From the IMG/VR virus record IMGVR_UViG_3300037882_004080, positions 1 to 37,182 of that record: a stretch of 37,182 bases of DNA; one strand, written 5' to 3'. The translations under genes and the position numbers were made by a program. Origin of the DNA: a virus. Below the pieces are notes generated by a model that worked only from the letters and a program-made list of their open reading frames with translations, made no database searches and was not told where the DNA came from. Below are positions 1-37,182 of this stretch, piece after piece; within the stretch, counting starts at the first letter, position 1, and every line of letters starts with the position of its first letter.

Positions 1-2523
1 GCTGGCGAAGATGCAGGATTGCCATTTATACAAACACTAAAAGACCTTCGTAAAAATACGGAGCAATACGCTACGGCTAATGCGGATTTAATCGCCAAAC
101 AAAAAGAAAAATTAGCTGCTGAAAGGGAGCTTGCCGAAGCCGAAAATGAACTATCTAAGCTACTTGACCCGCTTATTTCCAAAACAAAACTCTATGCTAC
201 CGAAGCATTAACGGCTGTGTTAGGTGTATTAAACGACATAACAAGCAGTAGCAGCACTTGGGGCGAACGGATAACGGGAGTTTTGACAGTCGTAAATCCG
301 CTAATTGGACTTTCTGTAAAAAATCTATTTGGCGTAGGCAAAGAAGGGAAACAAGGTTTTGACCTTGTTACTGCCGCTGCCCTCGAAACGAATAAAGCAT
401 TACGGGATCAGGTAGGAATTACAGCAATTCTAGGCGATGTAAAGGCTAAAGTTATTCCTGTAGGTATCGCTGCGCCTAAAAAAGATGTAGCGACTGCTGG
501 CGATTCCGAACTCGACAAAAAACGCCGCGAAGATGCAAAAAAAGAATCCGACCGTCGCGCAAAAGAATGGGAATCCGTCAAAGAAAAAGCAGATGCTGCT
601 GCGAAATCTTACGACAAACAAATTATTGCAGCAGAAGCAAATGTTCGCAAGCTACAAGGCGAATTATTAAACGATTCGTTTGATAAACAGATAGCGGGCT
701 TGAATCTTAAAGCAGAATCTGACCTAGCGAACCTATCCAATTTGCGTGAAGTAGCCGATGCCAGGATAAAAACATTGTCAGGCTCAAAAGCAACCATCAA
801 AGCGCAAACCGATGCCATCAATGCCGAGGTCGCCAGCGAAATCACGAAACAAACGGCACTCATCAAACAGCTTGCAGACAAGCAAATTGCCGAAGTAGAA
901 GCCAAACGTGCCGAAGCCAAAGCCAAAGCCGCCGAGTCTATCGCCACAGATGTACGCGCTACGGCGACCACGCTCGTAGAAGGCAAAGCCAGCACGAGTG
1001 ATGCCGCTTTAAGTAACCTACAAGCCGAACAAGCCGCCAAATTGCGCCTTGTCGAAACACAAGCAATTGAGTATCAATTGACGCTGGAGCGTGGCTTTCG
1101 CCAAAATATCATCACGCAAGAGCAATATGATAAGGCTTCGCAGGACATAGAGCTACTCAAAGAAGAAAAGATTTTGTCCATTTTGGAAGAAGGAAGCGTG
1201 GCACAATCTACTGCACTCCGTTCTCGATACGATGCACAGATTCGACTTGCAGAACAGGCAACAGAAAATACCATCTCACAGCTCAAAAAAGAAAAAGCTG
1301 CCCGAGTTGCTGAAATCAATACGCAAGAAACCACAGGCGTATTGAACCCGAATCAAGCTGCCGAAGCGCGATTAGCTGCCGAAAGAAAGATAAACTCCGC
1401 CATTCGTGGCGAAGAAGAAAAGCTCAAGAATCAGCGTATTGCTATTTACCAGGAATATACCAATAATGTAGATAGTATCGCAGACAAGCAGCTCGCACAA
1501 TTCAAAAGCGTAGAAGCCAAAAAAACGGAAGCCCAGCAAGCTGAACTCGACAAACGCAAAGCAAACGAACAGGCGATGCGCGATGCCGCGATTCAGGTTG
1601 CCACGCTCGTAAGCGATACGGCATTTCAGATTGCAGCCCAAAATGCTGAAGCTAAAACCCAAAAAGAACTTAGCGAACTAGATAAATCAAAAACGGCATC
1701 GCTTTCCAAAATCGAAAAGGAAAAGTCCGCAGCTATCGCAGCAGCAGGAAATAACTCCGCAGCTAAACAACGTGCCGAACTCGCTTACGCGACCGCTAAG
1801 GAAAAAATAGATAGAGAAAGCGAAGAAAAGAAAGATGCTATTCAAAAAGCAGCGCATGAAAAAGAGAAAAAACGCTCCATCGCACAGGCAATTATCAATG
1901 GGGCATTAGCGGTTACGCAAATTTTAGCACAATATCCAAAATTTGACTTCGGTGTTGCAACTGCTATCGGCATAGGGCTTGCCGTTGCATCTACCGCCGC
2001 GCAGGTCGCTATTATTTCTAACCAAAAGTTTGAAAAAGGAGGTATCGCGCAGGGAGCTCCTCATGCGGCTGGTGGAATTAAGATGATAGATAGCGGTTCT
2101 GGAAGGATAGTTGGCGAAATGGAAGGCGGCGAACCTTACATGATTTTATCTAAGGAAACCTATCGTAATAATCGTGGTGTGATAAACCGACTACTACATA
2201 GTTCCCTAAATGAGGGGGGCAAGCCAATATTTGAAAAAGGCGGTATTGTAAATATAGCAACTACGCGATACGTGCCAAAATTTGAAATAGGTGGAATTGC
2301 CCGCGCTCCAAGCACTACGCCACAAGTACAGCGTGAATCTCTTATCGTAAAAGTTGAAATCCCAGAAATGAAAGAAATGGCGGCACTCGTAACAGAAATA
2401 CGCGAGCTTGCAGCCGCTATAAGAACACAACCGATTGAGGTCTATGCGCCAGTCGTTATGACAGAAATAGAAACAGGATTGGCAGAACTATCCACGGCTC
2501 GCGCCAATGCAAGAGTCGCGTAA
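1..2523 (+). CDS. Phage tail tape measure protein, C-terminal part (5' end outside window)
   Basis: The reading frame is open from base 1, so this is the last ~840 residues of a longer protein; the TTG at 19 is unlikely to be the true start. Tape measure proteins set tail length and are packed inside the tail tube. Seen here: very long Ala/Lys/Glu-rich coiled coil (about residues 150-620 of the visible part), then a hydrophobic, Ala/Gly-rich stretch near residues 630-680, then Gly-rich repeats of the type FEKGGI (three copies between about 2030 and 2300), typical of tape measure C-termini. It ends 115 bp before a promoter-led gene. If the source molecule is circular, the N-terminus should lie just past the window's other end. 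Family assignment rests on composition and architecture rather than a single motif. Confidence 0.85.
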   Translation, partial: AGEDAGLPFIQTLKDLRKNTEQYATANADLIAKQKEKLAAERELAEAENELSKLLDPLISKTKLYATEALTAVLGVLNDITSSSSTWGERITGVLTVVNPLIGLSVKNLFGVGKEGKQGFDLVTAAALETNKALRDQVGITAILGDVKAKVIPVGIAAPKKDVATAGDSELDKKRREDAKKESDRRAKEWESVKEKADAAAKSYDKQIIAAEANVRKLQGELLNDSFDKQIAGLNLKAESDLANLSNLREVADARIKTLSGSKATIKAQTDAINAEVASEITKQTALIKQLADKQIAEVEAKRAEAKAKAAESIATDVRATATTLVEGKASTSDAALSNLQAEQAAKLRLVETQAIEYQLTLERGFRQNIITQEQYDKASQDIELLKEEKILSILEEGSVAQSTALRSRYDAQIRLAEQATENTISQLKKEKAARVAEINTQETTGVLNPNQAAEARLAAERKINSAIRGEEEKLKNQRIAIYQEYTNNVDSIADKQLAQFKSVEAKKTEAQQAELDKRKANEQAMRDAAIQVATLVSDTAFQIAAQNAEAKTQKELSELDKSKTASLSKIEKEKSAAIAAAGNNSAAKQRAELAYATAKEKIDRESEEKKDAIQKAAHEKEKKRSIAQAIINGALAVTQILAQYPKFDFGVATAIGIGLAVASTAAQVAIISNQKFEKGGIAQGAPHAAGGIKMIDSGSGRIVGEMEGGEPYMILSKETYRNNRGVINRLLHSSLNEGGKPIFEKGGIVNIATTRYVPKFEIGGIARAPSTTPQVQRESLIVKVEIPEMKEMAALVTEIRELAAAIRTQPIEVYAPVVMTEIETGLAELSTARANARVA

Positions 2524-2580
2524 ATGGTACATTTTTTGTAATAAAAAGAGAACGGGAGTAACAAAAAAGATACATTATTA

Positions 2581-2612
2581 TTTGTTAAATATCAACTAAT
2601 TACATATCTTTG
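2581..2612 (+). promoter_or_regulatory. Bacteroidota-type promoter upstream of the 178-aa gene
   Basis: TTTG at 2581-2584 and TATCTTTG at 2605-2612 are separated by exactly 20 bp, matching the -33/-7 pattern TTTG-N19-21-TAnnTTTG of the main Bacteroidota sigma factor. The start codon follows at 2639. This breaks the tail operon into separate transcripts. Confidence 0.85.
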
Positions 2613-2638
2613 TATTTATAATATAAACAGTTACTCCC

Positions 2639-3175
2639 ATGATTGTAAGCATTAGTGTCAAAAAACACGTAAAGGCATATATCCTTCGCGTGTACGGTAC
2701 AGAACTTAGAGCGAAAGGCAACGACGAATTAAGCCAAGAGATAGAATTAGTAATTGCCTCGCTTATGTCAACCTCTACACTTAATACTAAAGCTAACCCA
2801 GAAGCAAGTATTCAAGTGCAACTTACGCCCAATCTTGCTAAGCTATATCGCCAGCATGAGCAATATTTTACAGATTTCGATACTTTCTTTTTACGAAGTT
2901 TTGATCACGCTCTATTCAACTTCGTGATAGGGCAGTATATTATTTTTGGCGAAATAAATAAGTCTATCTTAGCCTTTTATGAGCTATACAAAATAGAAGA
3001 AGACGACCTTCCCGTCGAAACTGCCTACAAGCGATTTCAGCGTTTTTGTGCAGCAAATACTGCTGCAAGATTACTTTGGCAGGACATTAATAAGGCTTAT
3101 GCAAAAAATGAAAATCGCCGACCCAAACGATGGTTTGATAAGAAAAAAACAAGCTCCTTTTTATTACTACAATAA
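2639..3175 (+). CDS. Hypothetical phage protein, 178 aa
   Basis: Not recognised. It begins at ATG 2639, 27 bp after a strong host-type promoter, so it is expressed independently of the tape measure gene. The protein is soluble and mostly helical by composition, with a basic C-terminus (RRPKRWFDKKK near residue 160) that could bind nucleic acid. No signal peptide or membrane segment. It sits between the tape measure gene and the HU-like/amidase pair. The host-type promoter suggests expression also in lysogeny or early infection rather than strictly late, which is an inference. Confidence 0.7.
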   Translation: MIVSISVKKHVKAYILRVYGTELRAKGNDELSQEIELVIASLMSTSTLNTKANPEASIQVQLTPNLAKLYRQHEQYFTDFDTFFLRSFDHALFNFVIGQYIIFGEINKSILAFYELYKIEEDDLPVETAYKRFQRFCAANTAARLLWQDINKAYAKNENRRPKRWFDKKKTSSFLLLQ

Positions 3176-3177
3176 GA

Positions 3178-3214
3178 TTGTCCTTGTCCATACCCTGCAA
3201 TGCCCTCATCTTTG
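3178..3214 (+). promoter_or_regulatory. Phage-specific promoter-like module, copy 1
   Basis: TTGTCCTTGTCCA at 3178-3190 is followed by CTTTG at 3210-3214; from the G of the second TTG to the first T of TTTG is 25 bp, the same in all five copies. The -7 half lacks the usual TA (CATCTTTG). The module drives the HU-like and amidase genes. Reading frames that start inside it (TTG = false Met, Ser-Leu-Ser-Ile-Pro) are artefacts of the conserved DNA. Confidence 0.75.
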
Positions 3215-3243
3215 TTGCATTATTTCACTCTAAATTCTTCAAA

Positions 3244-3510
3244 ATGAACGGTTCAGAATTTTATGACAAAATTGCAGAAACAACAGGGATGGACGCTAAA
3301 GACGTTAAGACTGTTTCGGAAGCAATTTTTGACGAACTTCGTAAACAAGCGAACAATGACGAACGAGTAACGATTAGCAACGTAGGTGCTTTCTATGGTG
3401 TTAATGTTGCCGAACGCGTAGGTCGCAATCCTGAAACTGGCGATAAAGTAGTTACGCCCGCGCATCGTGCGTTACGTGTTACCTTCGTCAAAAAATACCG
3501 AAAGCTGTAA
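3244..3510 (+). CDS. HU/IHF-like DNA-binding protein
   Basis: 88 aa, about the usual HU length. N-terminal helices with FYDKIAETTGMDAKDVKTVSEAIFDEL-type spacing are followed by the beta-arm signature: V-T-I-S-N-V-G-A-F near residues 42-50, then GRNPETGDKV (about residues 60-69), matching the HU motif GRNPxTG. HU family proteins bend DNA in replication, packaging or site-specific recombination. I chose ATG 3244 because the upstream in-frame TTG lies inside the promoter module. The amidase gene begins 3 bp after its stop, so the two are co-transcribed. A phage-borne HU could serve at the candidate attP or origin, but this is inference. Confidence 0.88.
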   Translation: MNGSEFYDKIAETTGMDAKDVKTVSEAIFDELRKQANNDERVTISNVGAFYGVNVAERVGRNPETGDKVVTPAHRALRVTFVKKYRKL

Positions 3511-3512
3511 GT

Positions 3513-4091
3513 ATGAGCGCGAAAAACATTCATATCATGCTCGATGCTGGGCACGGTTGGAACACTGAAGGTAAAAGAAGCAATGATGGTACACTCCGCG
3601 AGAATGAATTCAACGAAAGCGTTTTGGCAAAACTCGCTCTCCTCCTTCAACTCAACGGGATTTCTTACACTATTCTTGCACCAGAGTTTCAAGATATTGA
3701 CCTCGCTATTCGTTGCAAGCGCGAGTATGCAGCGCATTATGCCGCGATGAAATTAGGAAAGGAAACTTTCCTAATTTCTATTCACGCGAACTGGAGTGCT
3801 GACCGCCGCGCAAACGGTATCGAAACGTTTTGCGTCAGCGACTACGGCGAAGAATTTGGTAGAAAAATTCAAGAATCTATCGTGCGGGCGACAGGACTTC
3901 GCAATCGCGGGGTTACACGCTGCGGCACGAATGGCTATCCAAACTTCTACATCTTGAAAAATAGCGGCTCGACTGCTATCTTATTAGAATGTGGATTTAT
4001 GAGTAACCCAGAGGAACTAGCACTGCTAAAATCAGATGAATATCGGAATAATGTAGCTCTGGCAATCGCTGACGTTCTTGGAAAAATGTAA
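3513..4091 (+). CDS. N-acetylmuramoyl-L-alanine amidase (Amidase_3 type), endolysin
   Basis: 192 aa. Cleaves the bond between N-acetylmuramic acid and L-alanine in peptidoglycan for lysis. Zinc ligands visible: H14 in DAGHG, E30 in the REN-E-F-N stretch, and H91 in SIHAN. The catalytic Glu is E159 in LLECGFMSNPEE, the standard C-terminal Amidase_3 signature. It consists of the catalytic domain alone, with no signal peptide or cell-wall-binding domain, so export would need a holin or another route. The secreted/membrane protein at 7944 is a candidate partner. It follows the HU-like gene by 3 bp and is closed by a terminator at 4094-4129. Confidence 0.93.
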   Translation: MSAKNIHIMLDAGHGWNTEGKRSNDGTLRENEFNESVLAKLALLLQLNGISYTILAPEFQDIDLAIRCKREYAAHYAAMKLGKETFLISIHANWSADRRANGIETFCVSDYGEEFGRKIQESIVRATGLRNRGVTRCGTNGYPNFYILKNSGSTAILLECGFMSNPEELALLKSDEYRNNVALAIADVLGKM

Positions 4092-4093
4092 TG

Positions 4094-4129
4094 AAACGTG
4101 CTAGACATTAGTGTTTAGCGCGTTTTTTT
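4094..4129 (+). terminator. Rho-independent terminator after amidase
   Basis: A 12-bp stem with two G-U pairs (4096-4107 with 4112-4123) and a 4-nt TTAG loop is followed by seven Ts. Confidence 0.8.
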
Positions 4130-4144
4130 AAATCAATAAAAAAA

Positions 4145-4615
4145 ATGACACATCCTAATCAATTTCGTACTTATTTTAGTGATTTAGTGAGCAATTCGGC
4201 AACTAATCCGAATATTCCTATCAAAATAGAATCATTTTACTATGCCGATGCACGTAGGATTATCGAAGCGAACCGTTCCGAAATAGCCTATCCTACGCTT
4301 TGGTTAGAAGTGCCGAGCATTTCCGAAAAGCATTTTAGCACGAGTGATAAACGTCTGCGCTGGGATATTACGTTTGCTATCTTAAAGTCAAGCGCGATTG
4401 ATGATTATGCCTTGCAAAATGAGATTTGGGATACGACCTTTGATATTGCTAAGGGTGTAATCACACAAATAGAAACAGACAAATCAATATGGAAAATGGA
4501 AGAAAACAGCCTTGTTTTTGTGCCAATTTCAAATGCGCTAACAGACAACGATTACGGCTGGCGCGTGATGCTCCGTGCTGTTTCTAAACAATATTTTAAT
4601 ACTTGTCCAATCTAA
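4145..4615 (+). CDS. Hypothetical phage protein, 156 aa (tail region)
   Basis: Not recognised by motif. Mixed alpha/beta composition with no membrane segment or signal peptide. Position directly upstream of two large tail proteins, and a size near that of tail terminator or tail completion proteins, make a structural role plausible but unproven. The gene starts at ATG 4145 after an A-rich leader (AAAAAAA just before ATG), normal for Bacteroidota. Its stop lies 5 bp before the ATG of the next gene. Confidence 0.7.
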   Translation: MTHPNQFRTYFSDLVSNSATNPNIPIKIESFYYADARRIIEANRSEIAYPTLWLEVPSISEKHFSTSDKRLRWDITFAILKSSAIDDYALQNEIWDTTFDIAKGVITQIETDKSIWKMEENSLVFVPISNALTDNDYGWRVMLRAVSKQYFNTCPI

Positions 4616-4620
4616 AGACT

Positions 4621-6246
4621 ATGATACAAATAATAGACCCGTTCAAAAATAATGGATTTTGGGCTAAAAACCCTATCTTAATTGGCGTTCAAACAGATGC
4701 TTATCTAGCTAATTATAACCAAATGTATGCTTCATTTACGATAGATTTTTCTAGCGGCATACAGTCTTGGTCTATCTTAGAGTTCGCGTGGGGGGCAAAA
4801 AAGGTTACTTTTTATGCGCGTTGGACTTGGCAGAATACGGGCTTTGAAATCCCTTCTTTCGGCACACCAACACAAGCAATAATGGATAATCTTGCGTCTA
4901 TAATTGGCGGCATGACAGATGTGAAAGACGATTGGTTAGTATTAGCGGTCAATTCTACACAATTATCATTTAGCGCAAAAAAAATAGGTTCAGCTTACAG
5001 CCTTGTGTCTTTTACTGTTACGAATAATGGACCTAATCAAGTGACAACGGCGGCAAATTTTCTTGGTGTGGATATAGCTTACAATAAGAATTTTAGCATA
5101 AGATGTAGAATTAACCTTGCGACATCTAACCAAAAAAGGACAAATAGCAGTATAGAATATAAGCAAGTTGCCACGTTGGTCGGTATTCCACAGGAAGACG
5201 CTGCCTTCCCATTTCCTAACCACAGCTGTTATTTTGATGTTGCAGAAATAATTAGCGCGCTTCTTAGCGCGCCAACTCCTTATCACGGATTCAGCGGCGA
5301 ATATGTGATTGCAAATACGCAAATGCGCGAATTTCGCTTAGATTTTTGCGAACAATTCGGAGAGCCAAAAATTAATTATGCTACGGTAAGCTATATAAAT
5401 GCTGCTATTTTGGGCGGTTTAGCCGAAAAAGAATTGGTACAAGCTATCCCAAACCGCTATCATTTTCATAATAACCATAGCACTTCAAATCGCTTCATGA
5501 CTTGGCAGCCGCGCGAGAAATTAGTATCAAAAACTTCAAAAGAGGTATTGCATTTTTATTTGTTCCAAGCCTCTAGTGTACGGAAAAAAACTAAAATCTT
5601 TTATGAAAATGGTACTAGCTTAGTTATAAACAGTGGAGGAATGGGTGTTGATACGACTAAGCATAACATTATTGCGGTCGCTGCGGGGTATGCGGAGGAG
5701 GGAATTGGATTTTGGCAACCCGCCTACAACGTAACGCATTGGGAGGTTTATTTGGAAGATATGGCTACATTCCAACCTTTGTCCGAAACCTTCAAATTTG
5801 TATTAGATAAAAATTGCGGATATGAGCGTAATTTCCTATTCCTAAATGCGCTAGGCGGTTGGGACACAATTCGCACATTAGGAGATAGCCAAACGAGCTT
5901 TAGTATTAGCTCGGTAGAAAACGATAAACCACTCGTCTATGTTCCAGCGACAGGTGTGATTACTTATCAAAACTCAAAAGCAGTTGTATCAAAGGAACTC
6001 AAAAAGAAAATAAAAGTTACTTCGGGCTTATTGAATAAGACGACGATGAAATACTTGCACGATTTTTTAGCTTCGGAATGTGTTTTTGAAGACATCAATG
6101 GCGGTTATCAGCCTATTAGAATTACATCGTCAAATATTTCTACGGTTCAAGAAAGCGATGATTTAAACACATTCGCCTTTGATTATGAATATTTGACAGA
6201 CGAAAACATTTTTTCCGAGGATTCAATACCAGGTTACTTATACTAG
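4621..6246 (+). CDS. Putative tail protein, 541 aa
   Basis: Large, beta-rich protein with many aromatic residues and no signal peptide. Placed after the tape measure/lysis genes and directly before a second large tail protein, which suits a distal tail or baseplate component. An upstream in-frame TTG at 4603 overlaps the previous gene; ATG 4621, 5 bp after that gene's stop, is the better start. The C-terminal part (about residues 460-541) holds KKKIKVTSGLLN and a charged tail, resembling domains that contact partner proteins, but no family could be named. The next gene's ATG follows its stop directly. Confidence 0.7.
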   Translation: MIQIIDPFKNNGFWAKNPILIGVQTDAYLANYNQMYASFTIDFSSGIQSWSILEFAWGAKKVTFYARWTWQNTGFEIPSFGTPTQAIMDNLASIIGGMTDVKDDWLVLAVNSTQLSFSAKKIGSAYSLVSFTVTNNGPNQVTTAANFLGVDIAYNKNFSIRCRINLATSNQKRTNSSIEYKQVATLVGIPQEDAAFPFPNHSCYFDVAEIISALLSAPTPYHGFSGEYVIANTQMREFRLDFCEQFGEPKINYATVSYINAAILGGLAEKELVQAIPNRYHFHNNHSTSNRFMTWQPREKLVSKTSKEVLHFYLFQASSVRKKTKIFYENGTSLVINSGGMGVDTTKHNIIAVAAGYAEEGIGFWQPAYNVTHWEVYLEDMATFQPLSETFKFVLDKNCGYERNFLFLNALGGWDTIRTLGDSQTSFSISSVENDKPLVYVPATGVITYQNSKAVVSKELKKKIKVTSGLLNKTTMKYLHDFLASECVFEDINGGYQPIRITSSNISTVQESDDLNTFAFDYEYLTDENIFSEDSIPGYLY

Positions 6247-7869
6247 ATGAATACATTAAAAATTAACAATCAGGTAGTAAATCTACCTGCGGGCTTTCAA
6301 ATTCCGATTGAACTCAACAATCCAATCTTTGATAAAGATATTATACAAGGCGAATATAGCTTACCAGTCACGCTTAATATTGACAATACAACGATTTTAG
6401 CAATTGGGATAGAGTATTTACCTGATAGTGAAGCTATGCGTGTGAACTTTGATGCTAAACTAACTATATCAGGCTCTGAGCGACCATGTAAATTTAAAAT
6501 TTCTAAGTATTCTAAAACACCGAACGGCATGAAGCTACAAGGTCAATTTTTGTTTAATAGTTCTTCATTTGCTAATAATATTAATACAATAAAGCTACAA
6601 GAATTACTATTAGAAACCTTAAATATCCCTTATCCCTCAATTATTAATTCAACATTAATTACTGCATCACATCGTTTTGAGTTTATTAAAGCTGCAAAAA
6701 GTAATTCGGATTTTTATAATTATGTAGTCGCTCCGCTACGTAATGATACCTTTTTTGATGGAGTAAATATACAGGAGTATTGGCAAAATAAATGGGACCC
6801 ATCTTATCCAAATATTTCAGGACTAACGGGAAATTATGATTTTACAATACCAGACCCTGATGCTAGAGATGCTTTTTGGACACCATTTGTCTATATTAGA
6901 CACATTTTAAAAAAGATAGCAACTCATTTTATGCTTACCCCTGATTTAAATGAGTTTGATGTAGATGTCGAATTAAAACAACTTGTACTATATAATAATG
7001 GCGATGAGTTTAAAGAAATAGTTAAGCCTTTCGGGACATTCTATGCACCGCCTGAAATAATTAACCTGAGTAATCATGTTCCAGCAGTTACAGTTTCAGA
7101 TTTCTTATTAAATCTAAAAAAGATGTTTAACTTATTTATTTATTTTGATGAAAAAAAGAATAAATTTATAGTAAAGACACTACAACAAATTATTAATCTA
7201 AAAGATGAAATAAATTGGACGTTAAAAGTATCTACTTATTATGATATAGAGAAAGTTTTAGATGATAAAAAATTACAATTAATAAGAGCAAATGATACTG
7301 CTGACGAGTTTTTTGCTACTGAAAAAGAAACAAAACACCCTGAAAAAGATAGCGAGAATGTAGAGAAAATTAACTTTGCTATTAGTAAATTAAGAGAAGT
7401 TATTAGAGTAAATGGTGGAGATAACTATGCTGTAAAAACACCGATTGTTAGGCAACAAGGAGAAATAGGCTCTTTTGATAAAAGGGCATATAGTATGAAA
7501 CTAATGTTTTATCGTGGGATGGTACAGACATTAGGGGTACAGGGTAATACTACGCCATCGGGAGAATATCCTTACTTAAATGGAGATAGCTTTGACCAGT
7601 ATGGAAACGATATATATAATCGATCATTAGATTTAGATGGAGACAAAGGTCTTTACAAACAATTTCATGAAAACTGGTGGAGCTTCTACTCCAAGCATCG
7701 AATCCTTACCCTAACCGTAACACTAACAGCAGCAGAAATTTTTGACTTAGATTGGACTAAAAAAGTGAGAATACACAATAGCCTTTTTTATATCAAATCC
7801 ATCAAAGGAAATATTGGCAAAGCAATTGAAAATAATATGACGGTAGAGCTGGTCAAGTTTGAGAATTAG
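6247..7869 (+). CDS. Putative tail/baseplate protein, 540 aa
   Basis: Starts immediately after the preceding stop codon. The N-terminus (LPAGFQIPIELNNPIFD) followed by a polar beta-rich domain, then a middle part with DFLLNLKKMFNLFIYFDEKK near residue 285-305, suggests a tail hub or tail-tip protein. The middle segment resembles the conserved core of baseplate hub proteins only loosely. Codon use is markedly AT-rich (many TTA, ATA, AAT codons) compared with the neighbouring tape measure and tail genes, a hint of a different origin. Its stop lies 2 bp before promoter module copy 2. Confidence 0.65.
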   Translation: MNTLKINNQVVNLPAGFQIPIELNNPIFDKDIIQGEYSLPVTLNIDNTTILAIGIEYLPDSEAMRVNFDAKLTISGSERPCKFKISKYSKTPNGMKLQGQFLFNSSSFANNINTIKLQELLLETLNIPYPSIINSTLITASHRFEFIKAAKSNSDFYNYVVAPLRNDTFFDGVNIQEYWQNKWDPSYPNISGLTGNYDFTIPDPDARDAFWTPFVYIRHILKKIATHFMLTPDLNEFDVDVELKQLVLYNNGDEFKEIVKPFGTFYAPPEIINLSNHVPAVTVSDFLLNLKKMFNLFIYFDEKKNKFIVKTLQQIINLKDEINWTLKVSTYYDIEKVLDDKKLQLIRANDTADEFFATEKETKHPEKDSENVEKINFAISKLREVIRVNGGDNYAVKTPIVRQQGEIGSFDKRAYSMKLMFYRGMVQTLGVQGNTTPSGEYPYLNGDSFDQYGNDIYNRSLDLDGDKGLYKQFHENWWSFYSKHRILTLTVTLTAAEIFDLDWTKKVRIHNSLFYIKSIKGNIGKAIENNMTVELVKFEN

Positions 7870-7871
7870 GC

Positions 7872-7908
7872 TTGTCCTTGTCCATCCCCTCGAATCCCTT
7901 CATCTTTG
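7872..7908 (+). promoter_or_regulatory. Phage-specific promoter-like module, copy 2
   Basis: TTGTCCTTGTCCA at 7872-7884, CTTTG at 7904-7908, followed by CA. Same 25-bp spacing as the other copies. It lies directly after the stop of the tail gene and 35 bp before the start codon at 7944. Confidence 0.75.
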
Positions 7909-7943
7909 CACTGATATATTTTTTAACAAAAAAAAACTGCAAA

Positions 7944-8462
7944 ATGAAGTTCATTTTCCGACTCCTTATCGCTTGTGCGATTTTTGCGTTTGCTCCGAGT
8001 CCTAGTGTCGAAGCGCAAACCCCACGCGGCGGTCCATCTTTGGAAGCTGCGATAGCAGAGCGACAAGCTCCAGTTGCCTTTACGAACCCTGCAAATACCT
8101 TGCAAGAGGTAGATGTTGTCGAAAAAGCAAGCGACATTATTCCTGCGTTAGATACGTTGCAACCGTCAGAAATCCTAAATTATGTGGATTGGTTAGAAAT
8201 TGCGTTGATTAACCTACTTGTATATTTGTCTGCATTTATACCTGGTCTTAATCAAATAAAAACTAAGTCGCGTGCGATTTCAATTGGTCTATTAGTTGCT
8301 TACGGATTCTTTCAATTCAAAGGCGGATTTTTCAAAGCCGTACTAAGTTATTTTGGGTCGCGGAAATTTTACGATTGGATTCTTGTGAATCTTATCCCGA
8401 CTGATAAGATTCCCTTTTGGTTAAGGGCTTTATTTTCACAACCTACTGCACCAGCAGAGTAA
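7944..8462 (+). CDS. Secreted/membrane protein, possible holin-like or lysis-associated
   Basis: 172 aa. Residues 1-24 form a signal peptide (KFIFRLL, then a hydrophobic core to F16, ending SVEAQ, with likely cleavage after A24). A polar linker follows, then hydrophobic segments at about 84-101, 111-124 and 127-138, and a short C-terminal amphipathic region (FWLRALF). A multi-segment membrane protein in the tail/lysis region suits a holin, but a cleavable signal peptide is not usual for holins, so an inner-membrane or periplasm-facing role is possible. ATG 7944 is chosen over an upstream in-frame TTG that falls in the promoter module. A terminator follows at 8476. Confidence 0.6.
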   Translation: MKFIFRLLIACAIFAFAPSPSVEAQTPRGGPSLEAAIAERQAPVAFTNPANTLQEVDVVEKASDIIPALDTLQPSEILNYVDWLEIALINLLVYLSAFIPGLNQIKTKSRAISIGLLVAYGFFQFKGGFFKAVLSYFGSRKFYDWILVNLIPTDKIPFWLRALFSQPTAPAE

Positions 8463-8475
8463 CCCCAAAGAAAAA

Positions 8476-8508
8476 GCCTGTAGCACGAGTTGCTACGGGC
8501 TTTATTTA
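8476..8508 (+). terminator. Rho-independent terminator
   Basis: Stem AGCCTGTAGCA (8476-8486) with TGCTACGGGCT (8492-8502), one T-G pair, loop CGAGT, then a modest T-rich tail. It separates the membrane protein from the tail fibre gene, which has no obvious promoter of its own, so read-through is likely. Confidence 0.7.
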
Positions 8509-8531
8509 ATTCATTTAAAATCCTTATCATA

Positions 8532-9887
8532 ATGTTCAAAAAGATTCTTTTCTTTTTTATCCTTGGCTGTATCGCCATGAGCGCAGAAGCGCAATTAATC
8601 CAACAACCTTCTTCCCTTTTTAGCAAAGCTGAACTCAATGACATCTTAGATACAGATGGTCAAATCATGTTCAAAGCAGACTGGTACAAGGATGTTACAC
8701 CTACGCCATCGCGTCCAATCTATGCTATCAAAACACCAAAAGGAATTAGCTTCGATACCTTATATCAAGTGGTCGCCGCGCGCGTAGCATCAGGCTCACA
8801 ATTGCCTTCTGATTGGTCAGCTATTTCGGGTGTGACCCGAATTTTAAATAAACCTACACTATTTAGTGGTTCTTATATAGATTTATCTAACAAACCTACC
8901 TTATTCTCAGGTTCTTATATGGATTTAAGTAATAAGCCAAGTTTGTTTTCGGGTAGCTATATAGACCTCTCTAATAAACCTACATTATTTAGTGGTTCTT
9001 ACGTAGATTTAACTAATAAACCTACGATTCCGACCTTGGTGAATCCTGATTGGAACTCAAGTAGTGGATTTAGTCAAATCCTAAATAAACCTACAATTCC
9101 CGCCGCTCAAATAAATTCAGATTGGGATGCCGTGAGTGGATTAGGGCAGGTTTTGAATAAACCTACGATTCCGACCTTGGTGAATCCTGATTGGAACTCA
9201 AGTAGTGGGTTTAGTCAAATCCTAAATAAACCAACGATTCCAGCAGCTCAAATAAATGCCGATTGGAACGCTGCAAGTGGATTAGGCGAAATATTAAATA
9301 AACCTAGCTTATTTAGTGGCTCTTACGTCGATTTAACGAACAAGCCAACCATTCCCGCCGACCAAACACTAAGTATATCGGGGAATGATCTAAGCATTTC
9401 TGGAGGGAATACCGTTACATTGCCCAGCTCAGGCGGTGGAGGTAGCAACATACAAGTATTTACAACAACAACAACATTCAGCACAACGAACGATGTGTCC
9501 GGAGATGAACTTACCGCGTTTAATTTTAACTGTGTCGCTGGGAAAATTTACAAGTTTGAATATACGTTCCCGTTCGTCACTGCTAATGCAACTACGGGTA
9601 TAAAAGTCTGGTCACAACCTTTTGACGGAAGTAACCAAACACAAGGATACTTCCAAGCCTCTTTAACTTCTGCTGCTGCTGCGACAGAGATGAAACAGCC
9701 CATTCCAGGCGTACAGCCATTTGTTACAACAGGAATGTCTGCGGGTTCAACGGGGATTTTGCAAGTTTTTTTTATTTACAAATGCACGGTAAATACGACC
9801 AAGACTATTCGACTAGGCACAGAGATAGCGGGGTTGGCTGCTCAATTCCAGCCACATTCTTCTTTAATTGTCACCACATTAAATTAA
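8532..9887 (+). CDS. Repeat-rich tail fibre / receptor-binding protein with a signal peptide
   Basis: 451 aa. Residues 1-20 look like a cleavable signal peptide (MFKKILFFF core, AEA before Q21). About residues 100-270 hold tandem short repeats of two kinds: LFSGSYIDLSNKPT-type (five copies) and DWNSSSGFSQILNKPTIP-type (four copies). Such xxNKPT repeats are common in fibrous shafts of phage tail fibres. A Gly-rich hinge (SSGGGGS, near residue 300) precedes a beta-rich C-terminal domain of about 150 residues, probably the receptor-binding tip. ATG 8532 is preferred to an upstream TTG at 8490 inside the terminator. A secreted tail fibre is unusual because phage assemble in the cytoplasm. Confidence 0.75.
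   Translation: MFKKILFFFILGCIAMSAEAQLIQQPSSLFSKAELNDILDTDGQIMFKADWYKDVTPTPSRPIYAIKTPKGISFDTLYQVVAARVASGSQLPSDWSAISGVTRILNKPTLFSGSYIDLSNKPTLFSGSYMDLSNKPSLFSGSYIDLSNKPTLFSGSYVDLTNKPTIPTLVNPDWNSSSGFSQILNKPTIPAAQINSDWDAVSGLGQVLNKPTIPTLVNPDWNSSSGFSQILNKPTIPAAQINADWNAASGLGEILNKPSLFSGSYVDLTNKPTIPADQTLSISGNDLSISGGNTVTLPSSGGGGSNIQVFTTTTTFSTTNDVSGDELTAFNFNCVAGKIYKFEYTFPFVTANATTGIKVWSQPFDGSNQTQGYFQASLTSAAAATEMKQPIPGVQPFVTTGMSAGSTGILQVFFIYKCTVNTTKTIRLGTEIAGLAAQFQPHSSLIVTTLN
9016..9236 (+). repeat. Near-identical 80-bp direct repeat, 141-bp period, in the fibre gene
   Basis: About 80 bp starting AATAAACCTACGATTCCGAC at 9016 recurs at 9157 with essentially one difference (A/G at about 9068). Offset 141 bp equals 47 codons, so recombination between copies adds or removes a shaft unit in frame. 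Confidence 0.8.
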
Positions 9888-9892
9888 AAAAT

Positions 9893-10651
9893 ATGAAATT
9901 ATCAGATAAAATAAAAAAACACCTAAATCGTAGCAAAAGACAAGTAGAGGAAGATGTAACGATAGCGTGTGCCTTATTAGAGCAAACACCTTATCCGAAT
10001 ACCGCATTAATCGCAAAAGCGCGATTGATGAAGTCCGAATATTTCTTAGGTTTCATCGAAAGTGGGCTTGAAAAGTATTTGCAGCAAGAAGAAGAACGTA
10101 TTGTGCAAGAAGAAACTACTGCAATCCAAAATGCAGAGATTCTAGCACTTCAAAAAGAGCAAAAAAAGAGCTTAGAGGTACAGGTAAAAGAAGTTATTCA
10201 AGTAGCGATTGATAGTAATCAAGTAGTTCCAATGCCTAAAAAGATTATTCCCGTAGGAAATCAGGAAGAATTTAATAAGCAAGTAGCTTTGAAAAACTCA
10301 CTTATTACAGCTCGAAATTTGGAGCTGAATAAATTAGCTGATTTTGCCGAAAGTGATAATGCTGGACGTAAAGCAGTCTTAGATGAAGTAACTTTTATTA
10401 ATGAAAAAATAACGGAGGTATCAAAGCGATTAGATATGTTAGAAGCAGGTACGCCAGCAGTAGAGCTTGTCGTTACCGCTAATCCTGACCTCACGCAGCA
10501 AATAAATAACCTTCGTAGCCAAATCACAAAGACAAACGCAAGTATTAAAGCTGCGAGGTCGCCAGCGAAAAAGAAACGCTACGAAGATAAATTAGCGAAG
10601 CTAACAACTACCCTAAATGAACTCTACGAAATTAAGGCTGACCGCCAATAA
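9893..10651 (+). CDS. Coiled-coil phage protein, 252 aa, unknown role
   Basis: Starts at ATG 9893 after the A-rich leader AAATTAAAAAAT; a longer frame from 9782 overlaps the fibre gene and is not credible. Mostly helical with coiled coils near residues 60-105 and 125-175 and a Lys-rich C-terminal coil (NLRSQITKTNASIKAAR, then KKKRYEDKL). The N-terminal block contains LEQTPYPNTALIAKARL (about residues 28-44), which closely resembles LEGTPCPNEALLLRTRL in the 90-aa gene at 27806. It ends 13 bp before the likely small terminase start. Function unknown. Its position next to terminase could suit a packaging or scaffold role. Confidence 0.7.
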   Translation: MKLSDKIKKHLNRSKRQVEEDVTIACALLEQTPYPNTALIAKARLMKSEYFLGFIESGLEKYLQQEEERIVQEETTAIQNAEILALQKEQKKSLEVQVKEVIQVAIDSNQVVPMPKKIIPVGNQEEFNKQVALKNSLITARNLELNKLADFAESDNAGRKAVLDEVTFINEKITEVSKRLDMLEAGTPAVELVVTANPDLTQQINNLRSQITKTNASIKAARSPAKKKRYEDKLAKLTTTLNELYEIKADRQ

Positions 10652-10664
10652 TCTCACAAAAGGG

Positions 10665-11162
10665 ATGAAAGATAGTGACCGCTTAGATAAAATTCGCGCA
10701 TACTACATTGACTTTCAAGACCTTACGCATACTCAAGAAGAAGCCCGACAACGCATAGAAGCTTGTCGGGCTTTGTTAGCCGAAGGCTATTCCAAGGCAC
10801 AAGCAGCGAAAATGCTAATGTCCAGCTACGGCATTGCTACCTCTCAGGCATACCAAGTTGTACGCGATACTTACGATATATTTGGCGATGTTGCCGCTGT
10901 TTCCAAGGATGGTATGCGCGTAATGCAATTGGAACAATATCAACAAATGGCAGCACAATTCAAATCCGAAGGCGAAAACGCGCTTTGGATGGAATGTATG
11001 AAGCGTATAGATAAGATTTCGGGCTTAGAAATAAGCGATAAAGACAAAGATAATGCCTTCGTCCACTTGCTAACCTTGCCAAAAACTATCCTTTTAACCA
11101 ACGATTTTGCGGCTTATACCGAAGAAATCGAAGCTGAAAATAGCGATTATGAGGAAATCTAA
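10665..11162 (+). CDS. Terminase small subunit (putative)
   Basis: 165 aa. Small terminase binds phage DNA at the packaging start and presents it to the large subunit. A helix-turn-helix-like segment is visible near residues 35-65 (LAEGYSKAQAAKMLMSSYGIATSQAYQVV-type spacing), followed by a helical central part and an acidic C-terminus (EEIEAENSDYEEI), the usual layout. Directly upstream of the large subunit with a 14-bp overlap, which is the best support. ATG 10665 lies 14 bp after the preceding gene's stop and behind AAAAGGG. An ATG at 10617 would overlap the upstream gene by 35 bp. Confidence 0.75.
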   Translation: MKDSDRLDKIRAYYIDFQDLTHTQEEARQRIEACRALLAEGYSKAQAAKMLMSSYGIATSQAYQVVRDTYDIFGDVAAVSKDGMRVMQLEQYQQMAAQFKSEGENALWMECMKRIDKISGLEISDKDKDNAFVHLLTLPKTILLTNDFAAYTEEIEAENSDYEEI

Positions 11163-12627
11163 GCGCATTTTTATAAATGATGTCCAAAAGGAGTTCTACG
11201 CAAATATGGCTAAGACAAAAGTCTTAGTCGGTGGACGTGGAACGGGTAAGACTGTAGTCGAAGGTGTAGAAACCTATCGGAATGTAGAAACCATGCCCCG
11301 ATCCAAAGGCTTCATTTTGGGCATGACCTATAACCAAATACTGAACATCGTACTACCTCCAATGGAGGAAATGTGGGCAAGATATGGCTTGATAAGACAT
11401 ACGAATAATACACCAGGACATTATGTTATAGGAATTAAGCCTCCCGCTTATTTCAAAAATGCCTACCAAGAACCTAACGATTACTCTAATGTAGTTTCGT
11501 TTATAAATGGTAGCCGAATCGTACTTGGCTCAATGGATCGAAAAGGGGCATTACGTGGGCAAAACTTCGATTGGGGCATTGTAGATGAAGCATTATTAAT
11601 TGATAAAGAACGTTTTTTCAAGGAGGTTCAAGCAACAATTCGTGCTAACAAGTACCGTTTTGCAAAGTTCCCAAGACATCATTCGCTAACCTTCGCTACC
11701 TCAATGCCTTATGAATCTGAGGCATTGTGGATTTTAGATTATGAGGAATTATTCAAAGAAAATCCAGTAGAATATTTTTTTAAGGAAAGTACCGTTTATG
11801 ACAATGTACAGATATTAGGCGAGGAATATATCGCCAGAATGAAAGCTTCAACACCACCTGCAATTTGGGCGATAGAGTATATGAATCAGCGCGTTACATC
11901 GCTTTCGGGAGGTTTTTATAATGAGTTCAAAGATACTTTACATACCTATTATGACTCTTATGACTACGACCACGACGATTATACAGGCAATACTGCTATC
12001 AAAATAAAAGATTATGACTCTAAAAAAGGCTTATTAATTAGTTGGGATTTTGGTGCAAAATTCACTTGCATGATTGTAGCACAGGAACATGGAAGAAACC
12101 TAAATATAATTAATAGCTTTTGGGCAAAATCTGACGATGACACTTCGGGCGGTTCTGTTTTAGAGAAGGTATTGAAGCAATTTGTATCACACTATCGCGG
12201 GCATCAAGCGCCAATCGAATGTTGGGGCGATCGAAATGGTAATAATCGTGATGCGCGTAGTACCTACACGATGTACCAAATCATCGAACAGGAGTTACGA
12301 AAAGAAGGTTTTCAAATATCCATTATGGTACGCGGACTTGACCCTGAGCATAAGGTCAAAAACTATTCTATCAATGAGATTCTATCTGAACGTAGAGCAA
12401 ATACACCGCGCATAAGAATCAATCGAAATACTTGTAAAGACTTGATTATGAGTATCAAGCTTACGCCAATCATTGATGATTTTAAAAAAGATAAAAAATC
12501 TGAACGTCAAAAAATTGGACAAGAAAAAGCGACACACTTAGGCGATGCTTTCGATAACCTAGTACATCCAAAATATGGTCATTTGGTTAATCCAAATGAT
12601 TTCCATATTGAGGTAATGATGATATAG
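11149..12627 (+). CDS. terL: Terminase large subunit
   Basis: 492 aa. ATP-driven DNA packaging motor and headful or cos nuclease. ATPase domain: Walker A GGRGTGKT (residues 28-35) and Walker B GIVDEA with D146-E147. RNase H-like nuclease domain: D300 in ISWDFGAKF, D361 in CWGDRNGN and D466 in HLGDAFDN form the expected acidic triad. Length fits the family. Start chosen at ATG 11149, which overlaps the small subunit by 14 bp; an upstream in-frame start at 11107 lies wholly within the preceding gene. The stop is immediately followed by promoter module copy 3. Confidence 0.95.
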   Translation: MRKSKRIFINDVQKEFYANMAKTKVLVGGRGTGKTVVEGVETYRNVETMPRSKGFILGMTYNQILNIVLPPMEEMWARYGLIRHTNNTPGHYVIGIKPPAYFKNAYQEPNDYSNVVSFINGSRIVLGSMDRKGALRGQNFDWGIVDEALLIDKERFFKEVQATIRANKYRFAKFPRHHSLTFATSMPYESEALWILDYEELFKENPVEYFFKESTVYDNVQILGEEYIARMKASTPPAIWAIEYMNQRVTSLSGGFYNEFKDTLHTYYDSYDYDHDDYTGNTAIKIKDYDSKKGLLISWDFGAKFTCMIVAQEHGRNLNIINSFWAKSDDDTSGGSVLEKVLKQFVSHYRGHQAPIECWGDRNGNNRDARSTYTMYQIIEQELRKEGFQISIMVRGLDPEHKVKNYSINEILSERRANTPRIRINRNTCKDLIMSIKLTPIIDDFKKDKKSERQKIGQEKATHLGDAFDNLVHPKYGHLVNPNDFHIEVMMI

Positions 12628-12664
12628 TTGTCCTTGCTCAGACCTTATGCCAACGGTAACTTTG
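12628..12664 (+). promoter_or_regulatory. Phage-specific promoter-like module, copy 3
   Basis: TTGTCCTTGCTCA at 12628-12640 (two bases swapped relative to copy 1) and CTTTG at 12660-12664, then TGCA. The 25-bp TTG-to-TTTG distance is kept. It drives the operon 12681-16035 including the portal gene. Confidence 0.7.
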
Positions 12665-12680
12665 TGCAAAAATAGACATC

Positions 12681-13010
12681 ATGCAAGAAATTTCAGTCGC
12701 ACAAATGTTCGCCGCAATGGAAGCTGCTACAGATACCGACGAGTTAAATCCATTTTCTTTTACTTATGTAAAAGCAGATGGTTCGCTCAAGAAAGTAGCG
12801 CGCGCAGTAAAAGGTTGGAAAGCATCAGATGCTACCCAAGCAGCTAAAACAACTACATTAATAGAACCCAAATCAAATTCAAAATATAGAACAAATTTGA
12901 AGGCGAAAAGGCTTGTGCTTTTGAAAGACATGGATAGAAAAGACGAGCCACCGCATAGCTACAAGTTTGACCAAATTATTATTTTTAACGGTTTTAAAGT
13001 TCGCAGATAA
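12681..13010 (+). CDS. Hypothetical phage protein, 109 aa
   Basis: First gene behind promoter module copy 3, with ATG 17 bp after the CTTTG box. Small basic protein, C-terminus NGFKVRR, no signal or membrane segment. The next small gene starts inside its stop (TAATG), indicating translational coupling. Located between terminase and portal. Function unknown. Confidence 0.7.
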   Translation: MQEISVAQMFAAMEAATDTDELNPFSFTYVKADGSLKKVARAVKGWKASDATQAAKTTTLIEPKSNSKYRTNLKAKRLVLLKDMDRKDEPPHSYKFDQIIIFNGFKVRR

Positions 13011-13177
13011 TGGGTACACACTATATTACACCTCTAACAGGTAAGATTTATTGCGATTTTCGATTAAATAATCTGTCAAAAGAAATCTATTTACCTAAAA
13101 CAACAATACAATTAATATTAGAAAAAAAAGGTGTTGATTTTAATTTTAACCCGCAAAAATTTATAACATGGAAGTAA
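13010..13177 (+). CDS. Small hypothetical protein, 55 aa
   Basis: Begins MGTHYITPLTGKIYCDF and ends NPQKFITWK. Start ATG 13010 overlaps the preceding stop (TAATG), and its own stop TAA at 13175-13177 overlaps an in-frame ATG of the portal gene in the same way. This coupled packing on both sides is the main evidence that it is real. Not recognised. Confidence 0.6.
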   Translation: MGTHYITPLTGKIYCDFRLNNLSKEIYLPKTTIQLILEKKGVDFNFNPQKFITWK

Positions 13178-14442
13178 TGTTTGTAGGCAAGCCAAATAAC
13201 GGAGCAGTTGTCCAATTCACACAAGGCAAGCCGCAAAATGACCGTATGGGAACGAAGCGCGGCAAGGCAAAAGCTATGAAGCCTTGGGTAGAATGGTATC
13301 CCGAAAGCCGTAACCTTGAGCCTGATATTATCTTAGAAGATGTCTATAAAAGCAATATTAACCCTGGTCTAATTAAGACCAAGGTAGATTTTATTTGTGG
13401 CAAAAAAATATTCGTCTATACGGAGTCCGAAGATGAAAATGGTAAGACTATTATCAAAAAAGTAAAAGACCCCGAGGTAGAAGCCTTCTTTTATAGCAAT
13501 AATGTACGCAAATGGTATCGCAATTCTGCTACGGATTTACTTCATGTAGGTAGTTTTTTCGCACAATTTCGCCTAAATATTCTAGGGAAAGTAGCAAGAA
13601 TTAATCATCTTGATGCTTCTACGGCACGTTGCGAAGTAATGAATGAAGGAACAGGCGAAATAGAACACTACTATCTTTGTGCTGACTGGGGGAATACGCC
13701 AACCTTTGATGAAACAAAACCTAATAGTCCTGAGAATACTGTTACTCGCTACCCATCTTATAATCCAATGGATAGATGGAATGGCTATCCAAGCTGTATC
13801 TATCAGGGCAAAGATTATGTTCCGGGCTTTCCATACTATCCACCCCCATCTTGGCGAGGTGCAATGAATTGGATTAAGCTCGCCAATGAGATTCCAATGT
13901 GGCATATTAACGGATTGAAAAACGGTTACAATCTGCGTTGGCATATCAAAATTCCAATGTCCTATTTTAATCAGTTTCCTGAAAATCAACGCGATGCAAA
14001 AAAAACGGAGTTACGCGAAAACTTAAATAAGTTCTTGTCAGGAACAGAGAATGTTGGCAAAGCATTTATATCATTCCTTACGGCAAATGGCATATCAAAT
14101 GATGAATGGAAGATAGAGCCATTGACAACTGACTTGAAAGATTCTGCTTTCATCACGCTATTTGAGCAATCAAATACAGCTATGACATCTGCACATGGCA
14201 TTGACCCAACCTTGGCGGGAATTGCTTTACCAGGAAAACTAGGTAGTGGTTCAGATAAGGAACATTCTTATAATATTTTTATTGCTACCGCAGTACAATC
14301 GTATAGAGATATTCTCTTAGCTCCACTTTATGAAATCGCTAGGTTAAACGGCTGGAATCCTGAGTATAAATTTGGTATAGAAGATACGATTTTAACCACA
14401 TTAGATAAGAATCCAAGCGGCTTTAAGCCAAAAAACGATTAG
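13168..14442 (+). CDS. Phage portal protein
   Basis: About 424 aa. Portal forms the dodecameric DNA gate at one capsid vertex, to which terminase and neck proteins bind. Visible: N-terminal basic segment, LIKTKVDFICGKK near residue 65-80, a wing/stem region with NEIPMWHINGLKNGYNLRW (about residues 235-255), and the C-terminal LAGIALPGKLGSGSDKEHSYN (about residues 350-370), a pattern I associate with Bacteroidota phage portals. Placement after terminase supports the call. Two starts are possible: ATG 13168 and ATG 13177; the latter forms TAATG with the preceding gene and may be the used one. Confidence 0.85.
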   Translation: MEVMFVGKPNNGAVVQFTQGKPQNDRMGTKRGKAKAMKPWVEWYPESRNLEPDIILEDVYKSNINPGLIKTKVDFICGKKIFVYTESEDENGKTIIKKVKDPEVEAFFYSNNVRKWYRNSATDLLHVGSFFAQFRLNILGKVARINHLDASTARCEVMNEGTGEIEHYYLCADWGNTPTFDETKPNSPENTVTRYPSYNPMDRWNGYPSCIYQGKDYVPGFPYYPPPSWRGAMNWIKLANEIPMWHINGLKNGYNLRWHIKIPMSYFNQFPENQRDAKKTELRENLNKFLSGTENVGKAFISFLTANGISNDEWKIEPLTTDLKDSAFITLFEQSNTAMTSAHGIDPTLAGIALPGKLGSGSDKEHSYNIFIATAVQSYRDILLAPLYEIARLNGWNPEYKFGIEDTILTTLDKNPSGFKPKND

Positions 14443-14458
14443 TGAAATTTGTTATATC

Positions 14459-14605
14459 ATGCAAAAGTTTAACTTAAAATGGGGCGAAGAAACCTTTGGC
14501 GTTCACGAAACTGACCGACATAAAGCAATTGACCAGTGCATTTTTATTTTGAAAATGAAAGGATATCGCAATATCTGTCCAATAGATTTTGAAGATATAG
14601 TATGA
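14459..14605 (+). CDS. Small hypothetical protein, 48 aa
   Basis: Reads MQKFNLKWGEETFGVHETD to CPIDFEDIV, with its stop overlapping the next gene's start (ATGA at 14602-14605). It begins 16 bp after the portal stop. Tight packing in a late operon supports it. The sequence resembles small phage proteins that carry one helix and one hairpin, but no family is recognised. Confidence 0.55.
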   Translation: MQKFNLKWGEETFGVHETDRHKAIDQCIFILKMKGYRNICPIDFEDIV

Positions 14606-15228
14606 AAAAATATACGTACTACAATACAATCAACGCCGCTGACTATGCTACCCGCGCAGTCAGCGGCGATGCTGCTCAAGAGTATGATAAACTCATGCAC
14701 GATATGTTTGAAGACTTTCAAGACTTCATTACGGCAATTATTGTACTCCAAATCCAAAAAAACAAGCTCGTCGCTACGGGCGAAACGCTCCAATCACTCG
14801 CCGTAGAATTGCACAAACAAGGCGCAGTAGCACTCTACGAACTCCAAATAAACTTCGCGGATAATGCTCGCTTTCAGGACTTCTTAAAAGCCCTCTATCG
14901 CAAACGTCCAGCACTAGGCAGCGATGAAGACGGGCTAATACAATGGGTAAAATCAAAAGGCATTTCTAATTTCAAATATATCTCAGGTCAAAAACCTGGC
15001 ACCATTCCAAACAACAATTCCAAAGCTGCATTACGCCTTGCATGGGCTATTGCAGAAAGCCTTCACGACAAGTACGATGGCACAAAAAGGAACAAGGCTG
15101 GCGGTTGGTACTCACAAACGATACTACCCGAAACCTACCGTTTTATGAGCATCACGCAAGGAGCATCAGCTTCATTTTTGCGAAATTTCTTTTACGAAGC
15201 ACTCAAAACGCTTGAAATCCAAGCATAA
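14602..15228 (+). CDS. Hypothetical phage protein, possible neck/tail-completion protein
   Basis: 208 aa. Residues about 50-70 contain QKNKLVATGETLQSLAVEL, reminiscent of the aTGxLxxSi stretch found in HK97 gp10-like and other neck or tail-completion proteins; the rest is not diagnostic. It lies after portal and before a likely tail-assembly gene, the expected place for such a protein. The start overlaps the preceding stop by 4 bp (ATGA). Treat the functional hint as weak. Confidence 0.65.
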   Translation: MKKYTYYNTINAADYATRAVSGDAAQEYDKLMHDMFEDFQDFITAIIVLQIQKNKLVATGETLQSLAVELHKQGAVALYELQINFADNARFQDFLKALYRKRPALGSDEDGLIQWVKSKGISNFKYISGQKPGTIPNNNSKAALRLAWAIAESLHDKYDGTKRNKAGGWYSQTILPETYRFMSITQGASASFLRNFFYEALKTLEIQA

Positions 15229-15234
15229 AAAACA

Positions 15235-16035
15235 ATGGACGTAACAATAAATAACGAATCTTACTATGTCCCTTCTACTTGGGGCGATCTAAATCAAGAA
15301 GAAGTCCTTCTTTTTTGTCAAATCCCTTACGCCACTGCGCCCCATCAAGCTAGGTTACTCCTACTTTCTATGTTTATCCCTTTCGATAAACTAGAATTAT
15401 TAACAGCCGAACAGCTCACGCAGCTACTAGATAGCGTATTTGCTTTTACGGAAACCAACTTCACAACGCCACTCATCAAGTATTTTGAAATAAAAGAAAC
15501 TAAATACCTACTACCCGATGCCGAGTTCGCCAACCTCAACATAGCCGAATTCGCCTATGCAGATAACAACTACCAAGAGTTATTCGGGATAGGAAATCAT
15601 GCTAACCAAGCCAACCCCGCAGCGATAAATAAACTTATTGCTACACTTTGCCGTCCCCGTCGACAGCAGGTCGAAATCGAAGACCCAAAATGGAACGGCG
15701 ACTACCGCCAAACCTTTAACCCCCATAAAATCCCAACCGAACTATTCTCTACCGAACTATCCGAAGCCCAGCGGCTTTACTTTCTCAAATATTATGAGAG
15801 CTGCAAGGCGGCTCTCTATCAAAAATATGAGATTATATTCAATAAAAAGAAGACAAAACAGAACACTAATAAATCCTTCAAACAAACTATAAATTTCGGA
15901 TGGGCAGGTATTATATTCGACCTAGCGGAGGCAGGAATCTTCGGAGAGAAAGACAAGGTCGCCTACGAAAACCTACACGACATCTGCTACTACCTCTCTA
16001 AAAAACAATATGAGTTCGATGCCCAAGACATTTAA
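15235..16035 (+). CDS. Possible tail assembly chaperone-like protein, 266 aa
   Basis: Starts at ATG 15235, 6 bp after the previous stop. Features: N-terminal TWGDLNQEEVLLF (about residues 15-27), LPDAEFANLNIAEFAYAD (about 93-110), a Lys-rich linker (NKKKTKQNTNKS) and a conserved-looking C-terminus FGWAGIIFDLAEAGIFG with YYLSKKQYEFD. Proteins of this build sit upstream of tape measure genes in some Bacteroidota phages. Here it is at the end of the portal operon, so the role is inferred only. A strong terminator follows. Confidence 0.6.
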   Translation: MDVTINNESYYVPSTWGDLNQEEVLLFCQIPYATAPHQARLLLLSMFIPFDKLELLTAEQLTQLLDSVFAFTETNFTTPLIKYFEIKETKYLLPDAEFANLNIAEFAYADNNYQELFGIGNHANQANPAAINKLIATLCRPRRQQVEIEDPKWNGDYRQTFNPHKIPTELFSTELSEAQRLYFLKYYESCKAALYQKYEIIFNKKKTKQNTNKSFKQTINFGWAGIIFDLAEAGIFGEKDKVAYENLHDICYYLSKKQYEFDAQDI

Positions 16036-16050
16036 TATTTAGCAATTGCC

Positions 16051-16088
16051 AAAAAAATACCGCAAATATCCTTTGCGGTATTTTTTTT
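16051..16088 (+). terminator. Strong Rho-independent terminator ending the portal operon
   Basis: TACCGCAAA (16058-16066) pairs with TTTGCGGTA (16072-16080), preceded by seven As and followed by eight Ts, so it can work in both directions. Confidence 0.9.
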
Positions 16089-16224
16089 CATAAATACCTA
16101 ATAATCAGCAACTTATTACATTTTTTGCTTTTTTTATTGCGGTGTTTCACGCGCTGATGTGCGGTGCGCCCTATACCTTTTTTGGCAATTGCCATTTTTT
16201 AAATGGTGTTATCTGTACAGGGAA

Positions 16225-16260
16225 TGTCCTTGTCCAGCATGAAAATAATTCCGACACTTG
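16225..16260 (+). promoter_or_regulatory. Phage-specific promoter-like module, copy 4
   Basis: TGTCCTTGTCCA at 16225-16236 and CACTTGCA with CTTG at 16257-16260, where the other copies have TTTG. Spacing is identical. It is the most diverged copy and precedes the methylase gene by 26 bp. Confidence 0.6.
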
Positions 16261-16285
16261 CACTTTCTTAATCTTAATCTATAAA

Positions 16286-17122
16286 ATGAATCAAAAACAA
16301 GCGGCGGCTATACGCACACCTATCACTTATTATGGTGGTAAACAGAATCTTGTGGGTGCCATCTTACCTCTTATTCCTCTACACAATTGTTATGTAGAAC
16401 CCTTCTTCGGAGGAGGAGCTATTTTTTGGGCGAAACAACCGTCGCAAGTTGAAGTGATTAATGACTTAAATCAATTTGTGATTAATTTCTACCGCATTGC
16501 TAAAAATGAGTTTAATGCTTTGCAGGAACTCATATCCGCTACACCTTTGAGCCGTATTTGTTATAAAGATGCTCAAATAATGTATGACAATCCGCATTTG
16601 TTTTCTGACCTTCAAAAAGCGTGGGCATTTTGGGTTTTGACTAACCAAGGTTTTGTTGGAAAAATTGGAAGTTGGGGCTATGGAACAAAGGATAATAAAC
16701 GCGAATTAAATATTGCTAATAAGCGTTTGCAATTCAAAAACAAATTTAGTGAGCGTTTAGAGTTAGTACAAATGGAATGTTCTGATGCTAATCGAATAAT
16801 TAAGCTAAGAGATAGAGTGGACACATTCTTCTACTGCGACCCTCCGTATGTTGGGTCTAATCAGGGACACTATGGCGGCTATACAGATGAACACTTTGGC
16901 GAGCTCCTTACTAGCTTAAGTAATGTACAGGGTAAGTTCTTATTATCTTCATTTCCAAATGAATTACTTAACCAATTTACAAAACAGTTCGGTTGGCATA
17001 CAATAGAAATAGAGATGCCATGTAGTTCTTCCAAGGATCGAAAGATTAAAAAAGAAGTGCTAACAGCGAACTATGATATTAATGCTATGAGAAATAATGC
17101 TCACGCGGTGAGCGATGTATAA
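16286..17122 (+). CDS. DNA adenine N6-methyltransferase (D12 class, Dam-like)
   Basis: 278 aa. Transfers methyl from S-adenosylmethionine to adenine N6 in a short DNA target. Visible motifs: N-terminal TPITYYGGKQ (residues 11-20), AdoMet-binding YVEPFFGGGAIFW (about 36-48), catalytic DPPY at 185-188, and FLLSSFPNE (about 220-230). Length fits the D12 class. No restriction partner is nearby, so it likely protects phage DNA from host restriction or marks it for regulation. ATG 16286 is chosen because the longer frame from 16142 runs through the promoter module. It is terminated by the hairpin at 17157. Confidence 0.93.
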   Translation: MNQKQAAAIRTPITYYGGKQNLVGAILPLIPLHNCYVEPFFGGGAIFWAKQPSQVEVINDLNQFVINFYRIAKNEFNALQELISATPLSRICYKDAQIMYDNPHLFSDLQKAWAFWVLTNQGFVGKIGSWGYGTKDNKRELNIANKRLQFKNKFSERLELVQMECSDANRIIKLRDRVDTFFYCDPPYVGSNQGHYGGYTDEHFGELLTSLSNVQGKFLLSSFPNELLNQFTKQFGWHTIEIEMPCSSSKDRKIKKEVLTANYDINAMRNNAHAVSDV

Positions 17123-17156
17123 AATTTTATACTAAGTATGTTTTTTTAGGCATTAA

Positions 17157-17190
17157 TAGCCTACCCTAGTTGCAGGGTAGGCTATTTTTT
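17157..17190 (+). terminator. Rho-independent terminator after the methylase
   Basis: Perfect 11-bp stem TAGCCTACCCT/AGGGTAGGCTA (17157-17167 with 17174-17184), loop AGTTGC, six Ts. Confidence 0.92.
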
Positions 17191-17250
17191 GTTAAAAGCT
17201 ACCCTTTTTATGGTATTTTTATAAAAAGTAATAAAATAATTACTTTTTTA

Positions 17251-17282
17251 TTTGAATATAAGTAATAAATACATTACCTTTG
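17251..17282 (+). promoter_or_regulatory. Bacteroidota-type promoter of hicA, set for a leaderless mRNA
   Basis: TTTG at 17251-17254 and TACCTTTG at 17275-17282, spacer 20 bp. The hicA ATG starts at 17287, only 4 bp after the -7 box, so the transcript should begin at or next to the start codon. Confidence 0.85.
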
Positions 17283-17286
17283 TAGT

Positions 17287-17472
17287 ATGAAAGCAAGGGA
17301 GTTAATCAAAATCATCGAGGGTGTAGGTTGGTATGAAGTGCGGCAGAAAGGAAGCCACAAGGTTTTCCAAAATGCGGAACAAAACTTCAATATCGTAATA
17401 CCTGACCACGGGGCAAAAGACTTAGGTGTCGGATTGGTTTCCAAGATTTTGAAACAGGCAGGGCTTAAATAG
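17287..17472 (+). CDS. hicA: HicA-type mRNA interferase toxin
   Basis: 61 aa, the usual size. HicA toxins have a double-stranded-RNA-binding-like fold and cleave mRNA in a translation-independent way. The active-site His is H24 in QKGSHKVF, followed by IVIPDHG and KDLGVGLVSKILKQAGL, the classic C-terminal pattern. The antitoxin gene follows 48 bp downstream. The promoter lies at 17251 with almost no leader. The stop codon is inside a perfect hairpin. In a phage, the pair could stabilise the prophage or act against competing phages (family knowledge, not shown here). Confidence 0.92.
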   Translation: MKARELIKIIEGVGWYEVRQKGSHKVFQNAEQNFNIVIPDHGAKDLGVGLVSKILKQAGLK

Positions 17473-17478
17473 CCCTGC
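17458..17478 (+). other. Hairpin spanning the hicA stop codon (possible attenuator)
   Basis: Perfect 8-bp stem GCAGGGCT/AGCCCTGC with loop TAAAT; a T-run (seven Ts) starts about 9 nt later. It may lower transcription of hicB from the hicA promoter or protect the hicA mRNA end. Confidence 0.6.
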
Positions 17479-17520
17479 TTCCCTTGTTTTTTTATTAATT
17501 AATTTAAAAATAATTTAGAG

Positions 17521-17925
17521 ATGAATTTAACAATCGTTTTGGAAAAAAGTAATGGCGAATGGTGTGGTAGTTGCGATGCTCCGCACACCTTTATAAGCAC
17601 GACAGGCGAAAGCGTTGAGGAGATAAAATCAAATGTTGTTATGCTTTTAGAAGACCATTTGGAGTTTGATGGCGCAACACAAGCGGAATGGCAAGGGATT
17701 ACTATTAATGATATTGGTTTTGATTATCAGTATGATTTGAGTTCTTTGTTTGAGCAATTTAAGGTATTGAATGTATCTGAAATTGCGGCAAAGGCTGGCG
17801 TAAATAAGAGCCTGTTATTGCAATATAAGCGCGGACTTAAACACGCTTCACAGAAGCAAGCAAAACGAATTGAACAAACGATACATGAATTAGGAACTGA
17901 ATTATTGGCTGTTTCGGTGGCGTGA
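17521..17925 (+). CDS. hicB: HicB-type antitoxin with C-terminal helix-turn-helix
   Basis: 134 aa. The N-terminal part (MNLTIVLEKSNGEWCGSCDA, then TTGESVEEIKSNVVMLLEDHL) is the partial RNase H-like HicB fold that binds HicA. The C-terminal part (about residues 78-130, with SEIAAKAGVNKSLLLQYKRG) is a DNA-binding helix-turn-helix for autorepression. Gene order toxin then antitoxin is normal for hicAB. The start is ATG 17521 after AATTTAGAG. No canonical promoter of its own is visible in the 48-bp gap. Confidence 0.9.
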   Translation: MNLTIVLEKSNGEWCGSCDAPHTFISTTGESVEEIKSNVVMLLEDHLEFDGATQAEWQGITINDIGFDYQYDLSSLFEQFKVLNVSEIAAKAGVNKSLLLQYKRGLKHASQKQAKRIEQTIHELGTELLAVSVA

Positions 17926-17976
17926 CGATAAGAAAACAATAACATTTTTCTTGCGAAAATAAAGCGCAAGTAGCTT

Positions 17977-18005
17977 GCACGTTTGAAGGAATACCTCGTA
18001 CTTTG
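17977..18005 (+). promoter_or_regulatory. Weak promoter candidate upstream of the 51-aa gene
   Basis: TTG ending at 17977 and GTACTTTG ending at 18005 have the same 25-bp G-to-TTTG distance seen in other promoters here, but the -7 box is shifted from consensus. Confidence 0.35.
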
Positions 18006-18054
18006 TAGTATCAAAATTAATAATTAATCAATTCATAATCAAATAGTTACAAAT

Positions 18055-18210
18055 ATGAAGGCAGTTTATATTAATCACGCAACTCAAGATACTTACACCT
18101 TATACGGCGAGGATATGACAATTTTGAAAGCAAGCAACCTAATCGAATTTGCTTGTCAAAGAAATGGCTGGCGGCACTTTGATGTAACATTTAAAGTTGT
18201 TGCTGTGTGA
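18055..18210 (+). CDS. Small hypothetical protein, 51 aa
   Basis: MKAVYINHATQDTYTLYGED to FDVTFKVVAV. Starts at ATG 18055 after an A-rich leader (GTTACAAAT), 129 bp beyond hicB. A small hairpin (CCCCT/AGGGG near 18226-18239) and the strong terminator at 18265 follow. The sequence looks like a compact beta-alpha-beta domain, not recognised. Its position next to the TA pair and integrase suggests an accessory gene expressed in lysogeny. Confidence 0.6.
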   Translation: MKAVYINHATQDTYTLYGEDMTILKASNLIEFACQRNGWRHFDVTFKVVAV

Positions 18211-18264
18211 AATTTAGGATTCACTCCCCTATTTAGGGGTGTTTATAGATTAGATTAAAGGATT

Positions 18265-18297
18265 GCCTACTACTCATGACGAGTAGTAGGCTTTTTT
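18265..18297. terminator. Bidirectional terminator between the 51-aa gene and the integrase
   Basis: Perfect 11-bp stem GCCTACTACTC/GAGTAGTAGGC (18265-18275, 18281-18291), loop ATGAC, six Ts on the + strand. The stem covers the last codons and stop of the convergent integrase gene. Confidence 0.85.
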
Positions 18298-19469
18298 AGA
18301 TCTGGTCCGATACTGGTTAATTTTATCGCGGTATTCACTTTATACTCCATGTCTAAATATATTTCGGTGGTTCTTACATTTTTATGGCGGAGATGCTTGC
18401 TGATTGCCAACACATTTACCCCTGCTTCTAATAAATCCTGACTACCCTTATGCTTCAAACGATACATCGTTAAGCCTTCGGCATTGATTTCTCCTTGCTC
18501 ATCAAGTTTTAATAGATACTTTCTAAACCGATTATAGATAGCATTTCGCCCACAATGCTTCTCTTTTTGCGGTTTTAATCCTTTACCTGCCCCGAATATG
18601 TACCAATTTTTAGGAATATGCTTTGTGAAATCTTTGAAATAATCAACAAGGTCGTCGGGGATAGTAACGAACTGGTCCGCTTCGTTGGTCTTGGAAATTG
18701 ACCCTTCAATTCTAATTAATTGTTTGGCGAAATCAAAACAATTTGGTTTCAACGTAAGGAGTTCCTCTTTTGACCTGATAGCACATCGATAAACGAGCAT
18801 CATTGCAAAAAAAGCCAACGGGTCTTTTTCGGCAACGGAATCAAAAAGGATGCTCAGTTCTTCATTTTCATAATTCCGTGATTGTTTGTTTCCCTCTTTA
18901 TATTCTTTTTTGCTTAAAAAATGGTTTTCTTTTACGTACTTTCTATCCAATAAGTAATTAAATATCCAAACGCCGCGCCCTCGGTAATTATTTAAAGTTC
19001 GACCTTTCAAAGGTTCGCCTTTACGGTTTCGGCAATGTGCAATGAGATAGTCAAAAAAGGAATGAATATGGTTCTCCGCAATGTCTATTGCCAGTAGCTT
19101 ATCCAGTTTGTATTTCAATAAAAAGGGTTCAAAACGATTACAGAATGTATCAACATCTTCTTTCGTTTTCTGCTTGTTTGTTGCCGATTTCATTATCGTT
19201 TTGATTTCGGCAAGAGCTTGCATTATCGTAATAGAGCTATCTGGTGTGATAGTATCTATTTTAAGTTTAAACTTCGCTCGGATTTGATTAATGTAAGATT
19301 GCGCTAATTCTTCGCGTTTGGCGAGGTCTTTTTCGCGGTTTATGTCGAAGGTTTGGCGAACTGCTGGGTATATCTTTTTCCCGCCCTGGTCTAACTGATA
19401 ATACTCAATTAGCCAGTAGGTCTTGTATTTCCGCAATTCGGGTTCGGTAATAAGTTGATGTGTAGGCAT
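18270..19469 (-). CDS. int: Tyrosine recombinase / phage integrase
   Basis: 399 aa from ATG at 19469 (a longer frame to 19565 overlaps attP repeats). N-terminal arm-binding/SAM-like region about residues 75-200, catalytic domain about 205-385. Catalytic residues: R232 in YRCAIRSKEEL, K260 in GSISKT, K339-H340 in MYRLKHKGSQDLL (Y336 and K339 stand where HxxR usually has H and R, a variation I associate with Bacteroidota integrases), H362 in HLRHKNVRTT, and nucleophile Y371. Catalyses integration and excision at attP/attB. It lies convergent to the late/TA genes and just left of the candidate attP. Confidence 0.93.
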   Translation of the reverse strand: MPTHQLITEPELRKYKTYWLIEYYQLDQGGKKIYPAVRQTFDINREKDLAKREELAQSYINQIRAKFKLKIDTITPDSSITIMQALAEIKTIMKSATNKQKTKEDVDTFCNRFEPFLLKYKLDKLLAIDIAENHIHSFFDYLIAHCRNRKGEPLKGRTLNNYRGRGVWIFNYLLDRKYVKENHFLSKKEYKEGNKQSRNYENEELSILFDSVAEKDPLAFFAMMLVYRCAIRSKEELLTLKPNCFDFAKQLIRIEGSISKTNEADQFVTIPDDLVDYFKDFTKHIPKNWYIFGAGKGLKPQKEKHCGRNAIYNRFRKYLLKLDEQGEINAEGLTMYRLKHKGSQDLLEAGVNVLAISKHLRHKNVRTTEIYLDMEYKVNTAIKLTSIGPDLKKPTTRHE

Positions 19470-19494
19470 TTTTTTTTTCTCAGATGTTTGTGCA

Positions 19495-19732
19495 ACTCTG
19501 AAAAAAAGTCTGAAGAAATAGGATAAATAACAAACGCTTTGATTATACAAAGTATTGATAATCAAAGCGTTATTTTAGATTAAAGGCTCTTGTATGTACC
19601 GGAGGCGGGACTCGGGTACTGCAAAAATAAAGCCTATAAACAACTGACTATCAATATATTATATATTTACAATAACTAAATAATTTGTTTTTTATGCCTA
19701 TTTCGGAATACTTTTCAGACTTTTTTCAGAGT
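19495..19732. other. Candidate phage attachment site attP with arm-type repeats
   Basis: Three nested elements upstream of int. Outer arms: ACTCTGAAAAAAAGTCTGAA at 19495-19514 and its reverse complement (one A fewer) at 19714-19732; each arm contains CTGAA twice. Core: inverted arms GTACCGGAG (19596-19604) and CTCGGGTAC (19611-19619) around a 6-bp centre GCGGGA, the layout of a tyrosine recombinase crossover site. Read on the minus strand, the core gives CGAGTCCCGCCTCCGGTAC, which looks like the 3' end of a tRNA gene (end of T-loop, T-stem, acceptor), the usual att target. Also a perfect 14-bp inverted repeat (19533-19546/19558-19571) and an IHF-like match AATCAAAGCGTTA (19560-19572). The core lies near the midpoint of the arms. 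Confidence 0.65.
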
Positions 19733-19808
19733 ATAAGTATTTGATTATCAGTTATTTAATAACTCTACGAGCCTGTTTTCATCTATAATGTAGATGTATT
19801 GTATATTA

Positions 19809-20195
19809 TTATTTTTTATTCAATTCCTTTTTCAATTGTTCATTTTCTTTCCGCAATGCGTCCATTTCCCGAAAAGAGCAGTCGCCCCCTGTCAAGACAC
19901 ACATCAAATTTTCCTTTTTATTGTAAGTTGCTTCATCTTCTTTTGCTGTTGTAACAATCTTTTCAATGTTGTAAATATTTTTACTAAATTGTAATCCAAT
20001 TCCTCTTAATAGCCATTCAGCGCTAACCTCTGGATAACCTTTTAATATTTGTATTAATATGTCGGAACGCAAGTCTTTGTCAGGATTTTTGCGCCAGTTT
20101 GCTATATTCGAGGAAGATATACCTGTTTTTCTTGTAAAATCAGCCTCGGGGTTTTCCATTGCGACAAGTTCTAAAATGCGATTTATTAGATTCAA
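19809..20195 (-). CDS. Phage repressor, HTH protein with C-terminal coiled coil
   Basis: About 128 aa from TTG 20195; the frame extends to ATG 20258 but that part is low-complexity (Ile/Lys/Phe), overlaps the operator and reaches almost to the early promoter's -7 box, so the TTG is preferred. N-terminal helix-turn-helix: INRILELVAMENPEADFTRKTGI-type helices, recognition part ISSSNIANWRKN, then YPEVSAEWLLRGIG, typical of Bacteroidota phage repressors. C-terminus REMDALRKENEQLKKELNKK is a leucine-zipper-like coil for dimerisation. There is no S24 peptidase domain, so RecA-triggered self-cleavage is not expected. It is divergent from the Cro-like gene across a perfect palindrome. Confidence 0.8.
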   Translation of the reverse strand: MNLINRILELVAMENPEADFTRKTGISSSNIANWRKNPDKDLRSDILIQILKGYPEVSAEWLLRGIGLQFSKNIYNIEKIVTTAKEDEATYNKKENLMCVLTGGDCSFREMDALRKENEQLKKELNKK

Positions 20196-20219
20196 TTTGA
20201 TTATTTTTAAAATTTTATA

Positions 20220-20240
20220 AAAATATTTAGTAAATATTTT
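20220..20240. promoter_or_regulatory. Repressor/Cro operator palindrome
   Basis: Perfect 10-bp inverted repeat AAAATATTTA-G-TAAATATTTT. It overlaps the first three bases of the early promoter's -33 box (TTTG 20238-20241) and ends 25 bp from the repressor start, so binding would block early transcription. Confidence 0.75.
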
Positions 20241-20269
20241 GATAATTATAAAAATCATTACTATCTTTG
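20238..20269 (+). promoter_or_regulatory. Early promoter (Bacteroidota type)
   Basis: TTTG at 20238-20241 and TATCTTTG at 20262-20269, spacer 20 bp. It drives the Cro-like gene and probably the early region. Confidence 0.88.
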
Positions 20270-20300
20270 CAGAAAGATATTAATAATAATAGACTTAGCA

Positions 20301-20480
20301 ATGATTTTAAGAGAAAAAATGCCAGATGGCTTACAAAAAAAAATTGCGGACAAATATAAGGTGTCGCACACTAGGGTTCGCCAGATTTTTGAAAAAGGCG
20401 TGTTTCAACCAGATTTTAAGGAGGTATCTATCGAAGTGATAGATACTTATTTAGAAGAAGTAATAACTTTATGTGAATGA
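20301..20480 (+). CDS. Cro-like small HTH protein, 59 aa
   Basis: Starts at ATG 20301, 31 bp after the early promoter. Sequence LQKKIADKYKVSHTRVRQIF (residues 11-30) has the helix-turn-helix pattern. The rest (DFKEVSIEVIDTYLEEV) is a short dimerisation helix. It is the first gene transcribed rightward, divergent from the repressor, the position of Cro in lambdoid switches. It likely competes for the 20220 palindrome. A GC-rich terminator at 20582 follows. Confidence 0.75.
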   Translation: MILREKMPDGLQKKIADKYKVSHTRVRQIFEKGVFQPDFKEVSIEVIDTYLEEVITLCE

Positions 20481-20581
20481 TTAAAAGAGCAAATCCAAAA
20501 AGGAAGAACACCGCACGATCGTTTTTTGAAACAAAGAGCATAATAAAGATAATTTTCATTTGGTTTTTTTGGGGTTATTTC

Positions 20582-20610
20582 GCACCCCCCTATTTTGGGG
20601 GGGTGCTTTT
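20582..20610 (+). terminator. GC-rich terminator after the Cro-like gene
   Basis: GCACCCCCC (20582-20590), a TATTTT loop plus one spare G, then GGGGGGTGC (20598-20606), followed by TTTT. Expression of the downstream early genes then needs read-through, antitermination or another promoter. Confidence 0.8.
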
Positions 20611-20637
20611 GAAAAGAGTATTGTATAATCAATATAG

Positions 20638-20782
20638 ATAAATGCCCAGAGCATTTATTGGAAGTAGCCGAAATAGGTAGAGGCGGAGGAATAAACCTCG
20701 CAGTGCGAAGAGTAAAGGGAAAGCTCGAGATAGACCCTTAATGGATAGCTTTGGAGGGTTCGAGTCCCTCCCTTCTTTTTTT
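20638..20782 (+). ncRNA. Candidate structured small RNA with tRNA-like ends
   Basis: A ~145-nt intergenic element. Order: hairpin ATAAATGC/GCATTTAT (20638-20658); GGAAG (20660-20664) pairing with CTTCT (20772-20776); a perfect tRNA-type D-arm GCC (20667-20669) and GGC (20682-20684) around a loop with GG; a hairpin GAGG/CCTC (20686-20699) where an anticodon arm would be, but without a proper 7-nt loop; a long insert where AAGGG/CCCTT (20715-20719, 20735-20739) and AAAGCT/AGCTTT (20720-20725, 20747-20752) interleave as a possible pseudoknot; and a perfect T-arm GAGGG-TTCGAGT-CCCTC (20754-20770) followed by CTTC and eight Ts, so the T-arm may double as terminator. Not a usable tRNA. No known RNA family recognised. 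Confidence 0.55.
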
Positions 20783-20794
20783 TACAAAAAAAAA

Positions 20795-20847
20795 ACCTCC
20801 TACCCTTTCGGGCGGAGGTCTAAGATATTGCAGTAAGAGCTGCAATA
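20795..20847 (+). other. Two hairpins in the leader of the early membrane-protein gene
   Basis: ACCTCC/GGAGGT (20795-20800, 20814-20819) and TATTGCAG/CTGCAATA (20826-20833, 20840-20847). Neither has a T-run. The stretch 20481-20921 otherwise holds the terminator at 20582 and the structured RNA; no gene is supported there. Confidence 0.55.
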
Positions 20848-20921
20848 ACCTTTACAGACTGCAAAAATAGGTCAAAAAGGTTAAATAAACAATTTTTTTT
20901 AACAAAAAATCCTTTACAGAA

Positions 20922-22364
20922 ATGACAGTAAAAGACAAATCCGCAGAAATGCAGACAACCGTACCCACTACAGAGGAGGAAATAACAAACAATAATCGGT
21001 TTGGCTCTATCCGCGATGCGCTAAATAGCGTAACAATTCCAATTCAATTTCTTTGGGCTGCCTTAGAAATTACTGCTTTGGCAAGCCTTATTGCCAAGGG
21101 GTTAAGTTTTTATCCAACCCCTTCTTGGGTGCCTTTTTCCATCTCAGCACTCGCTTTAACATTTTTTCAAAAACTTCTAAAAGCTAGTTATTGTCAATGG
21201 CTAGCCGACCGCCACACGCTCGTCTTCCGACCTGAGAAAGCAATAGAAATGAAAATTAAAAATGTTGAACGCCTACCCTATACAGCACTTGTTGTTGCAG
21301 CTTTCATGTTCTTGCTATCCGTGACGGGGACACAAAGTTTAGTTGAAACGTATGGCTATAAAGCATCGCACCGCGAGCTTAACACCAGCCATTTTGACGA
21401 AACAATAGACTTGGTTAGCAATCAAAAAACAACATCTCAATTAAACATTGAGAATAGAAATAAGGCTGCTAGAAATGAAGAGTCCGCACGGCTAAATCGT
21501 GAAATTGCTAATCTTGAAGTAAAACTGACGCGTGTTCGTGCTAGTGTGAATAAAAAAAGAGAGGATGAACGCGCTTGGATTAGGCATTTAATTGCCGAAA
21601 AAAAGAATGAACTAGCTATAATTGCGGCACGATTTACAGCAAAAACACAACGTGAAATAGCTGAAAGTAATGCTAGATATAGCACACAAATAGATAGTTT
21701 AGCTATATCGAAGCAGCGAGCAATAGATACGAATCAGACATACAATTCAACTCAGGATAGCTTAGAAGCGAGTAGTAAGGCTAAGGGATTGCCAACTGGT
21801 ATTATTTGCTCTACCCTATTGCTTCTTATATTCGCAATTTCGCAGTGGAAATTGATGTATTATAATGTACTGTGCAATTTATACGACCAGCACCACTATG
21901 GGTTTATACAATCTATTGGTGGACCAGTCGGCGCATGGAAAAAAACTATCTCTAATCTTTGGAATGAGATAGGTACAGCATCAGCAACAGCCTTTTACAA
22001 TCGTTATACGCCTAAATCTATAAACGCCCCAAATACGGAAATAAATGTAAATAGTACCAAATCCAGTTCGTCGGCTACATCGTCGGCTACAGCTATAACT
22101 GGCGTAGCCACAGCTAGTTATGAAGAAATAGACGCTAGATTTGAACAAATACGTAGGCGTTGCAATAATAATATTTCTTTTTGGGAACGAGGAAAACGGC
22201 GTACACAAAAGACTTGTGATAATATTACTAATTATCTAATACAATTAGACTCCTTATTATTAAAGACGAGCGATGCCAACCAAAAAGCACAGGTTCTTAC
22301 ATATATGTCTGATGTTCATAATAAGTTAGAAACTTTTAAAAACTACTTAAATCCAACATTATGA
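20922..22364 (+). CDS. Early membrane protein with four hydrophobic segments and a long coiled coil
   Basis: 480 aa, not recognised. Hydrophobic segments at about 40-60, 68-86, 120-138 and 291-310; a charged coiled coil at about 175-285 (RLNREIANLEVKLTRVR and following) lies between segments 3 and 4; the C-terminal ~170 residues are polar with a Ser/Ala-rich linker (near residues 375-400) and a second helical part. No signal peptide and no enzyme motif. As the first large gene of the early region, it may act at the host membrane, for example in superinfection exclusion, takeover or replication anchoring; this is inference. Start ATG 20922 follows an A/T-rich leader. The next gene overlaps its stop by 4 bp. 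Confidence 0.75.
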   Translation: MTVKDKSAEMQTTVPTTEEEITNNNRFGSIRDALNSVTIPIQFLWAALEITALASLIAKGLSFYPTPSWVPFSISALALTFFQKLLKASYCQWLADRHTLVFRPEKAIEMKIKNVERLPYTALVVAAFMFLLSVTGTQSLVETYGYKASHRELNTSHFDETIDLVSNQKTTSQLNIENRNKAARNEESARLNREIANLEVKLTRVRASVNKKREDERAWIRHLIAEKKNELAIIAARFTAKTQREIAESNARYSTQIDSLAISKQRAIDTNQTYNSTQDSLEASSKAKGLPTGIICSTLLLLIFAISQWKLMYYNVLCNLYDQHHYGFIQSIGGPVGAWKKTISNLWNEIGTASATAFYNRYTPKSINAPNTEINVNSTKSSSSATSSATAITGVATASYEEIDARFEQIRRRCNNNISFWERGKRRTQKTCDNITNYLIQLDSLLLKTSDANQKAQVLTYMSDVHNKLETFKNYLNPTL

Positions 22365-22609
22365 GCATCGTAATATCTATCATACAAGCATACGCGCAGG
22401 AGCGCGATGTGCTAAGTTTCGACTATAAAGAGTCGAAGAGAACACAAGGTGCATTTCACTTTGAACTAAAATTCCCAACAGCGATGCAAGCGCATAGCTT
22501 TTGCGATAGGGCAGATAAAGGTTGGTCGCAAGTGATTATAACTGAAATCCTACAAGATGAGAATTTGGTTGTTTTGATTGCAAAAGAAAAGGAGGTAACT
22601 AATGCGTAG
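22361..22609 (+). CDS. Hypothetical early protein, 82 aa
   Basis: Start overlaps the membrane protein's stop (ATGA), so translation is coupled. Soluble alpha/beta protein with VLSFDYKESKRTQGAFHFELKF (about residues 18-39). Not recognised. Its last codons contain the strong Shine-Dalgarno site of the next gene. Confidence 0.7.
   Translation: MSIVISIIQAYAQERDVLSFDYKESKRTQGAFHFELKFPTAMQAHSFCDRADKGWSQVIITEILQDENLVVLIAKEKEVTNA
22591..22596 (+). promoter_or_regulatory. Strong Shine-Dalgarno site, first of a pair
   Basis: GGAGGT, 5 bp before ATG 22602. Strong sites like this are rare in Bacteroidota, whose ribosomes mostly ignore them. It decides the start of the 51-aa gene. Confidence 0.8.
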
Positions 22610-22757
22610 CAAAACATTTCTAATTACTTATTGCATCGCCAATACAACTGAAAGAAATACAACGTTTCTTAGAGCTGTTTCTAAAAAATCGTGCATTGTC
22701 CAATTTTACAAAATGTATTTAGGAAGGTGCATTTTGGATATAAAAGAAGGAGGTTAA
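22602..22757 (+). CDS. Small hypothetical protein, 51 aa
   Basis: MRSKTFLITYCIANTTERNT to CILDIKEGG. Starts at ATG 22602 inside the end of the previous gene, behind GGAGGT. The fold may be beta-hairpin plus helix, somewhat like the 54-aa gene at 23226, which also has LA/IA-R-x-N-type and KTxxEA/RAVSKK segments; this likeness is weak. Ends with the Shine-Dalgarno site of the following gene. Confidence 0.6.
   Translation: MRSKTFLITYCIANTTERNTTFLRAVSKKSCIVQFYKMYLGRCILDIKEGG
22749..22754 (+). promoter_or_regulatory. Strong Shine-Dalgarno site, second of a pair
   Basis: GGAGGT, again exactly 5 bp before the start codon (ATG 22760). Confidence 0.8.
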
Positions 22758-22759
22758 AA

Positions 22760-22915
22760 ATGAGTAATATTGAGAAAAAAAAAGCAGAACGTGATCGCAT
22801 TATAAAAATAATGTGCGAAATCGAATTAGAAATTCATACATTTAATAAGGAGCTCAGGAAGTTAAACGCTGAGAAATATTACCTTGAACGTCAAATAAAA
22901 GGATGTAGGAAATGA
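22760..22915 (+). CDS. Small coiled-coil protein, 51 aa
   Basis: MSNIEKKKAERDRIIKIM followed by a heptad-like helix to YYLERQIKGCRK: almost the whole protein is one amphipathic helix, so it should form a helical hairpin or coiled-coil oligomer. The longer frame starting at 22691 crosses the preceding gene and lacks a ribosome site. ATG 22760 has GGAGGT at ideal distance. Function unknown. Confidence 0.7.
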   Translation: MSNIEKKKAERDRIIKIMCEIELEIHTFNKELRKLNAEKYYLERQIKGCRK

Positions 22916-22948
22916 CAATGAAGGAACATCAATAGGTAACAGGAAACA

Positions 22949-22979
22949 GAGCCGCAAACTGTAGGAAGGGTAGCGGCTC
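22949..22979 (+). other. Hairpin in the 22916-23225 gap
   Basis: Perfect 7-bp stem GAGCCGC/GCGGCTC with a 17-nt loop holding CTGT, which could pair with ACAG just 5' of the stem. No T-run follows. The remaining gap holds a terminator at 23157 and no convincing gene. Confidence 0.45.
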
Positions 22980-23156
22980 ATCAAACTAAACATACTACGA
23001 GAAGATATTTTTTAATAACATTTTAAAATTTATCTCATGTTGATTTTATTAATTTCATTGTTTCCGCTTACAGCTATTGTAGCGGAATATCTAAAGAACT
23101 CCGCTAAGATTCCCTCTCGGCGGACATAAGTTTTGTTGGTTATATTTGTTTTTCGA

Positions 23157-23190
23157 TGCCGCCTTGGCAAAGGTCAAGGCGGTATTTTTA
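23157..23190 (+). terminator. Rho-independent terminator before the primase operon
   Basis: CCGCCTTG (23159-23166) pairs with CAAGGCGG (23175-23182), extended by two weaker pairs, then a T-rich tail. Confidence 0.8.
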
Positions 23191-23225
23191 TTGCTTATTC
23201 TTAAAAATATGTTAGAATAAATTAT

Positions 23226-23390
23226 ATGAAAAAATGGCAGATACTAGCAAGGTGTAACGTAGATTATACATTGCACAAGCTATATTTTTTAGGTAAAACT
23301 AAGACCGAAGCGAAAATCGCTTTCAATAATCTCTATTCAAAAAATTTTACTTATGCTGGTCAATTTGGCTGCGTGAGTATGTATTTATAA
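23226..23390 (+). CDS. Small hypothetical protein, 54 aa
   Basis: MKKWQILARCNVDYTLHKLY to GCVSMYL. Starts at ATG 23226 after an A-rich leader; the next gene starts 6 bp after its stop. The sequence suggests a small beta-alpha fold with KTKTEAKIAFNNLYSK as the helix. Not recognised. No canonical promoter is visible between the terminator and this gene. Confidence 0.55.
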   Translation: MKKWQILARCNVDYTLHKLYFLGKTKTEAKIAFNNLYSKNFTYAGQFGCVSMYL

Positions 23391-23396
23391 AAAATT

Positions 23397-23636
23397 ATGT
23401 CAAATACAACATTCATATATAAACAAGTCGAAGTGGAAATCTTAAAAGAATTTTGCTTTGAAGGTCGTTGCTTTTTTATCGTAGATGCCGACCAATTTGA
23501 ATCGTATCTATTACTTACTGATACTGGTATCAAAGTAGCTGAAATTCGCCTAGTTGGTTCTGTCGAGATAGCGACAAAATCCGCGATTAAGTTTTTAAGT
23601 TGTATGTCAAATCTAAATATAAACTTAAATGTATGA
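23397..23636 (+). CDS. Hypothetical protein, 79 aa
   Basis: ATG 23397. Beta-rich, with YKQVEVEILKEFCFEGRCFFIV at the N-terminus. Its stop overlaps the primase start (ATGA at 23633-23636), so the two are probably translated together. Not recognised. Confidence 0.65.
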   Translation: MSNTTFIYKQVEVEILKEFCFEGRCFFIVDADQFESYLLLTDTGIKVAEIRLVGSVEIATKSAIKFLSCMSNLNINLNV

Positions 23637-26600
23637 TTGCTAATGCTGAAAAAATAAAAACCTCCGTACTGATGACAGAAGTGCTAGAACATTTTAATAT
23701 TAATGTTCAGTACGGCAAATGTGCGTGTCCAATACATCAAGGTAAAGACAAAAACTTTGTTGTAAAAAAGGAATTTGCAACTTGTTTTTCCCAATGTGGC
23801 GGTAAAACATGGGATGCAGTAGGTTTTGTGATGGACTATTGCAACATGGATTACCGCGAAGCTTTGGAGGAATTAGCAAAGATTGGCAAGGTATCTATTG
23901 AGTACCAAACAGGTAATTATGACCATTTTGTAAAGGTAACTAAGGAGGAGAAGGAGCATAAGCAAGTGCTTTGGGAATTGAATAAAAGTGTCGCAAATGC
24001 TTATTTTGCCAACTTTTTGAGTATTTCAAAAGCGCAAGGCTTTGATGAAAAAGATGGTTTTTGCATTGATAAGCGGGCGTACAAATTTGACACAATTAAG
24101 GCTTTTGGCGTAAGCTATACGCTTGGCTCTTTTCTGATAAAAGAGTTTGTTTCGAGAAGGTGGGAATATAAACACCTCGAAGAATTAGGCTTAATCCATA
24201 AGCGAGATGGTTCGCCGTATGATTATTTTTACAACCGTTTTCTTTTTCCAGTTCAAGATGATAAAGGTAATATTGTCGGTTTTGGGGCAAGAAAAAGTAA
24301 TAGCGACAAGAGCGAAAGCCCGAAGTATCTAAACTCAAAAGACTCTCTCGTTTATAAAAAATCAGAGATTTTATACGGATTGCATCAGAATAAACTTACT
24401 ATTAAAAAGGCTGATAATGCCTTATTAGTTGAAGGATATACTGATGTAATGACGATGTTTGATTTTGATATTAAACAAGCCGTTGCAAGTTGTGGTACAG
24501 CATTTACACTTGATCATGCAAAGTTACTGAAGCGTTATACAGATAATGTAACAATGCTTTTTGATGGCGATGCGGCAGGGATTAAAGCTGCAAAAAAAGC
24601 GATTGAACCGCTTTTGATGGCAGGACATAAGGTAAAGGTGTGTCTTTTACCTATTGATTTAGATGCTACAAATGCAGAAATCGAAAAAGCTAAAAAAGCA
24701 GATGCTTTTAGCAAAGAAGCGGAGGAGAGTGGTACTTATAATAAGTTCCATGACCCTGATTCTTTTTTGCGAAAGCATGGAAAAAAGGCTTTTGATTTAC
24801 ACGTTGAGGAACTCTCGCAAGATGCAATAATTTGGCGTATTGGTTTAGAGTTTGACGAAAAAAAGACTTCTGCATCGGAACAAGTAAAGGCTTTTGATAT
24901 TGCTACTAAACTGCTTGGAATGATTGACGAGGATTATCACGAGTTCTATTACAAGGAGTTATCGCAAAAAGATATGCTCGGAACTGGTGCAGGGAAGCGA
25001 ATCATGAAAGGCTTGCGAAAAGTTGAGCAAATTAGGCAGGAGAAAGCCAAGCAAAAAGATTGGACTCCAGAGCAACTCAAAGATATACAGCTTTACGGTT
25101 TAGTGATTGAAGATAAGAAATACAAGGTAGCGTATGGCGCAAATGACTGTTATGAAATTTGCAATTTTTACATGAATCCAATTATGCTCGTCAAAAGTGC
25201 TGATGTTGCTTGGCGGATATTGGAAGTTATCAATGAGTTTAATATTAAGCATACGATTAAGATTAACACTGATGATATGGTGGAGTTAGGTAATTTTAAA
25301 AAGATTTTAGCGCGCCTTGGTAACTATGTTTACACTGGTAAGCCTGAAAATTTTGTAAAAATCCAACGAAAAATTTACAACGAAACGCCTGAGTGTTATA
25401 ATGTTAGAAAATTAGGTTGGCAAAAAACTGGTTTTTATGCGTGGGGCAACGGAATTACAACAATTAAAGGAGAATTTAAGCCCGTTGATGAATATGGTGT
25501 GGTCGCTCATGGCGAGAATAAGTTTTTCTTACCCGCTTTTTCAAAAATAAACACCCAAGATATGTTTGACGAAGAAACGATGTATGATGAGGAGAAACAG
25601 TTTGTGTTTACTCCTGGTCTAATTGCAGATAACCAAGGTAAAGAAATCACTTGGTGTGATTATACTAAGAAATTTGTAGAAGTACACGGTAATAATGGAA
25701 TTATTGGCTTATGTTTTTACTTAGCGGCTTTGCATCGGAGTGTAGTCTATAAAAGGTTAGATTTTTTCCCTATCTTAAATTTATTTGGACCCAAGGGCGC
25801 AGGTAAATCATTCATGGCAAAATCTATAATGTACTTTTTTGGCGATGCTCAACAAGGCTTTAACCTAATGCAAGGAACGCAAGTAGCTTTTTATAGAAAA
25901 TTATCGAAAATAAATGATGGCTGCGTTTGGTTTGATGAATATCAGAATAATGTCGAAATTAAAAGGGTGGAAGCATTAAAGGATAGCTATGATGGAGGAG
26001 GGCATCAGAAAGGCTCTAAGGAAAACGAAGATATGGTCAAGAAAGTAGCTGTAAAATCAGCTATCGTTATGTCTGGGCAAGAACAGCCAACGCAGGATAT
26101 TGCACTATTTACAAGATGTATTTCTTTGAACTTTCCGAAAGAAGATGAAAACGATGCGCGTGATGCACGAGGTCGTGACCTCCGAAAGATTGAAAAACGC
26201 TTACAATTGACACAATTTACAGCGAGAATGTTACAGCATAGAGATTTGATTGATAGCGAGTTCTCAGATACCTTTGAGAAACTCCGACAAGAACTTACTC
26301 CGCGTTTGAAAGATTTGAATCTTGAAACATTGATAGATAGAACAATTAATAATTACTTAGTGCCTTTGACGGTATTTAAGATTATTTCGCAAAAAGAAGA
26401 ATTTGGCTTTACTTACGAGGAATTATTGGCAATTTGCATTGAAAATATCGCTACTCAAACTCGGGCGATGGGTCAAGAAGATGAAGTTTCAACATGGTGG
26501 AAGTTAATCTCGTTTTTTGCTTCGACAGGTTTAATTAATCACGGCGAAGATTTAATCGTTCAAAAAGTGGATAAGCTAACCTTAATGAAGCACGACAAAA

Positions 26601-26977
26601 CAACTGAAACAAAGATATTTGAAGGCAATAAAACGGTATTATTCTTACGATTTGATAAGAGCTTCGCGCTCTACCGCGAACATCATAGTCGGCAATATAA
26701 GAAGAACGGAATGCCTGAGAGCTCAATTAAGTATTACCTGGACCAACATCATGCAAAAATTGGTATTGTGAAAGGCAAGAAGTTCTCCAATGGCACATTT
26801 CTTTGTTGGGCGTTTGACTTAGATAAGCTGAATATTGAGTTACCACTAACGATAGAAGTAAAAGGAGTAGATGGCGAATTGAAAATCTCGATTGAAGAAG
26901 AAAATAAACCGCCGTTGCAATCCGCAGGTTGGGATAAGGTAGATTCACTGATAACAGATACTGATTTACCATTTTAG
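23633..26977 (+). CDS. Fused DNA primase-helicase (CHC2 zinc finger, TOPRIM, P-loop ATPase)
   Basis: 1,114 aa; start ATG 23633 overlaps the previous stop, whereas a frame from 23600 lies within that gene. Synthesises RNA primers and probably unwinds DNA at the phage fork. Zinc-binding domain: C32-PI-H35 and C51-FSQ-C55. TOPRIM primase core: LLVEGYTD with E267 and LFDGDAAG with D311/D313. C-terminal ATPase: Walker A GPKGAGKS (719-726) and Walker B VWFDEY (D768, E769). A final winged-helix-like region follows (residues about 1000-1090). One protein combines the roles that lambdoid phages split. It is the last gene before the candidate origin repeats. Confidence 0.93.
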   Translation: MIANAEKIKTSVLMTEVLEHFNINVQYGKCACPIHQGKDKNFVVKKEFATCFSQCGGKTWDAVGFVMDYCNMDYREALEELAKIGKVSIEYQTGNYDHFVKVTKEEKEHKQVLWELNKSVANAYFANFLSISKAQGFDEKDGFCIDKRAYKFDTIKAFGVSYTLGSFLIKEFVSRRWEYKHLEELGLIHKRDGSPYDYFYNRFLFPVQDDKGNIVGFGARKSNSDKSESPKYLNSKDSLVYKKSEILYGLHQNKLTIKKADNALLVEGYTDVMTMFDFDIKQAVASCGTAFTLDHAKLLKRYTDNVTMLFDGDAAGIKAAKKAIEPLLMAGHKVKVCLLPIDLDATNAEIEKAKKADAFSKEAEESGTYNKFHDPDSFLRKHGKKAFDLHVEELSQDAIIWRIGLEFDEKKTSASEQVKAFDIATKLLGMIDEDYHEFYYKELSQKDMLGTGAGKRIMKGLRKVEQIRQEKAKQKDWTPEQLKDIQLYGLVIEDKKYKVAYGANDCYEICNFYMNPIMLVKSADVAWRILEVINEFNIKHTIKINTDDMVELGNFKKILARLGNYVYTGKPENFVKIQRKIYNETPECYNVRKLGWQKTGFYAWGNGITTIKGEFKPVDEYGVVAHGENKFFLPAFSKINTQDMFDEETMYDEEKQFVFTPGLIADNQGKEITWCDYTKKFVEVHGNNGIIGLCFYLAALHRSVVYKRLDFFPILNLFGPKGAGKSFMAKSIMYFFGDAQQGFNLMQGTQVAFYRKLSKINDGCVWFDEYQNNVEIKRVEALKDSYDGGGHQKGSKENEDMVKKVAVKSAIVMSGQEQPTQDIALFTRCISLNFPKEDENDARDARGRDLRKIEKRLQLTQFTARMLQHRDLIDSEFSDTFEKLRQELTPRLKDLNLETLIDRTINNYLVPLTVFKIISQKEEFGFTYEELLAICIENIATQTRAMGQEDEVSTWWKLISFFASTGLINHGEDLIVQKVDKLTLMKHDKTTETKIFEGNKTVLFLRFDKSFALYREHHSRQYKKNGMPESSIKYYLDQHHAKIGIVKGKKFSNGTFLCWAFDLDKLNIELPLTIEVKGVDGELKISIEEENKPPLQSAGWDKVDSLITDTDLPF

Positions 26978-27016
26978 TTTTTTAGGAGTAGGGAAAAGAG
27001 CCTTACTCCTAAAAAA
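26978..27016. other. Long hairpin after the primase gene
   Basis: TTTTTTAGGAGTA pairs with TACTCCTAAAAAA (stem from about 26978 to 27016) with inner GG/CC pairs. There is no T-run after the stem on the + strand, so it is not a textbook terminator for the primase. It may still stop or pause transcription from either side. Confidence 0.6.
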
Positions 27017-27050
27017 AATTTTACTTTGAAATTCCATATAGGCAAAAATC

Positions 27051-27371
27051 GGTACAATCGGTACAACTTGGTACAATCTCTAATAATATAATTATATAAT
27101 ATTATTGATTATCAATAAGTTAGCTATAAAAACACGGTTGTACCAAGTTGTAAAATAGTTGTACTTTGGTTGTATTCCGTACAACTTGGTACAACCGAGT
27201 ACAAGTCTAAGGACAAAAAAGACCTTCGGTTGTACGATTGGACAACCGTACAACCGCATACAACCGCTTTTACAACCGCTACACAACCGTAAAATAATAC
27301 ATATATTATTGATTATCAACAATATATATAATTAAATATTTTAAGGTTGTACTGGTTGTACCGATTGTACC
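27051..27371. repeat. Iteron-like repeat array, candidate replication origin
   Basis: At least 15 copies of the 7-mer GGTACAA or close variants, on both strands. Exact: 27051, 27060, 27070, 27188, and as TTGTACC at 27138, 27356 and 27365. Near matches: 27159, 27170, 27178, 27198, 27230, 27347. A run of five ACAACCG at 27242, 27250, 27260, 27272 and 27283. Two AT-rich segments (about 27077-27130 and 27295-27345) each carry the same 17-mer ATATTATTGATTATCAA (27099 and 27303). An IHF-like match TATCAATAAGTTA is at 27110-27122. No gene is credible from 26978 to 27428. Iterons plus AT-rich unwinding regions next to a primase-helicase fit a replication origin. Confidence 0.65.
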
Positions 27372-27428
27372 GATTTTTGTGTGGTTGTGGAAAAAAAATA
27401 TTTTTTTATTTAAATTTTTTTAAAAAAA

Positions 27429-27728
27429 ATGACACAAGAAAATTTCAATTACGCCGAAATAATGCCAAAATGGCTCGGCGAACCGATGTACCCGTTTGGA
27501 CTACCTATAGGTTCTGATAATTATTCTTACGATGGGAATAGTATTTTGAAAATCTACTGCGCTCCACGCGGGGTAGAAGATAGAAAGGTAGCCGCCGCAT
27601 GGGTGGATTATTATGTGCAAGCTCCAATTTGGGCAATGGACAAGGAAACTTTACAAAAAATCCTCGCTGCGGCAAGCGTTACCGAAAAGATACAATTATG
27701 CTTAGAGATTGGGCTTGACCCATTTTAA
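27429..27728 (+). CDS. Hypothetical protein, 99 aa
   Basis: First gene after the repeat array, ATG preceded by a long A-run. Trp/Tyr-rich (MPKWLGEPMYPFGLP, WVDYYVQAPIWAM), with a C-terminal helix. Not recognised. No canonical promoter is seen in the array, so transcription probably reads through from the primase. Confidence 0.65.
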   Translation: MTQENFNYAEIMPKWLGEPMYPFGLPIGSDNYSYDGNSILKIYCAPRGVEDRKVAAAWVDYYVQAPIWAMDKETLQKILAAASVTEKIQLCLEIGLDPF

Positions 27729-27805
27729 TTCACTTAAAAGTTAATACAAAGGCAAAAAATAGCAATATTACTATTCGTAGTATAAATATAGCTAACTTCT
27801 TAAAA

Positions 27806-28078
27806 ATGGAATTGAGTGAAGCACAAGAGAGATTAGAGGGTACTCCATGCCCCAACGAGGCTCTATTATTAAGAACGAGGCTGAATACGATTCGCTATGA
27901 ATTAATCCCTTTTCTCATAGAAAAAGAACCCTTAGTTAATCCTCTAAATGTAAAATATATGCTAGAAGAGCTACATCGCGATATACAGCGTGATGCGTTA
28001 CATTATGATAAAAACGAGCTAATCCGCGCAATTGAATACATTAAAGAACTAAATGAAATGATAAAAAACAATAATTAA
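27806..28078 (+). CDS. Small helical protein, 90 aa, sharing a motif with the 252-aa protein
   Basis: ATG 27806. Residues 9-25, LEGTPCPNEALLLRTRL, match LEQTPYPNTALIAKARL of the coiled-coil protein encoded at 9893. The conserved pattern is L-E-x-T-P-x-P-N-x-A-L followed by a basic helix. The remainder is helical and acidic/basic mixed. No family is recognised. The shared block may be a small helical interaction module used twice by this phage. Confidence 0.65.
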   Translation: MELSEAQERLEGTPCPNEALLLRTRLNTIRYELIPFLIEKEPLVNPLNVKYMLEELHRDIQRDALHYDKNELIRAIEYIKELNEMIKNNN

Positions 28079-28098
28079 TTCATCTAAAATAAAACAAT

Positions 28099-28623
28099 AT
28101 GTATTTTAAAGTAAAAAACACAACAAAATTATTTGGACAGCTAAAAGTTATCCAAACACGAATTATCAAAGCCAACGCTGCCGCCTCGGCACTTGCTAAG
28201 GAGCTAGGCAACGAAGATTATTATCGAAAAGGCTATCCGTATATCGGTGGAGGAATCTCCGCATTTGAAAGTAAAACTCGACCTAGTGGCTGGGCAAGCA
28301 TGGCTGCTAAATTTGGACAACCTAACCTCTATATGCCAAAAAAGCACTCTAAGGGCAAGGCACTGTGGGATAAAATAGAAGCTCTACCGCTTGTAAAAAA
28401 TGAAGAAGTCTATGAAATAATAGGCTATCCAAACGGCTTAATGGTCACGCCTGGCATTCGTTTTGGCAACGAAGTATTCTTAATCCAAATAGACGATACA
28501 ATTGCCTATACACCCGTAAAAGGTATGACAGAAATCCTGTCTTCGGAATTTAAAAAATTATCTGATTTAATTGATGTAGAATATGTTGAAGACTATAAAG
28601 AAGAAAGTACAGAAACTAATTAA
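28099..28623 (+). CDS. Hypothetical protein, 174 aa
   Basis: ATG 28099 after an A-rich leader, 20 bp past the previous gene. Contains IIKANAAASALAKELG (helix, about residues 22-37), YPYIGGGISAFESK, and a beta-rich C-terminal half ending with an acidic tail (EDYKEESTETN). No motif recognised. The next gene begins 41 bp before its stop. Confidence 0.65.
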   Translation: MYFKVKNTTKLFGQLKVIQTRIIKANAAASALAKELGNEDYYRKGYPYIGGGISAFESKTRPSGWASMAAKFGQPNLYMPKKHSKGKALWDKIEALPLVKNEEVYEIIGYPNGLMVTPGIRFGNEVFLIQIDDTIAYTPVKGMTEILSSEFKKLSDLIDVEYVEDYKEESTETN

Positions 28624-28975
28624 TTACTATAATCGCGAAAAACGATTTGTAGAGTTACTCGCTGCCGAAGGCTGGCGCAAAACGAGCGAACTCCAATTTG
28701 AGTTCGCTGGTAATTATCGCTTTGAAAAAGGCGATTATATCCTTCATCATCAAGTAGGGCAAAAAACAGAATTGTTCTATCAGTATAAAAAAATTGAAGA
28801 ATATAAGCAATATCTCACGCAGCGCGACATCGGCAGAATATTCTATCTAACTAACACGCAAACAATAAAATCGCAACAGAGCTTGCTAGTTGAAATACTA
28901 GATATACTAGATAATGACAGAGAGATACAGCCACATAGCGAGTTACATAAACGATTAAAAGCTATAAATAAATAG
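28583..28975 (+). CDS. Hypothetical protein, 130 aa
   Basis: The start ATG 28583 lies within the previous gene (41-bp overlap); no later ATG fits, and the N-terminus is Lys-rich (MLKTIKKKVQKL). If the overlapping part is not translated, the protein starts near INYYNREKRFVELLAAEGW. It contains paired beta strands (ELQFEFAGNYRFEKGDYILHH) and a C-terminal helix with DILDNDREIQPHS. Function unknown. Confidence 0.55.
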   Translation: MLKTIKKKVQKLINYYNREKRFVELLAAEGWRKTSELQFEFAGNYRFEKGDYILHHQVGQKTELFYQYKKIEEYKQYLTQRDIGRIFYLTNTQTIKSQQSLLVEILDILDNDREIQPHSELHKRLKAINK

Positions 28976-29112
28976 TTTATTTTAATTGTGTCGAACGTTA
29001 CTGCCAACGCAGGCGGCACGTCCAAAACAATCAATTAACCGCAGAACTTTAAGCCGCTTGACGGTGGCAGAGTGTTCTACGAATTTTCTAATCACTTAAT
29101 TTAAAGTTTATT

Positions 29113-29613
29113 ATGCCTAATTATATCAAAAATTTATTAGTTATTCGTTCAGAAAAAGTGAATGAATTTTTAGACAAAATAAAATCAACAAAACATAATG
29201 ACGTTCCTGTTGATTTTGAAAAAATTATTGAACCTCCTTTAAATATGTTTCGTGGCAATCTTTCATCTGCCGATGAAGCAAGATGTAAAGAGCAAAATAT
29301 TCCAACTTGGCTTGACTGGCAAAAGGCGAATTGGGGTACAAAATGGAATGCAATGGAAAGTAATATTTTATTCAAATCAGATAAAATAGTAGCAATTACA
29401 TTTGATACAGCATGGACTACGCCAAAACCAATTATTAACTGGATTTTTGATTATTTTACATCAAAATCAGATGAAGTTAGTTTTTTTACAGCTTGTGAAG
29501 GAGGATATTTTGCTGAAAGAAAATACAAAGGGGAATATGACAATTATGATTATATTTCAGTAGAAAGTAATCCCAAAGATTTTGTTCATTCTCTTTTAGC
29601 TTCTATTTCGTAG
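29113..29613 (+). CDS. Api92/YubB-like ferredoxin-fold protein
   Basis: 166 aa. N-terminus MPNYIKNLLVI, then NWGTKWNA (residues 73-80) and FDTAWTTPKPII (97-108) are the landmarks of the Api92/YubB ferredoxin-like domain family found on plasmids and phages; its function is not established. Codon use is more AT-rich than the neighbouring head genes. The gene is bracketed by short inverted repeats (GTCGAACG at 28990 and CGTTCGAC at 29664) and followed by a long hairpin, suggesting a self-contained accessory insert. Confidence 0.8.
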   Translation: MPNYIKNLLVIRSEKVNEFLDKIKSTKHNDVPVDFEKIIEPPLNMFRGNLSSADEARCKEQNIPTWLDWQKANWGTKWNAMESNILFKSDKIVAITFDTAWTTPKPIINWIFDYFTSKSDEVSFFTACEGGYFAERKYKGEYDNYDYISVESNPKDFVHSLLASIS

Positions 29614-29618
29614 AACAA

Positions 29619-29663
29619 ATACTTTTACGAAGTGCCGCTCTTGCGGCATTTTCGTAAAAGTAT
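29619..29663 (+). other. Long hairpin downstream of the Api92-like gene
   Basis: ATACTTTTACGAA pairs with TTCGTAAAAGTAT (13 bp), then TGCCGC with GCGGCA (6 bp) around TCTT. There is no T-run after it, so it is a strong RNA structure rather than a standard terminator. It lies 33 bp before promoter module copy 5. Confidence 0.75.
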
Positions 29664-29695
29664 CGTTCGACGCACAACCTGCCGCTTACAATACC

Positions 29696-29731
29696 TGTCC
29701 TTGTCCACCACCTTCTTCTGCTGCAACTTTG
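29696..29731 (+). promoter_or_regulatory. Phage-specific promoter-like module, copy 5
   Basis: TGTCCTTGTCCA at 29696-29707 and CTTTG at 29727-29731, then CA. It drives the head genes. The ATG begins at 29736, only 4 bp after the box, as at hicA. Confidence 0.75.
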
Positions 29732-29735
29732 CAGC

Positions 29736-31034
29736 ATGAAACGTTCCGAACTCATACAAAAGACTATTCAATTCAAGTCTGATATGCTCACTACTGCCCG
29801 CCGTAGTGCCGATGCGCCACAGGGCAATATTGATCGCGAAAAGGGTATTATTAGCAATATGTTAATTGTCCAAGTTGGCGAAGCAAAAGGGCATGAAGTC
29901 TTTTGTGACCAACAATTTATCCAAGATGTTGCAACTTACGGGCAATCCCAAACAAAAGGTATCAAATGCCGATTTGGGCATCCTGCAATGTGTGGAAATG
30001 ATGCACTTGGCACAATGCTAGGTCGTTTCCATAACTTTAAAGTAGTTGGCGATGCTTGTTATGCTGACCTACACCTCTCAGATGTAGCTAAAAAATCTCC
30101 ACAATATGCAGGTCAGAATCTCTATGATTATATCTTAGAAATGGCAGAAAAAGAGTCCGATATGTTTGGAAACTCTATTGTATTCGCCATAGCAGGATAT
30201 TTTCAAAAGGATAATAAGGGTAATTCTACGCAAGTAAATTGGGAGTCAGTAGATGCTGGCGAACCCTTATATGTCAAATTTGGTAGCTTACACGCTTGCG
30301 ATTGCGTGGATACACCTGCCGCTACTGAAGGAGCATTCGCTCCTTCATTCTCACAAGTTTTAAATTTCGATTCTTGGGCAGTACAAGCCGAAGAAGACCT
30401 TAATACTAACCCTCATCTTAAAGAATTTCTCATGTCAAATTCAACAGGAATCTTAGCTTTTTTAGCAAAGCAAAATATCTTTAGCAAAGGCAAAAAGCCA
30501 CTAGAAATAGAAGAAGATACAAACCAAAAGGCATTCTCTTTTGCAGCAAAAGCTACAGATAGCACAGGCGTAGAAGTAGCCGTAACTGCCCAAGAAAATG
30601 CGCCTAAAGTTGGTTCAAAACTTTTTACAGCCGATGCAGAAGGCAACAACACACCCGCGCCAGATGGCACGTATGCCATGCCGATTGATGGCGAAGCAAA
30701 GCAAGTAACCGTAGCAGATGGCAATATTACCGCGATTGATGCTGTCGTAGCTGACCCAGCTCCTGCTGCTGCTGCTCAACTCTCTGCCGACGAAGCTCGC
30801 TTAGAAACGATGTTTTCAGGGATTCTCACAAAGCAATTTTCAGCCTTCCAAAAAGGCATTGATGATAAATTCAGCGCATTAGATAAGCGTATGGAAATTA
30901 TCGAAATGAATCCTCAAGACCGTGCAGCTTTTGCCCGTGGACAACGCCAAGATAAGCCCGCAGGTGGTAATGCACCAATGAAAAGCTATGAAGCCTTCAA
31001 TGCAGATATTGCAGCGCAGGTCAAAAGTATGTAA
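29736..31034 (+). CDS. Prohead protease fused to scaffold
   Basis: 432 aa. The N-terminal half looks like a capsid maturation protease: likely catalytic His in CRFGHPAM (about residues 78-85) and Ser in FGNSIVFAI (about residues 147-155), with CADLHLSD-type strand between them. Middle part (about residues 285-335) carries PDGTYAMPIDGEAKQVTVADG, a small beta domain often seen in Bacteroidota head proteases. An Ala/Pro linker follows, then a C-terminal coiled coil (KQFSAFQKGIDDKFSALDKRM) typical of scaffolds. Directly upstream of the major capsid gene, as expected. If the first Met is not used, the next is at 29784. Confidence 0.82.
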   Translation: MKRSELIQKTIQFKSDMLTTARRSADAPQGNIDREKGIISNMLIVQVGEAKGHEVFCDQQFIQDVATYGQSQTKGIKCRFGHPAMCGNDALGTMLGRFHNFKVVGDACYADLHLSDVAKKSPQYAGQNLYDYILEMAEKESDMFGNSIVFAIAGYFQKDNKGNSTQVNWESVDAGEPLYVKFGSLHACDCVDTPAATEGAFAPSFSQVLNFDSWAVQAEEDLNTNPHLKEFLMSNSTGILAFLAKQNIFSKGKKPLEIEEDTNQKAFSFAAKATDSTGVEVAVTAQENAPKVGSKLFTADAEGNNTPAPDGTYAMPIDGEAKQVTVADGNITAIDAVVADPAPAAAAQLSADEARLETMFSGILTKQFSAFQKGIDDKFSALDKRMEIIEMNPQDRAAFARGQRQDKPAGGNAPMKSYEAFNADIAAQVKSM

Positions 31035-31071
31035 TCATAAATTTTCTTAACCCGTAAAAAAAATATAGCTA

Positions 31072-32028
31072 ATGCTTTCATTAGATATTTCTCAACTCAA
31101 TACGGCTCTTGGCGATTATTGTCGTGATAATGACCAAGACCTAATCCGAAAAATGTACCTCAAACTCCCGTTTGACCGCTACAATGTTTTGGATAATGTT
31201 ACTGACGAAACGCCACTTCCGAAAATGGAAGTATCGGGCGTTGTTCGTCCAGCACAACCACAAAATTTCATCTCAGGTACTAATAATGTGAAGTTCACAA
31301 CGCGTATGATGAAAGTACGTGGTGCGGAAATCAACGTTAAATTGATTCCCAAAGAAGCAATCAATAGCTATCTTGGTAAATTCCTTAAAAAAGGAACTGA
31401 CCCTTATGATATGCCATTCATTTCGGCTATCATGGAAGACATCTTAGCTTCTGCCGCGCATGAAATCACAAAATTAGCGATTTGGAAAGGTGTCTGGAAT
31501 GCAAATGGTACATCTGCATCAGATGTGTGTGATGGCTTCTTGAAAGTAATCACAGATGCAATTGCCGCTGGCGAAATCTCTACGACGATTGGTAATATGG
31601 TCGCTACTGGTGCAATTACAGCGACAAACGTAATTGATAAAGTTGAAATGATTGTAGATGGCATCGCCGAAGAGTGGCAATCAGAACAACTGTATATGTA
31701 TGTTTCGCCTAAGATTTTCAAATGGTACAAACGTGCTTACCGTGCTATTTATGGTCAAAACCAAGATTATGCAGGTATGGAAAAAACAGGTATGATTCAG
31801 CTTGATGGCGAAGATACTTACTTGGTACGTGAAATTGGTTTATCAGGTTCTCAGCGTATTGTTTGTACACCTAAGGAAAACGCGTATATCGGTGTAGATA
31901 GCGTCAGCGACTACGGTACATTGCGTACAGAGTTATTCGAGCGTCAAATCAAATTGATGGGCGATGCGAAGTTAGGCACTAACTTCGGACAACTCGTAGA
32001 TTGTTTCGTTACCAACGACCAAGCCTAA
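31072..32028 (+). CDS. Major capsid protein (HK97-type fold)
   Basis: 318 aa. Forms the icosahedral shell. Evidence: position immediately after the protease/scaffold, size, and sequence features of HK97-type shells: N-terminal helix, a long helical segment (SAIMEDILASAAHEITKLAIWKG, about residues 120-142), YMYVSPKIFKWYKRAYR (about 209-225), and C-terminal strands ending FVTNDQA. The N-terminus is not preceded by a long delta domain, matching the use of a separate scaffold. Starts at ATG 31072. A terminator follows 8 bp after the stop. Confidence 0.85.
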   Translation: MLSLDISQLNTALGDYCRDNDQDLIRKMYLKLPFDRYNVLDNVTDETPLPKMEVSGVVRPAQPQNFISGTNNVKFTTRMMKVRGAEINVKLIPKEAINSYLGKFLKKGTDPYDMPFISAIMEDILASAAHEITKLAIWKGVWNANGTSASDVCDGFLKVITDAIAAGEISTTIGNMVATGAITATNVIDKVEMIVDGIAEEWQSEQLYMYVSPKIFKWYKRAYRAIYGQNQDYAGMEKTGMIQLDGEDTYLVREIGLSGSQRIVCTPKENAYIGVDSVSDYGTLRTELFERQIKLMGDAKLGTNFGQLVDCFVTNDQA

Positions 32029-32036
32029 CCCCAAAA

Positions 32037-32076
32037 AAGGCAATTGATAATCATCAATTATCAATTGCCTTATTTT
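32037..32076 (+). terminator. Terminator after the major capsid gene
   Basis: 15-bp perfect stem AAGGCAATTGATAAT/ATTATCAATTGCCTT, loop CATCA, then ATTTTCTT. Probably partial, as the next structural gene has no clear promoter. Confidence 0.82.
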
Positions 32077-32102
32077 CTTAATCCCAATAAATACTTATTA
32101 CA

Positions 32103-32624
32103 ATGTGTAATATAGCAGCAGCAATAACAACACCTTGTGGACCTAATCCAGCAGGTATTGCAAAAATGTGGCTCACCGCAGTAGGGAATGTACAATCATT
32201 ACCCGCAGTGACTGCCGCGACACACCAGTACGATGGCGATATTATCATGGTCGCTGGACAGTGGTTCTATGGTGTATCATTTTTAGAAACGACAGCACGT
32301 TTCAAAGAAAACATAACGGGACCCGTCGGAGGTCAATCTATTAGCCTTGTCTTAGAAATCACAGTAGCGGGTAACGAAGGCTCTAAGCGTTCTACCATTA
32401 ACGGAATGTTAGGTGGTCGTTATATCGCCGTTGTTCAATACGTAGATGGTCGTTATGCAGTATTAGGCTCTAAGACAACGCCAGTGAGATTGGAAAAAGC
32501 AGACTACGATACAGGCGTACAAGAAGGAAATGACATCAATGGTTTCAAATTGGAACTCAAAGGGTCACAAGCGCAATACGCGCCATTCTGGTCAGGCTCT
32601 AATGCACCAGCTATCTTAAATTAA
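32103..32624 (+). CDS. Putative major tail tube protein
   Basis: 173 aa. N-terminus MCNIAAAITTPCGPNPAGIAKMWLTAVGN and C-terminal NDINGFKLELKGSQAQYAPFW resemble tail tube proteins of Bacteroidota phages, which share a GGxxxxW start and a D-x-NGF/Y...G...AP end. The middle (GGRYIAVVQYVDGRYAVLGS, about 103-122) suits a beta-barrel. A structural protein expressed at high level would also explain the gene's place after the capsid terminator. Alternative: head decoration or connector protein. Confidence 0.5.
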   Translation: MCNIAAAITTPCGPNPAGIAKMWLTAVGNVQSLPAVTAATHQYDGDIIMVAGQWFYGVSFLETTARFKENITGPVGGQSISLVLEITVAGNEGSKRSTINGMLGGRYIAVVQYVDGRYAVLGSKTTPVRLEKADYDTGVQEGNDINGFKLELKGSQAQYAPFWSGSNAPAILN

Positions 32625-32657
32625 TCTTATTTATTCACAGTCTAAAAATTTTCAGAC

Positions 32658-32879
32658 ATGAAATTTTGCGAAAATTCTAAACTCAAAAAGTTTAAGCTAG
32701 CAGATGGTATTCCGATAAAGCACAATGTTCTCAAAGCAGGGCAAAAGCGATATGACCTTTGCGAAATCACAGATGCAGAAGCCGCGGAATTGCACCAAAT
32801 GGGCAATTCGCAAGTTATACCTGTTGCGAAAGCAGATGCAGCTGAACCTGCAAATGTAGTTGTAACCCCAAAAAAGTAA
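32658..32879 (+). CDS. Small hypothetical protein, 73 aa
   Basis: ATG 32658. MKFCENSKLKKFKLADGIPI, then AGQKRYDLCEITDAEAAELHQMG, with an Ala/Val/Pro-rich end (VVVTPKK). The KRYDL...ITDAEAAEL pattern resembles small head-tail joining proteins, but too weakly to name. Last gene before a terminator and the insertion sequence. Confidence 0.6.
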   Translation: MKFCENSKLKKFKLADGIPIKHNVLKAGQKRYDLCEITDAEAAELHQMGNSQVIPVAKADAAEPANVVVTPKK

Positions 32880-32911
32880 AAAGTTGTCTCATTTTTTGTT
32901 ACTCAGGTTTT

Positions 32912-32942
32912 CCGTCTAGCTTTCGGGCTAGACGGTTTTTTT
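32912..32942 (+). terminator. Rho-independent terminator left of the insertion sequence
   Basis: CCGTCTAGC/GCTAGACGG (32912-32920, 32927-32935) followed by seven Ts. The IS landed 33 bp beyond it. Confidence 0.88.
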
Positions 32943-33023
32943 ACAAAACCAAGAAACAAAAGCCTTAATTATCTTAATTATTTGAGTGCGTGACATATTT
33001 GGGGGATTATAATATAAAAAAAG

Positions 33024-33052
33024 TTGAGTTTTAAGTAAAAATAGTAACTTTG
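33024..33052 (+). promoter_or_regulatory. Promoter of the IS transposase
   Basis: TTG at 33024-33026 and TAACTTTG at 33045-33052, spacer 18 bp, slightly short of the canonical form. Confidence 0.6.
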
Positions 33053-33088
33053 GATTTTCGACATTCAATAACTACAACTTAAAACTCG

Positions 33089-34663
33089 ATGCAAAGTACA
33101 ACAGAAACTTTACTTGGCGCAAAATTGCAAGAAGAATTTTCAAAATTATTACAGTATAGCGATAGTTGCATTGCATCAATGAGGGCTACGCATGAGGTAG
33201 AAAAGGGTCTTTTATGCTCTCTTTTGCGTATCGGCAAACTACTTTTAGTAACGATTATCAATGCTCAAATAGCGTCATTAGGGAGTCGAAAAGTAGCCCC
33301 TATTGAGGATGAATTAGTAGAAAGCAAAGGTGTTTCAAGTCGAGATTATCTAAGTATTTTTGGCAAAATAAGCTTTATACGTCCTAGTTTTTGGAGCAAA
33401 TTACGGGGTAAAATGTACCTTACAGATGAAGTATTAGAGCTTCCGAAGGGTCAAATGTCGTATGTTTTACAAGAGCTTTTACTAGAAAATGGCTCAGAAA
33501 GTGATTATACGGAGAGCGTTAGAGTTATCAATACGCTTTTAGCATTGAACATAAGTGCAAAGAGTTCTGAACGCAACATGAGTGAATTGGGCTGTTTGGT
33601 GGATGATTTCTATGCTGAATTTCCCGTTGAAAAAGAATGCCGCCCTGTTTGTTTTAGTGCCTCTTTTGATGGTAAAGGCGTTCCCAAAATCAAGGAAAAA
33701 GTCAAGGAAAAAGTTAAAAACAAGGCAAAACCGAAGGGGTCAAAAATAGCCACTAAATCCGTTAGCGATGATAGTGTTTGCCCTAATCCGACGAATGATA
33801 ATCCGAAAAAACGCTTAGGAAAGGGAGAGAAACGTAATGTCATGCAAATGGCTACGGTCAGTGTTAGCTCGTCTTTTACACCCAAGATTAGGACGAAGGA
33901 AAGTATAATTAAATCGTTGATATACAGTCCATTAAGTAAAATAAAGAAGGAAGAAAGTGCTGTGAAAGAGAGCGAAAAAAAACCAATTTTGGAAAAAAAA
34001 ATGAATGATAATCGTTGGCATCAAGGGATACATCGTCGCGCTTTTTTAGCCGACCAACACAAAGCGGTGGATTATGGAATTAAAAATATTGCTGACCGAA
34101 TGTGCCATCCAGATAGCCGTTTTGTCGTTCCGATTGACGCAGGAATTGGCTTGGAAGACAAGGTCTTAGAAAGTGTTAAAAAATACAAATTAGAGGCGCA
34201 TTTTGATGGCATTATTTTGGACATTATCCATGTCAGCGAATATGTATGGCTCGTTGCTAACGCCATTCATGGAGAAAAATCAAAAGAAAAATTCCCCTTC
34301 GTTGAAAAAATGTTGGACGATTTATTGGACTCTAAAACGAAACAAGTAATCGAGCAAATCAAACAAGTGCTACAAACTAAAAAGTGGAGTGAACATAAAC
34401 AAAAACAAATCCAAAAAACGATTACTTATTTTGAAAACCATCAGCACAAAATGGACTACAAAAAATTTATAGAAAAAGGCTACCCTGTGAGCTCTGCATT
34501 AGTTGAAGCAGCCTGCGGGCATTTAGTCAAAGAACGAATGGAACAAACGGGGATGCGCTGGTCGTCACAAGGCGCTCAAGATGTGCTCGACGCAAGAGCT
34601 GTCAAACAAAATCAACATACTAATAAATTTATGGACTTTGTCAGACAACGTAATAATAAATGA
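33089..34663 (+). CDS. ISKra4-family transposase
   Basis: 524 aa. DDE transposase. Landmarks: SFDGKGVP with D194, ILDIIHVSEYVW with D378, and the family-specific C-terminus YPVSSALVEAACGHLVKERM with E473, then TGMRWSSQGAQDVLDARA. A Lys-rich linker (residues about 200-225 and 290-305) interrupts the middle, longer than in many relatives. No frameshift or stop is seen, so the enzyme is probably active. Start ATG 33089, 36 bp after its promoter. Confidence 0.92.
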   Translation: MQSTTETLLGAKLQEEFSKLLQYSDSCIASMRATHEVEKGLLCSLLRIGKLLLVTIINAQIASLGSRKVAPIEDELVESKGVSSRDYLSIFGKISFIRPSFWSKLRGKMYLTDEVLELPKGQMSYVLQELLLENGSESDYTESVRVINTLLALNISAKSSERNMSELGCLVDDFYAEFPVEKECRPVCFSASFDGKGVPKIKEKVKEKVKNKAKPKGSKIATKSVSDDSVCPNPTNDNPKKRLGKGEKRNVMQMATVSVSSSFTPKIRTKESIIKSLIYSPLSKIKKEESAVKESEKKPILEKKMNDNRWHQGIHRRAFLADQHKAVDYGIKNIADRMCHPDSRFVVPIDAGIGLEDKVLESVKKYKLEAHFDGIILDIIHVSEYVWLVANAIHGEKSKEKFPFVEKMLDDLLDSKTKQVIEQIKQVLQTKKWSEHKQKQIQKTITYFENHQHKMDYKKFIEKGYPVSSALVEAACGHLVKERMEQTGMRWSSQGAQDVLDARAVKQNQHTNKFMDFVRQRNNK

Positions 34664-34743
34664 AACAAAACAACAACGTTATATGGGGATTCCCCAAATA
34701 TGTCACGCACTCTAATTATTTTAATTACCTTAATTTACAATAA

Positions 34744-35718
34744 ATGCTTACCCGCGACATCGCCACACTAAAAGAACACGTTTCTATTAATCGAAATACC
34801 GACTGGGTTTCGATTAAACCTTTCGTGAAAGATGCCGAACAAAACTTTATCATCCCAAATCTTGGCGACGATCAATATGACGCACTACTTAATGCGCTCG
34901 CCAACACGCCAACACAAGCACAACTAGACCTTATTTATAAAGTCCAACAAGCTACCGCGCACTGGACCCTTTTCGATGCCATTCCTCAGCTCAATTCCTT
35001 TGTCTCAAACATGGGCGTACAGCAAGCCGAATCATCAGACGGTACTTCTAAGCCCGCTCCTATGTGGCAAGTCCGCGACCTTCGCGCTTCGCATTACAAT
35101 CTTGCAGTAAAATACACCGAACAATTACTCAAATTCCTACAAGAAAATAAGGCAGATTACCCACTTTGGGTAGCCTCGCCAGCCTATACCGAATACAACG
35201 ATTTATTAGTTCGCAACAGCACCGAACTATCCAAATATCTAAACACTGGCGATTCTATACTCACAATGGTCGCCATCAAACCTTATATTTACCAAGCGGA
35301 ATTTGATTACATCGCGCCTTGTATCTCAACGGAGCTACTTGCCGAAATCAAAACGCAACGCTCTCAGAGCAACCTTAACTCCCAAAATGCAAAACTGCTG
35401 CCCCTCGCTCAACGGGCGTTGGCGGCAGCGGCTTTTGCCGAAGCAATCGTATTTTTGCCCGATGTGCTAACCAATGGAGTGCTTACGCTTAATCCTTACG
35501 GCAACGTCCAAGCTCCCGACCGCGATACAGATATGCGCTTCGCCAAAAAAGTAACCGCAGCTGAATTATCCAGGGAAAAAGCACTCGCTGATTTGAAGCA
35601 ATATTTGCATCAAAATATCACAAGCTACCCAACTTATGCTAATTCGAGTAGCTACAATAACAAACAACCTCATTTTAATCTCTTTGAAAATACCAGCGAT
35701 GGTGCTTTCATGGTCTAA
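34744..35718 (+). CDS. Putative head-tail connector-type protein with an internal duplication
   Basis: 324 aa. Two similar halves: IKPFVKDAEQNFIIPNLG (about residues 24-41) against IKPYIYQAEFDYIAPCIS (about 179-196), each followed by a helical segment and an Ala-rich helix (KVQQATAHWTLFDAIP; LAQRALAAAAFAEAIVFLP). Helical proteins of this sort occur downstream of capsid genes in Bacteroidota phages and probably belong to the neck, but I cannot name the family safely. It starts 23 bp after the right-hand IS target duplication, so the IS separated it from its former promoter. Confidence 0.65.
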   Translation: MLTRDIATLKEHVSINRNTDWVSIKPFVKDAEQNFIIPNLGDDQYDALLNALANTPTQAQLDLIYKVQQATAHWTLFDAIPQLNSFVSNMGVQQAESSDGTSKPAPMWQVRDLRASHYNLAVKYTEQLLKFLQENKADYPLWVASPAYTEYNDLLVRNSTELSKYLNTGDSILTMVAIKPYIYQAEFDYIAPCISTELLAEIKTQRSQSNLNSQNAKLLPLAQRALAAAAFAEAIVFLPDVLTNGVLTLNPYGNVQAPDRDTDMRFAKKVTAAELSREKALADLKQYLHQNITSYPTYANSSSYNNKQPHFNLFENTSDGAFMV

Positions 35719-35729
35719 AAATACTTATT

Positions 35730-35993
35730 ATGCCTTCATTTGTAATAGAAAACTATACCGCAAAATCTTGGCGTGTGGTTGATTATAGAGACCCTAGCGG
35801 TGTGCCTGAAATGATTATTTCTCCAAAAAACCTCTACCGATTGAAAACGATAGGGGATAGGGCGATTCGCATAGAAACGATAGAGGGAAGACTTGTCATT
35901 GAGCTAACAGAAGAACTCTTGACACTACTCGGTTGGAATCCTACCGACCACGAAAACAATACTAACATGCTTTCTAAAATCATTTTTGAGTAA
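35730..35993 (+). CDS. Small hypothetical protein, 87 aa
   Basis: ATG 35730, 11 bp after the preceding gene. Beta-rich N-terminal two thirds (FVIENYTAKSWRVVDYRD, AIRIETIEGRLVIELTEE), then a short helix. Its stop overlaps the next start (TAATG). Small beta proteins here are often neck or decoration components; unproven. Confidence 0.65.
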   Translation: MPSFVIENYTAKSWRVVDYRDPSGVPEMIISPKNLYRLKTIGDRAIRIETIEGRLVIELTEELLTLLGWNPTDHENNTNMLSKIIFE

Positions 35994-36259
35994 TGCAGAC
36001 AATATACCTTAATTTATTAGAATACGTCAAACGGCAAGGGATTGGAATAATGGCTCTATGCGCCATGACATTTGCTTTTTGGACGCTCATGCAACAGATG
36101 AAATCTGAAATGCAGCTACAAATTAATGAACTAAGCGTCAAGCTCGACCAAGCTAACCAACGTTTCATCTCACACCTCGAGGGCGACTGCAAACGCCTAA
36201 CCGAAACCATAGAAAATTGTGGCTGCGACCCGCCAGCCAGAGCAAGAAATAAAAATTAA
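35993..36259 (+). CDS. Small membrane protein with a coiled coil, 88 aa
   Basis: One transmembrane helix at about residues 16-33 (IGIMALCAMTFAFWTLM) followed by a coiled coil (EMQLQINELSVKLDQANQRF) and a Cys-containing C-terminus (ENCGCDPPA). N-in, C-out is likely from the charge pattern. Such proteins are candidates for holin-like or spanin-like functions. Translationally coupled to the previous gene. Followed by a terminator. Confidence 0.6.
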   Translation: MQTIYLNLLEYVKRQGIGIMALCAMTFAFWTLMQQMKSEMQLQINELSVKLDQANQRFISHLEGDCKRLTETIENCGCDPPARARNKN

Positions 36260-36267
36260 TTGTGCTT

Positions 36268-36302
36268 ATACACCTTCCTGCAAAGTGAGGTGTATTTTTT
36301 TT
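36268..36302 (+). terminator. Rho-independent terminator
   Basis: ATACACCT/AGGTGTAT (36268-36275, 36288-36295) with a 12-nt loop and a run of Ts. Confidence 0.85.
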
Positions 36303-36389
36303 GGGCAAAATTTGGCATCAAAGATTTAGCAAAGGCTGCCGAGCAGCTATAAGACATTCCAAGTTTAGTGGAATTAAATTAACATCATT

Positions 36390-36421
36390 AAGCCAGCTTC
36401 TTTTGAAGTTGGCTTTTTTTA
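36390..36421 (+). terminator. Second terminator in the 36260-36622 gap
   Basis: AAGCCAGCTTC/GAAGTTGGCTT (36390-36400, 36405-36415), loop TTTT, T-run to 36420. Two terminators in a row isolate the antirepressor unit from late transcription. The rest of this gap holds the promoter and leader below. Confidence 0.85.
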
Positions 36422-36475
36422 TTTATACCTATCATTTTCAGCTTAATATACATAAAATAAATATGTATTTTAATA

Positions 36476-36507
36476 TTTGCATTATATAAATAACTGATTT
36501 ATCTTTG
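36476..36507 (+). promoter_or_regulatory. Bacteroidota-type promoter of the antirepressor
   Basis: TTTG at 36476-36479 and TATCTTTG at 36500-36507, spacer 20 bp. Its initiation point lies over 100 nt before the start codon. Confidence 0.87.
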
Positions 36508-36607
36508 TGGCGATAATTAGCAACATCCACATTTAGCTATTTCAAAGAAATTTGAGCCTCGTTGAGAGTAAGGGAGTGGATGCCCAAACTTTTGATGGGG
36601 CTTTTTT
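36508..36607 (+). promoter_or_regulatory. Structured 5' leader of the antirepressor mRNA (candidate attenuator)
   Basis: CATCCAC (36524-36530) pairs perfectly with GTGGATG (36576-36582), closing a domain with two small internal hairpins (TTTC-AAA-GAAA and CTC-GTT-GAG). The 3' strand of that stem shares its last G with GCCC (36582-36585), which can pair with GGGC (36598-36601) followed by six Ts, a weak intrinsic terminator. Competing folds of this type are typical of attenuators or riboswitches. Confidence 0.45.
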
Positions 36608-36622
36608 AATGTATTTTATAAA

Positions 36623-37132
36623 ATGAATTATTTATTAAATTTTAATGAGGTAGAAGTTAATTTCCCTACCGATGAAAAAGGAACTATTTACGTGCCCGTA
36701 AAACCTATTTGTGAGGTGCTTGGAATTAATCATGACACGCAACTTAATTCAATGAAATCGCACCCAATTTTAGGTTCAGTTACCGCTCTCAGGGCGGCAA
36801 CTGGAGCAGATGGTAAGGAGTATCAAATGGTGTGTTTGCCACTAAAATATGCCTTGGCTTGGTTACTCGGTATTGATAGCCGCAATGTGAAACCCGAAGC
36901 GCAAGAAGCTGTAATGAAATACCAGGTCCTTTGTTATGATACCATATATGATAAGTTTTTTTTAGAGCCAGAACGCCAAAAAGAAAAATTGATTTTGATA
37001 CTTCAAAAAGAAAATCAAATCGCCACACTGGAACAACAACGAAAAGATTTGTCTTTGCTGATTTCTCAAGAAAAGAAAAACTTAGAAGAATTTAAAAATT
37101 CGGACGTTAATCAACTCAAATTAGATGTTTAA
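36623..37132 (+). CDS. Phage antirepressor with P22_AR_N domain
   Basis: 169 aa. Antirepressors bind and inactivate a phage repressor. The N-terminal P22_AR_N domain is clear: GTIYVPVKPICEVLGINHDTQ (residues about 20-40), GADGKEYQMVCLPLKYALAWL (about 61-81), GIDSRNVKPEAQEAVMKYQ (about 83-101). The C-terminal half is a coiled coil (KENQIATLEQQRKDL) in place of an ORF6C or KilA-type second domain. It has its own promoter and a long leader, and two terminators shield it from upstream late transcription. Since the repressor at 19809 lacks a self-cleavage domain, this protein could be the induction trigger. Confidence 0.88.
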   Translation: MNYLLNFNEVEVNFPTDEKGTIYVPVKPICEVLGINHDTQLNSMKSHPILGSVTALRAATGADGKEYQMVCLPLKYALAWLLGIDSRNVKPEAQEAVMKYQVLCYDTIYDKFFLEPERQKEKLILILQKENQIATLEQQRKDLSLLISQEKKNLEEFKNSDVNQLKLDV

Positions 37133-37182
37133 ATTTTTTTCAAAAATAATTCAAAAAAAATTTGACTTTCTCAAAAACATTA

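Follow-up and report, generated by a model that had tools for sequence, protein, structure and literature searches.

A predicted class of late promoters in Bacteroidota siphophages whose -33 element is replaced, and a candidate family for their activator

Do the five similar sequences that stand before the virion and lysis gene blocks of this phage genome act as promoters and, if so, which polymerase and which protein would read them? The window, by which we mean the whole stretch of DNA analysed, is a virus record of 37,182 bases; its first bases lie within a tail tape-measure-like frame, and its end is past a P22_AR_N antirepressor gene. The genes identified in it are those for HU, an amidase, the terminase, a portal-like protein, a D12 methylase, HicA, a tyrosine integrase, a repressor-like HTH protein and a DnaG-type primase. 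The phage is taken to be temperate because integrase and repressor-like genes are present. An earlier note on this DNA had described the five sequences as a phage-specific class of late promoters.

Results

The pattern TGTCCTTG-N24-[TC]TTG was found exactly five times on the + strand of the whole window and not once on the - strand or in the reversed control; the chance expectation, from 300 first-order Markov simulations of the window, was a mean of 0.003. The search confirmed the five places that had been noticed by inspection, with TGTCCTTG starting at 3179, 7873, 12629, 16225 and 29696, all on the + strand. Copy 1 (3179-3214, +) precedes the genes for HU (ATG 3244) and the amidase, copy 2 (7873-7908, +) those for a 172-aa membrane protein and the fibre, and copy 3 (12629-12664, +) has the terminase stop codon immediately 5' and the portal operon 3'. 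Copy 4 (16225-16260, +) stands before the gene of a D12-class DNA adenine methylase (ATG 16286), and copy 5 (29696-29731, +) before the first head gene (29736-31034, +), whose ATG at 29736 lies 4 nt past TTTG, at the predicted +1, which would make the transcript leaderless. The upstream half (-40 to -33) is TGTCCTTG, with TGTCCTTGCTC in copy 3, and the -7 boxes of copies 1 to 5 are, in order, CATCTTTG, CATCTTTG, TAACTTTG, GACACTTG and CAACTTTG. Copy 5 is predicted to control this head gene and copy 3 the 109-aa pre-portal gene (12681-13010, +), whose family is the commonest one after a TGTCCT promoter in the related phages.

All the copies are intergenic, as had been claimed; copy 4 falls inside an open reading frame only if an implausible upstream GTG start is accepted for the methylase, the ATG at 16286 being downstream of the motif. 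The distance of 25 bp between the G of the second TTG and the TTTG was likewise identical in the five copies. The tandem of TTGTCC described for the class proved perfect at 3178 and 7872, while copies 4 and 5 are without its first T and the second unit of copy 3 is TTGCTC.

Relatives were collected by terminase alignment, which gave 73 loci in viral contigs and 10 in bacterial genomes; Leef_1, a cultured phage of Polaribacter, was added to them as a further relative. Motifs were counted in 23 phage records at full or nearly full length, oriented by the terminase. In these records the check that had been proposed, a motif search in related Bacteroidota phages, returned TGTCCT-N26-[TC]TTG at 40 places on the coding strand (+), against a single one on the opposite strand. 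With N25 the counts were 8 and 5, two Leef_1 sites among them, and the remaining spacings were at background level. An unseeded search, with 7-mers at fixed offsets to TTTG, arrived at TGTCCTT at -32 in two relatives with a terminase identity of only 24%. The genes 3' of the sites are those for capsid, pre-portal, terminase, tape measure, tail and other virion proteins. Among the 40 sites the base after TGTCCT is T in 28 and A in 12, and a second TGTCC 6 bp past the first was seen only in this window among the phages compared. What the predicted promoters conserve is a core TGTCCT[T/A], placed at -40 to -34; the TTGTCC repeat, which the earlier proposal had a phage factor read, is as a tandem special to this phage. 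The full tandem was also tried as a common motif and rejected: exact TGTCCTTGTCCA-N20-CTTTG had 7 matches in viral contigs, and those listed look like coding-type repeats, in contigs with no tie to the clade, some of them near-identical to one another.

The flavobacterial sigma-A box TAnnTTTG spans -12 to -5 (PMC9723704), and +1 was set at the fifth base past TTTG because the box ends at -5. When 50 sites were placed relative to genes, the ATG of an open frame was exactly 4 nt past TTTG at 15 of them, compared with 29 of 7000 control [TC]TTG words (0.4%); an open ATG within 40 nt was present at 44 of the 50, compared with 19% of the controls. This geometry supports real promoters, with transcription predicted to start at the sites, and it predicts late mRNAs that would be leaderless at many of them. 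Leaderless mRNAs are rare in F. psychrophilum (5.5%; PMC9723704), and in B. thetaiotaomicron about 3.7% of 5' UTRs are under 10 nt (PMC7366714).

Since the TTG-to-TTTG distance in the five copies equals that of the host-type promoters of the window, the repeat covers the -33 box and the bases just upstream. Positions -36 to -33 begin with CTT or CTA, not with the host TTTG, and TGTCCT lies across them and just upstream. The downstream half, judged by its letters, appears to be the host sigma-A -7 box (TAnnTTTG), only its first T being degenerate. It is read in this way because an A at -11 (three bases before TTTG) was present at 35 of the 40 sites, and this A was outside the search pattern, whereas the TTG part of the box was fixed by the search design. 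The T before that A occurs at 13 of the 40 sites and is not conserved. The statement that the -7 half lacks the TA of host promoters is only partly right, since all five copies of the window carry the A and copy 3 has the complete TAnnTTTG. In common with Bacteroidota primary-sigma (sigma-A/sigma-ABfr) promoters the sites have the A at -11, the TTTG that closes the -7 box, and the spacing as a whole. They differ from them in that host promoters have TTTG at -33 and TAnnTTTG at -7, whereas the phage sites have TGTCCT[T/A] at -40 to -34 and do not conserve the first T.

A class of host promoters was ruled out, since the counts of TGTCCTW-N22-A-NN-TTTG in 198 Bacteroidota genomes showed no excess over the reversed-pattern control. 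The clearest cluster in that scan, three matches within 8 kb, is on a contig (G223:C16) that bears a homologue of the window gene 2639-3175. Strand, spacing, gene context, the leaderless geometry in relatives and the lack of an excess in host chromosomes support the earlier reading of a phage-specific late class, and promoters of this kind with a replaced -33 element are strongly supported by the sequence comparison. The predicted class is almost certainly common to a wide group of Bacteroidota phages, serves virion genes and is confined to phages.

As to the protein, the earlier note recognised no factor and supposed that a small gene of no assigned role might encode it. Comparison now points to one candidate, the gene 2639-3175 (+), of an undescribed family, whose product of 178 aa matched nothing in PHROGs and, at E 0.01, nothing in Pfam. 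Just 2 nt separate its stop codon from the TTGTCC tandem of copy 1, and its promoter (2581-2612, +; TTTG...TATCTTTG) is among the host-type promoters listed in the earlier note. A profile search matched the family of 2639-3175 and Leef_1 gp39 across the phage clade: 19 of the 23 records have a member, Leef_1 with gp39 included, and so do most other relatives. Within 150 nt past the family stop codon (15 members), TGTCC occurs 16 times on the + strand against 0.95 expected (17-fold) and once on the - strand against 2.1 expected. This enrichment is the strongest beside any family present in at least four records, and part of it is simply the first late promoter. Extra words follow the gene in some phages: three TGTCC 11-12 bp apart in G031, several GTCC in G007 and four GTCC about 20 bp apart in G021.

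Of 395 Bacteroidota genomes scanned with the profile, five carried the family gene. Four prophage regions around it (G223, G369, G121 and G044) contain 14 [TC][GA]TCCT sites on the strand of the gene and one on the opposite strand. In G369 and G121 a site lies directly 3' of the gene, with an ATG 4 nt past TTTG, and G121 has a further site 5' of the gene, which suggests that the gene may activate itself. G175 and G045 had no such sites in 15 kb.

A sequence search of the PDB gave no relative of the candidate, and Pfam and PHROG scans of the family members were uninformative. AlphaFold2 models of two members were of fair quality (pLDDT 80 and 85), and Foldseek with the model of the candidate returned nothing below E 1.9. 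Residues 1-87 of the window model have a weak likeness (Z 5.6, with an rmsd of 3.2 over 83 residues) to TraY, one of the tandem ribbon-helix-helix proteins with their duplicated strand-helix-helix fold; the resemblance was absent with the model of the second member, and this fold is not claimed. On its position and on the company of TGTCC words, the product of 2639-3175 is a good candidate for the protein that would switch on the late promoters.

Discussion

We consider it likely that the five sites are activator-dependent late promoters, used by the host sigma-A polymerase together with a phage activator, the candidate being the product of 2639-3175. The sites have a box at a fixed distance that overlaps or replaces the -35 element, with a host -10-type box kept, which is the arrangement of an activator-dependent (class II or sigma-appropriation-like) promoter. 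The host RNA polymerase with its primary sigma (sigma-A/sigma-ABfr) would read the kept [T/C]AnnTTTG box at -7. A phage protein bound to TGTCCTT (-40 to -34) would substitute for the weak or missing contact at -33, where sigma region 4 seeks TTTG, and would hold the polymerase at the single fixed distance (N26). Regulation would in this case be positive. After prophage induction the host-type promoter at 2581 would first supply the product of 2639-3175, which would then bind the late promoter immediately 3' of its gene as well as the other four, turning on the lysis, tail, portal, methylase and head genes.

The assignment to this particular protein is where another explanation fares best, even if we judge it unlikely. 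The late promoters would again belong to the host polymerase, TGTCCT would be read by another phage protein, either the P22_AR_N antirepressor or the product of one of the early genes at 27.4-29.6 kb, and 2639-3175 would merely stand in front of the late block; its adjacency to copy 1 could reflect just that place. The family is nearly universal in the clade, close to a core gene, and includes G003, G004 and G030, in which a de-novo search gave no convincing core. Co-occurrence alone is insufficient to single out 2639-3175, because the family is also found in members without a detectable TGTCC core; moreover, the near-complete motif carriers G039 and G041 have no detectable family member. However, no other family in at least four records shows a comparable adjoining enrichment of TGTCC, the genes of 27.4-29.6 kb have no counterpart in families widely present in motif carriers, and the GTCC arrays and the sites before the gene in several phages exceed a single neighbouring promoter.

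The same replaced -33 element could be viewed as the operator of a repressor that silences late genes in the lysogen, the promoters being otherwise ordinary sigma-A ones. The site does overlap -33, a usual place for a repressor, in a temperate phage, but a strong promoter under repression would be expected to have both the TTTG of -33 and the TA of -7, whereas here CTTT, CTTG or CTA is found and the T of TA is not conserved; the rigid N26 to the -7 box would also be needless. An operator is improbable because the promoters are without a good -33 and a complete -7, as in promoters that need help. A phage-encoded alternative sigma reading both halves, TGTCCT and AnnTTTG, would agree with the fixed spacing of the two boxes and with promoters confined to these phages, but we hold it to be very improbable: the -7 half remains the host box, no sigma-like protein turned up among the genes compared with Pfam and PHROGs, and in structure the candidate is best matched by proteins other than sigma factors. 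That the five copies are some other signal (packaging, recombination or RNA-level control) is barely credible, for although they are a repeated intergenic sequence in a phage genome, in many phages they keep strictly to one strand and one spacing, carry the host -7 box and stand before late genes, with start codons where +1 is predicted, and an Rfam scan of the window had no match.

The activator-dependent reading has precedents. In the middle promoters of T4, with a MotA box and the sigma70 -10 element (sigma appropriation; PMC6755090, PMC2988021), a host -10-type box is also kept and the -35 element is replaced by the box of a phage protein at a fixed distance; the phylum, the sequence and the gene class are different, late here and middle in T4, and no relatives of MotA or AsiA were among the Pfam and PHROG matches of the genes scanned. 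The Mu activators Mor (middle) and C (late) bind a site that overlaps or is just upstream of -35 and work with the host sigma (PMC4390567, PMC4461284), C serving late genes as proposed here. Mor recognises an inverted-repeat element of 16 bp with its centre at -43.5, whereas here there is a short non-palindromic core, and no sequence relation to Mor or C was found. Leef_1 (Leefvirus, Helgolandviridae; PMC8776804) is related in its terminase and portal, has TGTCCTTT promoters at three places (2475, 10520 and 30638) and encodes, as gp39, the homologue of the candidate; it differs in the N25 spacing at two of the three sites and in having no tandem. The paper on Leef_1 (PMC8776804) makes no mention of promoters, and we found in the open-access papers searched no description of a late promoter class or late-transcription regulator of Bacteroidota phages. 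Other phages already show the principle; what we had not met before is this promoter, in this host group, and the candidate family.

The promoter consensus can be used for annotating late operons in uncultured phages, and the comparison names a testable activator family with Leef_1 as the cultured test phage. A phage activator that works with the unusual sigma of Bacteroidota would also be useful where the expression of genes in these hosts is to be controlled.

For the group as a whole, we lean towards a widespread late switch of Bacteroidota siphophages, in which a new family of DNA-binding activators, present in nearly every member of the clade, would redirect sigma-A polymerase to promoters whose -33 element is replaced, the core would differ by lineage (TGTCCTT, TGTCCTA, CGTCCTA, GTTCCTA and possibly GTnnTTTTA), and many late mRNAs would be leaderless. 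At the usual place of TGTCCTT, several relatives without it have a related word: TGTCCTA in G008, G009, G010, G016, G035, G223 and, for the most part, G044, CGTCCTA in G007, G121 and G369, GTTCCTA in G006, TATCCTA at one site of G044 and perhaps GTTACTA in G005; the variant cores of the two-copy cases (G005, G006 and G007) are suggestive only. Core type is clustered on the family tree, with 7 changes against 14.3 after shuffling, which would fit a joint change of factor and promoter and is also expected from common descent. Such change from lineage to lineage offers a natural experiment on the coupled evolution of a promoter and its factor. In the group L060-L068, GTnnTTTTA near -31 is accompanied by a complete TAnnTTTG.

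At several promoters, both in the window (17251-17295 and 29728-29738) and in many related phages, the start codon follows the TTTG box at a distance of exactly 4 nt, and for this reason leaderless mRNAs are predicted at these sites. The host-type promoter of hicA (17251-17295) is among them. Leaderless messages may be the main route of late-gene translation in the clade of this phage.

In a related group of phages (L060, L061, L063, L067 and L068), a different repeated -33 word, GTnnTTTTA, was found near -31, and in these records TAnnTTTG is complete alongside it. The candidate activator family, to which window gene 2639-3175 belongs, is represented in the same group by a divergent member. 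In another related record, G021 (L125), the candidate gene is followed by four GTCC words spaced about 20 bp apart, equal to two helical turns; they look like an array of binding sites.

The hicA gene, identified by Pfam match, is followed by a 134-aa gene without a Pfam match, which looks like a putative HicB partner; the pair (17287-17925) is flanked by methylase and integrase genes. Between a host-type promoter and the gene of the P22_AR_N antirepressor lie a long leader and two hairpins that resemble terminators (36260-36620, without a match in Rfam).

Region 16029-16205, where inverted arms resembling GGCAATTGCC were observed with GTGCGCCC close by, is possibly the cos region. In several relatives, GGCAATTGCC...AAAGGGCGC is located directly 3' of the terminase gene and close to the contig ends, and the cultured Polaribacter phage Leef_1 has been reported as Cos 3'.

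Finally, region 32976-34720 has the appearance of a putative IS inserted among the head genes. Its ORF of 524 aa (33089-34663), without a Pfam match, resembles a transposase of the ISKra4-like type and is flanked by 42-nt inverted repeats that are 83% complementary.
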